From assembly GCF_004212215.1 (NCBI RefSeq), contig NZ_QVFV01000001.1, forward strand, positions 148,740 through 212,739: a stretch of DNA of 64,000 bases, read 5' to 3'. Position 1 is the first letter of the stretch; each line of letters begins with the position of its first letter. This document shows positions 1-64,000 of this stretch, piece after piece. Source of the stretch: Leptolyngbya iicbica LK (GTDB lineage: Bacteria > Cyanobacteriota > Cyanobacteriia > Phormidesmidales > Phormidesmidaceae). The notes under the pieces are model-generated. The model worked only from the letters and a program-made list of their open reading frames with translations, did no database searches and was not told the DNA's origin. The position numbers and the translations under genes were made by a program.

Positions 1-467
1 TCGGTCATCCTATCAGCGCGATAGTCACTACCTTAAGCCTCCTTTTCTCTGCTGGGAGGAATGACAACCGAACACAGACGCTAAACACGTACCGAAGGGA
101 CCCGTCCCCTGAAAAGGCTTGTCGCTCTCACGGGTAGCGCTGGGTAAACTCATGGACACTGAAACGTCGCTTTCACCGTCCCCATTTCTCGGCCCGCCAC
201 GGCGACTCACCCACCGTCTGATCAATCTGTAGCTTGGGCCGCATTTTCTCTCGGGGCAAATCAGTTAAAGGTAGAGTAGTTAAGTATTAAGCTGAGGCTC
301 CATCGCCTTTGACAGAGGGGATAGGATTGTTGATGAAGCATCGTGCTAATTTTGGGTAATTGCCACGATGTGGGTGGTAGCTAACTGCCGCGATCGCCCC
401 CGTTTTCCGCTTGTCTGCTCGCTCTCGATTTCCCTATTCCCATAGCTTGTAGTAGCAATCCTCCACT
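1..467. other. Left-edge noncoding stretch and cyaB leader
   Basis: I find no convincing gene here. One 65-codon frame on the minus strand (28-225) has no recognisable domain and an unnatural composition. A single GGGACCCGTCCC palindrome lies at 97-108. It is one half of the paired element seen at 9549-9608. The last ~200 bases should hold the promoter and leader of the cyclase gene that starts at 468, but no clear -35/-10 pair or Shine-Dalgarno sequence stands out. Confidence 0.5.
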
Positions 468-3044
468 ATGGCAACGTCTAACTCCAGCATGTTGGCGACC
501 TTCTCCCAAGTGAGTCCCCAAGGGGGCGGCTTAACCCGTCGGGTCAAAGATCTACCGGCGCCTCAGTTCATCGATTTATTGGATCAGATCACCCGGGAGT
601 TTGAACACTTCCTGCGGGCGATCGACATGATCAACAACGAATCGCTGGAGAACATGCTGGAGCAGATTTTGGAGGCGTTTACCCTCAAAATCGGCCAGAT
701 TCTCCAGGCCGATCGCACCACCATCTTCATGGTCGATTGGGATAAAGAAGAACTCTGGTCCAAAATTGCCCAGGGCGACGACGAAGCCCGCCTCGAAATT
801 CGCGTCCCCGTGGGCAAAGGCATTGCGGGCCATGTGGCCGCGTCCGGCGAATGCCTGAACATTCCCGATGCCTACGCCAGTGATCTCTTCAATCCCAAGA
901 CCGACAAGGAAACGGGCTACCGCACCCACAGCATTCTCTGCATTCCCGTTTTCAATAAAACGAAGGAAGCGGTGGTGGCCGTGGTGCAACTGCTGAACAA
1001 GCTTGATCCCAGCAACCAGCCCACCGCTTTTGATAGCCAGGATGAGCGCAGCTTCCGCGAGTTCGCGTCATCCATCGGCATCATTCTCGAAAGCTGCAAC
1101 TCCTTCTACGTTGCGGCCCGTAACCAAAAGGGCGTCTCTTCCCTACTAAAAGCGATCTCCTCCCTCGAACAAAGTTTGGATTTGGAGAAAACGCTGCAAT
1201 CCGTCATGGCGGAAGCCCGCGATTTGATGAGTGCCGATCGCAGCACCCTATGGCTCATCGACGAAACCACCAACGAACTGTGGTCAAAGGTGAAATCCGG
1301 CGACGGCAAAACCATGATTGACCTGCGCATTCCCGCCGATCGCGGCGTGGTGGGCTACGTCGCCACCACCGGGGAACCTCTCAACATTCCCGACGCCTAC
1401 CAAGATCCCCGCTTTGATCCCGCATCCGACAAGCGCACTGGCTACCTGACCCGCAATATCCTTTGTATGCCGGTGTTTGACTCCTCCGGCAAACTGATTG
1501 CGGTCACCCAGCTGATCAACAAAAAGCAGGGCTCCTTCAACAGCTCCGACGAAGAGTTCATGCGGGCGTTCAACATTCAGGCGGGCATCGCGCTGGAAAA
1601 TGCCCAACTGTTTGAAGACGTGCTGGTCGAAAAGCAATATCAGAAAGATATTCTGCAAAGCCTGTCTGATGCGGTCATCTCGACAGATCTGGAAGGTCGC
1701 GTCGTCACCATTAACGATGCCGCGCTGGAACTGCTGGGCTGTCCCGAATCGACCGACGACACCGACCACACCCTGCGAGAAGCCTGGGAAAAGCAGCTCA
1801 TTAACCGCTGCGTGTGGGACATCATTCCCCTCGAAAAGTTGCAGTTCCGCCTGGAAGATAGCCTGGAAACTGGGGCCAAGCACTACGTGCCCGAGCAAAC
1901 GCTGAAGGTCGCCATTCCCGCCGCGATCGCCCTCGCTGCCGAAGGCCAAACCATTGACCCCGCCGAGGCGCTGCTACTGCTGCCCGACGCCGACAACGCC
2001 GACCAGTTTTGGCCCTGGGGACACCGCACCGACGCCACGCCCCTGAGCAAATCTCAAGTGCAACTGCTGGAGCGCAGCATTAACCTGACGGTAAACCCGC
2101 TGACCAATCCCGAGGGCGGCGTGCGCGGCGGCCTGCTGGTGCTCGAAGACATCAGCCAAGAAAAGCGGATGAAGACCACCCTGTACCGCTACATGACTCC
2201 CGGCGTGGCCGATCGAGTCATGGCCCTGGGCGAAGACATGCTCATGCGCGGCGAACGGCGGGACGTCACTGTCCTCTTTTCCGACATTCGGGGCTACACC
2301 ACCCTGTCGGAGAATCTCGAAGCCGACAAGGTGGTGGAACTGCTCAACGCCTATTTTGAAACCATGGTGGAGGCCGTCTTTACCTACGAAGGCACCCTCG
2401 ACAAATTCATTGGCGATGCCATCATGGCCGTTTATGGCGCGCCACTACCGCTGCAAAATCATGCTTGGGCGGCAGTCCAGTCCGCGTTGGATATGCGTCA
2501 CCGCCTCGCCATCTTCAACGCTGAACGGGTGGCCCAAAAGCAACCGGAAGTGCGCATCGGCATCGGCATCAGCTCCGGCGAAGTGGTCTCCGGCAACATC
2601 GGCTCCCAGCGCAAGATGGAATACACCGTGATCGGCGACGGGGTGAACCTCAGCTCCCGCCTGGAAGGGGTAACGAAGCAGTATGGCTGCGACATCGTGT
2701 TGAGCGAGCACACCTATGAGCTGTGCGAAGACCTGATTTGGGTGCGGGAACTGGACAAAACCCGCGTCAAAGGGAAGACCCAGCCCGTCAGCATCTATGA
2801 GCTGATTGACTTTAAGAAAAATGCCCTCGACCAGACCTCTCAAGACTTCTTGGCGCTGTATCAAGAAGGGCGAGCTGCATACACCAGCATGGAATTCAAA
2901 AAAGCAATTGCCTGTTTTGAAAAAGCCGCCCAACTGCGCCCTAGCGATCGCGCCGTCGATGTCCACATCAATCGCGCCAACGCCTATCTGGTGAATCCCC
3001 CTCCCGCCGATTGGGATGGCGTCCACACCATGACTACCAAGTAA
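468..3044 (+). CDS. cyaB: CyaB-type adenylate cyclase (GAF-GAF-PAS-CHD-TPR)
   Basis: Soluble class III nucleotidyl cyclase of 858 residues that should make cAMP from ATP. Domain order is GAF-A (about 55-210), GAF-B (about 235-385), a PAS-like region (about 390-565), the catalytic domain (about 590-780) and a C-terminal TPR-like helix pair (about 795-845). Both GAF domains carry the NKxnFx3DE signature of cyclic-nucleotide-binding GAFs (NK at 177-178 and 351-352). Metal-binding Asp606 and Asp650, Lys646 with Thr720 as the base-recognising pair, and Asn727/Arg731 are all present. The Lys/Thr pair indicates adenylate rather than guanylate cyclase. Architecture and length match Anabaena CyaB1/CyaB2, where cAMP bound by a GAF activates the enzyme. 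That feedback is inferred here from family knowledge. It converges on the cellulose synthase-like gene. Confidence 0.92.
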   Translation: MATSNSSMLATFSQVSPQGGGLTRRVKDLPAPQFIDLLDQITREFEHFLRAIDMINNESLENMLEQILEAFTLKIGQILQADRTTIFMVDWDKEELWSKIAQGDDEARLEIRVPVGKGIAGHVAASGECLNIPDAYASDLFNPKTDKETGYRTHSILCIPVFNKTKEAVVAVVQLLNKLDPSNQPTAFDSQDERSFREFASSIGIILESCNSFYVAARNQKGVSSLLKAISSLEQSLDLEKTLQSVMAEARDLMSADRSTLWLIDETTNELWSKVKSGDGKTMIDLRIPADRGVVGYVATTGEPLNIPDAYQDPRFDPASDKRTGYLTRNILCMPVFDSSGKLIAVTQLINKKQGSFNSSDEEFMRAFNIQAGIALENAQLFEDVLVEKQYQKDILQSLSDAVISTDLEGRVVTINDAALELLGCPESTDDTDHTLREAWEKQLINRCVWDIIPLEKLQFRLEDSLETGAKHYVPEQTLKVAIPAAIALAAEGQTIDPAEALLLLPDADNADQFWPWGHRTDATPLSKSQVQLLERSINLTVNPLTNPEGGVRGGLLVLEDISQEKRMKTTLYRYMTPGVADRVMALGEDMLMRGERRDVTVLFSDIRGYTTLSENLEADKVVELLNAYFETMVEAVFTYEGTLDKFIGDAIMAVYGAPLPLQNHAWAAVQSALDMRHRLAIFNAERVAQKQPEVRIGIGISSGEVVSGNIGSQRKMEYTVIGDGVNLSSRLEGVTKQYGCDIVLSEHTYELCEDLIWVRELDKTRVKGKTQPVSIYELIDFKKNALDQTSQDFLALYQEGRAAYTSMEFKKAIACFEKAAQLRPSDRAVDVHINRANAYLVNPPPADWDGVHTMTTK

Positions 3045-3114
3045 GCTCAGCCATGCTGTAGGGTGGTATCGAGGTAACGAGACCCACGGTTGCCACGGCT
3101 CGTGTGAATTGCGG

Positions 3115-5361
3115 TTAACCGCGCGTGAGCAGCACGGGTTTGGGCCGAGGCGATCGCTCCGTCAAAAATCGTGGTCTTAACAACGACTGCAAAATCAGCC
3201 AAAGCGACTGCCATTCATTGGGCGAACAGCGACTTTGCCACTGACCAGGACGGCAAAATAAGAGCTCCGTAATGTGGCGTTGTTGCGGTAAATCGAGCGG
3301 CGCAAATTGCAGGGTCAAAGTGGGTAAACCATCGACCGGGCGCTGCTGCACCAAAGTGGCGGGCAGGGTAAAGTGCTCATCGACGAGAGCGATCGCAATT
3401 GGGGTTCCCGTCACCGCCGCAGAGGGCAAAGTATCGACTTTGGTAAGTTCCACTTCCGCCGCAATCTCAGAAATCATGGTGGTGGTGCCCCACACACATT
3501 GTTCAGTCCCGTCGGGCAGAGTGAGCTGCAGGCGAGCCACGCGGCGCACGTTAAACCACTCGTAGGGACTGGGACGCGGGGCATCGAGCAACACCAGCAA
3601 GGCGAGCCCCAGCATCATCAAGTTATAGCTGCTCCAGAGCCAACCAATGCCCACCCCGCGCCAATGCTCAGCCGGACTGGCCATGGTCATCAGACAGTGC
3701 CCCAGATTGACCCACAAGCTCAGCGCCGTAAGCCCAAACATCAGCATCAACGGCCAAGCTAAGGCCCAGTTGAACCGATAGCGATCGCTCGCCGTGCCTT
3801 TGGGCGTGACTTTGAAGCCATTGCCAAAGGGTCGCACCATTACTTGAAACACGGTCACGGCGAGAGGAAAGGCCAGCACCAGGGAATACACATCGGAGAG
3901 CAGGGCGGAGCGCGATCGATAATTTAGCCAGGAAAAGACGCTCAGTTGCACCAGGTAAAAGGGCAGGAAAAAATACAACAGTTCGGTCTCTGTGGCCCGC
4001 AGCGGAATGACGTTGAAAAAAGCGTAGGCCAGGGGCATGGCGAGAAAGCCGACGCGAGCCACGCTGCTGAACCAGTGAATCAATCCCTCGAAGTAGGCGA
4101 GACGCTGAATCGGCGTCAGTCCCGGAATGGTGACCGGATTCGATTTAATGAAAAAGGCTTGCAGGGTGCCTTGCTCCCAGCGCACCCGTTGCAAAGCGTG
4201 GGCGGCAATATTTTCTGCCGCCAGACCCGCGCTCAGTTTTTCGTTCAGATACACCAGTTGATAGCCCTGGGCAGCGATGCGGATGCCCGTGAAAAAGTCT
4301 TCACTGACCGCTTCGGTCACAAAGCCACCAATATCGGTCAACGCTGAGCGGCGCACGACAAACGATGTCCCCGCACACACCACGGCTCCGGCCCCATCGC
4401 GCACCCGCTGAATCTGCCGATAAAACACCTCTTCTTCGGGCGTGAGCACATCTTCTAAACCGAGATTGCGGGCGATGGGGTCAGGATTGTAAAAGCTCTG
4501 GGGCGTTTGCACCAACCCCACCTGCGGATCCTGGAAAAAGCCTACCGTGCGGGTAAGAAAGTTCCTCGTTGGCACAAAGTCCGCATCAAAACAAACGATG
4601 AGCTCGCCCTGAGTTTTGGGCAGGGCGTGGTTCAGGTTACCGGCTTTGGCGTGGCGATTGTCGGGGCGGGTGAGGTATTCACAACCAAGTTTTGCTGCCA
4701 GGGCCTGAATCTCTGGGCGGCGAGTGTCGTCGAGCAAGTACACCGTTTTGGGTTCGTACTCCATCGCCTGACAGCCGATGATCGTCCGCCGCAGAATAAA
4801 CTCCGGTTCGTCATAGGTTGGGATCAGCACATCTACAGTGGGGCGATACTCGCCACTGGCGACCATTTGCGAGAGCTGATCGGCGGCTTTATGGCGATCG
4901 CGCACCCGCAGCAGCAAAAACAACTGCACCAACCCGCTAAAGAGGATCAGCAACTCTAGCGCGAACAAGCCCAAGCTAAAGACGCCGTTCAACGGGGTGC
5001 TGAGGTTGAGGGTCGAGGTAGTGCGCCAGGTCAGATACCGCAACGTCAAGACACCCAAAATGCCCACGACCACGGTTCGGGACCAGGTTTGCGGCGTCGG
5101 TGACACCCGCATAATGCCCCACACCACCAACATCAACGCTGTCGCCCAAAACCAAAAATAGTGACCGATCGCCATCGGCGTCATCGCCCATGTCGGCGGA
5201 TGCTGCTGGAGATAATCGAGCTGTTCAAAAATGGTGCTGATGGTGTCGTGACCGCTAAACCAGGCGATCGCGATACCAGCGGCGATCGCTAAAGCACCCA
5301 TCATGAACAAGGTGGCTAGTTGGGGACGCCAAGGCTGGCGGAAAAACCGTGCAGAAGTCAT
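3115..5361 (-). CDS. bcsA: Cellulose synthase catalytic subunit-like GT2 protein
   Basis: Inner-membrane family 2 glycosyltransferase of about 748 residues that should polymerise UDP-glucose into beta-1,4-glucan and export it. Numbering from the ATG at 5361, I see an N-terminal group of membrane helices, then the D,D,D,QxxRW series: DD near 211, DAD near 259, SED near 353 and QRVRW near 391. Further membrane helices follow, with an FxVTxKG gating-loop motif near 516. The C-terminal ~140 residues look like a PilZ domain. The first motif is intact (RRVAR near 606), but the second reads MISEIAA instead of (D/N)xSxxG, so c-di-GMP binding is doubtful. An in-frame TTG nine bases upstream is a possible alternative start. 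No bcsB- or bcsC-like gene is adjacent, which is common in cyanobacteria. Confidence 0.88.
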   Translation of the reverse strand: MTSARFFRQPWRPQLATLFMMGALAIAAGIAIAWFSGHDTISTIFEQLDYLQQHPPTWAMTPMAIGHYFWFWATALMLVVWGIMRVSPTPQTWSRTVVVGILGVLTLRYLTWRTTSTLNLSTPLNGVFSLGLFALELLILFSGLVQLFLLLRVRDRHKAADQLSQMVASGEYRPTVDVLIPTYDEPEFILRRTIIGCQAMEYEPKTVYLLDDTRRPEIQALAAKLGCEYLTRPDNRHAKAGNLNHALPKTQGELIVCFDADFVPTRNFLTRTVGFFQDPQVGLVQTPQSFYNPDPIARNLGLEDVLTPEEEVFYRQIQRVRDGAGAVVCAGTSFVVRRSALTDIGGFVTEAVSEDFFTGIRIAAQGYQLVYLNEKLSAGLAAENIAAHALQRVRWEQGTLQAFFIKSNPVTIPGLTPIQRLAYFEGLIHWFSSVARVGFLAMPLAYAFFNVIPLRATETELLYFFLPFYLVQLSVFSWLNYRSRSALLSDVYSLVLAFPLAVTVFQVMVRPFGNGFKVTPKGTASDRYRFNWALAWPLMLMFGLTALSLWVNLGHCLMTMASPAEHWRGVGIGWLWSSYNLMMLGLALLVLLDAPRPSPYEWFNVRRVARLQLTLPDGTEQCVWGTTTMISEIAAEVELTKVDTLPSAAVTGTPIAIALVDEHFTLPATLVQQRPVDGLPTLTLQFAPLDLPQQRHITELLFCRPGQWQSRCSPNEWQSLWLILQSLLRPRFLTERSPRPKPVLLTRG

Positions 5362-5701
5362 AACTCTCAAGAAGCCAAATGAATGACAGTGGGAATATCT
5401 GCATCCGCACCGCAGCCCAGCGACCGTCAGTGACCGTCGTCAAAACTCAACTGCGACCTCTCCGCAGACTAGGCCATCATTTAGATAGAAAAATCTCTAT
5501 CCAGAAAATAACGCTTTTATAGCTTCTTTGCATTGCTTAATTCTGGGGTGAGCGATCGCTGAGAGTACGATAAGAAATCGCCCTGGGCGTCAAACATGGG
5601 GGGAGTCTCTCAGCCCACTGGAACTCTGGATCGCTACTCGGGAATCGGGCCGAGAGCTCGCTGCGTTGGTAACGCCTCAAGAGTCGGCAACACCATGATC
5701 G
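5362..5701. other. Intergenic region upstream of bcsA
   Basis: About 340 bases between the 3' end of pta and the start of the cellulose synthase-like gene, both on the minus strand. It is moderately AT-rich near 5460-5540 and holds one HIP1 octamer. It must carry the bcsA promoter. I see no gene, tRNA, repeat or convincing terminator. Confidence 0.4.
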
Positions 5702-7843
5702 TTAATGAGGAATGGCAGCCCCTGGGGCCGTTTGCGCCTGCACGGCGGTAATGGCGACAGTATTGACGATGTCTTCGACGGTGCAGCCCCGGCTCAGGTC
5801 GTTGACCGGCTTGCGGAGTCCTTGCAAAACGGGACCGATCGCGATCGCCCCGGTTTCCCGCTGCACCGCTTTATAGGTGTTGTTGCCCGTGTTCAAATCG
5901 GGAAAGATTAGCACCGTGGCTTTGCCCGCCACGGCAGAGCCTTTCATCTTCTGCGCACCCACTTCGAGGTCCACCGCCGCGTCGTATTGAATAGGGCCTT
6001 CGAGGAGTAAGTCAGGACGGCGATCGCGGGCCAACTTCGTCGCAGCCCGCACCTTTTCCACCTCTTCGCCCTTACCCGATTCCCCTGAGGAATAAGACAG
6101 TAGCGCCACTTTTGGGTCAACGCCAAAAATGCGGGCCGTATCTGCTGAAGAGATGGCAATTTCCGCTAGCTGTTCCGCCGTCGGATTGGGGTTGATGGCG
6201 CAGTCGCCGTACACCAGCACCCGCTGTTCTAAACACATGAAAAACACCGACGACACCACCGAGACGCCGGGTTGGGTTTTGACAAACTGTAGGGCCGGAC
6301 GAATGGTGTGCTGCGTCGTATGCACTGCGCCCGAAACCATGCCATCGGCATCGCCTTTGTACACCATCATGGTGCCAAAGTAAGAGACATCCATCATCAC
6401 GTCGAGGGCATTGTCGAGGGTGACGCCTTTGTGCTGCCGCAGTTCAAAAAAGGTCTGAGCATAGTCTTGCAGGGCCGGACTCTCGGACGGATGCACCACA
6501 TTCACCTGGTCGAGATCCAGCCGCACCTGATATTTTTCGATCACCCGCTGCACGTCGTGGCGATGTCCCAATAGCGTCAGTTTGACGATGCCCCGGTCGA
6601 GCAACATGGCCGCCGCTTTGAGAATGCGGGGATCATAGGCTTCGGGCAGAACGATATGCTGCAACTGCGACTTCGCCCGTTCCATCAGGTTGTAGGTAAA
6701 CATTTTGGGCGTCATGCCCCGGACCCGCACGGCACTAATTTGCTGGTCTAGGCGCTGCAAATCTACATGCTGATCGAACATCTGGATGCTGAGGTCGATC
6801 TTTTCGCGATCGTCGGGCCAAAGCGTACTGTGCACCTCATTGACCTGGGCCGCCGTGGTAAAAGTGTCGGTCTTGACGGAGAGAATCGGCAGCGGGTCGG
6901 GGATGCCTTCGATCAGGCGAGCGATCGCCGGTTCGGGCTGCATTCCCGTCGAGAGCAAAATGCCTGCCAGAGGCGGATAGCTGCTGGATTGATGGGCCTG
7001 CAACATGCCCGCAATGATGTCGCCGCGATCGCCCGGCGTAATCACCAAACAATCCGGCTCGACCCAGTCCAGACAGTTCTGCAACTGCATGGCCGCCACG
7101 ATGCGCTTCGTCGCGAGATTCTTAAGACGGCGATGCCCGTACAGCACCTGGGCTTGCAGCTGAGCGGCAATATCCCGCATTCGGGGACTCGCCAACCGGG
7201 GATGCCTTGGAATCACCGACAGCAATAACCCCCGCATGCCAAAGTGCCGGAACAATTCTTCCTTCAATTCATTAACGGCATCCGGGGCCGCATTGTTGAG
7301 AATGATGCCCGCAATGTCGCACCCGACTTCTTGATAGGCTTCCACCGCCATCTCCACGGGGCCTAAGGCTTCGGCCACGGAGCGATCGTGGGCGGTGCCC
7401 AAAATCAACACGGGTGCGCCCAAGTTTTTGGCAATTTCCTGATTAAAGCTAAATTCAAAGGCCAAATTTTCCGCCAGATAATCCGACCCTTCGCAGAGCA
7501 AAAAGTCGCCCCGCGATTCCAAAGCTTTGTACTTGCGAATGATGGTGTCGATGACGTCGTCAGTGCGATGTTGGGCGATCAGATCTTGGGCTTCGCGCGA
7601 TCGCAACCCAAACGATTCTTCATAGGTTTGCTTCAGCTCAAAATGGTTGACGATGAGGTGGATGTCTTCGTCTTGCTCGTGCTCGGGGGCGATGACGGCA
7701 GCTGCTGGCCCAGGGCCTTGAATCAACGGGCGAAAGAAGTGGACTCGCGTCGTCCGCCGCAACAGCAACTCGATAATGCCCAGGGAGACCAACGCCTTGC
7801 CGCTACCGGCTTCCGCCGTACTGATAAACAATGAATTCGTCAT
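5702..7843 (-). CDS. pta: Phosphate acetyltransferase (long form)
   Basis: Cytoplasmic enzyme interconverting acetyl-CoA plus phosphate and acetyl-phosphate plus CoA. It is the 713-residue long form. An N-terminal P-loop domain like dethiobiotin synthetase (GSGK at residues 13-16) is followed by a DRTGG domain (about 215-330) and the catalytic PTA_PTB domain (about 385-705). Visible catalytic-domain motifs include SYSSGESGKG and GPIQYDAA. The start is supported by AGGAG about eight bases upstream of the ATG. No acetate kinase gene is adjacent, so the Pta-AckA pathway genes are split in this genome. The gene is divergent from the hypothetical gene at 8059, with a 215-bp shared upstream region. 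Confidence 0.96.
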   Translation of the reverse strand: MTNSLFISTAEAGSGKALVSLGIIELLLRRTTRVHFFRPLIQGPGPAAAVIAPEHEQDEDIHLIVNHFELKQTYEESFGLRSREAQDLIAQHRTDDVIDTIIRKYKALESRGDFLLCEGSDYLAENLAFEFSFNQEIAKNLGAPVLILGTAHDRSVAEALGPVEMAVEAYQEVGCDIAGIILNNAAPDAVNELKEELFRHFGMRGLLLSVIPRHPRLASPRMRDIAAQLQAQVLYGHRRLKNLATKRIVAAMQLQNCLDWVEPDCLVITPGDRGDIIAGMLQAHQSSSYPPLAGILLSTGMQPEPAIARLIEGIPDPLPILSVKTDTFTTAAQVNEVHSTLWPDDREKIDLSIQMFDQHVDLQRLDQQISAVRVRGMTPKMFTYNLMERAKSQLQHIVLPEAYDPRILKAAAMLLDRGIVKLTLLGHRHDVQRVIEKYQVRLDLDQVNVVHPSESPALQDYAQTFFELRQHKGVTLDNALDVMMDVSYFGTMMVYKGDADGMVSGAVHTTQHTIRPALQFVKTQPGVSVVSSVFFMCLEQRVLVYGDCAINPNPTAEQLAEIAISSADTARIFGVDPKVALLSYSSGESGKGEEVEKVRAATKLARDRRPDLLLEGPIQYDAAVDLEVGAQKMKGSAVAGKATVLIFPDLNTGNNTYKAVQRETGAIAIGPVLQGLRKPVNDLSRGCTVEDIVNTVAITAVQAQTAPGAAIPH

Positions 7844-8058
7844 TGTGAATTCTCCTGGTCAATTCGCGCGGTCATGTCTACCCTGCCCGGTCACCTAAAT
7901 TGAATCTCGGAAAACGCTCTGCCCAGCAGATATTAACCATGACTTTTGAATTCACCGCGCGATCGCCCCAGAGCGGTATTACACTTTGCGTGAATAGTGC
8001 ATTTTTGCGCTGAGCTTCGGCTATGATTCTATAGTTCTTATGAACTATTTAGAGCATT

Positions 8059-8535
8059 ATGGTTCAATACACCCTGACTCAGAGTCCCGAAGTGATTCTC
8101 AATGTGGCGGGTAAAGATTCTCGCAAAGCCCGTGAGAAGGCGATGGATCAGTTGGTAGAACTGATGGATGATGGCCAGTTGCCCACCAACTTGGCCGATG
8201 GATTTGACCCTCAACAATTTATTGAAGTGAAAACGCCTGAACCGACGGCTGATGTCAAAAACCAGGAAGATGCGGTGGTCGAAGCGGTGCAAGTGCTCAG
8301 TCACCTCGCGACCCTGAAAATGAAGATGCAAGATTCTCGTGAGGAAGCGCTAGAGGTGCGCCAACTCATTGACTTGTTGTTTAGCGATGAGCCGATTAGC
8401 GAGGCCCAAATTGCCAGCTTGAAAGACGGCTTCAAAACCTTAAAAGGATTTGCCCAAACCAATCTCAAGTACCGGGATGCGCGATCGCAGGCCGAAAGCG
8501 CGCGGCAAATTTTGGATGAAGCACTCAAGCCCTAG
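8059..8535 (+). CDS. Conserved-type hypothetical protein, helical
   Basis: A 158-residue acidic, soluble protein that I do not recognise as a named family. It has no signal peptide or membrane helix. The sequence is mainly helical, with heptad-like stretches between residues 75 and 105 and again near the C-terminus, so a coiled-coil or helical-bundle fold is plausible. Composition and codon use match the neighbouring genes, and two HIP1-type sites fall in or near it, so I take it as real. It is divergent from pta and followed closely by the 62-bp tandem duplication. Function unknown. Confidence 0.7.
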   Translation: MVQYTLTQSPEVILNVAGKDSRKAREKAMDQLVELMDDGQLPTNLADGFDPQQFIEVKTPEPTADVKNQEDAVVEAVQVLSHLATLKMKMQDSREEALEVRQLIDLLFSDEPISEAQIASLKDGFKTLKGFAQTNLKYRDARSQAESARQILDEALKP

Positions 8536-8569
8536 TGACCCATCCAGCCACTGGGCTCCCTTCATGGGG

Positions 8570-8693
8570 TTTTATTGCAAGTTGCGATCGCATGTTAAGC
8601 CCTGCTGAGTAGCCGAAAACCGCCGCTTTAATTTTATTGCAAGTTGCGATCGCATGTTAAGCCCTGCTGAGTAGCCGAAAACCGCCGCTTTAA
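8570..8693. repeat. Perfect 62-bp tandem duplication
   Basis: Two identical 62-bp units, 8570-8631 and 8632-8693, abut exactly. Each contains GCGATCGC. They lie between the hypothetical gene ending at 8535 and the universal stress gene. Identity between the copies points to a recent duplication. There are only two units and no spacer, so this is not a CRISPR array. Confidence 0.95.
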
Positions 8694-8880
8694 AATGAGA
8701 TCAAAGAGACCCATCGTTTACGGAATCGTGATTGGCAAACTGATGGGCCTCCAAAAGCGATGCCGACCGCTTGGTGACGCAGGGTTCGCTTGTGGCTGAC
8801 ACAGCTGGCTCGAATCTTTGCGAAATCGAGTAGGTCAAGTTTGCGGTATCGCGATCGCTCCAGTAGCCGAGTACCTAGTC

Positions 8881-8886
8881 AGGAGG
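8881..8886 (+). promoter_or_regulatory. Strong ribosome binding site for the Usp gene
   Basis: AGGAGG sits five bases before the ATG at 8892 and fixes that codon as the start. The open frame continues 34 codons further upstream to 8790, but that extension is low-complexity and unlike the family. Confidence 0.8.
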
Positions 8887-8891
8887 CTGTT

Positions 8892-9431
8892 ATGTATCGC
8901 AAGATTTTGGTGGCTGTTGATCACTCCGCCTTGCAAAACTACTTGCTCGAGAAGGCGATGGGTCTAGCCAAGCTGATGAAAGCAGACTTGATCATTGTCC
9001 ACGCCCTATCCGCATACGATGAAGGCAGTCCTGGCCTCCCGATGCGGGCTTATCATTCCTACTACCCCATCAGCGACAGCGTCGCCTGGGAAACTTACCA
9101 AAAACGGTGGGAGGACTACGAGCAACAGGGCCTCAATGAACTGCGACAGTTAGCCGATCAGGCCACCGCCGAAGGGATCAAAACCGAGTTTACGCAAACG
9201 GCAGGTGACCCAGGCCGAGTCATTTGTGACATGGCTGCTAGTTGGCAGGCTGACCTGATCGTGGTGGGTAACCGGGGACGCTCCGGCCTGAGTGAATTTT
9301 TCTTGGGCAGTGTGAGCAACTACGTGATGCACCATGCACCTTGTTCGGTATTGGTGGTGCATAACACGGAAGTCCCGAACGCCCAAGCAAAGACTGCTGA
9401 AACTGCCGAGACAGCAGGGGCGATCGCGTAA
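8892..9431 (+). CDS. Universal stress protein (UspA family)
   Basis: A 179-residue cytoplasmic single-domain Usp protein. It begins with the typical beta-strand MYRKILVAVDHS. Near residues 115-140 it has the ATP-binding signature of the nucleotide-binding subfamily (GNRGRSG followed by FLGSVS, then SVLVVH). It is therefore likely to bind ATP and to work as a dimer in stress adaptation. The precise role cannot be read from sequence. An insertion near residues 45-75, rich in Tyr, Ser and Pro, is typical of cyanobacterial members. The C-terminal tail is a low-complexity Thr/Ala/Glu stretch. The start is set by the AGGAGG at 8881. The upstream region includes the 62-bp tandem duplication, which may contribute to its promoter. 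Confidence 0.9.
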   Translation: MYRKILVAVDHSALQNYLLEKAMGLAKLMKADLIIVHALSAYDEGSPGLPMRAYHSYYPISDSVAWETYQKRWEDYEQQGLNELRQLADQATAEGIKTEFTQTAGDPGRVICDMAASWQADLIVVGNRGRSGLSEFFLGSVSNYVMHHAPCSVLVVHNTEVPNAQAKTAETAETAGAIA

Positions 9432-9548
9432 CCGCTCGCCCGGTCTTGGCCGCAGGCTAACGAGTGTCACTGATTTACCGACAAGGTGCCGTCGCATTGA
9501 GGTTGACTAACCTGGGTGCGACGGTTTTGTGTGCGGGGCGATCGCTGA

Positions 9549-9608
9549 GGGGACGGGTCCCTTGGTCAACTATCAACATATCGGTTGATGTCATAGGGAC
9601 CCGTCCCC
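9549..9608. repeat. Paired GGGACGGGTCCC inverted repeat
   Basis: A 13-bp perfect inverted repeat, GGGGACGGGTCCC at 9549-9561 and GGGACCCGTCCCC at 9596-9608, encloses a shorter hairpin (ATCAAC 9572-9577, GTTGAT 9584-9589). Each arm is itself nearly palindromic. The same architecture recurs at 55290-55355, and a single arm occurs at 97-108. It lies in the 358-bp gap (9432-9789) between the Usp and DUF4336 genes, where I see no other feature. Confidence 0.9.
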
Positions 9609-9789
9609 CTAGCCAGCAAGCACTTCCGATCGAGGCAGTCCGGCGATCTCGACCTCGTAATACCAGGGATGATTGACACTCTGGGGAGATCGCCCAGGGG
9701 CAGCCGCTCGGTGAGCCGTGACGACATCCCGCTGCTCGATCGCTGACAGAAGTCTCTACAATTCATAAGGGCACGAATCTTTGAGCACT

Positions 9790-11022
9790 ATGGCGGGGCA
9801 AGACTCGATTTCGCAGCGGCACAGCAATCAGCAAAAGCGCGATCGCGCTTGGCCCTTTTGGCCCGTCGTACCACTCTATCCTTACGGTCAGCGACCCACC
9901 CTCATGCAAGAGGTGGTGCCAGGCACAATCTGGACGTTTGACCAGTACCAAGGCATTTTTTATGTGGTGGTGCCCATTCGCATGACGGTGGTGCGGCTGC
10001 AAACTGGGGGCTTACTGGTTTACGCGCCAGTGGCTCCCACACGGGAATGTGTGGCCATGGTGCGATCGCTCGAAGCCCGTTACGGTACCGTCCGCTACAT
10101 CATCCAGTCCACCACCACCGGAATTGAGCACAAGGTATTTGTCGGGCCATTTGCCCGGCGCTTTCCCCAGGCGCAGATTTACGTCGCGCCGAATCAGTGG
10201 AGTTTTCCACTCAATTTGCCGTTGAGCTGGTTGGGCTTGCCCGCCCAGCGCACCCAGATCTTGAGGGACGATCAACCGCTGCCGTTTGCCGATGAGTTTG
10301 ACTGGGCGACTTTAGGCCCCATCAAGCTCGGGCTAGGGCCGTTTGTTGAGGTGGCCCTGTTTCACCGTGCGACCCGCACCCTGCTGTTGACCGATAGCCT
10401 GGTGTCGGTGCCCGCCGAGCCGCCAGCGGTGCTACATCTCGATCCCTTTCCGCTGCTATTTCATGCCCGCGATCGCGCCGATGAGGCGATCGTCGATACC
10501 CCTGAGGCGCGGCGACGGGGCTGGCATCGCATCGCTCTCTTCGCCTTTTTCTTTCAGCCCAGCACCCTCGATACGCCCACCCTCGGCACCGCTTTCCAAG
10601 AAGCGAAGTCGGCCCCAGACCGCTCGCGACGCGCGTACTTCGGTTTATACCCGTTCTATTGGCAAGCCGATTGGGCCGCCTCGTTCGAAGCGCTCCATGG
10701 CGGGGGGCGGCCCTTTGTGGCGCCCGTCTTACAAACGCTGATTTTTAACCGGGGCCTACAAGAGGTGCAAGCCTGGGTCGATCAAGTATGCCAATGGCAA
10801 TTCGAACAGGTGATTCCTTGCCATCTCACCGCCCCAATCGCGATGGGGCCGACTGAGTTTCGAGCCGCGTTTGCGACGATTTTGCAACCGCAGACAGCCC
10901 AGCGCGATCGCCCCCTGCCTACCCGAGATTTCGCCTTTCTCAAAGCGCTGGATGAGGGCTTGGTCAGACGTGGCATTACGCCCCCTGCCAATGCCGCCAC
11001 CGCCCCTCAAGATGTGCTGTAA
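9790..11022 (+). CDS. DUF4336 domain protein
   Basis: A protein of about 410 residues, recognised as DUF4336 by its opening region (WTFDQYQGIFYVVVPIRM, then GGLLVYAPVAPTREC). DUF4336 proteins occur in cyanobacteria and plastid-bearing eukaryotes and resemble a metallo-beta-lactamase fold. No activity has been assigned that I can rely on. The body has repeated His/Asp-containing segments such as HLDPFPLLFHARDR. No signal peptide is evident. A TTG nine bases upstream could also start the frame; the ATG at 9790 is preferred. It stands alone, followed by the two tRNA genes. Confidence 0.82.
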   Translation: MAGQDSISQRHSNQQKRDRAWPFWPVVPLYPYGQRPTLMQEVVPGTIWTFDQYQGIFYVVVPIRMTVVRLQTGGLLVYAPVAPTRECVAMVRSLEARYGTVRYIIQSTTTGIEHKVFVGPFARRFPQAQIYVAPNQWSFPLNLPLSWLGLPAQRTQILRDDQPLPFADEFDWATLGPIKLGLGPFVEVALFHRATRTLLLTDSLVSVPAEPPAVLHLDPFPLLFHARDRADEAIVDTPEARRRGWHRIALFAFFFQPSTLDTPTLGTAFQEAKSAPDRSRRAYFGLYPFYWQADWAASFEALHGGGRPFVAPVLQTLIFNRGLQEVQAWVDQVCQWQFEQVIPCHLTAPIAMGPTEFRAAFATILQPQTAQRDRPLPTRDFAFLKALDEGLVRRGITPPANAATAPQDVL

Positions 11023-11165
11023 CTAGCCAGACATTCACCCCGGTGCAAGTACCGTCAGCAGCCGTTCCCAGCGGCAGCCCGGGGTCATCAATATTCCTCA
11101 GATTTTTGTCCGAATTTCCGTAGTGTGATGACATTGTTGTGTTAGGATTAACAACCGTGGATGGC

Positions 11166-11247
11166 GGGTCGATGCCCGAGTGGTTAATGGGGGCGGACTG
11201 TAAATCCGCTGGCTATGCCTACGCTGGTTCGAATCCAGCTCGGCCCA
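11166..11247 (+). tRNA. tRNA-Tyr(GTA)
   Basis: An 82-nt class II tRNA. The acceptor arms GGGTCGA and TCGGCCC pair with one G-T wobble. The anticodon stem GCGGA/TCCGC flanks the loop CTGTAAA, with GTA at 11200-11202. A long variable arm and the TTCGAAT T-loop are present. CCA is not encoded. tRNA-Thr follows after nine bases, so the two are probably co-transcribed. Confidence 0.95.
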
Positions 11248-11256
11248 TCCACGCCC

Positions 11257-11328
11257 GCCCATGTAGCTCAGCGGTAGAGCACACCCTTGGTAAGGGTGAG
11301 GTCACGAGTTCAATTCTCGTCATGGGCT
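11257..11328 (+). tRNA. tRNA-Thr(GGT)
   Basis: A 72-nt tRNA. Acceptor arms GCCCATG/CATGGGC are perfectly paired. The anticodon stem CACCC/GGGTG encloses TTGGTAA, with anticodon GGT at 11289-11291. CCA is not encoded. It lies nine bases after tRNA-Tyr. Confidence 0.95.
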
Positions 11329-11536
11329 TTTGAAATACCAGTGTTTTTGTCGAATAACGCTTTGTTTGTCAGCGATCGCAAACGCTGATTAGCCGTTAAG
11401 GGTAGAAAGCCTCTGGCAGACAGGAGTGCCCCCACGGAATTCCTGGCTTAATGCACAGCATTCGGCAATTCCCCGACTACCCTAGTCACAGGGAGACCTG
11501 TGCTCCTGTGTTGGCCTGCCCCCGCGATCGCCCTCA

Positions 11537-13468
11537 GTGACCCATTCCTCACCTCCTCCAGTAACCCTGTGGCAGCGGCTGTCTCAAGCTAGCTGGCAGC
11601 GGCGTGTGGTGCCAGGACTGACGGTCATTGTCTTGATGGTGGTGCTGCGGCTGCTGGGCGTTTTTCAAGAGTTAGAGTGGGCCGCGCTGGATAGCTTTTT
11701 GCGATGGCGACCCGCCGAGCCCACCGACGATCGCCTGCTGATCGTGGGCATCACGGAAGCAGACATTCAGCAGGTGGGCACTTATCCCATTCCTGACGGG
11801 GTGCTGGCGGCCTTAATTACCGAACTCCAGCGTCACGATCCGCAGGTGATCGGGCTCGATCTGTTTCGCGACTTGCCTATCCAGCCCGGTTCTGACCAGT
11901 TGAATCAGCTGATGGCAGAGTCCCCCGAGCTCTTTGGCATCGAAAAGGTGTTGTCATCGGCGATCGCGCCCCCGCCCGCTTTGCCAGAAGCTCGCGTCGG
12001 CTTCAACGACTTTGCGCTGGATGACGACGGCTTTGTGCGTCGCGCTTTTCTGGGGGTATTTCCGCCACCGGCTCACCCGGAAGGACCTGAGCGCTTTCGC
12101 TTTTCCTTTCCCTTTGTGTTGGCCGAGGCCTATCTGGCTCAAGACAACCTGTATTTAGAAAACGGTCGCCGTCACCGTGACAATATGCGATTTGGGACCG
12201 CTGAATTCTGGCGGTTTCGGCCCAACGATGGGGGCTATGCGGGCGCTGACGCCTCGGGGGTGCAGATGTTGATCAACGTGCGCAGCGGCCCGACCCCCTT
12301 CACGATGGTCTCTCTCTCGGCCGTGCTGGCGGGAGAAGTGCCCCCTGATCTGATTAGCGATCGCGTCGTGCTGATCGGCGTCACCTCCCTCGGTCAAAAA
12401 GACTTGGTCAATTCGGCGGCGGTCAACACGCTCAATCCGGGCTTGGTCTACGGCGTCGAAATGCATGCCCACATCACCAGCCAAATTCTCAGTACCGTGC
12501 TGGACGATCGCCCCCAAATTAACGTCTGGCCCAACCCGTGGGAATATCTGTGGATCATTGCCTGGGGCGCGATCGGCATGTTGCTAGTGGGGTTGATTGC
12601 GCGTCCCGCCTGGTACTTGCTAGGTGTTGGCCTGATTGGCCTGGGACTGTTTGTCAGCAGCTACGTGGTGTTGTGGCTGGGGGGCTGGTGGCTGCCCGTC
12701 ATGCCCACCCTGATTGCTTTTACGTTGAATGGTTTGGTGCTGCCGGGATTTTATCTCTACGACCAAACCCTGCGATCGCGGATCGCGGCCCGCCAGCGGG
12801 TGATCGAAGAAACCTACGACGCCATCCACAACGGCCCACTGCAATCCCTCGCGCTGCTGCTCAAGCAAAAAGAGGAACTCTCGCCTACGGTGCAGGCCCA
12901 ACTCGCTGACTTAAACCAAGAACTCCGCACCGTTTACAACCGACTCCAGCAGGAGTCGCTGCCCGCCGAAGAGCAGTTGCCCCTGGGCGGTGGTAAAGTC
13001 ATCGACCTCCGCGACGAATTGCATGAAGTGCTCTACGAGGTCTACATCGCCACGCTGAAACGCGACTTTCCTGGCTTTGCCACCCTCAAGTTTCAAGTGG
13101 TGAAATTTGAGCCGATGCAAGAAGCGAGCTTATCCGCCGACGATCGCCGAGCACTCTGCCGCTTGCTCGAAGAAATGCTGTGTAATGTGGGCAAACACGC
13201 GATCGAGGCCAAGCGCCTGACCATCGCCTGTTACGCCACCGAGACCGATAACATCATTCGCGTCGCCGACAATGGTAAAGGGCAACCCCTGCCCGACACC
13301 GCCCCCACGCCAACCACGGGCGGACGCGGTACCCAACAGGCCCAAGCCCTGGCCCAACGGCTCGGCGGCACCTACGAGCGCGAGTTTACGCCCACTGGCA
13401 CCCACTGCGAACTGCGCTGGCCTACTCAGCGGCCTCGTCCTCGCTGGTGGCCGCGATCGCGGTCTTAG
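11537..13468 (+). CDS. CHASE2 sensor histidine kinase
   Basis: Membrane receptor histidine kinase of 643 residues from a GTG start. One membrane helix (about 24-42) precedes an extracytoplasmic CHASE2 domain (about 45-320), recognisable from DRLLIVGITEAD, VIGLDLFRD and VGFNDF. Three helices follow (about 335-405). The cytoplasmic part has a dimerisation helix with His431 in HNGPLQ, the HisKA_3/NarX-like phosphoacceptor context, then an HATPase domain with the N-box near 545-555, DNGKG at 578-582 and a glycine-rich GGRGTQ near 595. The ligand is unknown. No response regulator is adjacent, so the kinase is an orphan. The CHASE2 domain is clearly related to that of the kinase at 48936-51059. Confidence 0.9.
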   Translation: MTHSSPPPVTLWQRLSQASWQRRVVPGLTVIVLMVVLRLLGVFQELEWAALDSFLRWRPAEPTDDRLLIVGITEADIQQVGTYPIPDGVLAALITELQRHDPQVIGLDLFRDLPIQPGSDQLNQLMAESPELFGIEKVLSSAIAPPPALPEARVGFNDFALDDDGFVRRAFLGVFPPPAHPEGPERFRFSFPFVLAEAYLAQDNLYLENGRRHRDNMRFGTAEFWRFRPNDGGYAGADASGVQMLINVRSGPTPFTMVSLSAVLAGEVPPDLISDRVVLIGVTSLGQKDLVNSAAVNTLNPGLVYGVEMHAHITSQILSTVLDDRPQINVWPNPWEYLWIIAWGAIGMLLVGLIARPAWYLLGVGLIGLGLFVSSYVVLWLGGWWLPVMPTLIAFTLNGLVLPGFYLYDQTLRSRIAARQRVIEETYDAIHNGPLQSLALLLKQKEELSPTVQAQLADLNQELRTVYNRLQQESLPAEEQLPLGGGKVIDLRDELHEVLYEVYIATLKRDFPGFATLKFQVVKFEPMQEASLSADDRRALCRLLEEMLCNVGKHAIEAKRLTIACYATETDNIIRVADNGKGQPLPDTAPTPTTGGRGTQQAQALAQRLGGTYEREFTPTGTHCELRWPTQRPRPRWWPRSRS

Positions 13469-13472
13469 GGGT

Positions 13473-13553
13473 TCTCCAGAAATGAACATGTCCGGCGGCG
13501 GTGCATGACGCTGCGCTCATGCACCCTACGAGGGGAAAATTCATTTCCAGAGA
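13473..13553. repeat. MITE-like palindromic element after the kinase gene
   Basis: An 81-bp noncoding element starting four bases after the stop codon. Its ends are imperfect inverted repeats (TCTCCAGAAATGAA at the left, TTCATTTCCAGAGA at the right). The centre, 13500-13530, is a 31-bp near-palindrome containing GGTGCATGACGCTGCGC. The centre matches 16740-16770 in the opposite orientation with one difference. Palindromes of this kind are scattered through many cyanobacterial genomes. Confidence 0.75.
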
Positions 13554-13682
13554 TCTCGTTAAATCTCGTGAAGAACGGCAGCCAGATGACCGATGCCGAC
13601 AGCGGGCTAACCTTTACGCAACCTTAAGACGCGCAAGTTTCGCTCGATTTGCCCACACAATAGCCACTAGCTGCTTATTGAG

Positions 13683-14042
13683 ATGACCATGACTTCGACC
13701 ACCGTCACGCAAATCACGCTCAACCTGCTGCAAGGTTCGGTGCGATTCAATTTTTCTCACACCGCTGCTCAAGACCTCAAGGCGGCCCTGACGGAACTGG
13801 TGGGCCAACTCAAGGCGATCGCCACCCAATCGCCGACCTCAGGTAAGCGAGCAGTCGTACCCACGATGGAATATCAGCACACGGGCGATGTGTTTTTAGA
13901 AGTATTTTGCAATCCGAACATCTGGCCCAGTCCGTTTGCGGCCAAGCTGTTGATCACCGTGCGAGACGATCGCCTGCGCCTCACCACCGAAGCCGAGTTG
14001 CCCCGCGTAATCGAAGACCTCAATCAGTTTTTGAATAGCTGA
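13683..14042 (+). CDS. Hypothetical protein, 119 residues
   Basis: A small soluble protein that I cannot assign to a family. The first half is amphipathic beta/alpha (ITLNLLQGSVRFNF, then a helix from about 32 to 48). The second half contains a beta-rich segment (YQHTGDVFLEVFC, LLITVRDDRLRL) and ends in a helix. There is no signal peptide, membrane helix or cysteine cluster. Composition and the HIP1 site inside it match neighbouring genes, so it is likely real. A second in-frame ATG lies six bases downstream of the chosen start. It converges on the mscS-like gene. Confidence 0.6.
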   Translation: MTMTSTTVTQITLNLLQGSVRFNFSHTAAQDLKAALTELVGQLKAIATQSPTSGKRAVVPTMEYQHTGDVFLEVFCNPNIWPSPFAAKLLITVRDDRLRLTTEAELPRVIEDLNQFLNS

Positions 14043-14106
14043 GGCCGTTGAGCTCGGGCTGCTGCCGTGGGTAACCGTCGTGACCAGGGGCAGGGGGGCT
14101 GAGGAG

Positions 14107-14164
14107 CAGGGGAGCTGAAGACTTGAGGTATCGTGTTTTGCGTTCCTGCCTTCTCGCTCCCCTG
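14107..14164. repeat. CAGGGGAGC inverted repeat
   Basis: CAGGGGAGC at 14107-14115 is repeated in inverse at 14156-14164 (GCTCCCCTG) with about 40 bases between. Further G-rich units lie just before. It sits between two convergent genes. Such CAGGGG-rich repeats are common in cyanobacterial intergenic DNA. A role in ending both transcripts is possible but there is no T-run. Confidence 0.55.
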
Positions 14165-14178
14165 TCGAGGCGATCGCC

Positions 14179-16056
14179 TTAGCTAGAGACGATCACTTTT
14201 GAGTCTCCTGGGGCATGTTGCCCATGATTCGTTGGGCCAGGGTCTAGCGTATAAGTTTGGCGTGGAGTCCCAATATCGATGCCCTGTTCTGACAAGGCTT
14301 GCCGCACTCGCAGTCGATATTCACGACCCACGGCCCACTGTTGCGACGGCACTGTTTGAATCCAGATCGTGATCGTCATGCCTCGATGCGACACATCATC
14401 AATGCCGAGCACATCCGGGGGGGCCAGCATCTTGTCTTGCCATTGCGGCTCGTTGTAAAAGGCTTGCGACAGCTCCTTGAGGACTCGTAGCGCCTTGGCC
14501 GGATCAGTCTGATAGGCCACATCAATACTGAAATTAACTCGTGACCAACTGCGCGTCAGGTTTTTGACCTGGCTGATGGCGCTATTGGGAATGGTCACTA
14601 GCTCACCGTCGCTACTGCGCAACTGGGTCACTCGCAAGTTCAAATTCTCGACCAAACCGGAAGCATCGTCTAAATCACTGCCCAGATCAACCACATCGCC
14701 GATCGCAAACTGATCTTCCGCCAAGATTAAAAATCCATTGACCAAATCTTTGACCAGGCTTTGGGAACCGAAGGAAATCGCTAGACCAAAAATGCCGCCA
14801 ATGGCAACGACTGACCCGGTGGGCACTCCTAATATGCTGAGTGCTAACAAGAGGCCAATACTCACAAAAATGATGGTAATCAGCCCCTTGGCCGCGCCTG
14901 CGATCGTCGAAATGCGCAACTGCCGCCGCTGCAAGTCGCCAAAGGTCAGCAAGTCGCCAAAGTCAAACCCTTCGCGCTCAGTGGTGAAGCGATCGATGAG
15001 CCGACGCATGACGCGAATGACTAACCCGGTGACGAACCAAACCCCGAGCAGTTGAATGGGCTTACCAACAATGCCAGCACTGAATCGCTCTAGATAGGGG
15101 AATTGCCGAAACAGCTGGTAAATGCCGAGGTACCAAATCAACACCACCAACCAAAAGAGCAGCCATTGCAGTAAGCCAAAGAAATTGAGGCGGCGATCGA
15201 GGTTCCAAACCTCATCTAAATTTTCTAAAAAATGAGCCCGATTTTGCCCGGCTTGTTCAGCGGGTGACGGTGGCTCTATCGGCCTTTGCTGTGGATCTGC
15301 CTGAACGTCCACGGATGGCGGTTTGCTCAGGGCCTTTTTGCGATTATGCAGTTGCCGCTGGTAGCGTCGGACCCACATTTTCAGCGCTACAAAGATGCCT
15401 GTGAGCACAATCAGTCCAAATAAAACGGCGGCGGCTTTCAAAGCGTCTTGGCGAAATTGCCCCGGCGACAGTTGTTGAATGCCATTGCGCAGTTCTGCTG
15501 AGAGAATGTCGCTCCACTCTTCTCCGAGTTCCTGAATCGGGACGCCATGATAGTCGGCATCGGTTTCGGTCACGGTGACTAAGACGAGGGGTTGGGTGTA
15601 GTTGTCATCCCGCGTGACGATGACATCGACATCGTTGAGTTTAGCCAGGCCTACCGTCAGAGACTCCAAATCCATGGGCGGATCGCGACGACGCAAAACG
15701 GCACGCTGAATGCGGGCATTGACTTCCTCGGCCCGGCGCTCAGCCGCATTAGCCGGAATATTGGCGGGAGCGCTGCGATCGTAAACCGTGGGGGCAGCGA
15801 CTTCAAACAAAACATCTCCGGTAACCGGAGAGTAGACCGAGGCCACCTCAATGCTGCCCAGTCGCGTCACACTGGGGGGCGGATTGAAACCATCGGCGCT
15901 GCCCAAATTGTCGGGCAGGGAGAACTGAGCCGAGCTCGCCGCTGCGGTCAGCAAAATGAGGCCGCAGGTGATGGCCGCGATCGCCACCAGTCTCAGAACC
16001 CGTTTCAGGGGTTGGCTCAACATCGGATTTTTTTGAAGTTGGCTCATCATTGCCAT
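14179..16056 (-). CDS. MscS-family mechanosensitive ion channel
   Basis: A large MscS-like channel of about 625 residues from the ATG at 16056. A signal peptide near the N-terminus ends around TAAASSA. An extracytoplasmic domain follows, then a membrane helix, a charged cytoplasmic linker and four further helices. The pore-lining helix and the beta domain are recognisable from GGIFGLAISFGSQSLVKD and FAIGDVVDLG, with IPNS, LTRSW and related strands after it. Such channels open on hypo-osmotic shock in the inner membrane. The long N-terminal domain is typical of larger MscS paralogs. A TTG 51 bases upstream is an alternative start. The gene is convergent with the hypothetical gene at 13683 and divergent from the DUF190 gene. 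Confidence 0.9.
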   Translation of the reverse strand: MAMMSQLQKNPMLSQPLKRVLRLVAIAAITCGLILLTAAASSAQFSLPDNLGSADGFNPPPSVTRLGSIEVASVYSPVTGDVLFEVAAPTVYDRSAPANIPANAAERRAEEVNARIQRAVLRRRDPPMDLESLTVGLAKLNDVDVIVTRDDNYTQPLVLVTVTETDADYHGVPIQELGEEWSDILSAELRNGIQQLSPGQFRQDALKAAAVLFGLIVLTGIFVALKMWVRRYQRQLHNRKKALSKPPSVDVQADPQQRPIEPPSPAEQAGQNRAHFLENLDEVWNLDRRLNFFGLLQWLLFWLVVLIWYLGIYQLFRQFPYLERFSAGIVGKPIQLLGVWFVTGLVIRVMRRLIDRFTTEREGFDFGDLLTFGDLQRRQLRISTIAGAAKGLITIIFVSIGLLLALSILGVPTGSVVAIGGIFGLAISFGSQSLVKDLVNGFLILAEDQFAIGDVVDLGSDLDDASGLVENLNLRVTQLRSSDGELVTIPNSAISQVKNLTRSWSRVNFSIDVAYQTDPAKALRVLKELSQAFYNEPQWQDKMLAPPDVLGIDDVSHRGMTITIWIQTVPSQQWAVGREYRLRVRQALSEQGIDIGTPRQTYTLDPGPTNHGQHAPGDSKVIVSS

Positions 16057-16387
16057 CGTGCAGTGTTGCAAACCATCGGTATTAGCGGACGCCACAGGCA
16101 GTCGCAAAAACCGGGGTCATTCTACCCAATTGAGTTGGGCCTTGTCTGAATGGGGCAACAAGCAGGCAGATCCTCCAGCAAGCGGTGAGCATCTGGTGAC
16201 AACCAGGGGGCGATCGCTAAGTCGCGCCCCACAGGCGTTGTGAGCTGGGTGAGCTGTCCACTGTTCATAAACGGCAGGCTAATTATTACGGGACTTTACT
16301 AGACCCCTCGATTTGCTGCAATTAGTGGTGCAGAGTCAGGCGAGTGCAGTAAAACAGAGACGAGAACCGGCAGCAGGAGTCAGAGTC

Positions 16388-16711
16388 ATGAAAGTGTGGA
16401 AACAACTGAGCATTTATACCAGCGAAGGGAGTCGGCTAGGCACTCGGGCGCTGCACACGGCCATGATTGCGACCGCTTTGGAGCAGGGGCTCTACAGCGC
16501 GATCGCCGTCAAATCGATGGAAGGCTTTGGGCCACAGATGGCGATTCCCACGGCGAACCATATGGCCCTGGATTCGGACTTGCCTATCGAGGTCCGAATT
16601 ATCGACGAACCTGAGCGCATTAACGAATTTCTGGCCAGTCAGCGCGACACCTTGGGCACCTGCGTCGTGGTTCTGCGCGATATCGAAATCTTCTGGGCTC
16701 CCCAGTCATAA
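16388..16711 (+). CDS. DUF190 family protein
   Basis: A 107-residue protein of the DUF190 family, recognised by MKVWKQLSIYTSEG, then ALHTAMIATALEQGL, GFGP, and a C-terminal VRIIDEPERI segment. Members resemble PII signalling proteins in fold and are often found beside fluoride-exporter (crcB) genes. There is no crcB here and I see no fluoride-riboswitch core in the leader, so no specific function is proposed. The frame is open 25 codons further upstream, but the ATG at 16388 gives the family's usual start. Confidence 0.85.
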   Translation: MKVWKQLSIYTSEGSRLGTRALHTAMIATALEQGLYSAIAVKSMEGFGPQMAIPTANHMALDSDLPIEVRIIDEPERINEFLASQRDTLGTCVVVLRDIEIFWAPQS

Positions 16712-16739
16712 AGCGATCGCTCAACCAGAATGTCCCACC

Positions 16740-16770
16740 CGTAGGGTGCATGAGCGCAGCGTAATGCACC
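16740..16770. repeat. 31-bp GGTGCAT palindromic repeat
   Basis: The reverse complement of 13500-13530 with 30 of 31 bases identical. It lies between the convergent DUF190 and ParA genes. The two halves of the unit can pair (GGTGCAT and ATGCACC), so it could form a hairpin in either transcript. Confidence 0.85.
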
Positions 16771-16788
16771 GCTGAGCTGCAGATCCCC

Positions 16789-17415
16789 TCACGCCCCACC
16801 TGGCGGGGCCGGGTATTCCCCATCCTTGAGCAGCTCTTGACCAACGGCTTCATAATCTTGCCAGGCGTTCTCAGCTTTGGCATCTTTGGCCGCATAAACC
16901 GGCACCCCGGCCTTGGCCGCTTTTTGATACACGCTATAACGTCGAATGCCCTGTTGAAAAACGGGAAGTTGGGCTTCGGCCAAGAGCGATCGCACTTCCG
17001 CTTCCGCTTTCGTCGGTTTCGGCGGCATCGAGGTGAGCAAGATGCGGTAGCGGGCGGTGGGAATGGTTTTGAGCGTATTCACCGTCAGCACCAGGGCTTC
17101 CAGAGCCATCACGTCCGTCGTCGTCGGCAATACGAGCACATCACAGGCTGCCGTCAGCGTCGCCAGATCCTCTTGCGTTGGGCGGGCTTGGGTGTCGATC
17201 ACGATGTGTTGGTAGGCCGCACTCACCACGTCAGGGTGCCACTCATCCAATACCGGAAAAGGCAACTCCCCTCGGCTCGCCCAGCCTAAGGAAGAGCGAT
17301 TCGGGTCGGCGTCAATCAACAACGTTTCGGCCTGGCCCTGCAAAAAGGTCGCCAGGTGAATCGCGGTGGTCGTTTTACCGACTCCGCCCTTAAAGCTCGT
17401 CACCGTCACGATCAT
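16789..17415 (-). CDS. Orphan ParA-family ATPase
   Basis: A 208-residue P-loop ATPase of the ParA/MinD group. The deviant Walker A motif KGGVGKT (residues 9-15) and the following helix TTAIHLA are clear. DADPN near 37-41 is the expected switch region, and the hydrophobic strand with VIDTQA near 73 contains the Walker B Asp. No ParB, parS-like repeats or plasmid genes are adjacent. This points to a chromosomal orphan ParA, of the sort that positions cargo such as carboxysomes or chemosensory clusters. No partner is visible, so the cargo is unknown. It converges on DUF190 across a palindromic repeat. Confidence 0.88.
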   Translation of the reverse strand: MIVTVTSFKGGVGKTTTAIHLATFLQGQAETLLIDADPNRSSLGWASRGELPFPVLDEWHPDVVSAAYQHIVIDTQARPTQEDLATLTAACDVLVLPTTTDVMALEALVLTVNTLKTIPTARYRILLTSMPPKPTKAEAEVRSLLAEAQLPVFQQGIRRYSVYQKAAKAGVPVYAAKDAKAENAWQDYEAVGQELLKDGEYPAPPGGA

Positions 17416-17599
17416 GGGTCTATCGTCTGCCGTTTAGTTGCGATCGCTCGCCCCCCTGACTGCTCCATTGCGACATCTCACCCTGTGAAGGAGCGCTAAG
17501 GATGAGCCGCCCGCCCGTTGAATGGCATGCCCACCCTAGGCCATCGTCTTTAGCCTATGCAAAGACGGTAGAGTATTGGCACAGCATTGAGGATTTTTT

Positions 17600-18298
17600 T
17601 TGTTAGAGACGCTGCTAGATTCGACCCATTGGTCTGGCCTGATGGCCCAGGTGGTGTTGGTGGGCGCTTGGTTGGGCGTCGTCGGCGTCATCTCCGAAAG
17701 TCTCTACTTAACCAAATCCGTCTCGGTGGAAATCACCCGCAAAATCGTCCACATCGGGGCGGGCAACGTCATTTTGTTGGCCTGGTGGCTGCACACCCCA
17801 GCTTGGATGGGCATAGCCGCCTCCTTACTCTTCAGTCTCGTGGCATTGCTCTCTTACTGGCTGCCAATTCTGCCGGGCATTAACAGTGTGGGACGCACCA
17901 GTCTGGGCACGTTCTTCTATGCGGTGAGCATTGGCTTGCTGACCGCGACGTTTTGGGAGGGCTCCCCCGAGTTCACCATGCTGGGCATTTTGACCATGAC
18001 CTGGGGCGACGGCATGGCGGCCATTATCGGCCAGTCGCTGGGGCGACATCGCTACACCGTGTGGGACATGACCAAAAGCTGGGAGGGCACCAGCACCATG
18101 CTGTTGGTGAGCTTTGGGGTGAGTCTGGGGGTGTTGTCCATCGTTCACGGGCTGACCCCCACGATTGCAGCGATCGCCCTCCTCACCGCCCTCACTGCCA
18201 CCTTTTTGGAATCTTTTGCGCGCTGGGGTTTAGACAATCTCACCGTACCGCTGGGAAGCGCATTTCTGGCCTATGGGCTGTGGCAATGGTGGGGCTGA
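17600..18298 (+). CDS. Phytol/polyprenol kinase-like membrane protein
   Basis: An integral membrane protein of about 232 residues, related to phytol kinase and CTP-dependent diacylglycerol or dolichol kinases. Features are an early VEITRKIVHIGAGN helix, the conserved GDGMAAIIGQSLGRH loop, KSWEGTSTMLL, and ESFARWGLDN near the C-terminus, with about six membrane helices. In cyanobacteria and plants this family phosphorylates phytol released from chlorophyll, so that it can enter tocopherol or chlorophyll synthesis. That assignment is by family. The proposed TTG start gives a short extra N-terminus; an ATG at 17642 is an alternative. A SUI1-type gene follows 125 bp downstream. Confidence 0.82.
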   Translation: MLETLLDSTHWSGLMAQVVLVGAWLGVVGVISESLYLTKSVSVEITRKIVHIGAGNVILLAWWLHTPAWMGIAASLLFSLVALLSYWLPILPGINSVGRTSLGTFFYAVSIGLLTATFWEGSPEFTMLGILTMTWGDGMAAIIGQSLGRHRYTVWDMTKSWEGTSTMLLVSFGVSLGVLSIVHGLTPTIAAIALLTALTATFLESFARWGLDNLTVPLGSAFLAYGLWQWWG

Positions 18299-18423
18299 CA
18301 AACGCAGCGGAACGAACGGCGACGGGCAGCCGTCCAATTTGATCTATGGTTAAAAGCCAGTGATCGTTGCCGTCTGACCGAATCAGGCCATAGGATCACG
18401 ATGCACGTTCAGGATGACCGGCT

Positions 18424-18783
18424 ATGGGTAAACGCAAATCATCACAGGCAGGGGGCAAAGGGGGCGATCGCACCGTTTACTCTGAGTTCGCCACCGCTCG
18501 CACCGCCGCTACCGAACGGGCCGTGCCCGATTTGCCCCCCAACCAGCAAAAACTCAAGGTCGAAGTGAGTCGCAAAGGGCGCGGCGGCAAAACCGTCACC
18601 GTGATCAGCGGCTTTCAACACCGCCCCGACACGCTGAAGACGCTGGCGAAAAAACTGAAGGCCCAATGCGGCACTGGCGGCACCGCTAAAGATAATGTCA
18701 TCGAAATTCAGGGCGACCAGGCCGATACCGTCTTAGCGGCGCTGCAAACGGCAGGCTACACCGCCAAACGCAGCGGCGGCTGA
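18424..18783 (+). CDS. SUI1/eIF1-type translation initiation factor
   Basis: A 119-residue YciH-like protein. A disordered, basic Gly/Ser-rich N-terminus (about 1-40) precedes a compact SUI1 domain (about 45-117), recognised from VEVSRKGRGGKTVTVI, LAKKLKAQCGTGG and VIEIQGDQ. Bacterial SUI1 proteins bind near the 30S P site and affect start-codon fidelity. They are not essential in most bacteria. The gene lies between the phytol kinase-like gene and the SLH/glycosyl-hydrolase gene in the same direction, with gaps of 125 and 44 bp. Confidence 0.92.
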   Translation: MGKRKSSQAGGKGGDRTVYSEFATARTAATERAVPDLPPNQQKLKVEVSRKGRGGKTVTVISGFQHRPDTLKTLAKKLKAQCGTGGTAKDNVIEIQGDQADTVLAALQTAGYTAKRSGG

Positions 18784-18827
18784 CCCTGGCGGCGGCTCCC
18801 ATTTTTCCTTTCTTCGGTAACTTCTCC

Positions 18828-20897
18828 GTGATGAAACTCAGTCCCCAGTCTCAGCGATTTTTTACGGGTCTCTTGCTCGGCCTGATTTTGGTCACCACCA
18901 TTGGCGCGTTTATCCCGCTCTTGGCTCAGCCCAACTCGAGTGGGCGAAGTGAAGCGCTTGATGGGGCAGCCTTGAGTTCGACCAATGTGGCTCGGCACAA
19001 GAATCCGTTGGCCCTCACCCTAAATCCCTCTCCCAAGGTTGGGAGAGGGACTTCAAGCTACTCGCTCCCCTTCTCCCAGTTTTGGGAGAAGGGGTTGGGG
19101 GATGAGGGCGGATCGGGGTCGAGACCGATGCCATCGAGCCCTCATATGGCCTCTAGCCCCCAGATTTTGGCGCAGACAAATCCCTTACCAGGCGACATCG
19201 ACGGCTACTGGGCCGCTGGCTGCATTAACGAGTTGGCCCGGCGGGGAGCGATCGTGCTCAATGATTTGCAGCCTGCCCCACCTGACGGCCCCTCGTTAGA
19301 TCTGGCGCGGTTTTATCCCAACGCCCCCGCCACTTGGGAGGTGGTGACCACTATGCTGAACCGGAGTTTTCCCACCGAGGCGGCCTATGGTGGGGCTTCG
19401 ACCCTGGAGACGGCTTTGGGGCTGGCGTCTCCGGTGAATATGCTGTACACCTTTCCGGCGGAATATGCCGATCCGGGGCGGGCGATTACCCGGGGGGAAG
19501 CAGTGACCGCGATCGCCGCCAAAGCCCAGCTACCCTACGTTGCTCGAGCTAATGAATTGCTCAGAGAGAGTTTGGAAGATGGCGATCGCGTGCCGCCCTA
19601 CGCCGTAGAGGGAACTGCTGCGGTGCTCGCCGCGAATGCGCTCGTCAGTTCCGAAAATCCCCGACGGGCCAATAGTTTTGCCCCCATTACCCGGGGTGAG
19701 GTCGCGGCGTTAGTCTGTGCCGCCAGTCCCGATTTGCAGTTGCGCGTCACCATCGCTCCGGCCCGTCACGCCGTGCCCGCCACCCTCGCCGCCCAAGCCG
19801 AACCCACAGAGGAATTGCGCGGCGTATGGCTGACCAATATCGACAGCGAAGTCCTGTTTTCCCGCGACGAGCTCGCGGCAGGGATTCAGCGGCTCAAGGC
19901 GATGAACATCAACACCCTGTATCCCGTCGTGTGGAACATGGGCTACACCCAATACCCCAGTGCGGTGGCGGAGCGCTATTTGGGGCGATCGCGCCGTCTC
20001 TGGCCGGGCGAAAATCCCCCGTTTGAAGCGGCCCAGGGCGATCGCGACATGCTGCAAGAGCTGATCGAGCTGGCCCACGCCGCAGACATGGCGGTGATTC
20101 CCTGGTTTGAATTTGGCTTCATGGCCCCCGGTGACTATCCGCTGCACGAGACCCGCCCCGAGTGGTTTACTCAGCGGCGTGACGGCACCAAAGACATCCC
20201 CATGGGCAACGAAGTCTTCACCTGGATGAATCCCTTCCATCCCCAAACGCGCGGGCTCTTGTTGGGGATGATTGACGAAATCTTAGCCAATTACGATGTC
20301 GAGGGGGTGCAAGTTGATGACCACCTTGGCTTGCCCGTCGATATGGGCTACGACCCTTACACCGTCGGGCTTTATCGCCAAGAGCACGGCGGCAGCGCCC
20401 CCCCCGATGACGAAAACGATGCGGAGTGGATGCGCTGGCGGGCTGACAAAATCAGCCAGTTCATGGCTGAAGTGCGGCAGGTGATCGATCTCCGTCAACC
20501 CGGCGGGATCTTGTCGGTGTCGCCCAATCCCTATCCTTTTTCCTACATGAAGTATTTGCAGGATTGGCCCACCTGGGAGGCCAACGGCATGCTCGACGAA
20601 ATCATTGTGCAAATCTACCGCAATGACCTGGAGCGCTTTGTCTGGGAACTGAACAAACCCGCCACCGCTGAGGCCCGCAAATCCACAGCGACCAGCATTG
20701 GCCTGCTCAGCGGTCTCAAAAATCGCCCCACCGATATGGACTTGCTGACGGAGCAGTTGGAGGCCGTTCGCGATCGCGGCTATGCCGGGGTTTCCTACTT
20801 CTTTTATCAAAGCTTGTGGTCGTGGAGCAACGAGCCCCTGGCCGAGCGAGAGCAGCAGTTTCAGACCTCGTTTTCCCAAACCGCAGCGCGCCCTTAG
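18828..20897 (+). CDS. SLH plus GHL10 glycosyl-hydrolase-like surface protein
   Basis: An exported protein of 689 residues. A membrane or signal helix (about 10-33) is followed by a linker, a region with S-layer-homology repeats (about 120-310, with ITRGEAVTAIAA and ITRGEVAALVC), and a GHL10/DUF187-type TIM-barrel (about 325-675, starting ELRGVWLTNIDSEVLF and including VDDHLGLP). The SLH part should tether it to the cell wall or outer layers and the barrel may hydrolyse a glycan. The substrate is unknown. Residues 62-95 are encoded by a common palindromic repeat (19012-19108) read in frame, which makes that linker low-complexity and unlike the rest. Product length is therefore slightly longer than expected. 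Expression is likely with the upstream SUI1 gene, 44 bp away. Confidence 0.88.
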   Translation: MMKLSPQSQRFFTGLLLGLILVTTIGAFIPLLAQPNSSGRSEALDGAALSSTNVARHKNPLALTLNPSPKVGRGTSSYSLPFSQFWEKGLGDEGGSGSRPMPSSPHMASSPQILAQTNPLPGDIDGYWAAGCINELARRGAIVLNDLQPAPPDGPSLDLARFYPNAPATWEVVTTMLNRSFPTEAAYGGASTLETALGLASPVNMLYTFPAEYADPGRAITRGEAVTAIAAKAQLPYVARANELLRESLEDGDRVPPYAVEGTAAVLAANALVSSENPRRANSFAPITRGEVAALVCAASPDLQLRVTIAPARHAVPATLAAQAEPTEELRGVWLTNIDSEVLFSRDELAAGIQRLKAMNINTLYPVVWNMGYTQYPSAVAERYLGRSRRLWPGENPPFEAAQGDRDMLQELIELAHAADMAVIPWFEFGFMAPGDYPLHETRPEWFTQRRDGTKDIPMGNEVFTWMNPFHPQTRGLLLGMIDEILANYDVEGVQVDDHLGLPVDMGYDPYTVGLYRQEHGGSAPPDDENDAEWMRWRADKISQFMAEVRQVIDLRQPGGILSVSPNPYPFSYMKYLQDWPTWEANGMLDEIIVQIYRNDLERFVWELNKPATAEARKSTATSIGLLSGLKNRPTDMDLLTEQLEAVRDRGYAGVSYFFYQSLWSWSNEPLAEREQQFQTSFSQTAARP
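19012..19108. repeat. CCCTCACCC palindromic repeat inside a coding region
   Basis: A 97-bp element with CCCTCA/TGAGGG at its ends and two internal hairpins (CCCTCTCCC with GGGAGAGGG, and CCCCTTCTCCCA with TGGGAGAAGGGG). This is a widespread cyanobacterial intergenic repeat type. Here it lies entirely inside the SLH/GHL10 gene and adds about 33 translated residues to the linker without breaking the frame. Confidence 0.9.
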
Positions 20898-21013
20898 GCA
20901 TTCTCTAGCAACGGATCGCCCTCGTCGGGTAGCGTCGAGGCATCTGGCTCAACGGAGGCCCCAAGATTCATCCATGAAGACTTAGGGTGTTGCTCGAAAA
21001 TAGCATCCCCAGT

Positions 21014-21038
21014 GGTTGGGGTTTGGCAGTGCCCAACC
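21014..21038. repeat. GGTTGGG hairpin repeat
   Basis: GGTTGGG (21014-21020) pairs with CCCAACC (21032-21038). The core GGGGTTTGGCARTGCCCA is shared with 37385-37402, so the two belong to one small repeat type. It lies between the convergent SLH/GHL10 and PfkB genes and could help end transcription, though there is no T-run. Confidence 0.55.
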
Positions 21039-21090
21039 CTGACAGAAGCCTTTCAGTCTGGGGAGTCAATTGACAGGCTGATGCTTTCAT

Positions 21091-21975
21091 TCAAGGCGGC
21101 GGAGACCGCTCGTCCAGGTGAGTGATCCACTGTCGAGTACCGAACGACTGGCAAGCGATCGCGGCCACTGCCGCTGCTTCCGACAATGCCGGGAGAAAGT
21201 CGGCGCATTCCGCATACTGAGCGCAGAACGCCCCGTGAAAAATATCGCCCGCGCCTAGCGTATCGACAGGCTGAATGGTCGGTACTGCCAATTTCCCTGA
21301 CGTTGCTTCGGTCGCGTAGAGAATCGGTCGTTCGCCGCGAGTCACCGCTACGTGGGGAATGTGGAGCGATCGCAAATAGGCGATCGCCGCCGCTTCCGTC
21401 CCATATCCCGGTGGGGCAAAGTTGGCCGATGCAATCACCGCCGTGGCGAAAGGCAAAACCTGCTCGAAGCCCGCCTTCCAGCTGCCCCCATCCACCACTA
21501 CGGGAATTTGCTGCTGCTGAGCCCCTTGGGCGAACTGCTCGCTAATTTTCATCTGATGCCCATCAATCAGCAGACAGTCAGCATCGGCCAAGATTGCCTC
21601 AGCAGGCCCGGTCTGAGGTTGAGGGCGATCGACCGCATTGCGAGAAATGACGGCGCGATCGCCCGTCGCGACATTCACCAAAATGGACGAAAACGGTGGC
21701 GGTGCAGTGACCGTGGGCATCAAGTCCACCAGTTCCACCCCGTGCTGGGCCAGATCATCGCGGATGACCGTGGCGAGGGGATGCTGCCCCAACCCGCCAA
21801 CCAACTTCGCCTGTCCCCCCAGGGCGCTAAAGGCGATCGCCGCATTCGTGGCCGGGCCACCCGCTGCCAGCAGCACCGCCTCCGCCACTTGCTTCTCGTT
21901 AGGCTGCAAGGCCGAGCGCGTTTGGTAAATGCAGTCGAGGGTGATCAGCCCGACAAAGACGCCAATCTTAGCCAT
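21091..21975 (-). CDS. PfkB/ribokinase-family carbohydrate kinase
   Basis: A 294-residue cytoplasmic sugar or nucleoside kinase of the PfkB family. The N-terminal GGPATNAAIAFSALG segment is the substrate-side signature. The C-terminal DTLGAGDIFHGAF carries the catalytic Asp and the anion hole. VTRGERPILY is the strand before the ATP site. The substrate cannot be told from these motifs; ribose, adenosine and ketosugars are all possible. Its start overlaps the region upstream of rsmI, which is transcribed in the opposite direction, so the two promoters are interleaved. Confidence 0.88.
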   Translation of the reverse strand: MAKIGVFVGLITLDCIYQTRSALQPNEKQVAEAVLLAAGGPATNAAIAFSALGGQAKLVGGLGQHPLATVIRDDLAQHGVELVDLMPTVTAPPPFSSILVNVATGDRAVISRNAVDRPQPQTGPAEAILADADCLLIDGHQMKISEQFAQGAQQQQIPVVVDGGSWKAGFEQVLPFATAVIASANFAPPGYGTEAAAIAYLRSLHIPHVAVTRGERPILYATEATSGKLAVPTIQPVDTLGAGDIFHGAFCAQYAECADFLPALSEAAAVAAIACQSFGTRQWITHLDERSPPP

Positions 21976-22036
21976 TGTTGGTCACTCCGGAACGACTGGG
22001 TTTATTCTGAAGCACAGCAAGCAGGACGACACAGCG

Positions 22037-22966
22037 GTGACGGATCTCAATGGCAATGGCACGCTCTATATCGTCGGCACTCCGATTGGCAACCTGGCGG
22101 ATATGACGTTTCGGGCGATCGACACCCTGAAGCACGTCACGCTGATCGCCGCTGAAGATACGCGCCATACGGGCAAACTGCTGCATCACTTTCAGATCGG
22201 GACGCCCCAAACTAGCTACCACGCCCACAACTGGCGCAAGCGATTGCCGGAGTTGCTGGCGCACTTGCAGCACGGTCAGGATATTGCCCTCGTCAGCGAT
22301 GCGGGGATGCCGGGCATTTCCGATCCCGGCTTTGAATTAGTGGAAGCCTGCGCTGAGGCCGCGATCCCCGTGGTGGCGATTCCCGGTGCGACGGCGGCAA
22401 TTACCGCGCTGTGCATTTCGGGACTGCCGCCCCAACCTTTTGCCTTTGAGGGCTTTTTGCCGACCAAGGGGCGCGATCGCCGCGACCACATTGCCCAACT
22501 GGCGCAGGAACCCCGTACCCTGGTGCTGTACGAAGCCCCCCATCGCCTGCTGACCACCCTCAAAGATCTGCAAGGCCCCTTTGAAGACACGCGCCGTCTG
22601 GCCGTCACTCGCGAACTCACCAAACAATTCGAAGAGGTGTGGCGCGGCACCCTGGCTGAGGCGATCGCCCATTTCACCACCACCGCACCCAAAGGCGAAT
22701 TCACGCTGGTTATTGCGGGCAAGCCACCGTCCGAGACGCCGCCCTTCACGATTGAGGAATTGACGGCCCAGCTGACAGAGTTGTTGGCGCAGGGGCTCTC
22801 GCGATCGCAGGCCAGCCGTCAGCTCGCCCAGACCACCAGTTACAGCAAACGTGAAATCTACCAACTGGCGATCGCGCTGCCTGATCCACCGCTGGTAGAG
22901 GATGCCGTCAACCAGTCAGGTGACGATCAGGCGGGGGAATCGCATCTGGGCGACGGAGCGGGATAA
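22037..22966 (+). CDS. rsmI: 16S rRNA (cytidine1402-2'-O)-methyltransferase
   Basis: RsmI methylates the 2'-OH of C1402 in 16S rRNA near the decoding site, using SAM. About 309 residues from the GTG at 22037. The tetrapyrrole-methylase fold is clear from GTLYIVGTPIGNL, AEDTRHTGKLL, VSDAGMPGISDPG and PGATAAITAL, and the C-terminal SRSQASRQLAQ helix is typical. The frame is open 36 codons upstream into the start region of the PfkB gene, but family members begin within a few residues of GTLYIV, so I chose the GTG. A tail after residue 295 is less conserved. Confidence 0.93.
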   Translation: MTDLNGNGTLYIVGTPIGNLADMTFRAIDTLKHVTLIAAEDTRHTGKLLHHFQIGTPQTSYHAHNWRKRLPELLAHLQHGQDIALVSDAGMPGISDPGFELVEACAEAAIPVVAIPGATAAITALCISGLPPQPFAFEGFLPTKGRDRRDHIAQLAQEPRTLVLYEAPHRLLTTLKDLQGPFEDTRRLAVTRELTKQFEEVWRGTLAEAIAHFTTTAPKGEFTLVIAGKPPSETPPFTIEELTAQLTELLAQGLSRSQASRQLAQTTSYSKREIYQLAIALPDPPLVEDAVNQSGDDQAGESHLGDGAG

Positions 22967-23471
22967 TTCAAGGATTTTGCTGCCAACTGTCCGTGTGCTC
23001 ATCCACCGTCTTACGCTTTTGCTCAACCGCCTCAAACCGTTTGAGTTGGCGGACTGTATGACTCTGGGAGGCAGGGACACGGATCTCTTCGCGACGATTA
23101 AACTTCATCATTGGGGGCATTTGCATAACAGGATATTGATTAAAACAGCGGGCCCAGGGGCGATCGCTCATCAAAATGCGTGTTCATCGTCGGTATCAAT
23201 CCTCGCTATCGTCACGGCGAGTCTGAGTCGCCATCACCTTTACGGTGTGATCTCAGTCTTGGCGGTGATGCGTTGCGATTGCCGCTGCTTCCAGCCCTCG
23301 CCAGGGCCAGACGGCTCAATTCAGCGCCCTGCAATATTTTGTTAAGATTCTCATCTGCCGTCCTACCGCATCGATGAGTCCTTCGGGGACCGTGTGTCGC
23401 GATCGCCCCCGGTTTTAGTTCACGCCCCTGATGCCGCCCTTGCCGCTGTTTTCTACCTGAGTCTGTCTGTC
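22967..23471. other. Noncoding gap before the ABC exporter
   Basis: About 505 bases without a supported gene. A 67-codon minus-strand frame (22968-23171) has ordinary composition but no ribosome binding site and no recognisable motif. The frame upstream of the exporter ATG is open back to a GTG at 23394. No repeat or tRNA is seen. Confidence 0.4.
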
Positions 23472-25244
23472 ATGACGTCCTCCCATCCCTTTCAACGCTT
23501 GCTGCGCTATGGTCGTCGCTATCGTCGCCAAGTCTGGCTCGCGAGCCTGTGCTCAGTCTTTAACAAATTTTTTGACCTGGCGCCTCCGGTGCTCATCGGC
23601 TTAGCGGTTGATGTCGTCGTGCAGCAGCAAGATTCGTGGATTGCCAGTTGGGGGATTGCCAGCGTTCGCGGCCAGTTTTTGGTGCTCACTGCCCTCACCA
23701 TCGTCACCTGGGGGCTGGAATCCGCCTTTCAATATGCCTACTCGGTGCTGTGGCGCAACTTGGCCCAGACCATGCAGCGCGATTTGCGGATTGAAGCCTA
23801 CAGCCATTTGCAAGACATGGATCTGGCCTATTTTGAAGACCACAGCACGGGCGGTCTGATGGCAGTGCTGAACGACGACATCAACCAGCTCGAACGCTTC
23901 CTGGATGTTGGGGCCAACGAAGTTCTCCAGGTCATCACGACGATCATTCTGGTAGGTGGTGCATTTCTATTCCTGGCCCCGTCAGTGGCGTGGATGGCGA
24001 TTATCCCGATGCCGTTTATCGTCTGGGGGGCGATCGCCTTTCAAAAGTTACTGGCCCCCCGCTATGCCACCGTCCGCGAGCGGGTCAGCGCCCTTAACAG
24101 CCGCCTGTCGAATAATTTATCCGGCATTCTCACCATCAAAAGCTTCACCGCTGAGGGTTACGAAATTGAGCGCATCCGCGAAGACAGCGAAGCTTATCGG
24201 GTCAGCAATCAGCGGGCGATCGCTTTTAGCGCCGCTTACATTCCCTTGATTCGCGTGCTGATTTTGCTGGGCTTTACGGCCACCCTCGTGTTTGGTGGCC
24301 TCATGGCGGTGGAAGGTGAGCTAGCCGTCGGCACCTACAGCGTCCTGGTCTTTTTGACCCAGCGATTGCTGTGGCCGCTGACTCGGCTCGGCGACACCCT
24401 CGACCAATACCAGCGGGCGATGGCCTCGACCAATCGCGTCATGGACCTGTTGGATTTGCCGATCACCCTGCATCCAGGGCACCAGCGCTTGCCGGTGAGC
24501 AATGTCAAAGGAGCCGTGCGGTTCGAAGACGTCACCTTTGGCTATGGCGATCGCCGCCCGGTACTGCAAAATTTGACGCTCAAAATTCCCGCCGGACATA
24601 CCGTCGCCATTGTCGGCGCGACGGGCTCGGGCAAAAGTACCCTCGTGAAATTGCTGCTGCGCCTTTACGAAGTCAACGCCGGACGGATTACGCTAGATGG
24701 CTTGGATATTCGCGACCTCGCCACCCAAGACTTGCGCCAGGCCATCGGCCTCGTCAGTCAGGATGTATTTCTGTTTCACGGCACCGTGGCGGAAAATATC
24801 GCCTATGGCACCTTCGACGCAAGTCGCGAAGCCATCATCCAGGCAGCCCGTACGGCGGAAGCGGACGAGTTCATTCAACAACTGCCCCAAGGCTATGACA
24901 CGATTGTGGGTGAACGGGGGCAAAAGCTCTCCGGTGGGCAGCGGCAGCGGTTAGCGATCGCCCGCGCCATTCTCAAAAATCCGCCGATCCTCGTGCTCGA
25001 CGAAGCGACCTCCGCCGTGGACAACGAAACGGAAGCGGCGATTCAGCGATCGCTGGAACACATTACTCAAGATCGCACCACGATTGCGATCGCCCATCGC
25101 CTGTCCACCATTCGCAACGCTGACCGCATCTATGTCATGGCCCAAGGCCAACTCGTGGAATGGGGCACCCATGAAGAACTGATCGAGCGAGATGACCTAT
25201 ATGCGGGGCTCTGGCGAGTGCAAATGGGCCTGAAAGCAGGTTAG
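23472..25244 (+). CDS. ABC exporter, fused permease-ATPase (MsbA-like)
   Basis: A half-transporter of about 590 residues that should act as a homodimer in the inner membrane. The six-helix exporter domain (about 15-310) includes [25 protein letters not shown]-type coupling sequence. The nucleotide-binding domain (about 345-585) has Walker [10 protein letters not shown], a Q-loop near VSQDVFLF, the signature LSGGQRQR, Walker [13 protein letters not shown] and the H-loop AHRLSTI. All ATPase residues are intact. Lipid, drug or peptide export is possible; the substrate is not readable. A GTG 26 codons upstream could give a longer N-terminus. A hairpin terminator follows at 25255. Confidence 0.93.
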
Positions 25245-25254
25245 TTATTGCCTC

Positions 25255-25287
25255 AAGTCCACATTTTTTATCAAAAGGTGGACTTTT
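25255..25287 (+). terminator. Hairpin terminator of the ABC exporter gene
   Basis: AAGTCCAC (25255-25262) pairs perfectly with GTGGACTT (25278-25285), and the 3' arm runs into TTTT. It begins 11 bases after the exporter's stop codon, which fits a Rho-independent terminator that also insulates lexA. Confidence 0.65.
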
Positions 25288-25299
25288 CCAAAGTTCGCT

Positions 25300-25313
25300 G
25301 GTACAGTTGTTCT
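25300..25313. promoter_or_regulatory. LexA box upstream of lexA
   Basis: GGTACAGTTGTTCT fits the cyanobacterial LexA operator consensus RGTACNNNDGTWCB at every position. It lies 34 bases before the lexA ATG, where it could overlap the promoter and give autoregulation. The match is seen directly; binding is inferred. Confidence 0.7.
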
Positions 25314-25347
25314 TGATACAACAGCGGCTGAGCCGAGGACGGCGGCA

Positions 25348-25962
25348 ATGGAACCTTTAACCGAAGCGCAACAAGAACTTTACGACTGGCTGGTCATTTA
25401 CATTCGCGAAAACCAGCACTCGCCTTCGATTCGGCAAATGATGCGGGCAATGCAGTTAAAATCACCTGCCCCGATTCAAAGTCGCCTCGATCATCTACGC
25501 AAAAAGGGCTACATCGACTGGGAAGAGGGTCGAGCCCGCACCATTCGGATTTTACAAGACGTTCAGGGTATTCCTATTTACGGGAGTATCGCTGCGGGTT
25601 ATGTCAACGAAGCCCAACCCGAAGCCGAAACGCCGCGCTTTAATCCGGGGCATTTTGAAACTAAGCCCGGCGATTATGCACTGTATGTCAATGGCGACAG
25701 CATGATCGACGCCATGATTTGCGATGGTGATGTGGTGATTTTACGGCCAATCAAAGATCCGAAGCGAGTGCGTACCGATACCATCGTGGCGGCTCGGGTT
25801 CCCGATGGCACGACTCTAAAATATTTCCGCCTACAAGGAGAAAAAGTTGAGTTAGTACCCGCTAACCCCAACTATCCAGTCCAGACCTTTCCCGCCGAGC
25901 AAGTTCAGCTTCAAGGGCGACTCATCGGCGTATGGCGCGAATTTCCCGGCGATGATATCTAG
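25348..25962 (+). CDS. lexA: LexA repressor
   Basis: Transcriptional repressor of 204 residues. The N-terminal winged helix-turn-helix (about 1-68) includes SPSIRQMMRAMQLKSPAPIQ. The C-terminal S24 autoprotease domain has the Ala83-Gly84 cleavage bond in IAAGY, catalytic Ser118 in NGDSMID, and Lys158 in GTTLKYF. All residues for RecA-stimulated self-cleavage are therefore present, unlike some cyanobacterial LexA proteins that have lost them. It should bind DNA as a dimer and repress DNA-repair genes. A matching LexA box lies 34 bases upstream. The gene is monocistronic as far as the spacing shows. Confidence 0.97.
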   Translation: MEPLTEAQQELYDWLVIYIRENQHSPSIRQMMRAMQLKSPAPIQSRLDHLRKKGYIDWEEGRARTIRILQDVQGIPIYGSIAAGYVNEAQPEAETPRFNPGHFETKPGDYALYVNGDSMIDAMICDGDVVILRPIKDPKRVRTDTIVAARVPDGTTLKYFRLQGEKVELVPANPNYPVQTFPAEQVQLQGRLIGVWREFPGDDI

Positions 25963-26142
25963 CTGACAGTATTGGCGGTTGGCTACAACTCAAGGTGGGC
26001 GATCACCGGCGGTTGCATCAGCTGTCTCCATACCCTTGTAAAGACTTGCCGAGAAACGGTCGCTGGAGTAATACACTATTCACGACGAGTAGCACGCACT
26101 CGTTAGTTAAGACGCCAGCAAGCGCACGGTAAAAGGGACTCT

Positions 26143-27882
26143 ATGAAATCGCGCACCGTCTACTCAGCGATCGCCATTTTGGCTGGGATTTTGCTATTAG
26201 TTGGCATTGCTGGCTTTTGGGGCTTGACATCGCAAAATCCGCGCGGATTAATTACCCGAGGGGGTCAGGCGCAGCCCCAAGCCGCTCAGTTTGTGCCGCG
26301 CCAGTCGCCCTTGATGGTTTCTTTGCTGGCCCGTCCTGATCGCCTGTGGCAATTGCGTCAGCTCTTGACCCCGGCCAATCAGCGTTTTCAGGTGCGGCAA
26401 GAATGGCAGTCACTCCAGCAATCGCTCGAAGATTTAGTGGGCTGGGACTATGAGGCAGACGTCCGCCCCTGGTTAGATGAAGAGGCGACCCTAGCCATTA
26501 CAGCGGCTGACCTCGACTACGATGCCAGCAATGGTCTGCAACCTGGCTATTTAGTCGTCTTAAGTTGTCGCGACGCCGAAGCCGCCCGTGAGGCTCTGCA
26601 TCGCCTCTGGCAGCAACGCGCAGTACAGCGCAATCTACGCTTTGAGACGGTATCCGGTATTTCGCTGATCTCAGACCAAGCATTGGCGACCACTGGGCGA
26701 GCACCGATATCCGGTTTCTCTGCCAACTTAGCTTTAGAGACGTTGGCCACCACTATGATCGGCGATCGCTATGTCCTGTTGGCGAATGATGCCCAGGTTT
26801 TGCGACAGGCGATCGCCACCTATCAGGCACCGGATGTGAGTTGGGTCAAGGCCGCTCCTTATCACACCGCCATCACCACCCTGCCAGAAAATCGAGTCGG
26901 CTGGTTGGTCGCCAATATTCCGCAGCTATTAGCCTGGTTTGGCGATGAAAAGTTACTCACCGCTCCACCCATCAGTCCCACAGGCCAGCAGGCCCATTTG
27001 GCGTTCATTTCATTCCAAGCTTTAGCAGAGGGATTGTTGGGCAATACCGCCATTGCGACCCATCCATTGTCATCTGTCCCAGAGGCGATCACACCACCAC
27101 AAGCAACATCTGCCCGCCTGCCAGCAGCAATTTCCCTAGTGCCTGAGAGTGCGCTGTTTGTCACCGCTGGGGCTCAGCTATCTCAGCAGTTACAGTCGCT
27201 CAGTGACAATATTGGCGGTTATCCCATTGCACAGCAAGCGATCGCGGCGCTGTTGCAGTCCTGGTCGTTGACCCCAGAGTCCGTCCCAGCAGGATTATCA
27301 GCCGCCCTGGCTGGGGACTATGCCCTCGCGCTGCTGCCTGGCGATCGCCCCGACTGGGCCTTAATCACTGCAGCCGCAACTACTGACTTAGCAGCGCTTG
27401 ACGACTTTGCCGCAGGCCAAGGGTTGACCGTCAATCGACTGACTTACAACGAACAACCCCTCACCACGTGGACGCGGTTTACGCTCAACCGTACCCGTAA
27501 TAACGCACCGCTACAGTTGACGACCCAAGTCATTGCCGCCCACACTACAGTGCAGAACCATGAAGTCTTATCGACGTCTTTAGAGGGATTGCAGCAAGTA
27601 TTGCAGCAGGTTAATCAAGGCTCTCTGGCGGACCAAACAACCTTGATGCAGTTGACAGAAGAGCTGCCAACGCTAGGCTCAGAACTTATCTATATCGACT
27701 GGCCAGCACTATTGCCATCCTTGCAGCAGCGATTCCCTTGGCTTTTAGCGGTCGAAGCAGCGACTCAACCCTTTAGCCAGCACATCGGGCCAATCCTCAT
27801 TAGTGATCGGCCTACCGCATCCGCTTTACAGATGGGCACAGTCGCCATTCAACTCCGCGAAAACCCAGCAAAAATGTCCTAA
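26143..27882 (+). CDS. DUF3352 family protein
   Basis: A 579-residue protein of the DUF3352 family. A single N-terminal membrane helix (about 9-30, AILAGILLLVGIAGFWGL) would anchor it with the body outside the cytoplasm. The rest is a long alpha/beta region with repeated motifs around the FVPRQSPLMVSLLARPDRLW-type opening. The family is found mainly in cyanobacteria and its biochemical role is not known to me. Ala, Gln and Thr content is high. The gene stands alone between lexA and the STAS protein. Confidence 0.78.
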   Translation: MKSRTVYSAIAILAGILLLVGIAGFWGLTSQNPRGLITRGGQAQPQAAQFVPRQSPLMVSLLARPDRLWQLRQLLTPANQRFQVRQEWQSLQQSLEDLVGWDYEADVRPWLDEEATLAITAADLDYDASNGLQPGYLVVLSCRDAEAAREALHRLWQQRAVQRNLRFETVSGISLISDQALATTGRAPISGFSANLALETLATTMIGDRYVLLANDAQVLRQAIATYQAPDVSWVKAAPYHTAITTLPENRVGWLVANIPQLLAWFGDEKLLTAPPISPTGQQAHLAFISFQALAEGLLGNTAIATHPLSSVPEAITPPQATSARLPAAISLVPESALFVTAGAQLSQQLQSLSDNIGGYPIAQQAIAALLQSWSLTPESVPAGLSAALAGDYALALLPGDRPDWALITAAATTDLAALDDFAAGQGLTVNRLTYNEQPLTTWTRFTLNRTRNNAPLQLTTQVIAAHTTVQNHEVLSTSLEGLQQVLQQVNQGSLADQTTLMQLTEELPTLGSELIYIDWPALLPSLQQRFPWLLAVEAATQPFSQHIGPILISDRPTASALQMGTVAIQLRENPAKMS

Positions 27883-28002
27883 CCTGGGCAACAAGCTGTG
27901 TATTTTGAGAGAACTAGGGCAACCTTACATCAGTAGGCACTTAGTTAGCCACTTAACCTGATTGATTGACGGTGCAGCCCCCTGCAGATTTACGAGGAAC
28001 GT

Positions 28003-28323
28003 ATGGAAGCTAATATTCGTATTCTTGAGCCCACTGGCATCCTGGATGGCACTCAAGCCGAAATTTTCCGCAAGGAAGTTGATATCGCGCTGGAAGAGGG
28101 TGTGGATGTGCTCTTGATCGACCTCAAAGATATTACTTTTGTCGACAGCTCTGGTTTGGGCATTTTAGTCGTCGTTCTCAAAAAGGTTAGAGCTTGCAAC
28201 AAATTGCTGTACGTCTGTTCCATCAATGAACAGGTCAAAATGCTGTTTGAACTGACCAGCATGGACCGCGTCTTCGAAGTGCTGCCTGATCGTGAAGCCT
28301 TTAAAGCAAAGGTTGCGTCGTAA
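28003..28323 (+). CDS. STAS-domain anti-sigma factor antagonist
   Basis: A 106-residue single STAS domain, like SpoIIAA/RsbV. The conserved phosphorylation loop reads VDSSGLG, with Ser50 in the position of the SpoIIAA phosphoserine. Such proteins bind an anti-sigma factor or kinase when unphosphorylated and are released on phosphorylation. No serine kinase (RsbW-like), phosphatase or sigma factor is adjacent, so the partner is elsewhere. In cyanobacteria these proteins also act in non-sigma switches. Length equals the family's usual length. Confidence 0.9.
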   Translation: MEANIRILEPTGILDGTQAEIFRKEVDIALEEGVDVLLIDLKDITFVDSSGLGILVVVLKKVRACNKLLYVCSINEQVKMLFELTSMDRVFEVLPDREAFKAKVAS

Positions 28324-28325
28324 CT

Positions 28326-28514
28326 CTAAAAATCGAGTTCTGTAACGCCATGGCGTCTCAAAATCGCTTGCAGACGGCGGCGGGTTAAACAATATTGCCG
28401 CCCAGGATCGTTCTTAAACCGAACATAGCGATTCTGGGCACAGGTTCGCTGGGGAAATGGCTGACCAGTGAACTCCCGATTACATTCGTCTATGAAATCT
28501 GCAAGATAGTCATG
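28326..28514 (-). pseudogene. Intact 62-codon frame without a start codon
   Basis: Reading the minus strand gives 62 codons ending in TAG at 28326, with protein-like composition (Cys, Arg and aromatic rich; for example FIDECNREFTGQPFPQRTC and QYCLTRRRLQAILRRHGV). It is bounded upstream by TGA at 28515-28517, and no ATG, GTG or TTG lies in frame before the main conserved-looking part. Two ATGs in other frames (28513 and 28518) lie just upstream and could be joined by a single-base frameshift. I take it as a decayed or frameshifted small gene, or one with an unusual start. It converges on the STAS gene with two bases between the stops. I do not recognise the family. Confidence 0.4.
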
Positions 28515-28573
28515 TCATGAGGCAGAATAAATAGGAAATTTGCTGACTGAATCGCCAGAGGATAGACACTGAC

Positions 28574-29497
28574 ATGCCACGTCGCCGACAGGAAACTTTG
28601 TGGATTCATCGCTGGGCCCGTTGGATTATTGGCGCGATCGCTTTGATGGGGGCCTGCGGCACTGCTTATCTCACAGTTGTCAAGGTGATGGGCGGTGATG
28701 CAGCTTGTCCTACTGGGGGGTGCGATCGTGTCCTTTCTAGTCCCTACGCAGAAGTCTTTGGGCTGCCCTTGACGCTGTTTGGTTTTTTGGGCTATCTCAG
28801 CATGGCAGGCATGGCCCTGGCTCCATTAGTCATTAATCCTGACCGGCAAAAAGAGCTCCGCACCCAACTCGAATCTTTGACCTGGCCGCTGCTGTTCATT
28901 GGCGCAACAGCGATGCTGGTTTTCAGCGGCTATTTGATGTACTTACTGGCCTTTGAGATTCAGGCTGCCTGCCTCTACTGCATTACCTCAGCGATCTTTG
29001 CAGCATCAATGTTTGCGCTTACCATCTTGGGGCGTCGTCGGGATGACGTCGGCCAACTCGCCTTTATGGGTGTCATTGTGGTTGTGGTCACCCTCGTAGG
29101 CACGCTGGCCGTTTATGCTCCGATTAATAATCCGCAATCAGCCCAAGCCGACCTTCCTGGGGAGGTTGGCCCAGCCGTCACAACTGTTTCTGGCCCCTCG
29201 GAAATTCAACTCGCTCAGCATCTATCGGCAACCGATGCCAAGATGTATGGCGCTTACTGGTGTCCTCACTGCCATGACCAAAAGCAGCTGTTTGGTGCAG
29301 AAGCAGCTAAAGAAATTCCTTACGTCGAATGCGCTGAAGGCGGTCGAAATGCTCAAGTCAGTGTCTGTCGCTCAGTAGAAGGCTTAACAGGATTCCCGTC
29401 ATGGGAAGTCAATGGCGAGTTCCTAGTGGGTGCGCAAACCCTAGAAACCTTGGCTGACGCCTCGAACTATTCCGGTCCCAGAGATTTCCAAAATTAA
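28574..29497 (+). CDS. VKOR-thioredoxin fusion, disulfide-forming oxidoreductase
   Basis: A 307-residue membrane protein of the bacterial vitamin K epoxide reductase family, fused to a thioredoxin-like domain. Four to five helices hold the loop cysteines Cys45 and Cys50 and the active-site CLYC (Cys133-Cys136). After a helix at about 165-182 comes a lumenal or periplasmic thioredoxin domain with CPHC (Cys230-Cys233) and two further cysteines (252, 265). In cyanobacteria this fusion oxidises exported or thylakoid-lumen proteins and passes electrons to quinone. All redox cysteines are present, so it should be active. It starts from an ATG 11 bases after a short A/G-rich stretch. Confidence 0.95.
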   Translation: MPRRRQETLWIHRWARWIIGAIALMGACGTAYLTVVKVMGGDAACPTGGCDRVLSSPYAEVFGLPLTLFGFLGYLSMAGMALAPLVINPDRQKELRTQLESLTWPLLFIGATAMLVFSGYLMYLLAFEIQAACLYCITSAIFAASMFALTILGRRRDDVGQLAFMGVIVVVVTLVGTLAVYAPINNPQSAQADLPGEVGPAVTTVSGPSEIQLAQHLSATDAKMYGAYWCPHCHDQKQLFGAEAAKEIPYVECAEGGRNAQVSVCRSVEGLTGFPSWEVNGEFLVGAQTLETLADASNYSGPRDFQN

Positions 29498-29813
29498 GTC
29501 GGCATCGAGTAAGAGATCACTGTTGAAGTAGACTACGCAAGTTGCGATTTATCGCGGTAAGCCTACTTTGGCAGCTTAGTTCTATGCCTCTATGATGACT
29601 TTAGCCTTGAAGGTGGATGACTCCCCCTGCGATTTGCAGGCTAAAGATTGAAGATACGGCTGGGCAGATTCAGGCTGAGTAACTCGTGTGTCAAAATTGG
29701 TCTGTGTTTTCAGAGCCGCTTATTAGGCTTGTCGACAGTCGATATTGGCGTATCTCGACCATAGAACTTTGCACATATTGCTACATTGAGAGTCCTCATT
29801 TTCGGTAACAGGT
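29498..29813. other. Noncoding gap between VKOR and pirin genes
   Basis: About 316 bases, somewhat AT-rich. An imperfect inverted repeat (AGTAG near 29528 with CTACT near 29563) is the only structure I see. No gene, tRNA or known regulatory element is apparent. Confidence 0.4.
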
Positions 29814-30560
29814 ATGGTAGCTAGTTTTTCCTCAGGAGCAACGGTCAGACTGCGCCGAAGTTGCGATCGCGGGTTTGAAGATTTTGGCTGGACCGATAAC
29901 TGGATGACATTTTCATTCGGTGGTTATCACAATCCTGACTGGATGAATTTCGGTCCGTTAAGGGTCATGGTGGAGAACCATATTCAACCCCATTCAGGCT
30001 TTGCACCGCATTCTCATCGCGATGTTGAAGTGTTGACGTATGTGGTTGACGGCACATTGACCCACCAAGATAGCTTTGGGCACCAAGCCGAAATTCATGC
30101 TGGCGAAATGCAACTCATCAGTGCGGGTAGTCAGGGAATGATCCATTCTGAGTACAACCACCACGAACAGGTTGAACACAACTACCAAATGTGGCTGATT
30201 CCTGATCGGGCCCCGACTCGTTTTGGCTACCATCAGCTTCGATTTGCCGAGCACGAGCGACAGGGATGCCTAAAGCTTTATGTTTCGCCAGATGGCCGCG
30301 ATGGGTCGATGCCAATCAATACGGATGCCTTAATCTACAATGGGCGATTTGAGGCGAGCGATCGCATTAACTATGCCTTAAAACCAGATCGGGGCGTATG
30401 GCTCCAAGTTGTAAAGGGTGCCTTACAGGTGGCAGGGCATGAATTATTAGCAGGAGATGGTATCGGCATTGTCGACACCGCTCACATTGAAGCAAATTTC
30501 ACTGACCTTAGCGAAATTTTGCTATTTGATTTAAAGATGAATGCACCGCGTATTTGGTAA
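29814..30560 (+). CDS. Pirin family protein
   Basis: A 248-residue bicupin of the pirin family. The N-terminal cupin carries the expected metal ligands in HSGFAPHSHRDVEV and GTLTHQDSFGH. The second half is the less conserved C-terminal cupin. Bacterial pirins have been linked to quercetinase activity or to regulation of metabolism; function here cannot be decided. No signal peptide is present, so it is cytoplasmic. The stop codon is one base from the stop of the convergent CPXCG gene. Confidence 0.92.
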   Translation: MVASFSSGATVRLRRSCDRGFEDFGWTDNWMTFSFGGYHNPDWMNFGPLRVMVENHIQPHSGFAPHSHRDVEVLTYVVDGTLTHQDSFGHQAEIHAGEMQLISAGSQGMIHSEYNHHEQVEHNYQMWLIPDRAPTRFGYHQLRFAEHERQGCLKLYVSPDGRDGSMPINTDALIYNGRFEASDRINYALKPDRGVWLQVVKGALQVAGHELLAGDGIGIVDTAHIEANFTDLSEILLFDLKMNAPRIW

Positions 30561-30561
30561 T

Positions 30562-30750
30562 TCACTCAACATAGTCAGCCACAATATCAACCTCTAAAGT
30601 ATGGTCGTCAATGGCAATGTATAGCTGATTAGGGCGACAGCAGATTTGACAATCTTCCACATAACTCTGTTGCAGACCCGCTGATATGTCGATAAAGGTT
30701 GTATTCAGTTCACCGCAAAAAGCGCAACGATATTCGCTAGTGTTCTGCAT
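30562..30750 (-). CDS. CPXCG-motif cysteine-rich small protein
   Basis: A 62-residue zinc-ribbon-like protein from the ATG at 30750. It has two CxxC knuckles, Cys9/Cys12 (CAFCG) and Cys34/Cys37 (CQIC), followed by a C-terminal acidic beta-strand region. This matches the small CPXCG family found widely in bacteria, whose function is unknown to me. The frame is open 26 codons upstream, but that part is unlike the family. It converges on the pirin gene with one base between stop codons, so their 3' ends must overlap in transcripts. Confidence 0.78.
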   Translation of the reverse strand: MQNTSEYRCAFCGELNTTFIDISAGLQQSYVEDCQICCRPNQLYIAIDDHTLEVDIVADYVE

Positions 30751-30879
30751 TTCAATCTGTTCGCCACACCCTATTTGCAATCGATTAGCCTGTCTCCCCC
30801 AAAAGAGACAAATTAAATAGTTGAACACTAATTCATTAGACTTAGTGACTAAGAAGTATTCACGAACTAATTTACTAAA

Positions 30880-30951
30880 TGGCTCAGGCGTGATTTGAAC
30901 ACGCGACCAAGGGCTTATGAGTCCCCTGCTCTACCACTGAGCTACTGAGCC
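30880..30951 (-). tRNA. tRNA-Met(CAT), probably elongator
   Basis: A 72-nt tRNA on the minus strand. Acceptor arms GGCTCAG and CTGAGCC pair fully. The anticodon loop CTCATAA has CAT at 30917-30919 (complement). The D-arm AGCTCAGTGGTAGAGC and T-loop GTTCAAATC are standard. The first pair is G-C, as expected for an elongator rather than a formyl-methionine initiator. A tRNA-Ile carrying lysidine cannot be fully ruled out from sequence. Confidence 0.9.
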
Positions 30952-31103
30952 AGAGTGCTTTTTGCAACTTTTTTAATTTAACACAAAGCGGTTTCCCTGC
31001 CGAACAGAAATTAGATTTGATCTGCTGTCCTGAAAACATCTATCCGCGACGCAGGTGATGTTAGCCAGCCGCGTCATCAATCCACAGCATGAGCCCAAAG
31101 AAA

Positions 31104-31131
31104 AAAGGGGGCAGCTTACGCTACCCCCTTT
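31104..31131 (-). terminator. Rho-independent terminator of the LysM/M23 gene
   Basis: AAAGGGGG (31104-31111) pairs with CCCCCTTT (31124-31131), with AGC/GCT extending inside the loop. On the minus strand the hairpin is followed directly by a T-run. It begins 17 bases after the stop codon of the peptidase gene. Confidence 0.85.
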
Positions 31132-31147
31132 AATTCAACGAAACCAT

Positions 31148-33142
31148 TTATCGGCTACGAGGCAACATCGCAATGGGATTCACCGTTCCCTGGTTGGGAA
31201 TATGAATCTCAAAGTGCAAATGAGGACCAGTACTAAATCCAGTGCTACCCATCTCAGCAATTTGTTGACCTTGACGAACTTGCTGGCCAGCCCGAACAAT
31301 CAGGCGACTGTTGTGAGCATAGCGAGTCATACTCCCATCAGCATGGCGAATGTCCACAAGATTGCCATAACCACCCGAATTCCAGCCGGAACTCACAACA
31401 ACGCCAGGAGCTGCCGCATAAATTGGCGTCCCCACAGGACCAGCAATATCGACACCACGATGCATACGCCCCCAGCGCCAGCCATAGCCAGACGTCAGAA
31501 CGCCCTGAGCTGGCCACATGTAACCATCAAACCGGTTAGGAGCCTCAGGCAAGTAAGCATCTTGCCCGGGCAACATCGGCATCTCGGGGGTGACAACGCG
31601 ACCAGTCGCATTCTCCACAATGGGAGAATACACTTCAGAGCCCAACGGCGCTGCCGCTAGCAGATTATCAGCCTCAAGCTCCGCCTCAACATCTAAAGCT
31701 TCTGGCTCGGAGTTGTTGACAAACTGAGGATTCAGGGCAACTTCGTTGGCTCCCCGGGCAACCTCAGGTGCAGCAGCCAGCCTCTCTACATCACGAGCAT
31801 CGCTCGCCGCCGAGAGGTCAGATGACTGCTTTAATGCCTCAGCCTGATCAGAGCGTAACTCTGTGGAAGCTGTCGCCTGAGACAACAAAGTAGCCACAAA
31901 CGGATCGGCTTCAGCTTCGACTGTCGGAGAACTGCTGGCAGCCGAGTTACGACCAAGTTCAACCTTCGTCAAGTCAACAGCAGCAGCACTGGTCGGCACA
32001 ACGGCAACATCAGGCAAAGCAGCCACTATCTGCTCAGAAGAATCTGCTTGATGAGGACGCAGCCCGTCAACATCCGCAACGCTAGCAAGTGTTGCCTCAG
32101 TAGCCGGAATTACAAGCTCATCCCCTGGCATCAAACGCCGGGAATCAGCAACTTGGTTCAGGGCTTGCAAATCATCAGGATCAAGTCCGTAACTGCGAGC
32201 AATCGACCAGATAGTTTCTCCAGAACCGACCCGATGAGTAAACTCATTACCGCGATCGCGGAATATCTCGGTTCTCGGGCTAACCGTAGCCTTCTGGGAA
32301 CCTTCCGGTTGCTCAGCAGGAACTCCTAACTGGTCGGCAAATTCTTGTACCGACTCAACCTGAGGTTGCGCTGTCGGGAGTGAAGCAAGGGGCTTACTAC
32401 TTCTCAGCAAATCTGTCTTTGACAAGCCGCTATTTTGACCCAGGGGCTCTGCATTGATAGAAGCCTCATCCAGGCCTGATGCTTCGCTTACTCCCAGCTC
32501 AGCAGCTGCGTCTAATGAACTTTCTGCCGAAGTGGCCTCAGGCAGCTCATCAACGATAGTGGCCTGCATCATCCCCGGCATCGATGCTTCTGGCAGCGCT
32601 GCCACAGTCAAGTCTGGAGTGGCTGGCGACTGCGCTGGCGTGACGGAGAGATTGAGCGACGAAACCGAGTAGGCTGGTAATTCTTGAGTATCAGTTTCAT
32701 CAACAGTTGGGACTTTCAGTACCTGACCCACCTGGATTACCTGATCCTCAGCCATGCCGTTGGCGGCGCGAATGGCTTCGACGGTTAGGCCATGCTGCTC
32801 AGCAATCCCCCAAATAGTTTCACCGTCGGTAACCGTGTGAAAAATGGCGGGGGCAGCTTCGGGGCGGGCAGAGCCAAAGGATGGCAACGTATTGGAGCCA
32901 CCAGCAACAGAAGGCAAAGCTGCCAGCTGCATCGAATCAGCAGCTTCGGCACTGGAGACTAACGAGCCAACTGCACCTAGTGATAATGCGAGGCTAAGAG
33001 CCGTAAAGGATGTACGCACTCTCTTACTAGCTCCAAAGACTCCTAGTTCGCCTTGTAAGGGCAACAGGGCACTTGCTTGACTCTGCGTGTCAGGCGCAAA
33101 TTCCTGAGAAAAAACGGGACTCAAAGGAATAATCCTCCTCAT
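31148..33142 (-). CDS. LysM and M23 peptidoglycan endopeptidase
   Basis: An exported protein of 664 residues that should cut peptidoglycan cross-bridges. An N-terminal hydrophobic helix (about 45-65) ends in SSAEA and acts as a signal or anchor. The first LysM domain lies at about 102-147 and the second at about 300-345, both with GETIW-type starts. A long Ala/Ser/Glu-rich linker (about 350-530) leads to a C-terminal M23 (LytM) domain with the zinc ligands HRGVDIAG and HLHFEIH and the strand MTRYAHNS, so it should be catalytically active. It is followed by a strong terminator. The 5' leader is long (see the structured-leader note). Confidence 0.93.
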   Translation of the reverse strand: MRRIIPLSPVFSQEFAPDTQSQASALLPLQGELGVFGASKRVRTSFTALSLALSLGAVGSLVSSAEAADSMQLAALPSVAGGSNTLPSFGSARPEAAPAIFHTVTDGETIWGIAEQHGLTVEAIRAANGMAEDQVIQVGQVLKVPTVDETDTQELPAYSVSSLNLSVTPAQSPATPDLTVAALPEASMPGMMQATIVDELPEATSAESSLDAAAELGVSEASGLDEASINAEPLGQNSGLSKTDLLRSSKPLASLPTAQPQVESVQEFADQLGVPAEQPEGSQKATVSPRTEIFRDRGNEFTHRVGSGETIWSIARSYGLDPDDLQALNQVADSRRLMPGDELVIPATEATLASVADVDGLRPHQADSSEQIVAALPDVAVVPTSAAAVDLTKVELGRNSAASSSPTVEAEADPFVATLLSQATASTELRSDQAEALKQSSDLSAASDARDVERLAAAPEVARGANEVALNPQFVNNSEPEALDVEAELEADNLLAAAPLGSEVYSPIVENATGRVVTPEMPMLPGQDAYLPEAPNRFDGYMWPAQGVLTSGYGWRWGRMHRGVDIAGPVGTPIYAAAPGVVVSSGWNSGGYGNLVDIRHADGSMTRYAHNSRLIVRAGQQVRQGQQIAEMGSTGFSTGPHLHFEIHIPNQGTVNPIAMLPRSR

Positions 33143-33837
33143 AACCAGAGCTCGACAGTTTCAAAGGTCATCCCGAAGGCGACTCTAACTTGAATCATCT
33201 GAGGTTCAAAGACCCAGAAACTAAGGCATTCCCACTATCCTCGTGGTTAAGCAATTTAGCTTCGAGAGCTAACAATACACTGCCTATCAGATTTAAGCAA
33301 GTTTACATAATTTTTCCCGGAGATCAAGATTTTTCAATTTCCACATCGAAAGGGCTCCAAATAGGCTATGGCGATCGCGGATAAATCTTGCCATGACGGT
33401 GTTTCAAGACTGGCCAGTCAGTAAACAGTCGCGTCGCAAAGAAGACCGAAATGTCGCAAATATAGGGCGCTTGACCAATGCCAACCGCTGTCAGGGGAAA
33501 TCCTGAAACCCTTGCCTCAAGGGAGATTTGAGGTTCAGGCTGACATGAGCAAATTGGCGTTCCTCCAAGTTAGCCAGCCAGCTGGCAGAGAGCGCCGCTA
33601 ATTCGGTCTACGCATCTGTTTTAGTGATAGAAAATTCTTATTTCCTAATTTTGTTTTTGTAGCTGGGACAACAAAAGCACTGACTAGATTCATTTTTTTT
33701 TAGCGAAGTCGTCTGCTTTTGATTATTAGTAATTACCAGGCTGATGCGGAAATTAAATATCACCCAGCAGCGATGATAACCGCTGGGAAACCACCGAAAC
33801 GAACGCTCGGAGCTAACTTTGGATGAGACCTGCCAGG
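33143..33837. other. Long noncoding leader region upstream of the LysM/M23 gene
   Basis: About 695 bases with no gene I can support. Next to the peptidase start, minus-strand hairpins can form, including TTAGCT/AGCTAA (33256-33261 with 33267-33272) and CCAC/GTGG (about 33232-33246). Further up, 33502-33539 forms a strong stem. The AT-rich stretch 33640-33720 may hold promoters. Peptidoglycan-hydrolase genes of cyanobacteria often have a c-di-AMP riboswitch here, but I could not find its conserved core. Confidence 0.45.
33502..33539. other. Stable hairpin in intergenic DNA
   Basis: CCTGAA (33502-33507) pairs with TTCAGG (33534-33539) and CCTCAA (33515-33520) with TTGAGG (33528-33533), contiguous on the 3' side, giving a 12-bp stem with one 7-nt bulge. 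TCAGG at 33491 could compete for CCTGA. No T-run follows on either strand, so it is not a plain terminator. Confidence 0.5.
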
Positions 33838-34293
33838 TTAAACCTGCATCTGACGAAGGGCTTCAAATAGACCAATGGCGGCACTGGCCGATAAATTTAG
33901 GCTGCGCACCCCCGGTTCAGCCATGGGAATCCGAGCAGTAGTGTCGCAGGCAGCCAGAATATCCGTTGATAACCCAGCGGTTTCTTTGCCAAAGAGCAGC
34001 CAGTCATCGGGCGCGTACTCAATATCGGTGTAGCATTCAACCCCAGACTTACTAAACCCAATGAGACGTCCCGGTTGTTCGCGAGCGGCAGCGACAAACG
34101 CAGTCCAAGACGGATGTAGATGCAGATCAACATATGGCCAGTAATCTAGCCCGGCTCGTTTGAGATAGCGATCGCTCAACTCAAAGCCCAACGGCTCAAC
34201 CAAATGAAGTGGAGTGCGGGTGGCGGCGCAGGTGCGAGCAATGTTGCCAGTATTGGGCGGAATTTCAGGATGAACGAGGACGACCCGGGGCAT
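33838..34293 (-). CDS. trmL: tRNA (cytidine/uridine-34 2'-O)-methyltransferase TrmL
   Basis: A SPOUT-class methyltransferase of 151 residues, the usual length for TrmL. It should methylate the wobble ribose of tRNA-Leu using SAM as a homodimer. The SPOUT signatures are visible: NTGNIARTCAA near residues 14-24, LLFGKETAGL near 100, and the C-terminal knot GVRSLNLSASAAI near 127-139. It lies 137 bp downstream of gshA on the same strand and is probably read through from it. Confidence 0.95.
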   Translation of the reverse strand: MPRVVLVHPEIPPNTGNIARTCAATRTPLHLVEPLGFELSDRYLKRAGLDYWPYVDLHLHPSWTAFVAAAREQPGRLIGFSKSGVECYTDIEYAPDDWLLFGKETAGLSTDILAACDTTARIPMAEPGVRSLNLSASAAIGLFEALRQMQV

Positions 34294-34430
34294 AGCTGTC
34301 TCAATTACTCAGCAGAGTTGGAGCGGATTGTAAAGGGCCAGTCGCATTAACGATACATTTTTTTAATGAATCGACCGATGCACTGGTTTTTAGGGCTTGA
34401 TCACGGTTGACACGATCCCGAAAACCTTGC

Positions 34431-35582
34431 CTAAGCCATGCAGGGTAGGCACAGTTCTTCGGCGAGTTGCTGGTCTTGCTCGGCAGCGGCCCGAATGGCG
34501 ATCGCTAAAATCTCGGGTACGGTCTGGCCCTGCTCATGGAGGGCGAGCCAGCGTTGGGCCTCATTTCCCTCCGCCAAAATCGTGCGAATCGGGGTGAGAA
34601 AACAACTGAACCCGTGCTGATGGGCGATCGGCCACAGCGTTTCATACAAATCCTGAATCCAGCGGTGAGCAGTGATGGCCCGACCATCGACCCAGTGATG
34701 CACAGTGGCATCTAGGCTGGCTTTAGCAACTGCGGCTTCATTTGCCATGGCCAGTTTGACTAAATCATCGGCACGGGTGGCGGCGGGTAGTTGACTAATT
34801 TGCAACGGGTCTAAAGAGGGGTCGGCCATCATCTGTAACAGACGCGCCTCAAGCAATGCGGTCACTGCGAGCAAATGCAACGGATTGATCACTAAATCGC
34901 AAATGCGGAGTTCCAGCCGATTCAAGCAGTAGGGACGGCGATCGCCATTGGGACGCACCGAATTCCATAGGTGACGCACATTCTGCATCGTCCCGGCAGC
35001 CAGTTGGGCTTCCATCCAATCAATATGGTGCTGATGGCTGGCAAATAGGGGGACATGGGCTGGCGTTTGGGGAAATAAGTGCCAGCGGGTTGAGTGATAG
35101 CCGGTGGCCCGATTGTCTAAAAACGGTGATGAGGCAGTTAACGCCAGGTAAAGCGGCGCTTCTAGCCGAATCAAGCGGCACGCTTGCATCAACAACTCAG
35201 TATCAGGAATGCCGATATTAATATGAATGCTCGCGGTGACGACATCGGTATGATAAGTCTGCTCAATGTAGGCGTGATAGGGGTTTTGGGGGTCAGAGCG
35301 ATAAAACCGTCGGGTGTCGCCCGACGATAGGGTACTGCCCGGCACGAGGGTATAGTCGCCGAGGGTTTGCAAATAGGTGCGCAACGTTTGTCGGGGGCGC
35401 ACAAGCTCACATAACAGTTGCTCGTAGCGGCTCAGCGGAGCCGTCGTGTATTCCACATTGCGGGAGTCAGGCTCGCGGACAAACCCATTGAGATTGGCCA
35501 CGATGCGATCCGAGAAGCCAATGATCTCTCCGGCTGGCGTTCCCGTATAAATTTCGACTTCAAACCCTTTAGATAGCGACAC
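34431..35582 (-). CDS. gshA: Glutamate-cysteine ligase, cyanobacterial type
   Basis: ATP-dependent first step of glutathione synthesis, joining glutamate and cysteine. About 383 residues from the GTG at 35582, which gives the family's usual start (SLSKGFEVEIYTG). A TTG ten codons upstream is an alternative. Recognisable family sequence includes the NVEYTT segment near the N-terminus, ASIHINIGIPD, and RLELRICDLV. The cyanobacterial and proteobacterial GCS types differ, and this belongs to the shorter cyanobacterial group. trmL follows in the same direction. Confidence 0.93.
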   Translation of the reverse strand: MSLSKGFEVEIYTGTPAGEIIGFSDRIVANLNGFVREPDSRNVEYTTAPLSRYEQLLCELVRPRQTLRTYLQTLGDYTLVPGSTLSSGDTRRFYRSDPQNPYHAYIEQTYHTDVVTASIHINIGIPDTELLMQACRLIRLEAPLYLALTASSPFLDNRATGYHSTRWHLFPQTPAHVPLFASHQHHIDWMEAQLAAGTMQNVRHLWNSVRPNGDRRPYCLNRLELRICDLVINPLHLLAVTALLEARLLQMMADPSLDPLQISQLPAATRADDLVKLAMANEAAVAKASLDATVHHWVDGRAITAHRWIQDLYETLWPIAHQHGFSCFLTPIRTILAEGNEAQRWLALHEQGQTVPEILAIAIRAAAEQDQQLAEELCLPCMA

Positions 35583-36282
35583 GGCTATTTCTCGCTGCGA
35601 CAGTCTATTCAATAGTACCGGGCAAACCTGAGTTGTCTCTAAGGAGGTGGCCGATTACGGCACGGAGTAAGCTCATTGCGAAAGGGGCGGACCTCAGATC
35701 CGACTGGTGCACTCCTAGAACCGCATGTCGCCAACCCACTTAGATGGGAATTTGTGGGAATTTAATTGAGTGTGAACAGCCGTCCCGGCTGTTTCAGAGC
35801 CAGCAAGATGCTTGACCAACAAAACTTGAGTTCGCGAGCAATCCTGATTCCTGAGGCAGCGGCCTCGCCGGACAGCCCTGCTGCTGATATCAGTTCGGGA
35901 TAACAGCCATTACACATCTATATATATGCAGTCAAAATTAATCGATGCGATTTTCCTGAGTCATCACTCGTCCATATCAGCAGTCCAGTCCGGCTATTTT
36001 TGCCGATACTGGATCGTCGCTTTGCCATGGGCCTGAGATTGGGGTGTTGCAGTTTGCAGTTCGTAAAGTTCAGTCTTTACGACAGGATGAGCGAAAAAGT
36101 CTCTATCACCATTTTTTTACTGCGCGTTACTTAGAAACGCTGAAGTAACTGCTGTCGCAATGTTTGACGGTTTGTAACAGCTGCGAAGCGGGGCCGCGAT
36201 CGCTCTATCACTTCCTGATACCGTGAGTGCAGTCTATTGATTGAATAGATTTTATCCTTTTCCACGGTTTATCGAAATAACT
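35583..36282. other. Divergent regulatory region of gshA and acsF
   Basis: About 700 bases between the two divergent genes. It contains the minus-strand partial copy of the interspersed repeat (35755-35830). From about 35930 onward it is AT-rich and must hold the acsF promoter, but no confident -35/-10 pair stands out. GTAAAG/CTTTAC (36066-36081) forms a short hairpin. No gene is supported. Confidence 0.45.
35755..35830 (-). repeat. Interspersed repeat, partial copy
   Basis: The reverse complement of 35755-35830 aligns to the middle of the repeats at 47402 and 53420: CAAGTTTTGTTG, then CAAGCATCTTGCTGG, the ACAGCCG/CGGCTGT hairpin and the ACTCAATTAAATTCCC end. It is the most diverged of the four copies and lacks both outer parts. 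Confidence 0.75.
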
Positions 36283-37341
36283 ATGGTCAGTACCGTTTCT
36301 CCATCCCCCAGCGTTAAAACTGCGGTCGAAGAAAATCTACTCACCCCCCGGTTTTACACCACTGATTTTGACAAAGCAGCCCAAATGGATTTGTCAGCTG
36401 GCGAGGCCGACTTGCAAGCCATGGTGGCAGAAATGCGCGCGGACTATAACCGCTATCACTTTGTGCGTAATGAAGCCTTTGACCAGGCGTGGGATCACAT
36501 TCAAGGAGAAGAGCGCCAGGCCTTTATCGATTATTTAGAGCGCTCTTGCGTATCGGAATTTTCGGGCTTTTTGCTGTTCAAAGAACTGTCGCGCAAGCTG
36601 AAAGGTCGGAATCCCCTGTTGGCAGAAATCTTTCACCTGATGGCGCGGGACGAGGCGCGGCACGCGGGCTTTATCAACAAGGCGATGGCTGATTTCAATA
36701 TTTCCCTCGATCTGGCGAAGCTCACGAAGAATCGCACTTACACGTTCTTCCCCGTAGAGTGGGTCATCTATGCGGTCTACCTGTCAGAAAAAATCGGCTA
36801 TTGGCGCTACATCCTCATCTTCCATCACTTAGAGCAGCAGCCCGAAAACAAGTTCTACCCCCTCTTCAACTACTTTGAGAGCTGGTGTCAGGACGAAAAC
36901 CGCCACGGCGATATTTTTAAGGCACTGCTGCGATCGCAACCCCACATGTGGCAAGGCTGGAAAGCTCGGTTTTGGAGCCGCTTTTTCCTGCTGTCGGTCT
37001 TTGCCACACACTCGCTAACGGTGCATGAGCGCAGCAAATTTTACGAAATGCTCGGGCTGGACGCCACGGCCTTTGATGAGGAAGTCGTGCGACAGACTAA
37101 TTTGACGGCAGCACGGGCCTTTCCGGTGATGCTGAATGTCGATCATCCGGACTTCTTTAAGCGGCTGGATCGCTGTGTGGAGCGCAATGTAAAGCTGAAG
37201 GCGATCGCGGAAAGTCACCAGCCTCAGCCCCTCAAGTTCCTTCGCAAGTTACCCCACATTGCTGGGACGGCGGGCGACCTATTATGCCTATTTATGATGA
37301 AACCGATTGATACGGAATCCCTGCGCGGCCAAGTTTGTTAA
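36283..37341 (+). CDS. acsF: Mg-protoporphyrin IX monomethyl ester oxidative cyclase
   Basis: Membrane-associated di-iron enzyme that forms the fifth ring of chlorophyll, using oxygen to convert Mg-protoporphyrin monomethyl ester to divinyl protochlorophyllide. About 352 residues from the ATG at 36283. The two iron-binding motifs DEARH (123-127) and DENRH (204-208) are intact. The sequence is close to the usual cyanobacterial AcsF length. Cyanobacteria often carry two paralogs for high and low oxygen; which this is cannot be told. A 14-codon upstream extension to a TTG is possible but unlike the family. Confidence 0.96.
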   Translation: MVSTVSPSPSVKTAVEENLLTPRFYTTDFDKAAQMDLSAGEADLQAMVAEMRADYNRYHFVRNEAFDQAWDHIQGEERQAFIDYLERSCVSEFSGFLLFKELSRKLKGRNPLLAEIFHLMARDEARHAGFINKAMADFNISLDLAKLTKNRTYTFFPVEWVIYAVYLSEKIGYWRYILIFHHLEQQPENKFYPLFNYFESWCQDENRHGDIFKALLRSQPHMWQGWKARFWSRFFLLSVFATHSLTVHERSKFYEMLGLDATAFDEEVVRQTNLTAARAFPVMLNVDHPDFFKRLDRCVERNVKLKAIAESHQPQPLKFLRKLPHIAGTAGDLLCLFMMKPIDTESLRGQVC

Positions 37342-37381
37342 GAGAACCGCCTCCAAGTAACGTGCCCGGAGCAAGATTTCT

Positions 37382-37428
37382 GCAGGGGTTTGGCAATGCC
37401 CAGCCCCTGCAAGCGGGGACATTTTTTA
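37382..37428. repeat. GCAGGGG hairpin with downstream T-run
   Basis: GCAGGGG (37382-37388) pairs with CCCCTGC (37404-37410), with an inner GGCA/TGCC stem. A T-run lies at 37422-37427, about 11 bases beyond the stem. The core matches the element at 21014-21038. It may help end acsF transcription, but the distance is longer than in a standard terminator. Confidence 0.45.
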
Positions 37429-37552
37429 TTTTCAAGTAACTTCCTGAGCGCCTTTGCCTTGGGAATGCTCTCAACGGTTTCCCCATCGACTCAAAAGCCC
37501 CGGGACATTAGCGTTCAGGGCTCTTTTTGCGTGTCGCCATAGCCGGACAAGG

Positions 37553-40261
37553 CTAATTTTCGTTGACGGGGAAGCGGTTCATCCATTCGCAGGCTTGGCG
37601 GGCGTTGGTGCGCAGCGCGTCAGTAATGTGCGGCACGTGGGGAATTTGGGAGAGGAAGTCGAGGGTGCGGCGCAACACGCGCACAATGTCCCCTTCGTCC
37701 AAACTGGTGTGATCACAGAGTTCTGTCCAGTCGCTGCGATCGCTGCCCGCTTCGCGTTTTTCCTCAAAGCCTTCAGGAGCAGCCAGGTTAGCCTTTTCGC
37801 CAAACTCCACCCACCGTTCCACCAGGCCAATCAGGTCATATTCCAACCAGATGGGAAACATGACATCGTGGCGGCGCTGCTGCTGAAAGATTTCGCGACG
37901 GAGCTGGCGTAAGCCGCCGAGGGCGTTATCCACCGGGGTGGAATGATCGTAGTCGACCCATGTATCGGGGCGAGCACTTTCGGTGACCAGAGCCGCGCAA
38001 GCCGACGCGAGTTGAGCCGGAGTCAGGGCGTCAAATTCGCCGGAAGCGAGGGCCAATCCTAGCCATAACTCATTGTCGCCCCGAATGGCGGCGGCGGTTT
38101 CTCCCAGGGGGGTGGGTTGGTTATCGGCTAAACACCCGAACTCTTCTAGCACGGCCATGATGCTGACAAATTCTTGCCAATAGCGATCGCTCGACCGGGC
38201 CAGGGCCTGCTGGCGATCTCGCAGATCCGACTCTAAGCGCTGGATGCGGCGATATTGCTTGAGCGTCTTTTTGGGATTGCCATACTCGCGAGCGGGATGG
38301 GTGGCCATGCGCTCTTCCACCTCGTGGGTGCGGGCCAACTGCTCTTTCACCTCGGGGGCAATTTCTTCCAACGGCGGGGGTTGGGGCACCTGACAGGCGA
38401 TCGTGGCGGTATGGGCATCGCCGGGATAGTGAGCGCCGGGTTTGTGGGGCAACCCGGCGGGCGGTTCCAAATCATCGACCGCTGCGACGCGGGTATATTC
38501 CGCATGGAGGCCGACGACATCGCCCGTAGTGACCACAAACCACTGGTTGTCTTGGCTCAGGCAAATCAAATAGGGAAACTGACCGGAGCCCGGCACTTTG
38601 GTCACAATCACGGCGGGCAGCGGAGCCGATACCGGGACGTGCTTGCCCTTCAACGAAATCGTCGTTCCCGCGACGGCAAAGGCCAGCGCTGGCCCCATGT
38701 CACCCTTTAAAACTTCGGCGGCCTGTTGCTGCAAAATTTTCAGCAGGCGCTTTTCTTCCCGCAGGCGTTCCCGCAGATTTTCAAAGTCGGCAAACACTTC
38801 TTCATCAAAGGCTTCGACCTGGGCGCGCACATGCTCGATTTCGTCCTTGAGGTCGGCGATCGCTTGCTGCTGGGGCGCGAGCTGCACATTCGCCAAATAC
38901 TGCCCAAAGCTGCGCTCGACCAGGGTCCGGGCTTCTTCTAACGTGTGGCGCTGCAGCAGATTGAGCACCATGCCATAGCTGGGGGTGAATTGACTCACCA
39001 GGGGATCAGGGCCAACCGTGGCTAAATATGCCGCCTCGCGAGCGCCCTCAAACGGCGTTTCCACCGTGACGACGTGGCCCAGTTCGTCCATGCCCCGACG
39101 GCCAGCCCGCCCGGACATTTGCAAAAACTCCGACGCCATCAGCAAGCGATGACCACTGTCCGTCCGCTTGGACAAACTGGAAACCACCGTGGTGCGGGCG
39201 GGCATGTTGATCCCCGCCGCCAGCGTCTCAGTGGCAAAGACGACCTTGATCAATCCAGCTTGAAAGAGTTCTTCTACCAGCCCTTTCCAAGCGGGCAAAA
39301 TCCCGGCGTGGTGGGCGGCGATGCCCCGATACAGGGGCTCTACTTGTCCAGCGCGGCCCGCATCGGGATTCCACGCCATAAATTCGTCAATCTTGAGCTT
39401 GAGTTGGGCGGCTTCGGCGTCGTTGACTAACGAGACGTTGCCCATGGCCGTGACGGCGCGATCGCACCCCCGCCGACTAAAGATGAAGTAAATCGCCGGT
39501 AACATCTCCCGCTGATGCAGTTGCCCGACCACATAGGGAATCGCCAGCGCATCTTTCTTGCTGCGCTGTTTAGGGTTTTTGCGGCGCTGCTTTAACCGGG
39601 GATTAAGGCCCGACTGTTGAGCATTGAGAAGGGGAAATAAGCCCTTGCTATGGCAATAGTGAAAGTGCAGCGGCACGGGCCGAAAATCCGAATAGATTAG
39701 CTGGGTCGGGCCATGCACCTGACTCAGCCAGTCCGTCAGTTGACCGCCATTTTCGACCGTGGCCGACAGCGCCACGATTTGCAGCTCAGGCGGACAGTAA
39801 ATGATCGACTCTTCCCAAACGGTGCCCCGCTGGCGATCGTTCATGTAGTGACATTCGTCCAGCACGACGGCTTCCACATCCACCAACGAGGTGCCCACCT
39901 CGCCAATGCGGGTGCCGTAAAGCATGTTGCGAAATACTTCCGTCGTCATCACCACGATCGCCGCATCGCGGTTGATAGCAATATCCCCCGTGAGCAAGCC
40001 GACATTGTCAACGCCAAACTGTTCGCGAAAGTCCCGCAGTTTTTGATTGGAAAGCGCTTTGAGGGGCGTGGTGTAAAAGACTCGTTTGCCGCGATCGAGG
40101 GCGCGATGAATGGCATATTCGCCCACCAAGGTTTTACCGGAGCCGGTGGGGGCACACACCACGACGGATTGGCCTTCATCCAGCGCGCGAATAGCGTCTT
40201 TTTGAAAGGAATCAAGTTGAAACGGGAACAGCGTTGCCAGATTAAGCACTGGACTAGGCAC
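37553..40261 (-). CDS. Ski2/Mtr4-like DExH RNA helicase
   Basis: A 902-residue superfamily 2 helicase from a GTG start. Motif I APTGSGKT (37-44), motif II DECH (135-138), SAT-type motif III, and motif VI QMSGRAGRRG near 385 are all present. A long insert with coiled-coil character (about 455-505) and a C-terminal DSHCT domain (about 720-900) complete the Ski2/Mtr4 architecture. In plants the plastid homologue ISE2 acts on chloroplast RNA. A role in RNA turnover or ribosome maturation is likely but the substrate is unknown. It is convergent with acsF. Confidence 0.92.
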   Translation of the reverse strand: MPSPVLNLATLFPFQLDSFQKDAIRALDEGQSVVVCAPTGSGKTLVGEYAIHRALDRGKRVFYTTPLKALSNQKLRDFREQFGVDNVGLLTGDIAINRDAAIVVMTTEVFRNMLYGTRIGEVGTSLVDVEAVVLDECHYMNDRQRGTVWEESIIYCPPELQIVALSATVENGGQLTDWLSQVHGPTQLIYSDFRPVPLHFHYCHSKGLFPLLNAQQSGLNPRLKQRRKNPKQRSKKDALAIPYVVGQLHQREMLPAIYFIFSRRGCDRAVTAMGNVSLVNDAEAAQLKLKIDEFMAWNPDAGRAGQVEPLYRGIAAHHAGILPAWKGLVEELFQAGLIKVVFATETLAAGINMPARTTVVSSLSKRTDSGHRLLMASEFLQMSGRAGRRGMDELGHVVTVETPFEGAREAAYLATVGPDPLVSQFTPSYGMVLNLLQRHTLEEARTLVERSFGQYLANVQLAPQQQAIADLKDEIEHVRAQVEAFDEEVFADFENLRERLREEKRLLKILQQQAAEVLKGDMGPALAFAVAGTTISLKGKHVPVSAPLPAVIVTKVPGSGQFPYLICLSQDNQWFVVTTGDVVGLHAEYTRVAAVDDLEPPAGLPHKPGAHYPGDAHTATIACQVPQPPPLEEIAPEVKEQLARTHEVEERMATHPAREYGNPKKTLKQYRRIQRLESDLRDRQQALARSSDRYWQEFVSIMAVLEEFGCLADNQPTPLGETAAAIRGDNELWLGLALASGEFDALTPAQLASACAALVTESARPDTWVDYDHSTPVDNALGGLRQLRREIFQQQRRHDVMFPIWLEYDLIGLVERWVEFGEKANLAAPEGFEEKREAGSDRSDWTELCDHTSLDEGDIVRVLRRTLDFLSQIPHVPHITDALRTNARQACEWMNRFPVNEN

Positions 40262-40420
40262 ACATGACGAAATTACTGGGTTCTATTCTAGTGTGTCTTC
40301 GGAATAACGCCGATCAGGGGACGATTCCGGTCGGTTTTATCGATATCGGGGGACATCAGCCGAAGGAACCTTCCCCTTGGTCGCTGGCGATCGCGCCCCC
40401 TGTCATCATCAGGATTGGGC

Positions 40421-40945
40421 TTAATCGGGATACCAGAACATGCCTTTGATGCCCTCGGGATCAGGCATAAAGCCCAAATTTCGATAAAAGTCCACCACAT
40501 GCGGGTCAGCAAACAGCGTGACATTGCTAATGTCTTCGCTGCGGAGTTTTTTGATGAGCTGCTTCATCAACGTTTTGCCCAATCCCTTGCCTTGATAGTC
40601 AGGGTGCACCACCACATCCCAGATCGTCGCATTGAAGGCATGGTCAGAAGTCGCCCGCGAAAAGCCGATTAAGCGGCGGCGATTGCCCTGCACTTCCCAC
40701 ATAGTGACGACCAGAAAGCTGTGCTCGATCGCTTTCCGGACCTTCCGAATCGGCCGTCTGGCCCACCCCACGGCATCGCACAGTTCCTCTAGCTCATAGA
40801 GGTCAATGTCGCGTTCCGTACTAAAAACAATTTGTGCACCGCGATCTTGACTGGAGACCTCGGTCAGAGTTTTCGCTGATAAATCCTTGTCCCGGGGGGG
40901 CGTATCGGTCTCAGCACCAGTGAATAAACTTTTCCAGAAACCCAT
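40421..40945 (-). CDS. GNAT N-acetyltransferase, Ycf52-like
   Basis: A GNAT-fold acetyltransferase of 174 residues. The acetyl-CoA binding loop [10 protein letters not shown] and the preceding [10 protein letters not shown] strand are typical, and FYRNLGF follows near the C-terminus. The combination resembles the Ycf52/NSI group kept in some plastid genomes, which acetylates proteins linked to photosynthesis. The substrate here is inferred only from that resemblance. The N-terminal 35 residues are charged and look disordered. The gene is monocistronic, 159 bp upstream of the helicase in the same direction. Confidence 0.88.
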
Positions 40946-41220
40946 ACAGGTTTGGACAATAAATAATAAGAGACAGTGACAGTCTACTAGACTAATATAT
41001 CTGCTTAACCTTGTCTCTCACTGGTCACGAAACAACAAAGTTGCCCAATCCAGTCTGCCGGTTGCTCCTGCTGACACGGGAACCTTGAAAATAGTTCGGA
41101 CAGAACGGCAAACTGAACCCTAGGTGCAGGGATAAGATATGGACACGCCTGTGTGATTGGGCGATCAGGGTTTGGCTCGAAAGTTTGACTTGACCCAAGG
41201 TAATTGAGTGTTCCCCGGTT

Positions 41221-41946
41221 ATGGCTGCTGGTTTAAAACCATCCACAGTAGAGTTGCTGAAGCGATTTAATCGCGCTTTTCCGCAGTTCTATGAACAGTT
41301 TGTCAGCAGCGAAATTCAGCTTCAGAATTTACGCTTAGCGTATCAGCTCTACAAAACGCGCAAAGCAGTGATCGAACTCAAGCCCGAAGGCAACCGGAGC
41401 GCCCTGCATTTCGCTTACCGCAATCAATCGTTTTTGCTCAGCGATATTTTTGGGGTCCTGGCGGCCTACGGCTTAACCATCCACAACCTCAGCCTTTACG
41501 GGCAGATCTATCCGCCCATGCTGGTGTTTATCAAGCTGGTGGTATCGCGAGGGGGCAAAGCCTTACCGACCAAGACGGCAGATAACGTGTGTCGAGCTGT
41601 GCGAGAGGCATTAGCCGGGCATTTTGAAGTGGAAGAAATGCTAACGGTCGAGTTCAACCTGGATCAAGGGTTGGAGCAAGTCGAAACGGAATTTTATGTA
41701 GATCCGGTCTTTCATTTACCCGCGATCTTGATTGAGGCCGACAACCAGCCGGGGCTGTTTTACAAAGTGATGTACGCCATCTGGCAGGAAGATTTGCTGG
41801 TGGTGAATGCCAACTTGTTAGTGTGGCGGGGGCGGACCCGGTTGATTTTGTACTTACTGGGGCCGAATGAGAGTCTGATTCCTGAGTATCTGGGGCATAA
41901 GATTGCCGAAGGGATGCGATATCGCCTCTTGACGGGTACCAAGTGA
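41221..41946 (+). CDS. ACT-like domain protein, cyanobacterial
   Basis: A 241-residue cytoplasmic protein that I place only loosely. Two regions look like ACT/ACT-like regulatory folds: one around residues 75-115 (SDIFGVLAAYGLTIHNLSLYG) and another around 176-215 (ILIEADNQPGLFYKVMYAIW). The pattern recalls the paired ACT domains at the C-terminus of GlnD, without the uridylyltransferase or HD parts. ACT domains bind amino acids or related ligands, so a small-molecule sensor is a reasonable guess. There is no output domain. The region before it is a 275-bp divergent gap shared with the GNAT gene. Confidence 0.62.
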   Translation: MAAGLKPSTVELLKRFNRAFPQFYEQFVSSEIQLQNLRLAYQLYKTRKAVIELKPEGNRSALHFAYRNQSFLLSDIFGVLAAYGLTIHNLSLYGQIYPPMLVFIKLVVSRGGKALPTKTADNVCRAVREALAGHFEVEEMLTVEFNLDQGLEQVETEFYVDPVFHLPAILIEADNQPGLFYKVMYAIWQEDLLVVNANLLVWRGRTRLILYLLGPNESLIPEYLGHKIAEGMRYRLLTGTK

Positions 41947-42003
41947 TTCTGGCCGATCGCGATCGCGCCACCACTGGTTTCGCCGTCAGGATATGATGGA
42001 TTT

Positions 42004-42927
42004 ATGACTTATGCGAATGTCTTTGGTGTCCCCCACGCTTATCGCCTGACGGCACCGGCAAATCCGCCATCCGCGACGCTGGTATTTATTCATGGCTGGC
42101 TCTTGAGTCAATGCTATTGGCAACCGGTCATTGAGCAACTGGCGGCAGACTTTCAATGTTTAAGTTACGACCTTAGAGGCTTTGGGGCATCGAACCAGGC
42201 CGTGGACGAGCGATCGCACCCGACGCTGCCTTCTCGCCACTCGTCATCACCTCATCCCTACAGCCTCGAAGCCTATGCCGAAGACTTAGGCGAGTTACTC
42301 AACCAATTAGAGCTGACGTCTCCAGTTTGGTTGGTCGGGCACTCTTTGGGCGGCAGCATTGCCTTATGGGCGGCCAAGTTATTTCCTCAGCAAATTCAGG
42401 GCGTGATTTGTGTCAATGCGGGCGGCGGCGTGTATTTGCCCGATGAGTTTGCACAATTTCGTCAAGCGGGCAAACAAATTGTCCGGTGGCGCCCCGCTTG
42501 GTTGCGACATTTGCCCCTGATCAATTGGGCGTTTACTCGCATGATGGTGCAGCAACCGCTCATGCTGAACTGGGGGCAGCAGCGAGTGGCTGATTTGCTC
42601 GCGGCGCAGGCCACAGCCGCTACGGGCGTGCTGCTGGAATCGACGACCGAGGCTGAAGTGCATCGGTTGCCGCAAGTCGTTGCGAACCTGCAACAGCCTG
42701 CCTACTTTATTGCGGGGGCTGACGACACCGTGATGGAAGTCAAATACGTCAATCATTTGGCCAGCTTTCATCCCCTGTTTGAAAGCGTTGAGGGCAACGT
42801 CAAAATTTTGCCGGATTGTGGCCATATGGCGATGGTTGAACAACCCGAGGCCCTGACCGAGACCATTCAAAAGTTAGTTACGATCGCGCCAGTTTCTTCG
42901 CCAGTACGCGACTCTGCGCTGAAATAG
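42004..42927 (+). CDS. Alpha/beta hydrolase
   Basis: A 307-residue alpha/beta hydrolase fold protein. The oxyanion-hole region FIHGWLLS lies near residues 29-36. The nucleophile elbow GHSLGGS is near 115, and the expected acid and His are in GADDTVMEV and DCGHMAMVEQ near the C-terminus, so the catalytic triad appears complete. No signal peptide is visible. Substrate unknown: ester, epoxide, and C-C hydrolases all share these motifs. The gene sits alone between the ACT-like protein and tRNA-Gln. Confidence 0.85.
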   Translation: MTYANVFGVPHAYRLTAPANPPSATLVFIHGWLLSQCYWQPVIEQLAADFQCLSYDLRGFGASNQAVDERSHPTLPSRHSSSPHPYSLEAYAEDLGELLNQLELTSPVWLVGHSLGGSIALWAAKLFPQQIQGVICVNAGGGVYLPDEFAQFRQAGKQIVRWRPAWLRHLPLINWAFTRMMVQQPLMLNWGQQRVADLLAAQATAATGVLLESTTEAEVHRLPQVVANLQQPAYFIAGADDTVMEVKYVNHLASFHPLFESVEGNVKILPDCGHMAMVEQPEALTETIQKLVTIAPVSSPVRDSALK

Positions 42928-42985
42928 GCGATCCACTGATATCGCCTCGGTTTCACAAAAAAATTGGCGCGATCGCGAAAATTGC

Positions 42986-43016
42986 TTGACAGAGATGGGT
43001 TAAAAACTGCTAGATT
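42986..43016 (+). promoter_or_regulatory. Putative promoter of tRNA-Gln
   Basis: TTGACA at 42986-42991 and TAGATT at 43011-43016, with a 19-base spacer (CTAGAT at 18 bases is an alternative). It would start transcription about ten bases before the tRNA. It is one of few clear sigma-70-like pairs in the window. Confidence 0.5.
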
Positions 43017-43032
43017 ATTTAAGCCTACTCAA

Positions 43033-43104
43033 TGGGGTGTCGCCAAGTGGTAAGGCAGCGGGTTTTGGTCCCGCCATTCCTAGGTTCGAATCCTAGCACC
43101 CCAG
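43033..43104 (+). tRNA. tRNA-Gln(TTG)
   Basis: A 72-nt tRNA. Acceptor TGGGGTG/CACCCCA pairs fully, starting with the U-A first pair typical of tRNA-Gln. The anticodon stem GCGGG/CCCGC holds TTTTGGT with TTG at 43065-43067. CCA is not encoded. The fibrillin gene starts only 12 bases further. Confidence 0.95.
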
Positions 43105-43116
43105 TTTTGTTTGAAT

Positions 43117-43872
43117 ATGTCTTGTCCACAGCAATCTGAAGCCAAGCAAGCCCTGCTGACTGTATTGGCTGAACATCATGGTGATGCTAAGGCAGCGCCA
43201 GTGCAGCAAGCGATCGCTCGACTGGTTGAGCTTAGTGACAGCTCAGCACCAGCCTATGCGCCCGAGTTGCCGGGGTGCTGGCAACTCGTGAGTGCGCCTA
43301 ACTTTCCCGATGGCCAGCAAACCGCCGCTGGAGCTTGGCAATATACCTTGGGGCGACTGGCATTTAACATGTTTCAACCCCAAACCTTGTCGGTGCAGCT
43401 AACCCAGGTCTGGCAAGACATTCAGCCCCTAGCGGCGGAGCATCACTACACACACAACATCGTGGTGCATTTTCAGACGGTGCGACCAGGGTTGCCCACC
43501 GTTCATGGCATTGTGCGCAATTTGGGGGTGTGCCAGCCCGCTGACGACACGGCCCTGCAAGTCCAGTTTACTGGGGGCGTTTTGGAACCTGCGCCAGAGA
43601 CCGATATGTCCGCCTGGCAACAAGTCTTTCAGTCAGTGGTCCCTGCCTCAATTAGTTGGCGTGATCGCCTGCAAAGACTGGTCCTCAAGCTCATTTTTGG
43701 TTTGGGCGCACCTCAAGCAATTGATCCCCAAACGGGGCGAGCCGAATTTCCGATGCCGCGATCGCCCAAAGGACGGCTCAACATTCTCTATCTCGATGAC
43801 ACGTTGCGCATCATGCAGAGTCAAAAGGAACAAACCTGGATGGTTTGCGAACGGGTTGCCACCGATCAATAA
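43117..43872 (+). CDS. PAP/fibrillin family protein
   Basis: A 251-residue member of the plastid lipid-associated protein (PAP/fibrillin) family. The fold is a lipocalin-like beta-barrel that binds lipids or isoprenoids near thylakoids. Typical sequence includes [11 protein letters not shown] near residues 50-60, the fibrillin LGRLAFNMF strand, and the C-terminal [15 protein letters not shown], which is the best-conserved part. The start at ATG 43117 lies 12 bases after tRNA-Gln, and no Shine-Dalgarno sequence fits between. A TTG six bases upstream is also possible. The gene is probably co-transcribed with the tRNA. Confidence 0.85.
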
Positions 43873-44110
43873 ATCCTGGCCTGGTGCAAACGCGCCACTT
43901 TGCCGATACCGCAGACACGGGCTCCACAAAGCCAGCACCAGCCAATCCTCCCAATGCGCCTACCAAGGCTGCCCCCTTGCTCCCCCGCTCCCCTGTGGCT
44001 TCAAGGATCTGTAGCGCTCTTGAAGATAACCAGGATTAGGCGACTGTCACCTGAACGGAAGGCAGCGATATGGGAACGCTAGACCTACTATCACCATGGG
44101 TCAGGGTGTC

Positions 44111-45640
44111 ATGTTATCGAGAATCTGGAGTGCCGCGATCGTCGGCATCGACGCCATCAAAGTCGGGGTCGAAGTTGACTTGTCAGGGGGCTTGCCCACG
44201 ATGGTGGTGGTGGGATTGCCCGATACCGCTGTGCAAGAATCGCGCGAACGCTGCCGGGCGGCCCTAAAGAATTCAGGCTTTCCGTTTCCCATGCGGAAAA
44301 TCGTGATTAACCTGACCCCAGCCGACCTGCGCAAAGAAGGCCCCAGCTTTGACTTACCGATCAGTGTGGGGATTCTCGCCGCGACTGAACAGGTGAAGCC
44401 TGACTTGTTGGATGATTTCCTCTTCATGGGCGAGTTGTCGCTGGATGGGACGTTGCGTCCCGTGGCGGGGGTATTAGCGATCGCCGCTGCCGCTAAATCC
44501 CTGGGCATCAAAGGCGTGGTGGTACCGGCGGATAATGCTCGCGAGGCTGCCGTCGTGCCCGGCCTTGAGGTCTACGGCTTCAAGCATTTGAGCGAAATGG
44601 CCGACTTCTTGAACCAACCGGAGCAACACTTACCCTTCCAACTCGACGGCCAGGCAGAACTCGCGAACGCCCACAAAAATCAGCTCGACTTGCGTGATGT
44701 CAAAGGTCAAGCTCAAGCCCGTCGTGCCCTCGAAATTGCCGCAGCCGGTGGTCATAACCTCATCTTCGTCGGGCCGCCTGGCAGCGGCAAAACCATGCTG
44801 GCCCGCCGCCTGCCCAGCATTTTGCCACCGCTCTCGTTTGAAGAAGCGCTGGAAGTGACCCAAATCCATTCCGTGGCGGGGCTGTTGAAGGAAAAGGGAA
44901 GTCTGGTCACCAGTCGACCGTTTCGCAGTCCGCATCACTCGGCGTCAGGCCCGTCTCTCGTCGGAGGCGGCAGTTTTCCCAAGCCGGGGGAAATCTCGTT
45001 GGCCCACCGTGGGGTACTGTTTTTGGACGAGATGACTGAATTTAAACGGGATGTGCTGGAATTTCTTAGGCAGCCTTTAGAAGACGGATTCGTTACCATT
45101 ACCCGCACTCGCCAATCGGTCGAGTTTCCAGCCCAGTTTACGCTAATTTCCAGCACGAATCCGTGCCCGTGTGGTTACTATGGCGACCCGGTGCAGCCCT
45201 GTACCTGTAGTCCCCGCAGTCGCGAACAGTATTGGGCACGGTTGTCTGGCCCGTTGATGGATCGGATTGACTTGCAGGTGGTGGTAGGGCGACTGAAGCC
45301 CGAAGAGATGACCCGCATCAGTGAGGGCGAATCGTCGGAACAGGTGCGAGTTCGGGTGGAGCAAGCCCGCGATCGCGCCCACACCCGTTTTCAGTCCGAA
45401 CCATCGCTACAGTGCAATGCCGATATGCAAAGCCGCCATTTGCGACACTGGTGTCCGCTCGATACGACGACCCAGAGCTTATTGGAAAATGCCGTGCGCA
45501 AGTTAGGGCTATCCGCTCGCGCGACCGATCGCATTCTCAAGGTGGCTCGCACCATTGCCGATCTGGATAATGCGGACAGCTTGCAGGCCCAACACGTCGC
45601 GGAAGCGATTCAATACCGCACCATCGATCGCATGCAGTAA
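44111..45640 (+). CDS. YifB family Mg-chelatase-like AAA+ ATPase
   Basis: A 509-residue AAA+ protein of the YifB/ComM group. An N-terminal ChlI-like domain (VGIDAIKVGVEVDLSGGLP, VVGLPDTAVQESRER) is followed by the AAA core with Walker A GPPGSGKTM near residue 222, Walker B FLDEMTEF near 300, a CxCGYYGDP-type segment, and a C-terminal Mg-chelatase subdomain ending near the last residues. ComM homologues act as branch-migration helicases in natural transformation. That role is inferred here. An ATG at 44096 adds five residues. Four start codons in frame are possible in the first 30 bases. Confidence 0.92.
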   Translation: MLSRIWSAAIVGIDAIKVGVEVDLSGGLPTMVVVGLPDTAVQESRERCRAALKNSGFPFPMRKIVINLTPADLRKEGPSFDLPISVGILAATEQVKPDLLDDFLFMGELSLDGTLRPVAGVLAIAAAAKSLGIKGVVVPADNAREAAVVPGLEVYGFKHLSEMADFLNQPEQHLPFQLDGQAELANAHKNQLDLRDVKGQAQARRALEIAAAGGHNLIFVGPPGSGKTMLARRLPSILPPLSFEEALEVTQIHSVAGLLKEKGSLVTSRPFRSPHHSASGPSLVGGGSFPKPGEISLAHRGVLFLDEMTEFKRDVLEFLRQPLEDGFVTITRTRQSVEFPAQFTLISSTNPCPCGYYGDPVQPCTCSPRSREQYWARLSGPLMDRIDLQVVVGRLKPEEMTRISEGESSEQVRVRVEQARDRAHTRFQSEPSLQCNADMQSRHLRHWCPLDTTTQSLLENAVRKLGLSARATDRILKVARTIADLDNADSLQAQHVAEAIQYRTIDRMQ

Positions 45641-45837
45641 GTCACGGCAAGCCCGCCTGAGCCTCGTTGGCTATGCCCTTGGTGAAATGCCTGTTGGTCC
45701 CGCCAATCGTCAGACCTGAAGCTTTGTGTCAGGCAGCGGTGTCTCTTCCCCCAAGCGCCTATGTTTTAAAAATGTCGGCCCGTCACGATCCACAGCGGTC
45801 ACCGACTGTCATCGGGTCATTGAGGGATGGAAATACT

Positions 45838-46818
45838 ATGGTCACGGTCTATTTCGGCACCAACCGCAACCTGAGTCCGAACGCTGAGGGGATTGATTTT
45901 GGCGATCGCTTTTCAGAAACCGACTTAGGGGACTTGCGGTTTGGTCAGGCGGAGGTGATTGACGGCACCCTCGATTCCAGCCGCATTCAACTGCTGCCGG
46001 ATACGAAAGCGGAAGGCTCGATGAAGCTGTTCCAAGATCTGCAACAGACAATGCGATCGCAGTCGCTCGATTCCATTCTGCTAATTCATGGCTTTAACGT
46101 GACGTTTAAGGGGGCTTTAGAAGGGGCCGCCAATTTCAAAACGCGGCTGGCGGCCTTGTCAGACAACCAATACACCCCTAACGTATTCGTGTTTTCCTGG
46201 CCCTCCAATGGCGAACTGTTTGATTACAAGGACGATCGCCACGACGCCCAGGCCTCTGGCTACGCCTTTGCCCGGGGATTGAAAAAGTTGACGGAGTTTT
46301 TGCGCGATCCCAGCTCTGGGGAACCCTGCCAGCAACGGGTCAACCTCGTGGCTCACAGCATGGGCAACTACGTCTTGCGCCACGCCCTACAAGAGACACA
46401 AAAGCTCAGCGGCAATCGTATCTTGCCGCGATTATTTGACAACATTATCTTGACCGCCGCCGACGAAGATAACGATGCGTTTGAGCACGATTACAAATTT
46501 GCGCGGCTGCCTGAGTTGGGCAAACAAGTGACCGTCTATTTCAACACCGAAGATCAGGCGCTCACGGTGAGTGATGTGACCAAGGGCAATCCTGATCGGT
46601 TAGGGCAAAGTGGACCGCGCTATCCCCGGCAACTGCCCTATAAGGTAGCTGTGGTGGACGTGAGTGACCTGGTCTCGATCTTGAGAGAGCACTCTTATCA
46701 CGTGACGAATGATCAGGTGGTGCGAGATGTCATCGCCGTCTTGCAAGGGCAAAGTCCTGACAACTTGACTGCGCGCCGTTACATTGAGCACGCCAACAAG
46801 TTCAAGTTGAGCCGATAG
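45838..46818 (+). CDS. DUF900-type alpha/beta hydrolase
   Basis: A 326-residue protein with the DUF900 alpha/beta hydrolase fold. The start MVTVYFGTNRNLSP is typical of this family. Visible motifs are the oxyanion strand ILLIHGFNVTFKG and the nucleophile elbow VAHSMGNYVLRHAL near residue 180, followed by the expected acid (TAADEDNDAF). A His in the C-terminal segment (HSYHVTN) probably completes the triad. The start at 45838 was chosen because the upstream 57 codons have no family-like sequence. No neighbours indicate the substrate. Confidence 0.82.
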   Translation: MVTVYFGTNRNLSPNAEGIDFGDRFSETDLGDLRFGQAEVIDGTLDSSRIQLLPDTKAEGSMKLFQDLQQTMRSQSLDSILLIHGFNVTFKGALEGAANFKTRLAALSDNQYTPNVFVFSWPSNGELFDYKDDRHDAQASGYAFARGLKKLTEFLRDPSSGEPCQQRVNLVAHSMGNYVLRHALQETQKLSGNRILPRLFDNIILTAADEDNDAFEHDYKFARLPELGKQVTVYFNTEDQALTVSDVTKGNPDRLGQSGPRYPRQLPYKVAVVDVSDLVSILREHSYHVTNDQVVRDVIAVLQGQSPDNLTARRYIEHANKFKLSR

Positions 46819-46953
46819 CGCCCCCATACAGGCCGGATGGATAGCCAAATACAACCGGGGAGCGGAGGGGTAACTGACGAGCCGAGATCGCGCTCCTAAA
46901 ATTGGCAGTTTGCCGCTGGGTCGATTGCCGCTTTGGCTTTGTAGTGAGCCTTC

Positions 46954-47076
46954 TCACAAACAAATCAAGAAGGCGATGGCCAAAAAAGCAAATGTTAAAA
47001 CAGCGGAGTCGCGGAATAAGTTTCTGACAAGGGGATACAGCGTCAGGGAATAAGGTAAAACCGAAGTGCGTTTCAT
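46954..47076 (-). CDS. Small membrane protein, 40 residues
   Basis: A 40-residue frame from an ATG preceded four bases upstream by AGGAGG within GGAGAGGAGG. That is the strongest ribosome binding site I see in the window. The N-terminal half is basic and polar (MKRTSVLPYS, VRNLFRDS). The C-terminal 16 residues are one hydrophobic helix (AVLTFAFLAIAFLICL). The composition fits a single-pass small membrane protein. It is not a high-light-inducible protein, because the ExxNxR motif is absent, and I do not recognise it as a known photosystem subunit. A palindrome lies 36 bases upstream. Convergent with the hydrolase gene ending at 46818. Confidence 0.55.
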   Translation of the reverse strand: MKRTSVLPYSLTLYPLVRNLFRDSAVLTFAFLAIAFLICL

Positions 47077-47080
47077 GATG

Positions 47081-47086
47081 CCTCCT
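47081..47086 (-). promoter_or_regulatory. Strong ribosome binding site of the 40-residue smORF
   Basis: AGGAGG on the minus strand, four bases before the ATG at 47076. It is the main support for translating this short frame. Confidence 0.7.
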
Positions 47087-47111
47087 CTCCAAATGCCGGG
47101 GGGCATGGAGT

Positions 47112-47132
47112 GATGCAACTTTGCGTTGCATC
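47112..47132. promoter_or_regulatory. Palindrome upstream of the smORF
   Basis: GATGCAAC (47112-47119) and GTTGCATC (47125-47132) form a perfect 8-bp inverted repeat around a 5-base centre. It lies 36 bases upstream of the smORF start on the minus strand. It could be an operator, or a hairpin in the leader RNA. Confidence 0.5.
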
Positions 47133-47401
47133 GGCCTACTCTCTGGTCAAGATTCACAGCCAACAGCGGTGAACAGCGGTTGCCGAAATAGCCCAATGGG
47201 TGGTTGTAGCGATGAGGCCAGATGCAAAGTTGATTGCTGACATCCCGATTTTAAGGGGCTGCCACCGTAGATTTACCTGCCGTGAAATAGTATTCACCAG
47301 GTGTCGCCAAACGAGACAAAACGTGGCAAAAGTTCATCTGCCTCTGACTTTTCTCATAAAGTCTTTGCGCAGTATGAATGCCTGGGCCATGAAGTGATCT
47401 A

Positions 47402-47605
47402 GCGTTGCGCAGATCGCTCCGTTCATTGATTTGACGGAAAAACGAGGGGCTTAGGTTAGGAAGCAGGATTTTTCAAATCCAACCCAAGTTTTGTTGAGCA
47501 AGCATCTTGCTGGCCCCAGGACAGCCGTCTCGGCTGTCCACACTTCGATTCAATGCCCATACTTTAAACTTTTGGGCTCTCGGCACCTGACTGCAGATTG
47601 CTATA
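47402..47605 (+). repeat. Interspersed repeat, full copy
   Basis: A 204-bp copy of a noncoding repeat also found at 53420-53627 (about 94 percent identical by eye, 4-bp indel), 51417-51534 (3' half) and 35755-35830 (minus strand, middle part). It contains GGACAGCCG/CGGCTGTCC around a three-base loop, a GCAAGC hairpin before it, and ends in TTGCTATA. No protein frame runs through it. With the smORF, its 5' elements and this repeat, the 816-bp gap 46819-47634 is explained except for 47133-47401. Confidence 0.9.
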
Positions 47606-47634
47606 CGCCCCATTACACAGTCTGGCCGCAACCC

Positions 47635-48501
47635 TTATTCCAGTTGTGATGGTTGATCATCGCGGCTCGTCACCCCCGCCGGTTGGCGCGGAGTCTCTAC
47701 CTGAGTGGCGGATTCGGAGGCATGCGTGGCCCGGTCGCCGGTAGTCGAGGTGTGATGACCGTTCGCATGAGCGGCAATAGCGGAGTCAGGGTCGGACTCA
47801 TCAGCGGCTGGAGTTTGTGCGGTTTGAGTTTTCTTAGAAAAGCCCCAGGCAAAGACGCCGGCGATTAGCAAAATCATCAGCCATTGCGGAGGCACCCAGC
47901 TGTCATTAGCAACGCGCAGCAGTAATCGCAAGCCTACAAACGCGACGGTGATAAACCCCGCATCTTCAAGATGTTCGTATTCGTCGAGCCAGCGGATGAA
48001 GAGCTGCGCCATAAAGCGCAAGGTGAGGATGCCGATGCTGCCCCCCAGCAACACCACCCAAACATCGCGGGAGAGGGCGATCGCAGTCGTCACACTATCT
48101 AGAGAAAACGCCAGATCCGTTAACGCAATCGTTGGAATCGCTTGCCAGACGGAGGCAAACCGAGGGCCATGGTGATGATGTTGCTCGTCTTCTGTCGACG
48201 TGAAATGCTGATAAACCAACCACAGTAGATAAGCGGCCCCCGCCACTTCAAATTGCCAAAATCGCAGCACCCAAGACGCGGTCAAGATCAGTAGCATCCG
48301 GAGTACGAATGCGGCCACCAGCCCAACATTCAACGCCCGCTGCTGTTGCTTTTCTGACTCTAGTCCCTGCGCGATCGCGGCCAGGGCGATCGCATTATCC
48401 GCCGACAACACGGCCTCCAGCGCAATCAACACCGGCAGCAGCAACAAGGTGTCAATGCCAAAATTAGTAGATATATCGAGTAAACGATCCAGCATTCTCA
48501 A
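47635..48501 (-). CDS. TerC family membrane exporter
   Basis: A seven-helix membrane protein of 288 residues in the TerC/YkoY family, which exports Mn2+ or related cations. The two family motifs are clear: EAVLSADNAIALA near residues 28-40 and DLAFSLDSVTTAIA near 130-143, each contributing acidic residues to the transport path. A His-rich loop (HHHHG near 107-111) may bind metal. The C-terminal 60 residues are polar and probably disordered. I checked the leader for the yybP-ykoY manganese riboswitch core, which often precedes this family, but did not find it. Confidence 0.9.
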   Translation of the reverse strand: MRMLDRLLDISTNFGIDTLLLLPVLIALEAVLSADNAIALAAIAQGLESEKQQQRALNVGLVAAFVLRMLLILTASWVLRFWQFEVAGAAYLLWLVYQHFTSTEDEQHHHHGPRFASVWQAIPTIALTDLAFSLDSVTTAIALSRDVWVVLLGGSIGILTLRFMAQLFIRWLDEYEHLEDAGFITVAFVGLRLLLRVANDSWVPPQWLMILLIAGVFAWGFSKKTQTAQTPAADESDPDSAIAAHANGHHTSTTGDRATHASESATQVETPRQPAGVTSRDDQPSQLE

Positions 48502-48935
48502 ATAATGATTTTAGAAATGGGTAAGCCTGAGACCAAAGTCGCTGCCGGAGCCATCGCAGACTGCGATCAGCTGCTCTCGCTGATGAGCGTTAGGGATCAA
48601 GTCTAGATGTGGCCTTTACCAGCATAAAACATCTACTGAACGGGCGTGGCAGATCATAGGGTATCAACCCTGGGCTAGTGACTTGATCGGTCAACCGCAA
48701 AAATCAGGAAGTTTAATTTTGGGGTCGAAGACTGTGGTGTGGGGACTGCCCGATCTGAAGCGGCTGCGCTATCAATGGAGATACTTGGGAAGGTGAGCCG
48801 CGATCGCGCGATCGGACAGATGCACGGCAGTCGTATTTGGACGGTAGGGACGGGGCTAGTAATTAGGAGCGCATGGGCATTGCCTGTGGTGGTCATCCTG
48901 TTCGGCAATGGCAATTGATGGGAAAGTCGGAGTTG
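48502..48935. other. Divergent region between terC and the kinase gene
   Basis: About 434 bases holding both promoters. A GCGATCAGCTGCTCTCGC stretch and AGCG/CGCT arms at 48570-48590 may fold, but no known riboswitch core is seen. A 79-codon minus-strand frame (48675-48914) looks like chance. Confidence 0.4.
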
Positions 48936-51059
48936 ATGACTGAGCAGTGGCTAAACGAACGATACAAGGTGCTGCATCCCTTGGGGCAGGGGGGCTTTGC
49001 CCAAACCTATCTGGCGGTTGATGAGCAGCGATCGCAGATGCGCTGCGTGATCAAGCACCTCATGCCAACCGACACCTCAACCCAGTTTTTGGCCACTGCC
49101 AGACGATTGTTTCAATCAGAAGTGCAAGTCATGCGACGGCTGGGGAAGCATCCGGCGATTCCCACGTTGCTAGATGCCTTTGAGGTCGAGGGCGAGTTTT
49201 ATTTGGTGCAGGAGTTTGTGGATGGCGAGGCGCTGAGCGAGCGGTTTCAGCAGCAGGGGCGCTTCAGTGAGGCCGAGGCCGTGCAGTTATTGACGGCGGT
49301 GTTGCAAATTTTGGTCTTCATTCACCAAGCACAGGTGGTGCATCGCGATATTAAGCCCAGCAACTTGATGCGCCGCCGCGCCGATGGGCAATACGTCTTG
49401 ATCGACTTTGGTGCGGTGAAGGAAATCACGACAGAATTAAGCACCACCCCCAGCGAAAAGTTCACCGTGAGTATTGGCACCCAGGGCTATGCTGCGCCCG
49501 AACAAATGGCGGGACGGCCTCGCTACAGCAGCGATCTGTATTCGTTGGGGATGACGGTGATTCGCGGGTTAACCGGGCGATCGCCGACGGAATTACCGGA
49601 AAATCCCGTCACGGGTGAACTGCAATGGACTGACAGCGCCCCCACCGTCCATGAAGGGTTAAGGGTGTTCTTAAATCGGTTGACCCACGTCTCGATTTAT
49701 CAACGTTATCCCTCGGCTGCCGCCGCTTTAGCGGATCTGGCCCATTATCAGACGTTAGCGATCCCCTCGGCAACGGCAATAGCGCCGACAGAATTGTCAC
49801 CATCGGACTCGCCGCCAGGGGGGTGGCAAGTGCAGGCGGGGCGACAGGCGATCGCGGCGGTGCTGATTGGGGCGATCGTTCTGCTGATTCGCCAACTGGG
49901 GGGTTGGGTACCCATCGAACTGTGGCTGCACGACCAGTGGGTGCAGCGCCAACCGCTGCCACCTGTGGACGATCGCCTGTTGGTGGTCGAAATCACCGAA
50001 GCCGATTTGATGCAGCTACAACAACCGACGCCGAGTGATGCCGTCTTAGCTGAACTCATCACCACGCTACAAACCTATGATCCCGCCGTGATTGGGCTGG
50101 ATTTGTATCGCGACATTCCCCAAGGTGACGGCCACGAACAACTGCTCGCGGCGCTAACTGCCGATAATGTGGTGGCGATTCGCCAGTTGGGCAGCAGTCG
50201 GTCAGAACAAATTCCCGCCCCGCGCGGGGTGCCCCCCGACCGAGTCGGCTTCAATGACTTTCCGGTGGATGCCGATGGGGTGGTGCGCCGCAGTCTCATT
50301 TACGCAACCGTGGATGATCGCCCCGACACCGAAATCTTTTATTCATTAGCGTTGCGGTTGTCCCTCGCCTACCTGCAGCCACGGGGCATTGTGCCTCGGG
50401 CCAGTGACGTGAATGCTGAGTATCTGGCGCTCAACGAGGCCACTTTTGTGCCACTCACCCCCAACTTTGGCGGCTATCGCCAGCTCGATGCCGCCGGTTA
50501 TCAGCTCTTGCTGCAATATCGGGGCGCGCGCGATACCATCCCCACAATCACCTTGGGAGAAATGTTGGATGGCCAGTTTCAGGCGGAGATGATTCGCGAT
50601 CGCGTCATCCTCATCGGAACGACAGCCGCTTCGGCCAAAGACTTCTTTCTGACCCCTTACAGTGCCACGGCTGAAACCGACTTTTTAATGTCTGGCGTCA
50701 TGCTCCACGCCCATGCAACGAGCCAAATTTTGTCGGCGGCGCTCGATGCGCAACCGCTGCCGTGGGCCGTACCAGAAGCGGTTGAGCTGTTGTGGATTAT
50801 GGTGGGCGCAACGGGCGGGGTAATATTGGGGCGTCAGGGTCAGCGTCTACGAGTCTTAGGATTAGGTTTAGGGGTCGGTGGTGTCGTGTTGCTTGCGGTA
50901 CCTGCAGCCGTCGCGACTCAAGCCGGCTGGCTACCCGTGGTGCCTGCGGTCATGACGTTTGCCGGGAGCGCGATCGCGGCAGCACTGATTCAAAACTACA
51001 CCGCAGATAAACGTTCGTCGGCTGCTTTGTGGGCTGACGTCGGGTTCCCAAGAGACTAA
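48936..51059 (+). CDS. Ser/Thr protein kinase with C-terminal CHASE2 domain
   Basis: A 707-residue membrane receptor kinase from the ATG at 48936; ATGs at 48873 and 48918 are alternatives. The cytoplasmic kinase domain (about 10-265) has the glycine loop LGQGGFAQTY, Lys in CVIKHLM, the catalytic loop HRDIKPSNLM and DFGAVKE, with APEQM after the activation segment, so it should be active. A membrane helix (about 310) leads to a CHASE2 domain outside the cytoplasm (about 330-600; DRLLVVEITEAD, VIGLDLYRD, VGFNDF), followed by three helices. Usually CHASE2 is N-terminal to the output, so this order is reversed. It is clearly related to the CHASE2 histidine kinase at 11537-13468. Confidence 0.9.
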   Translation: MTEQWLNERYKVLHPLGQGGFAQTYLAVDEQRSQMRCVIKHLMPTDTSTQFLATARRLFQSEVQVMRRLGKHPAIPTLLDAFEVEGEFYLVQEFVDGEALSERFQQQGRFSEAEAVQLLTAVLQILVFIHQAQVVHRDIKPSNLMRRRADGQYVLIDFGAVKEITTELSTTPSEKFTVSIGTQGYAAPEQMAGRPRYSSDLYSLGMTVIRGLTGRSPTELPENPVTGELQWTDSAPTVHEGLRVFLNRLTHVSIYQRYPSAAAALADLAHYQTLAIPSATAIAPTELSPSDSPPGGWQVQAGRQAIAAVLIGAIVLLIRQLGGWVPIELWLHDQWVQRQPLPPVDDRLLVVEITEADLMQLQQPTPSDAVLAELITTLQTYDPAVIGLDLYRDIPQGDGHEQLLAALTADNVVAIRQLGSSRSEQIPAPRGVPPDRVGFNDFPVDADGVVRRSLIYATVDDRPDTEIFYSLALRLSLAYLQPRGIVPRASDVNAEYLALNEATFVPLTPNFGGYRQLDAAGYQLLLQYRGARDTIPTITLGEMLDGQFQAEMIRDRVILIGTTAASAKDFFLTPYSATAETDFLMSGVMLHAHATSQILSAALDAQPLPWAVPEAVELLWIMVGATGGVILGRQGQRLRVLGLGLGVGGVVLLAVPAAVATQAGWLPVVPAVMTFAGSAIAAALIQNYTADKRSSAALWADVGFPRD

Positions 51060-51137
51060 TATTACTTGATATGTCTCACTCGGACGCAAGGCGAGTCTTG
51101 AGACAAGCTCGAAGTCAACCTATCCATGGGTCGCAAG

Positions 51138-51410
51138 ATGGCCTCCAAAATTTACGCCGTCGCTAATTTTGGCACAGTGCGCTTGTACGTCGGTGAGGTG
51201 AAACACCTCAAAACACGCTGGCCCAAAATGCTAGAGCAACTAGAGCAGGGCAAATTTCCAGAGCCGACCATTCAGGCTGAATGGGCCAAGCATCGAGGAG
51301 ATCGCCGCTTCACCTTTCACACGCCCCAAGAAATCAACACGGACCCGCAGCTGCGCGGTCGCAAGCTCTTTGCCAAAGATATTAACAAAGCCCGCCAACC
51401 GGAAGCCTGA
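51138..51410 (+). CDS. Small basic hypothetical protein
   Basis: A 90-residue basic protein from the second ATG (the first, at 51126, adds four residues). It contains beta-type segments (YAVANFGTVRLYVGEV) and a central amphipathic helix, with a C-terminal Lys/Arg-rich end. It could bind nucleic acid, but I do not recognise the family. Composition matches neighbouring genes. It lies 78 bp downstream of the kinase gene, in the same direction, and just before a repeat. Confidence 0.55.
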   Translation: MASKIYAVANFGTVRLYVGEVKHLKTRWPKMLEQLEQGKFPEPTIQAEWAKHRGDRRFTFHTPQEINTDPQLRGRKLFAKDINKARQPEA

Positions 51411-51416
51411 GACGAT

Positions 51417-51534
51417 GTTTTGTCGGGCAGGCATCTTGCCTGCTTCGGGACAGCCGAGACGGCTGTCCACACTTAGATTAAATTCCCATGCTTGAAACTT
51501 TTGGGCTCTCGGCACCTGACTGCGGATTGCTATA
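51417..51534 (+). repeat. Interspersed repeat, 3' half copy
   Basis: Matches the 3' half of the copies at 47402 and 53420, from GTTTTGT to TTGCTATA. It carries GGACAGCCG/CGGCTGTCC with the loop AGA, which is the reverse complement of the TCT loop in the full copies. In the first hairpin, GCAGGC/GCCTGC replaces GCAAGC/GCTTGC, a paired change that keeps the stem. Confidence 0.85.
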
Positions 51535-51679
51535 TTTTCAAGCAACTCCCTGACCTTGCGGCGATCGCTAACCAGACTGGCCTGCCAGGATACTCTCAGA
51601 TGTCTCTAAGATGAAGGTGTCTGATTGAGCGAGGCACGACCCTCGCCAATTCTGTTGCTCACGTAGTAGTCAATGGCTC

Positions 51680-52123
51680 ATGATGGAATCTACCCAAGCC
51701 CCCGTTTTATTTCATTTGGCTTTTCCCGTAGCCGATATTCCCACCACCAAATCGTTTTATGTCGACGGGCTGGGCTGCGAGGCCGGGCGTGAGTCCCCCA
51801 ATTCCATTATTCTCAATCTTTATAATCATCAGATTGTGGCCCACACCACCGATGATTTAACGCCCCAAAAGGGCATTTATCCCCGCCACTTTGGCCTGGT
51901 GTTTTTGGCCGAAGCAGACTTTGATGCATTACTCAACCGGGCTGTTGAGCAAGGGCTCAAACTGTTTCAACAGCCCAAACGTCGTTTTCCCGGTTCACCA
52001 TTAGAGCATCGCACCTTCTTTTTAGAAGATCCCTTCTACAACCTGCTGGAATTCAAGTATTACTGCAATCCCCAAGCCATCTTTGGCGAAGTAGCCCATA
52101 GTCAGGTGGGTGAGGCTCACTAA
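51680..52123 (+). CDS. VOC/glyoxalase-fold protein
   Basis: A 147-residue vicinal-oxygen-chelate fold protein. It opens LFHLAFPVADIPTTKSFYVDGLGCE, the usual first beta-alpha-beta unit with a possible metal ligand His. FFLEDPFYNLLEFKYY at the C-terminus contains the conserved Glu ligand. The second His/Glu pair is less clear, so enzymatic activity (glyoxalase, dioxygenase or resistance type) is uncertain. Several small cyanobacterial VOC proteins look like this. It starts from the first of two adjacent ATGs. Confidence 0.8.
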   Translation: MMESTQAPVLFHLAFPVADIPTTKSFYVDGLGCEAGRESPNSIILNLYNHQIVAHTTDDLTPQKGIYPRHFGLVFLAEADFDALLNRAVEQGLKLFQQPKRRFPGSPLEHRTFFLEDPFYNLLEFKYYCNPQAIFGEVAHSQVGEAH

Positions 52124-52331
52124 CGAGATCGCGCCACTGCCCTTTAGGATGAGTCCAGCAATGGCTCATCCGACCCGCTGCATTCCGGCTTATTGTCTAC
52201 AGGTAGTCGCAACGCTGCCCAAGTGGCGGGCGGAGGGGAACAATTCCCTGGCATCGAGCTTTACTGATCCGTTAACCGACCGTCGCTGGGGGATATTTCG
52301 GGGTGATTGTTGGTAAATCTGAACTTGGCTT

Positions 52332-53336
52332 ATGAGTGAGTCCCTGCAAACCGTCTTCGGTGCGCCTTTTCAAGCGGATGTGTTGATCGTCGATGACACC
52401 GTCGAAAACATTTTGCTGCTGGCAGAAATCTTGGAAACCAATGGCTACAGCGTTCGCAAAGCCGTGAATGCGGAGATGGCAAGTGCCGCAGTGCAGGCGC
52501 TGTTGCCCGACATTATTTTGCTGGATATCAATATGCCAGAGGTGGATGGCTACACCTTGTGTCAGCGGTTGAAAGCCGATCCCATCACGGCGGCCATTCC
52601 GGTGATTTTTCTCAGCGCGTTGAGTGACCCCTTCGATAAAGTCAGGGCGTTTGAAATCGGCGGCGTGGACTACATTACCAAGCCGTTTCATATGGCGGAG
52701 GTGTTGGTGCGGGTGCGGAGCCAAGTGCTGGCCCGACAGAGTCTCTTGCAGATGCAGCAGCTCGTTAAAGAACGCACTAAAGCTCTGGAAATTGCCAATA
52801 TGCAGCTTATGCAGGCGGCTCATCATGACAGTCTGACGGGGCTAGCCAATCGAGACCTGCTGATGGAGTCGCTGCAACGGTTGTTGGAAGGCATTCAAAC
52901 GGATCCGACTTATCAGTTTGCGGTCCTGTTTTGTGACTGCGATCGCTTCCAGCAGATCAATGCCGCCTATGGTCATTTTGTCGGTGACCAGTTGCTGATG
53001 CAGATTGCCGAACGACTCCGGCAGGTGGTAGATGACCAAGATGTCGTATCTCGATTTAGTGGCGATGAGTTTGTGGTGGTAATGTCTCAGGTAGACTCGG
53101 CCGCCCAAGCGATCGCCCAGGTCGAAACGCTCTTGGCCAAGCTGCAGCCGAGCTTTGAGTTAACTCAGACAGAGGTCTCCTTAGATCTGAGTATCGGGGT
53201 CGTTTTGAGTGACCCGACCCGACACCAAACGCCAGAGCAAATTTTGCACGACGCTGACCGCGCGATGTATCGCGCTAAAGCGAACCGTGATGAAGCGTAT
53301 AGCCTTTACTCAACCACGCCTGAAACCAAACGATAA
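52332..53336 (+). CDS. Response regulator with GGDEF domain
   Basis: A 334-residue REC-GGDEF protein, a likely diguanylate cyclase making c-di-GMP from GTP. The REC domain (about 15-135) has the acidic pair in VDDT, phospho-acceptor Asp in DIILLDINMPE and the Lys in YITKPF, so it should be phosphorylated by a partner kinase. A helix (about 140-165) links to a GGDEF domain (about 170-330) with HDSLTGLANRD, FCDCDRF and the active-site motif SGDEF. The first Gly is Ser, a variant also seen in active cyclases. The inhibitory site that is normally RxxD reads DxxD, so product inhibition is probably lost. No partner histidine kinase is adjacent. Confidence 0.9.
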   Translation: MSESLQTVFGAPFQADVLIVDDTVENILLLAEILETNGYSVRKAVNAEMASAAVQALLPDIILLDINMPEVDGYTLCQRLKADPITAAIPVIFLSALSDPFDKVRAFEIGGVDYITKPFHMAEVLVRVRSQVLARQSLLQMQQLVKERTKALEIANMQLMQAAHHDSLTGLANRDLLMESLQRLLEGIQTDPTYQFAVLFCDCDRFQQINAAYGHFVGDQLLMQIAERLRQVVDDQDVVSRFSGDEFVVVMSQVDSAAQAIAQVETLLAKLQPSFELTQTEVSLDLSIGVVLSDPTRHQTPEQILHDADRAMYRAKANRDEAYSLYSTTPETKR

Positions 53337-53824
53337 GCGGGGTTATCCCGTGGAGGGTGGTTGATCCAGGCTGGCGATCGCGGCGAGATCGCTAGCCGCC
53401 TCTTACTTGCCATTTCTATGCGTTGCGCAGATCGCTCCGTTCATTGATTTGATGGAAAAACGAGGGGATTAGGTTAAGAAGCAGGCTTTTTCAAATCAAT
53501 CCAACCCAAGTTTTGTTGAGCAAGCATCTTGCTTGCCCCAGGACAGCCGTCTCGGCTGTCCACACTTCGATTCAATGCCCATACTTTAAACTTTTGGGCT
53601 CTCGGCACCTGACTGCGAATTGCTATAGCAGCGATGCAACGCTATTCCCGCAATTTCTGAGAGCGTGGTTGAGCGCCGCACTTGTGCAGTGCACCGGAAG
53701 CACACGATGCAATTCTTGGTGATCGCCCCATTGCTTCGAAATCATCCGGTGAGCGACGCCGTCCTTTCCTATACTGGTAGGTTGTTAATGCTTCCGCTAT
53801 TGCAAGCGCACCCTGAGGCCAGTT
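53337..53824. other. Noncoding gap before gatA, mostly repeat
   Basis: About 488 bases. The central part is the interspersed repeat at 53420-53627. After it, 53628-53824 must carry the gatA promoter, but I see no convincing -35/-10 pair. No gene is supported. Confidence 0.5.
53420..53627 (+). repeat. Interspersed repeat, full copy
   Basis: A 208-bp copy nearly identical to 47402-47605, with a 4-bp insertion (AATC) in the poly-T/CAAATC region. It holds the GCAAGC/GCTTGC hairpin and GGACAGCCG/CGGCTGTCC with a TCT loop, and ends in TTGCTATA. No reading frame runs through it. Confidence 0.9.
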
Positions 53825-55279
53825 ATGTCGCTGATTCGCGAGTTACATCGTCAACTCACGCAAAAAGAACGCTCTGCCGTCGAGATTACCCAAGCTTATT
53901 TAGAGCGCATCAAGACGCTAGAGCCCAAGCTACACAGCTTTTTGACCGTGACGGAAGCAACCGCGATCGCTCAAGCTCAGGCCATTGACCAAAAAATTGC
54001 GGCGGGCGAAGACATCGGCTTGCTGGAAGGCATCCCCATCGGCTTGAAGGACAACCTCTGCACCCAAGGCGTCCGCACCACCTGCGCTTCCAAAGTATTG
54101 GAAAACTTCGTGCCACCCTACGAATCGACCGTCACCCAACGGCTGGTAGAAGCGGGCACGATCGCTCTGGGTAAAACCAATCTAGATGAGTTTGCCATGG
54201 GCAGCTCGACCGAAAACTCGGCTTATCAGGTGACGGGGAATCCGTGGGATCCTAGCCGGGTGCCCGGTGGCTCTTCTGGCGGCTCGGCGGCGGCAGTGGC
54301 AGCGGATGAATGTCCCGTGGCCTTGGGTTCCGACACTGGGGGCTCCATTCGCCAACCGGCGTCCCTCTGTGGGGTGGTGGGTCTCAAGCCGACTTACGGT
54401 TTGGTTTCCCGGTACGGGCTGGTCGCTTATGCTTCCTCGTTAGACCAAATTGGCCCTCTCAGCCGCACGGTAGAAGATGCCGCCATCGTGTTGCAGGCGA
54501 TCGCCGGACATGATCCCAAAGATTCCACTAGTCTCAATGTCGAGATTCCTGACTACACCCAAAATCTGCAGCCGGGGCTGGACTGCAAAGGGCGCACCAT
54601 CGGCATCATTCAAGAAACCTTTGGCGAAGGGTTAGACCCCGTGGTGGATGAAGCGGTCAAGGCAGCGATCGCCCAATACGAAGCCCTCGGGGCCACCGTA
54701 AAAACCCTTTCCCTGCCGCGTTTCCGTTACGGCTTACCCAGCTACTACATCATCGCCCCATCGGAAGCGTCGTCAAACCTGGCCCGCTACGACGGCGTGA
54801 AATATGGGGCGAGAGCCGAAGAGAGTAGCCTCGTCTCGATGTACACCAAAACGCGAGCCGCGGGCTTTGGGGCCGAAGTCAAGCGCCGCATCATGATCGG
54901 CACCTATGCGCTGTCGGCGGGCTACTACGACGCCTACTACCTCAAAGCGCAAAAAGTCCGCACGCTGATCAAGCAAGATTTTGAAGCGGCCTTTCAAGAA
55001 GTGGATGCGCTGGTGTGTCCGACGTCGCCAACGACGGCCTTTACCGCTGGCTCGAAAGTGGATGACCCCATCAGCATGTACCTGTCTGACCTGATGACCA
55101 TTCCCGTCAATCTCGCGGGTCTCCCGGGCATCAGCATTCCCTGTGGGTTTGATGCAGCGGGGCTGCCCATCGGCCTGCAGCTCATCGGTAATGTGCTGCA
55201 AGAGCAAACGCTGTTCGAAATGGCCTACGCCTACGAGCAAGCCACCGACTGGCATACTAAAACCCCAAGTTTGGGCTAA
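53825..55279 (+). CDS. gatA: Glutamyl/aspartyl-tRNA amidotransferase subunit A
   Basis: Catalytic amidase subunit of GatCAB, which makes Gln-tRNA (and often Asn-tRNA) by amidating misacylated tRNA. It has 484 residues, the usual length. The Ser-cisSer-Lys triad is present: Lys75 in GLKDN, Ser150 in PGGSSGGS and Ser174 in GSDTGGSIR. No gatC or gatB gene is near, as usual in cyanobacteria, where the subunits are dispersed. The tRNA-Gln(TTG) gene in this window is a natural client of GatCAB, although unlinked. Confidence 0.97.
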
Positions 55280-55289
55280 CGAGCTGCTA

Positions 55290-55355
55290 GGGGACGCGTC
55301 CCTATTCCTTGGCCGATAGCAATTGCCCCGGATAGAGCACCAGGGACGCGTCCCC
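55290..55355. repeat. Paired GGGACGCGTCCC inverted repeat
   Basis: GGGGACGCGTCCC (55290-55302) and GGGACGCGTCCCC (55343-55355) flank 40 bases. Each arm is a perfect 12-bp palindrome. Architecture and position (a short intergenic gap, here between gatA and pip) match the element at 9549-9608, in which the central base pair of each arm differs (GG/CC instead of GC). Confidence 0.9.
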
Positions 55356-55442
55356 TCAAGCGCTGCTCATCTACGCAGCGATCGCCCATTGGTTGCCAGC
55401 TTGAGATCATCGTTAACACTCAACCTTTGGAATGGCTAAGCC

Positions 55443-56405
55443 GTGACTTCTTCTGAACTGCGGGGACTGTATCCCCCCCTTGAGCCGGATTACACGCATT
55501 ACTTACCCGTCTCTGAGCGCCACACCCTTTACGTCGAAGCGGCGGGCAATCCCAATGGGAAACCCGTCATTTTTTTGCATGGCGGGCCGGGCGGCGGCAC
55601 GGTACCCCTGTATCGCCAGTTTTTTGATCCGCAAAAATGGCGCATTATTTTGTTTGACCAGCGGGGCTGTGGCCGCAGTCGGCCCCATGCCGAGCTCGCC
55701 GAAAATACCACCTGGCACTTGGTCGAAGACATCGAAACCATTCGCGAGCACTTTGGCATTGAGGCTTGGGTCGTCTTTGGCGGCAGTTGGGGCAGCACGT
55801 TGGCCTTGGCCTATGCCCAGACTCATCCAGATCGCTGTCGAGGCTTGATTTTGCGGGGCATCTTTACCCTGCGCCCCGAAGAGATTCACTGGTTTTATCA
55901 ATCTGGGGCCAGCTATGTGTTCCCCGATGCGTGGGAGACGTACCTCGCGCCCATTCCCCCTGAGGAGCGGGATGATCTGCTGTCAGCCTACTATCGCCGC
56001 TTGACCGACGCCGATCCTCAAGTGCGGCTGGAAGCGGCCCGGGCCTGGTCGATTTGGGAAGCCAGTACGAGCAAGCTGATTCCCGATGTGGCGCTGATGG
56101 AACGGTTTGGCGAGGCGGAGTTTGCGATCGCCTTTGCCCGCATCGAGTGCCACTACTTTATGAACCACGGTTTCTTTGAGCAGCCCAATCAATTGATTGC
56201 CCAGGCCGATCGCGTGCGATCGATTCCCGGTGTGATTGTGCAGGGACGCTACGATGTTGTCTGCCCGATGAAAACGGCGTGGGAGCTGCACCGTGCTTGG
56301 CCCGAAGCGGAGTTTATTGTGGTGCCTGACGCTGGCCACTCCGCCACGGAACCCGGCATCGTTGATGCGTTAATTCAGGCTAGTGATCGCTTTGCCGAAC
56401 TGTAG
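55443..56405 (+). CDS. pip: Proline iminopeptidase
   Basis: An alpha/beta-hydrolase aminopeptidase of 320 residues that removes N-terminal proline from peptides. The family start HGGPGGG is near residue 47, DQRGCGRSRPH near 75, and the nucleophile elbow GGSWGSTLALAYA near 113-125. The acid and His are in RYDVVCP and DAGHSATEPG, so the triad is complete. It begins with a GTG, 163 bp after gatA, and the paired palindrome lies in that gap. There is no signal peptide, so it is cytoplasmic. Confidence 0.94.
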   Translation: MTSSELRGLYPPLEPDYTHYLPVSERHTLYVEAAGNPNGKPVIFLHGGPGGGTVPLYRQFFDPQKWRIILFDQRGCGRSRPHAELAENTTWHLVEDIETIREHFGIEAWVVFGGSWGSTLALAYAQTHPDRCRGLILRGIFTLRPEEIHWFYQSGASYVFPDAWETYLAPIPPEERDDLLSAYYRRLTDADPQVRLEAARAWSIWEASTSKLIPDVALMERFGEAEFAIAFARIECHYFMNHGFFEQPNQLIAQADRVRSIPGVIVQGRYDVVCPMKTAWELHRAWPEAEFIVVPDAGHSATEPGIVDALIQASDRFAEL

Positions 56406-56525
56406 TGCCGTCCAGCATTGCCCTCATTAAAGGGTTGATGTCATTTCCACCGTGCGGACGCTTCCACCTGTGCCGACCGCCCTGTAGGATCACAAGTGTT
56501 AACTCAAGAATCTCCAGTAGATGTC

Positions 56526-57026
56526 ATGAAAACGCTGCCTGTGAGCGCGATCGTCCGCCGCCTACTCGTGGGGATCGTACTTTTAATCACGGTTTGGGGG
56601 GTTGCCGTGCCTTCCGTTTACGCCGAGAGCTACGATCGCCAAAGCCTCCGCTATGCAGAATTTGCCCATCGCGATTTCCGGGGCGATGATTTTACCCGTG
56701 CCGATTTGGCCAATGCCGACTTACAAGGCACCGATTTTCGAGGCGCCCGACTGTTTGATACGACCTTGAGTCAAGCCAATATGACGGGGGCCAACATGAC
56801 CGGGGCCACCCTGGACGGCGCTCGCTTCATTCGCGCTAACTTAACCAACGCCATCCTTGAAGGGGCCTATGCCTTTGACACCGACTTTAGCGACGCGATT
56901 ATTGAAGGGGCCGATTTTACGGATGTTCTGTTAGATCCCAAAACCAACCGCCAATTGTGCGAAGTCGCAGCGGGCACCAATCCCGTCACCGGGCGCAACA
57001 CCCGCGATACGCTGTATTGTCCTTGA
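56526..57026 (+). CDS. Exported pentapeptide-repeat protein
   Basis: A 166-residue protein from the ATG at 56526; a GTG ten codons upstream is also open. A signal peptide (about 1-33, ending SVYA) directs it to the periplasm or thylakoid lumen. From about residue 45 to 145 it is built of pentapeptide repeats of the A(D/N)LXX type (for example RADLANADLQGTDFRGA), which fold into a right-handed beta-helix. The end, with two Cys (CEVAAG and YCP), may form a disulfide. Thylakoid-lumen pentapeptide proteins are common in cyanobacteria; their function is mostly unknown. Confidence 0.88.
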   Translation: MKTLPVSAIVRRLLVGIVLLITVWGVAVPSVYAESYDRQSLRYAEFAHRDFRGDDFTRADLANADLQGTDFRGARLFDTTLSQANMTGANMTGATLDGARFIRANLTNAILEGAYAFDTDFSDAIIEGADFTDVLLDPKTNRQLCEVAAGTNPVTGRNTRDTLYCP

Positions 57027-57163
57027 GCAACAGCCGTTCGTCGCTGGGGGACGATCGCCGCCCTGTCCCTCTTGGGAACGTGAGCAGGAAACCCAATGTC
57101 GCAGCGGCATCAACCCCCTAAACCGTTTGTCTCCTCACCCTCAAATTTATTTCGCAGCACTAG

Positions 57164-58222
57164 ATGAATCCCCCCTTATCCTCCGCTACGACTGAGCTGC
57201 CTGTGCGGCGCATTTTGGATGCGAATCTCGATCGCGCCCGCGAAGGACTGCGAGTGCTGGAAGATTGGTGTCGCTTTGGGCTGAATCATCACGACTTGAC
57301 GGACAAACTCAAGCATCTGCGACAAAGTCTGGGGCAGTGGCACACAGCAGATTTACGGGCTGCTCGCGATACGCCCAACGATACGGGGACTTCGATTACG
57401 CATCCCCAAGAGCAGCGTCGCACCAGTGTGACTCAGGTACTCCAGGCGAATTTTTGTCGAGTCGAGGAAGCGCTGCGATCGCTGGAAGAGTTTGGCAAGC
57501 TGCATCAGGCTGATTTCGCCGCCGCGTGCAAACAGTGGCGATATCAAATCTATACGCTGGAAAGTGAAATCATGGGCCACCAGCGGTTTCAGCAACTGCA
57601 ACAGGCGCAGCTGTATCTGGTCACGTCCCCAGCGCCCAATATCGTGGCGGTGGTGGAAGCGGCGTTGCAAGGCGGCTTACCGCTGGTGCAGTATCGCGAA
57701 AAGACCGGCAATGATTGCGATCGCATCGTCATCGCCCAGCAACTCAAAGACTTGTGCCACCAGTACGGTGCGCTGTTTTTGATCAATGATCGCGTCGATC
57801 TGGCCCTCGCGGTCGAGGCGGACGGCGTCCACTTGGGCCAACAAGATCTCCCCATTGCCACGGCACGGCAGCTATTGGGCAGCGATCGCATTATTGGCCG
57901 CTCCACCACCAACCCCGAAGAGATGGCCAAAGCCTTGGCAGAAGGGGCGGATTACATCGGCGTGGGTCCCGTATATGCGACCCCAACCAAGCCAGGCAAA
58001 GCCGCTGCGGGACTCGACTATGTCCGCTATGCTGCCGCGAATTCCCCAGTGCCTTTCTTTGCCATTGGCGGCATTGACGCGCAAAATCTGGATGAAGTGA
58101 TGGCCGCTGGGGGCGATCGCGTGGCCATCGTTCGGGCGTTGATGCAGGCCGAAAATCCGACAGCGGTGAGCCAAAACCTCATCGCACGGTTGCGAGCCGC
58201 GCCCCCGCACGCTCGAGCCTAA
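57164..58222 (+). CDS. thiE: Thiamine phosphate synthase with N-terminal ThiD2-like extension
   Basis: Joins the thiazole and pyrimidine halves of thiamine to give thiamine phosphate. It is 352 residues, longer than the ~210 of simple ThiE, because of an N-terminal domain (about 10-135; ILDANLDRAREGLRVLEDWCRF) typical of cyanobacterial and related ThiE. The catalytic TIM-barrel (about 145-345) has QYREKTG, INDRVDLA, GVHLGQQDLP, GRSTTNPEEM and DYIGVGPVY. No TPP riboswitch core is visible upstream. thiS follows after 43 bp, so the two are likely one operon. Confidence 0.95.
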   Translation: MNPPLSSATTELPVRRILDANLDRAREGLRVLEDWCRFGLNHHDLTDKLKHLRQSLGQWHTADLRAARDTPNDTGTSITHPQEQRRTSVTQVLQANFCRVEEALRSLEEFGKLHQADFAAACKQWRYQIYTLESEIMGHQRFQQLQQAQLYLVTSPAPNIVAVVEAALQGGLPLVQYREKTGNDCDRIVIAQQLKDLCHQYGALFLINDRVDLALAVEADGVHLGQQDLPIATARQLLGSDRIIGRSTTNPEEMAKALAEGADYIGVGPVYATPTKPGKAAAGLDYVRYAAANSPVPFFAIGGIDAQNLDEVMAAGGDRVAIVRALMQAENPTAVSQNLIARLRAAPPHARA

Positions 58223-58265
58223 CCGGCACCTGTATTTGAAAATTTCTTTGATTGTGTGTGTTGAG

Positions 58266-58478
58266 ATGTCTCAGGTGATTCAACTACAAGTGAATGGCGA
58301 AGCGGCAGAATGCGCCGCCCAAACCCTGCTGCCGGACTACCTCCAGCAAATCGGCCTCAATCCGCGACTGGTGGCAGTGGAATATAACGGCGAAATTTTG
58401 CATCGCCAGTTTTGGGAAGAAACGTATTTGCAGGCGGGCGATCGCTTAGAGATTGTCACCATCGTGGGCGGCGGTTAG
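58266..58478 (+). CDS. thiS: Sulfur carrier protein ThiS
   Basis: A 70-residue ubiquitin-like sulfur carrier for thiazole synthesis. It has the beta-grasp pattern (VIQLQVNGEA, VAVEYNGEILHR, DRLEIVTIVGGG) and ends in the required C-terminal Gly-Gly (IVGGG), which becomes a thiocarboxylate after adenylation. It lies 43 bp downstream of thiE, in the same direction. The start at 58266 is chosen over an ATG ten codons upstream because ThiS proteins begin close to this point. ThiG and ThiF are not in the window. Confidence 0.93.
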   Translation: MSQVIQLQVNGEAAECAAQTLLPDYLQQIGLNPRLVAVEYNGEILHRQFWEETYLQAGDRLEIVTIVGGG

Positions 58479-58550
58479 GAGCATCGCCCACAAAAGACAG
58501 CCCGATCCCCAAGATTTTAGGGCTATGCGCTGAAATAACCGGCCCAAACC

Positions 58551-58569
58551 AGCCCCAACAATTGGGGCT
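58551..58569. terminator. Hairpin between convergent thiS and moaB
   Basis: AGCCCCAA (58551-58558) pairs with TTGGGGCT (58562-58569) around a 3-nt loop. It lies between the 3' ends of thiS and moaB and may act for both. There is no long T-run, so it is weaker than a classic terminator. Confidence 0.55.
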
Positions 58570-58589
58570 GCTATTGATCAGTAACGCCC

Positions 58590-59090
58590 TTACTCCCCCC
58601 GCATCTGAGTCGTGAGGTGAATCAACTCAGGCAAGATGAGTTTGCTCATCGCGAGTTCCACAGCCTTGCTCGAACCGGGCATCGAAAAGATCAGGGTAGA
58701 TTTGCAAACGCCCGCGATCGCCCGTGAAGCCATCGCCCGCGAGCCGATTTGCTCGTAGCTCAGCATCCGAAACAGTTCACCAAAGCCGGGCAACGTTTTG
58801 GTTAGCAAGCCCGCGATCGCCTCATAAGTGGTATCGCGCGGCGCAATGCCCGTGCCCCCATTCACCAAGATCGCCTCAATGTTAGGCACGGCTACCCAGG
58901 TCAGAATTTGCCGCCGCACCTGCTCGGGCTCATCTTTCACCAAGTTATAGGCCACCACCTGATGCCGACGACGTGACAGACGCTCGGTGATCACGTTACC
59001 GCTTTTGTCCACATCGGGCGTGCGTGTATCACTGACCGTCAACACGGCACATTTCACCGCGATCGCAGCATCAGGATGGGGCTGTGGCAT
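58590..59090 (-). CDS. moaB: Molybdenum cofactor biosynthesis protein MoaB/Mog-like
   Basis: A 166-residue MPT-binding protein of the MogA/MoaB fold. It adenylates or transfers molybdenum to molybdopterin in cofactor synthesis. The signature VSDTRTPDVDKSGNVI is near the start and GGTGIAPRDTT near residues 78-88. Whether it acts as MoaB or MogA cannot be told from sequence; the length fits both. It starts 5 bases after the stop of psb28, so it is almost certainly co-transcribed and translationally linked with that gene. Confidence 0.92.
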   Translation of the reverse strand: MPQPHPDAAIAVKCAVLTVSDTRTPDVDKSGNVITERLSRRRHQVVAYNLVKDEPEQVRRQILTWVAVPNIEAILVNGGTGIAPRDTTYEAIAGLLTKTLPGFGELFRMLSYEQIGSRAMASRAIAGVCKSTLIFSMPGSSKAVELAMSKLILPELIHLTTQMRGE

Positions 59091-59095
59091 GGCAG

Positions 59096-59431
59096 TTAGC
59101 TCTTGGTAAAGCCCAAGCCATTTTGCTCAGCGTAGCGATTCATAAACCGCATGAACCGTTCCCACTCCATTTCGTCCTTCATGACATACAGCACTTCAAT
59201 GCCAGCAGGCTTACCGTCGATAAACTTACCTTTGACTTCCCGAGTGGAAATCTCGCCTTCTTCGTCCACCATGTACATGCCCGTAATCTCGACCCCTTCA
59301 TCTTCCGAGAGGGCTTTGGGATGGTCGAAGTAAAAAGTCGCAGTGCCATCACTCCCGTCAGGAGCTCTTGTCAAGCGCACATCAGGAATAACTTCTTCCG
59401 CAACGCCACGAGCAAATTCAATACGCGCCAT
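59096..59431 (-). CDS. psb28: Photosystem II assembly protein Psb28
   Basis: A 111-residue cytoplasmic protein that binds assembly intermediates of photosystem II on the stromal-side face and helps during repair and chlorophyll-protein synthesis. The family core is present ([20 protein letters not shown], then [11 protein letters not shown] and [11 protein letters not shown]), ending in the conserved [12 protein letters not shown]. moaB follows 5 bases downstream on the same strand. The 5' region holds a direct repeat GTGAATCGCC (two copies near 59549) that I cannot interpret. Confidence 0.97.
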
Positions 59432-59707
59432 AGATCAATAGCCGATTTTTTTACAAACAATAATCTCCTATCCTCTCACTTTAAGCACTGATTTAGATCT
59501 GCCGTTGGGCAGAAACCATCAGTGCCGCAGTCGTGCGTGTCACAAGTTGTGAATCGCCGTGAATCGCCGGTCGTTCAAAGTCACTGGTCAGGCGACTGAA
59601 GGATGCCCACAAGGTTAGGCGTCTGTGAACAAGCAATCACCGAAACGATGCGCAATCCCAGTTGCGGTTTTCGTCATGCACTCCCCTGTCATAAAGGATT
59701 TGTGCTC

Positions 59708-60034
59708 TCAGCCATCCAGCTGCGGGGGGCTCTCAACGGCATCAGTCCCCCAAGTGGGATAGGGCAAGATGGCCACCGCCCCTGCTGAGGGAAAGTTGCT
59801 TTCCGGCACGTCAAAGGCGCCATTGCTCAGCAGGTGGTTGCGGAGATAGGCTTCGGCTTCGGCCACGGTGCCAAAGCTGAAATTTGCGAGGTATAGGTAA
59901 GGTTGCACCTGCTCGGTCGGGCGCTCGATCGTCACCGCAGGCTCCCACAATCGCAGCCTGATTTGTCCGGCCCAGGGCTGAATCTCGTACCGAATCTCGT
60001 AATCGTTAGTAGCGGTGAACGCAGCTACAGACAT
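59708..60034 (-). CDS. Hypothetical protein, 108 residues
   Basis: A soluble protein of about 108 residues from the ATG at 60034. It is mainly beta-strand (YEIRYEIQPWAGQIRLRLWEP, YLYLANFSFG) with one helix (VAEAEAYLRNHLL). No signal peptide, membrane helix or catalytic motif is visible. I do not recognise a family. Composition fits the neighbours, so it is probably real. It is monocistronic, with about 290 bases to lnt and 277 to psb28. Confidence 0.6.
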   Translation of the reverse strand: MSVAAFTATNDYEIRYEIQPWAGQIRLRLWEPAVTIERPTEQVQPYLYLANFSFGTVAEAEAYLRNHLLSNGAFDVPESNFPSAGAVAILPYPTWGTDAVESPPQLDG

Positions 60035-60096
60035 ATTTCTCAAATGGACGTTTGGTGGTGAATCAATCTTGCTTAGCTAGCGCCGACCGACCTCAC

Positions 60097-60114
60097 CCAC
60101 GATCAAGATCGTGG
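60097..60114. promoter_or_regulatory. 18-bp palindrome CCACGATC-AA-GATCGTGG
   Basis: CCACGATC (60097-60104) and GATCGTGG (60107-60114) form a palindrome with a 2-base centre, 63 bases upstream of the 108-residue gene. It could be an operator for that gene. No T-run follows, so it is unlikely to be a terminator. Confidence 0.35.
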
Positions 60115-60337
60115 ACAGTTAGTTTCCCAAAAGAACTGACGGTGGTCAGCAAGGCCAATAGCATATTCGCAAGTCGCCCTGAAAACGGCGTCCTGCATGA
60201 CTAACGGACACATCCCGGTGAGTGATCGGGGGCGGTCATTTGTGAAGATGCAGTAAAGATGGTTGATGACACTTTAAACAGCGCTCCGTGTAAGTGTCAG
60301 GATCTTTCAAGAGTTTCTTTTTTATTGTTCAAAGGAT

Positions 60338-62020
60338 CTACGGAGTTTTACGGAGATTTGGCAGGCAGAGCACGATCGCGATCGCCCCTAAGCTCCACGT
60401 CACCCAATTGCCCCAGCGTACGTAGGGGGTGAGCGCTTGGCGACGATAGATTTGCGTCAGGTGAGTCACGTACTGATTGGGCTCCGACAGCCAAACCGTG
60501 TCGCCGTGGGGAGTGACCACCCCAGAAATGCCAGTGTTAGTCACCCGCACCGCCCAGCGATCGCTCTCCACTGCTCGCATCACGTCGTGGGCATGGTGTT
60601 GCATCATCATGCGCGGGGGATAGGGATCATGATTAGAAGCGGTCATGATCCACTCTGCACCGTTGGCCACCTGCCGCCGAAATAGTTCACTGTAGGGGGA
60701 CTCATAGCAGATGCCGATCGCGGCGGAGCCAAAGGCGGTCGCAAAAATCTGGTCGGTGCTGCCGGGGAGCAAACTGCTGCTAACAGGCGACAGCCGCGAA
60801 ATGAGTCGCCCCAACGTGCGCTCAAAGGGAATGTATTCGCCCAGGGGCACCAGCTTGACCTTGCTGTATTGGCTGGTGACGGTGCCCTGAGCGTCTAGAT
60901 TGACCAGGCTTTGGGTCATCTCGCGATTAGCGATGGGACCCACGGGCCGAAAAGTGCCCAGCCATAACGGGATGCCCAGTTCTCGCACGGCTGACAAAAG
61001 GGGACTTCGTCGCTGCAACTCGCGGGTCCAAAAGTCAGGAATGGCCCCTTCTGGGGTGAGTACGGCGTCGGCCCCCTGGGCCACCAGCTCCCGATAGCCG
61101 TCAGTGTAGGCGGCGATCGCCTGCCGAGTACCGGCGGGGGTCAGCTTTTCACGGGTGGGAATGTTGCCCTGAATCAGACCAATTTTGAGGGCCACGTCAG
61201 GGCGATCGCCCAAAGGCTGGTGATAGAGGCCACTGCCCACACCGTGCAAGGTGACTAGCAGCAAAAAGCCCGCGATCGCGGCCCCTCGGGACGCCGTTCG
61301 ACGGTTGGTAACAGTCCCCCGGCCCCAGCTCATCGCAGCCCAGCAACCATTCACGGCGACGATCGCGGCAGTGATGCCCACGGGTCCCACCCAGCGCCCC
61401 AACTGCAAGATCCACAAGTTGCCCGGACTCTGGGTAAATGACAGAAACGGCCAGGCCAAGGGTCCCCAGCTCAGCAGGGTTTCCAGCAGGCACCAGAACG
61501 CGGTGCCCACCCCAATGCGTGCAGGCCAACTGAGCCGGGCGCGATCGCTCAGCCACCGCAGCAGCACCGCCCACAGGCCAAAGGTCACCGTCCCCAGTCC
61601 GGTAATAAATGCCCAGGCAAATAAGGCAATGCCCACACTGGCTAACCAGGGCACCCCCATCCAGGTGAGGGGATGCAGATGCGTCATCCAAGAGAGGACG
61701 ATGCCGTGATATATGGCGCTCCACAGGCAGCCCAAGCCAAATGCCCGCCACAGCGACGTCCGTCCCGGCTGCAGCACCGCCCGCCACAGGGGCGCTAACG
61801 CCACCCACGCCAGCGGCCACAGGTTTACCGGGGCGGGGGTTAACCCCATGAGCAGGCCCCCGATCGCCACCCAGAGCCACGGCGATCGCCACCTCGCAGT
61901 GGCCACCGTGACAGCGCGGCCCGACTGCGCCAGCTTGACCCGATTGGGGCCCTCAGATTGTGTGACTAGCGACGGACGGTGTTTGCGCCCCGGTGGAAAT
62001 AAGCCCATTACCCAGATCAA
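60338..62020 (-). CDS. lnt: Apolipoprotein N-acyltransferase
   Basis: An inner-membrane enzyme of 560 residues that adds the third acyl chain to lipoproteins. The N-terminal half has about seven membrane helices (about 45-245). The C-terminal nitrilase-like domain carries the Glu-Lys-Cys triad in TPEGAIPDF, KVKLVPLGEYIP and GICYESPYSE. The N-terminus is extended by about 40 charged residues compared with many Lnt proteins, so the true start may be a later codon. No lipoprotein gene is adjacent. Confidence 0.94.
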   Translation of the reverse strand: MIWVMGLFPPGRKHRPSLVTQSEGPNRVKLAQSGRAVTVATARWRSPWLWVAIGGLLMGLTPAPVNLWPLAWVALAPLWRAVLQPGRTSLWRAFGLGCLWSAIYHGIVLSWMTHLHPLTWMGVPWLASVGIALFAWAFITGLGTVTFGLWAVLLRWLSDRARLSWPARIGVGTAFWCLLETLLSWGPLAWPFLSFTQSPGNLWILQLGRWVGPVGITAAIVAVNGCWAAMSWGRGTVTNRRTASRGAAIAGFLLLVTLHGVGSGLYHQPLGDRPDVALKIGLIQGNIPTREKLTPAGTRQAIAAYTDGYRELVAQGADAVLTPEGAIPDFWTRELQRRSPLLSAVRELGIPLWLGTFRPVGPIANREMTQSLVNLDAQGTVTSQYSKVKLVPLGEYIPFERTLGRLISRLSPVSSSLLPGSTDQIFATAFGSAAIGICYESPYSELFRRQVANGAEWIMTASNHDPYPPRMMMQHHAHDVMRAVESDRWAVRVTNTGISGVVTPHGDTVWLSEPNQYVTHLTQIYRRQALTPYVRWGNWVTWSLGAIAIVLCLPNLRKTP

Positions 62021-62260
62021 GAAGTGTAAAGCGCCGCGAACTGTTTGCAGTATCGCATCTCGGTTCGCCGTGAGTAGACGGATTGCCTGATGTCGGCAGC
62101 CTATGCCGTGAGTTTTGCGGCGCTACCGGAAAAAAAGAGCCTGTCCGGCAGAGGGCAGACTACGGATGGAGATAGGGTCATCCAGGTTAGTCGGGAAGAC
62201 CACCATTCCCCAGCATCCCAATATCGCGCTTCGGCTTTTGCTCGCTTGAGCGCATGGACT

Positions 62261-63295
62261 TTATACCAAGACTGAGGCGTTAGCCGCCTTTTCTACTCCA
62301 GCCAAAGCGGCTTCCAGCACCTCGCTCCCAGCACCGGGAAGGCAGGCATTTTCAGTAATCAACCGTCGCCAGGTGCGGCTGCCGGGTTGGCCGTGAAACA
62401 GCATCAGCATATGGCGGGTGATGCTGTTGAGTTTGAGTCCTTGCCCCGTCCAGTGGTCAACGTAGGGCAGCATGGCGTGGACAACCTGCGATCGCGTCGG
62501 CACCGCCTCGGTGCTGCCAAAAAATTGGCGATCGCACTCAGCAAACAGGTAGGGCGTATCGTAAGCGGCGCGGCCAATCATCACCGCATCCACCTGTGCC
62601 AGATGAGTTTGGGTTTGGGCCAGGGTGGTGATGCCGCCGTTGATCTCAATCCACAACTGAGGAAAGTCACGCTTGAGGCGATATACATCGGCATAACGCA
62701 GGGGCGGCACATTCCGATTTTCTTTGGGGCTCAGCCCCTTCAACCACGCTTTGCGGGCATGGACGGTGAACCGCTGACAGCCCGTGGCCGCCACCGTCGC
62801 GACAAACTGCGCCATGGCGTCATAGCTGTCGAGATCATCAACGCCAATGCGATGCTTCACACTGACGGGAATTGATGTGGCCGCCATCATCGCCGCGACG
62901 CACTCGGCCACCAGCTCGGGTTGCGCCATCAGACAGGCGCCAAAGTTACCGCTTTGCACGCGATCGCTCGGGCACCCGACATTCAAATTGATTTCGTCAT
63001 ACCCAAAGTCTTCAGCGATGCGGGCGCACTCCGCCAACAGTTGGGGATCGTCGCCCCCGACTTGCAGCACCAGTGGCTTTTCCGCCGGAGAGAAGCCCAA
63101 TAATCGATCGCGATCGCCATGTTTGATCGCCTGAGCCGTGACCATTTCGGTGTACAGCAGCGTCCGCTGGGTAATTTGCCGCATGAAGTACCGATAGTGG
63201 CGATCGGTGCGATCCATCATGGGCGCAATGCTGACGGGATACCCCATGACAGAGGGTGGGTTAGAGATGGAGTGCGAGGAGGCAGCGACGATCAT
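62261..63295 (-). CDS. dusA: tRNA-dihydrouridine synthase A
   Basis: A flavoenzyme of 344 residues that reduces uridine to dihydrouridine at U20/U20a in tRNA. The TIM-barrel opening IAPMMDRTDRHYRYF and the catalytic Cys in NVGCPSDRVQSGNFGACLM are typical of DusA. RFTVHARKAWLKG and the C-terminal helical region follow. The start at 63295 leaves a short extra N-terminus; the family-like start is near residue 17. The gene is divergent in spacing from nothing on this strand and lies downstream of accC. Confidence 0.95.
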   Translation of the reverse strand: MIVAASSHSISNPPSVMGYPVSIAPMMDRTDRHYRYFMRQITQRTLLYTEMVTAQAIKHGDRDRLLGFSPAEKPLVLQVGGDDPQLLAECARIAEDFGYDEINLNVGCPSDRVQSGNFGACLMAQPELVAECVAAMMAATSIPVSVKHRIGVDDLDSYDAMAQFVATVAATGCQRFTVHARKAWLKGLSPKENRNVPPLRYADVYRLKRDFPQLWIEINGGITTLAQTQTHLAQVDAVMIGRAAYDTPYLFAECDRQFFGSTEAVPTRSQVVHAMLPYVDHWTGQGLKLNSITRHMLMLFHGQPGSRTWRRLITENACLPGAGSEVLEAALAGVEKAANASVLV

Positions 63296-63433
63296 GCCGA
63301 CATTAGGACGATTAACGGGTCTTTCAACTTAACTCAAAACCGAGGTTTCCTCACCGTCAGCCGGCTCGATCAAGGCCTGGGCAACAGCCGCTTTCTGAGC
63401 GCTCCGGTGCCGCGATCAGGGATTGAGAAGCCC

Positions 63434-64000
63434 TTAAGTATCTAGCAGTTGATTTACAAAGTTGGTATAGACTTCCCCAGAGAGAAAATTGGGGTTTTCT
63501 AGCACCATTTGATGGAAGGGGATCGTGGTGGGCAGTCCGGTGATGGCACATTCCCGCAGCGCCCGCTTCATACGGAGGATAGCGGTGGCGCGGTCGGGTC
63601 CCCAGACGATGAGTTTGCCGACGAGGGAATCGTAATAGGGCGGAATTTCATAGTCGGTGTAGACGTGGGAGTCGATGCGGACGCCAGGGCCACCGGGGGG
63701 CAGATAGCCATTGATGCGACCCGGCGCAGGACGGAAATTATATTTCGGGTCTTCGGCGTTAATGCGGCACTCGATCGCGTGTCCTTGCAGGTTCACCTGT
63801 TCTTGGGTGATGGAGAGGCGATCGCCCTGGGCAATCCGAATCTGCTCCCCAATCAGGTCAATGCCCGTGACCATCTCCGTCACGGGATGCTCCACCTGAA
63901 TGCGGGTGTTCATCTCCATGAAGTAGAAGTTGCCGTAGGCATCCACCAGAAACTCCACGGTGCCCGCCCCGACATAATTGATGGACTTCGCGGCTCGCAC
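63434..64000 (-). CDS. accC: Biotin carboxylase, C-terminal part (partial at window edge)
   Basis: The last ~188 residues of acetyl-CoA carboxylase biotin carboxylase. The gene runs out of the window at its 5' end. Within the visible part the ATP-grasp active site is clear: [19 protein letters not shown] with the conserved Glu and Asn, then [17 protein letters not shown] with the catalytic Glu. The remainder is the C-terminal barrel. The end (LLDT) is the true C-terminus. It provides malonyl-CoA for fatty acid synthesis together with AccB and the carboxyltransferase, which are not in the window. Confidence 0.96.

Follow-up and report, generated by a model that had tools for sequence, protein, structure and literature searches.

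Copies of the repeat in the analysed window

The window, a 64,000-nt stretch of the Leptolyngbya iicbica LK genome, carries four copies of an interspersed repeat, all of which had been located by the initial annotation (47402-47605, 53420-53627, 51417-51534, and, inverted, 35755-35830). The two full copies, at 47.4 kb and 53.4 kb, are 95% identical to each other; they had been placed correctly, but their covariance-model ends are slightly wider (47398-47605 and 53416-53627). The half copy is present and was reclassed as a composite without its left part, and the inverted copy as a stand-alone core (~35735-35854, minus strand) in which outer ends were not seen. The repeat had been described as free of protein frames, which holds for the full copies at a cutoff of 100 aa, but a 101-aa ORF (51240-51545, minus strand) crosses the half copy. 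In the following list, cores and hairpins were read from the sequence, supplemented by loop counts for hairpin 2 of the 47.4-kb copy.

47398..47605 (+), full composite, in which an outer TA-target MITE encloses the two-hairpin core (R1 match C1:196137-196344, 240.3 bits, model 1-204)
47456..47566 (+), core within the 47.4-kb composite, flanking TTA triplets included
47498..47514 (+), hairpin 1, GCAAGCA-TCT-TGCTGGC, with one broken pair
47519..47539 (+), hairpin 2, GGACAGCCG-TCT-CGGCTGTCC, loop flipped (most of the family has AGA)
53416..53627 (+), full composite (R1 match C1:202155-202366, 232.6 bits)
53474..53588 (+), core within the 53.4-kb composite, flanking TTA triplets included
53520..53536 (+), hairpin 1, GCAAGCA-TCT-TGCTTGC
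53541..53561 (+), hairpin 2, GGACAGCCG-TCT-CGGCTGTCC, flipped loop
51414..51534 (+), left-truncated composite with hairpins 1 and 2, the right core part and the right outer end, left limit judged by eye (R1 match C1:200100-200273, 129.6 bits)
51427..51443 (+), hairpin 1, GCAGGCA-TCT-TGCCTGC
51448..51468 (+), hairpin 2, GGACAGCCG-AGA-CGGCTGTCC
35735..35854 (-), stand-alone core, decayed, outer ends unrecognised (R1 match C1:184474-184593 minus, model 59-175 only; core HMM match 2-99, outer halves none)
35799..35816 (-), hairpin 1 within this stand-alone core
35775..35793 (-), hairpin 2 within this stand-alone core, its loop reading GGA in the element sense

Genomic distribution

A covariance-model search of the whole 5.72-Mb genome, in which 150 of 1,532 candidates were scored, returned at least 148 matches (E<=0.1), bearing out a repeat family of many copies, beyond chance. 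The composite measures about 200 bp and the core about 105 bp; at 88 of the 145 own-genome places where core copies were examined, the core stands without a recognisable outer end. Iterations of the core HMM past round one were discarded, as they brought many extra matches, presumably palindromes matched on the reverse strand. Flanking DNA differs between copies, and in the relative G004 the element is missing from the collinear gaps that correspond to the window copies near 47, 51, and 53 kb (at 47.4 kb the left flank is poorly placed in the gap alignment, and exact target bases are not claimed there). The copies are therefore not one segmental duplication, the origin against which the initial annotation had wanted the flanks checked. 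One 208-bp composite gave no match in plasmid and phage collections.

A probable MITE nested within a MITE

The inner part of the repeat, the core, is a MITE-like element that holds the two hairpins between terminal inverted repeats, GGAAT...ATTCC. Target duplication was counted in the 64 of 79 stand-alone copies whose ends were both readable by rule. Identical flanking triplets were found at 35 of these 64 cores, compared with a mean of 16.3 and a maximum of 27 in 10,000 shuffles, and the triplet pairs were TTA/TTA (16), TAA/TAA (17), TAA/TTA (3), and TTA/TAA (0). The core inserts at TTA/TAA and duplicates 3 bp, which is the TWA target duplication of IS5 / PIF-Harbinger elements. Being short, multi-copy, and non-coding, with terminal inverted repeats and a target duplication, it is MITE-like.

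The outer element is about 95 bp long and runs TAGC...GCTA, with imperfect TAGCRNTNCGCAG ends. It also occurs empty: of 24 matches, 14 are empty outer MITEs of near full length. When the core was removed from the outer element and the remainder aligned end to end with a 94-bp empty MITE, 70 of 95 positions were identical (score 112, against 43.5 for the best of 500 shuffles). In a single nested case, composite L002 lies inside the end of composite L024 and TA is duplicated, as in IS630/Tc1-mariner insertions, although TA is not specific to IS630. The inner and outer parts exist separately, and the point of nesting is evident. One core copy inserted into the TTA in the middle of the ~95-bp outer element, after which the composite probably amplified as a unit via the outer ends, presumably moved in trans by host IS transposases. 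The initial suggestion of a non-autonomous mobile element is thus supported, and the element proves to be two nested ones.

Candidate transposases

No autonomous element with matching ends was found at the DDE_Tnp_1 loci examined (8 of 8 matches in the own genome, 9 of 9 in G004, and 13 of 52 in G011; 30 of 69 overall), and the IS5-sized elements examined in G011 have GAGGGTGT ends, not GGAAT. DDE_Tnp_4 (PF13359), the IS5 / PIF-Harbinger candidate for the core, had no match in the own genome. For the outer element, six own-genome DDE_3 loci contained no outer ends at E<=1 and hence no matching IS630/Tc1-mariner transposase. About 270 bp separate composite L279 from a DDE_Tnp_1 match; an outer end beyond that match was not found. 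Two candidates were rejected: L267, considered as an autonomous outer element with outer ends flanking a transposase, is an IS4-family IS inside the centre of an empty outer MITE, and L270, considered as an autonomous core, is another IS4-family IS within hairpin 1.

The core could alternatively be a head-to-head REP dimer (BIME-like), spread by RAYT (Y1) rather than DDE transposases. Its 7-9 bp stems, 3-nt loops, and outside tails match REP dimers as described in PMC3733652, where the GTAG-15 dimers of A. variabilis are placed in palindromes with GGAnT...AnTCC ends. Of 32 G011 copies, 29 carry GTGG as the tail of hairpin 1, and among 14 copies from other genera 3 carry GTAG; Y1_Tnp genes were found in G000, G004, and G011. 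However, the core was present at none of the 13 Y1_Tnp loci whose surrounding DNA was examined in these three genomes, so that the adjacent RAYT gene of a REP is lacking there. None of 131 own-genome copies has GTAG next to hairpin 1, the tail being mostly GTCG (58) or GTTG (27), and the clear 3-bp target duplications at the core also speak against a REP. We consider this alternative highly improbable, and movement by RAYT unlikely.

Paired changes in the hairpin arms

The initial annotation reported that GCAAGC/GCTTGC becomes GCAGGC/GCCTGC in the half copy. This is true of the 53420 copy compared with the 51417 copy, but the 47402 copy reads GCAAGC/GCTGGC, with one pair broken. Of 23 aligned composites, 9 have an A-T pair at that arm position, and all 9 belong to the young subfamily. 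Events were counted on a tree of 196 copies, out of 225, that had 75 or more aligned bases (29 were dropped), built on ~100 columns from copies that are not independent. Two-sided pair-preserving changes numbered 21, compared with a mean of 10.5 when partners were permuted (1 of 2000 permutations as high). Covariation is real yet modest: one-sided breaks, at 256, far exceed the two-sided changes, and pairing was restored in two steps in 22 events, below the roughly 38 (scaled) obtained with mismatched partners. Stem columns changed less than other columns (11.0 compared with 17.0 changes per column), which, together with the two-sided excess, makes selection on the palindromes possible.

Such selection might act on RNA: the copies would then be structured small RNAs, or elements carried on mRNAs, with hairpins maintained for their folded form. 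The two-sided excess and the low variability of the stems are in keeping with this, as are the RNA folding z-scores near -4 that two copies gave and the conservation of the hairpin pair in other genera; for REPs in general, frequent GT pairing and RNA roles have been suggested (PMC3733652). Selection on RNA predicts an excess of G-U, but among the one-sided events G-T (75) is not favoured over A-C (106), which speaks against it. The one-sided breaks and the scarcity of returns to pairing point the same way, as do the symmetric orientation relative to flanking tandem genes (12 versus 12) and the loops exchanged for their own reverse complement (see below). At the gathering threshold, Rfam matched four tRNAs only in the whole window and nothing over the copies, which counts against the proposed family of small RNAs. 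We regard selection on RNA as unlikely, and the earlier suggestion that compensatory change points to a role for the folded form is not established, given 256 one-sided breaks, few returns to pairing, and G-T no more frequent than A-C.

Selection could instead act on DNA, with the palindromes serving as single-stranded hairpins or protein sites, for transposition or for a host protein, and with selection on moving copies keeping the arms matched, equally on both strands. The mismatch pattern is without strand preference, the columns of hairpin 2 rank with the least variable in the element, and the module is retained across genera, in some of which its ends differ or cannot be recognised. On its own, however, this explanation, which we hold to be possible but doubtful, leaves the exact reversal of loops (14 of 21) and its link with stem length unexplained.

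Loop reversal and proposed template switching

The loop contrast first noticed in the window, TCT in two copies and AGA in another, is correct, and the suggestion that the hairpin had been flipped gains support from the family, in which loops repeatedly turn into their own reverse complement. When all three loop bases changed, the outcome was the exact reverse complement in 14 of 21 cases. Among copies from G000, G004, and G011 (copies with other loops and from other genomes being set aside), flipped loops occurred in 17 of the 89 stems measuring 9 bp or longer, compared with 11 of 251 shorter stems. The 14 exact reversals include GGA to TCC, in the lineage whose loop is GGA.

Template switching is described as homogenising inverted-repeat arms and inverting spacers in yeast, the inversions being confined to arms over 9 bp (PMC8604942). 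Loop inversions are described in rRNA hairpins, for which the part of template switching in stem maintenance is called less clear (PMC8794818). The two inner palindromes of the core, arranged like a head-to-head REP dimer, probably evolve largely via replication template switching between arms. Such switching would copy one arm onto the other, producing apparent covariation, and would also turn the loop round; neither the matched arms nor the flipped loops would then call for an RNA function. We infer it from these two footprints. The matched arms and loop flips are thus probably due to errors of DNA copying, not to the importance of a folded RNA.

Taken as a whole, we assign a probability of roughly 0.8 to the reading that the repeat is a gene-less composite transposon, a MITE within a MITE, whose hairpins evolve largely by template switching. 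A more tentative extension is that the two-hairpin module is itself a DNA signal, common to several cyanobacterial genera and riding different short transposons, with arms and loops continually rewritten by template switching, and RNA-like covariation as a mutational product. If so, the repeat family would keep a natural record of template switching in bacterial hairpins. The G-T versus A-C control and the exact loop reversal suggest that a bacterial repeat can acquire RNA-like covariation through events at the DNA level, which is relevant wherever compensatory changes are used to infer structured RNAs.

Comparison with known systems

IS5-type / PIF-Harbinger TWA-target elements make a 3-bp TTA/TAA target duplication and have terminal inverted repeats starting with GG. 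The core shares both features, but differs in that a transposase with GGAAT ends was not found at the loci examined. The composite otherwise resembles, by description, Nezha-type elements, Nezha being a bacterial MITE in cyanobacteria (PMC3733652, PMC10969869): both are short, non-coding, bounded by terminal inverted repeats, and present in many intergenic copies with target duplications. Unlike these, it unites two MITEs whose target types differ and which, joined by nesting, were amplified together, and its partner IS was not found at the loci examined.

With the exact inversion of short spacers, the homogenisation of arms, and the link to long arms, the hairpins behave like the yeast inverted repeats and rRNA hairpins as portrayed in PMC8604942 and PMC8794818. 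They differ from them in being many dispersed copies of one bacterial repeat, in which some flips occur in shorter stems.

The GTAG-15 REP dimers of Anabaena variabilis, as described in PMC3733652, share with the core two outward-tailed hairpins, GGAnT...AnTCC ends by TA-rich bases, a cyanobacterial host, and many copies. The likeness is one of description: GTAG-15 loops are 9-15 bp long, compared with 3 here, the own-genome tail is GTCG or GTTG, not GTAG, and the core is nested again in a second MITE. In the present genome the two parent elements occur alongside their nested product, an architecture for which that account of Anabaena variabilis (PMC3733652) provides a published parallel.

Copies and distribution of the repeat

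The repeat is a new, nested member of the MITEs (short non-autonomous transposons), and its family was found to be genome-wide. All four copies proposed in the initial annotation are present as described, with corrections to two of them:

47402-47605, full copy, in which the hairpin 1 arms carry one broken pair (GCAAGC/GCTGGC)
53420-53627, full copy
51417-51534, half copy
35755-35830, inverted copy, consisting of the ~105-bp two-hairpin core alone and so not a partial copy of the full unit

With 40 of 157 candidates scored, BLAST with a 208-bp copy as query returned at least 42 own-genome matches at E<=0.001. The whole-genome covariance-model search that the initial annotation had proposed, using a model built from 23 copies and scoring 150 of 1,532 candidates, returned at least 148 at E<=0.1.

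Matches were present in 10 of 58 relatives, the own genome excluded, with at least 34 in a same-genus relative (G004), at least 31 in a relative from another genus (G011), each from 41 or fewer scored candidates, and one or two in each of the remaining eight. Locus L217 of G004 reads the same as the named locus L242, which makes Halomicronema sp. CCY15110 the probable identity of G004. The hairpin pair also occurs in Oscillatoriales cyanobacterium RM2_1_1; plasmid and phage collections held no match to the one composite searched. Window positions 46700-54100 are collinear with G004, and the corresponding G004 gaps lack the three elements, which argues against one segmental duplication as the source of the copies.

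The surroundings were sampled at 70 copies that have 1 kb or more of sequence to either side (47 own genome, 23 relatives). Two overlapped an ORF of at least 120 aa, and the other 68 lay between convergent (36), tandem (24), or divergent (8) genes. The tandem-gene copies were split 12:12 by orientation, a symmetry that does not point to any strand-specific function. Convergent gene pairs are over-represented around the copies (36/68, against 8/35 for window gaps without copies, with one rough ORF rule applied to both).

A core nested in an outer element

Model matches were of two main kinds: some span the whole model (positions 1-204) and others the core alone (about 59-175). Of 145 unique cores in the own genome, 44 had outer ends detected (E<0.05) on both sides, 2 on the left only, 11 on the right only, and 88 on neither side. 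The stand-alone core has the layout (TTA or TAA) GGAATCAGGATTTTATAAAATCC...hairpin 1...hairpin 2...TTAATTTAATTCCAATTCC (TTA or TAA). Identical triplets flank 35 of the 64 stand-alone cores with both ends readable, compared with a mean of 16.3 and a maximum of 27 in 10,000 shuffles; the 36 copies flanked by TTA or TAA at each end comprise 17 TAA/TAA, 16 TTA/TTA, 3 TAA/TTA, and no TTA/TAA. Loci L137, L142, and L174 contain tandem or partly duplicated cores, some spanning runs of N, a pattern suggestive of either local recombination or a gap in the assembly.

Outer ends resembling those of the composite (core within outer element) also bound another short repeat, 94 bp long, with 24 genome matches, 14 of them near full length. 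Removal of the core from the composite consensus leaves ~95 bp, which align end to end with the 94-bp repeat (70/95 identical; score 112, best of 500 shuffles 43.5), and the position of the core is the central TTA of GGGGCTTAAGCCCC. A core thus inserted into an outer MITE, after which the composite was amplified. At one locus a composite (L002) is nested in the left end of another (L024) with TA duplicated; for this single case, the target duplication of the outer element is thereby established. Outer ends were found in 2 of 77 loci of relatives, both in G004: L227 is a partial composite (right outer end and hairpin 2), and L290 an empty outer element with ends ~94 bases apart. Full composites were therefore seen only in the own genome. 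The target duplications and the nested anatomy support the proposal of a non-autonomous mobile element. None of the loci searched contained a full-length insertion sequence (IS) whose ends match.

A composite at L279:1035-1234 (G000:C5 near 168.7 kb, own genome) is ~270 bp from a DDE_Tnp_1 match, on whose far side a search found no outer end. Related IS4-family elements with ends ATARGCGTCAAGTTA, at L270:824-2349 (G000:C1 near 285 kb) and L284:1116-1190 (G004:C306), interrupt hairpin 1 at exactly the same position (GGCATCTTGCC) in two species; the loci differ and the orientations are opposed, so the element may target the hairpin 1 palindrome. Three 94-bp repeats are split by inserts. At L267:978-2560 (G000:C2 near 1191.3 kb), an IS4-family IS encoding a 471-aa transposase lies inside an empty outer MITE at its palindromic centre, GGCTTAAGCC, with a 10-bp duplication. 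Inserts starting GTATCTGTTTAGCG split the empty outer MITEs at L096:1319-2007 and L105:1812-2049, and that of L096 also terminates in the inverse of GTATCTGTTTAGCG; these are perhaps a further non-coding mobile repeat.

Covariation and loop inversion

The covariation that prompted the original finding is real but modest. Parsimony on a FastTree tree of 196 of the 225 copies counted 21 pairing-preserving two-sided changes, compared with a mean of 10.5 (sd 2.9) when 3′ partners were permuted among same-type pairs; 1 of 2000 permutations was as high, placing covariation above background. A role for the folded structure would fit the lower number of changes per column in stems (11.0, versus 17.0 in other columns and 18.5 in loops), folding z-scores near -4 for two composites, and excess covariation also against shuffles on 23 composites. 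No Rfam family matched the copies. Selection on RNA is expected to favour G-U, whereas a DNA palindrome treats both mismatches alike. One-sided breaks gave A-C 106 times, G-T 75, and others 75, and G-T breaks, not exceeding A-C, thus argue against the RNA reading. One-sided returns to pairing, which likewise speak against it, numbered 17 from A-C, 2 from G-T, and 3 others (scaled mismatched-partner control: 22, 11, and 5). Mismatched copies counted 73 G-T and 77 A-C in hairpin 1, and 44 G-T and 133 A-C in hairpin 2; in the latter, one C-A pair that is frequent in G011 and G004 accounts for 54 A-C cells.

The impression that a hairpin had itself been flipped was supported. All three loop bases changed in 14 events in hairpin 2, 10 of which were exact reversals (AGA to TCT 8, GGA to TCC 2), and in 7 events in hairpin 1, 4 of them exact (TCT to AGA). 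The L139 and L141 cores differ solely by a flipped loop and one end base. Flipped loops occurred in 17 of 89 stems of at least 9 bp and 11 of 251 shorter stems (Fisher p 6e-5, for copies that are not independent). According to PMC8604942, template switching between inverted repeats homogenises their arms and inverts their spacers, the inversions in yeast occurring only with arms >9 bp. Loop inversions in rRNA, bacteria included, are reported in PMC8794818, which terms the part of template switching in stem maintenance less clear. Switching between hairpin arms would be one process behind both arm matching and loop flips; judged from these footprints, it can account for both features here, and for the covariation DNA template switching is a better explanation than an RNA function.

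Relation to REPs

REPs have stems of mostly 6-9 bp, short loops, and tails of degenerate GTAG (GTGG in one species), and form head-to-head dimers (PMC3733652). Among 131 copies in the own genome, the tail beside hairpin 1 is mostly GTCG (58) or GTTG (27). In G011 it reads GTGG in 29 of 32 copies, and in other genera GTAG in 3 of 14. None of 13 Y1_Tnp (RAYT-type transposase) loci in three genomes had a core nearby. Among the titles listed in a literature search, with subscription journals largely outside it, none concerned nested bacterial MITEs or this repeat. The core shares the layout described for Anabaena variabilis, in which many GTAG-15 dimers lie within long palindromes ending TATAGGAnT...AnTCCTATA (PMC3733652). 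Given this layout and the tail counts, the hairpin pair may descend from a REP dimer borne by a TIR-bounded element. The inner layout thus already has a published parallel.
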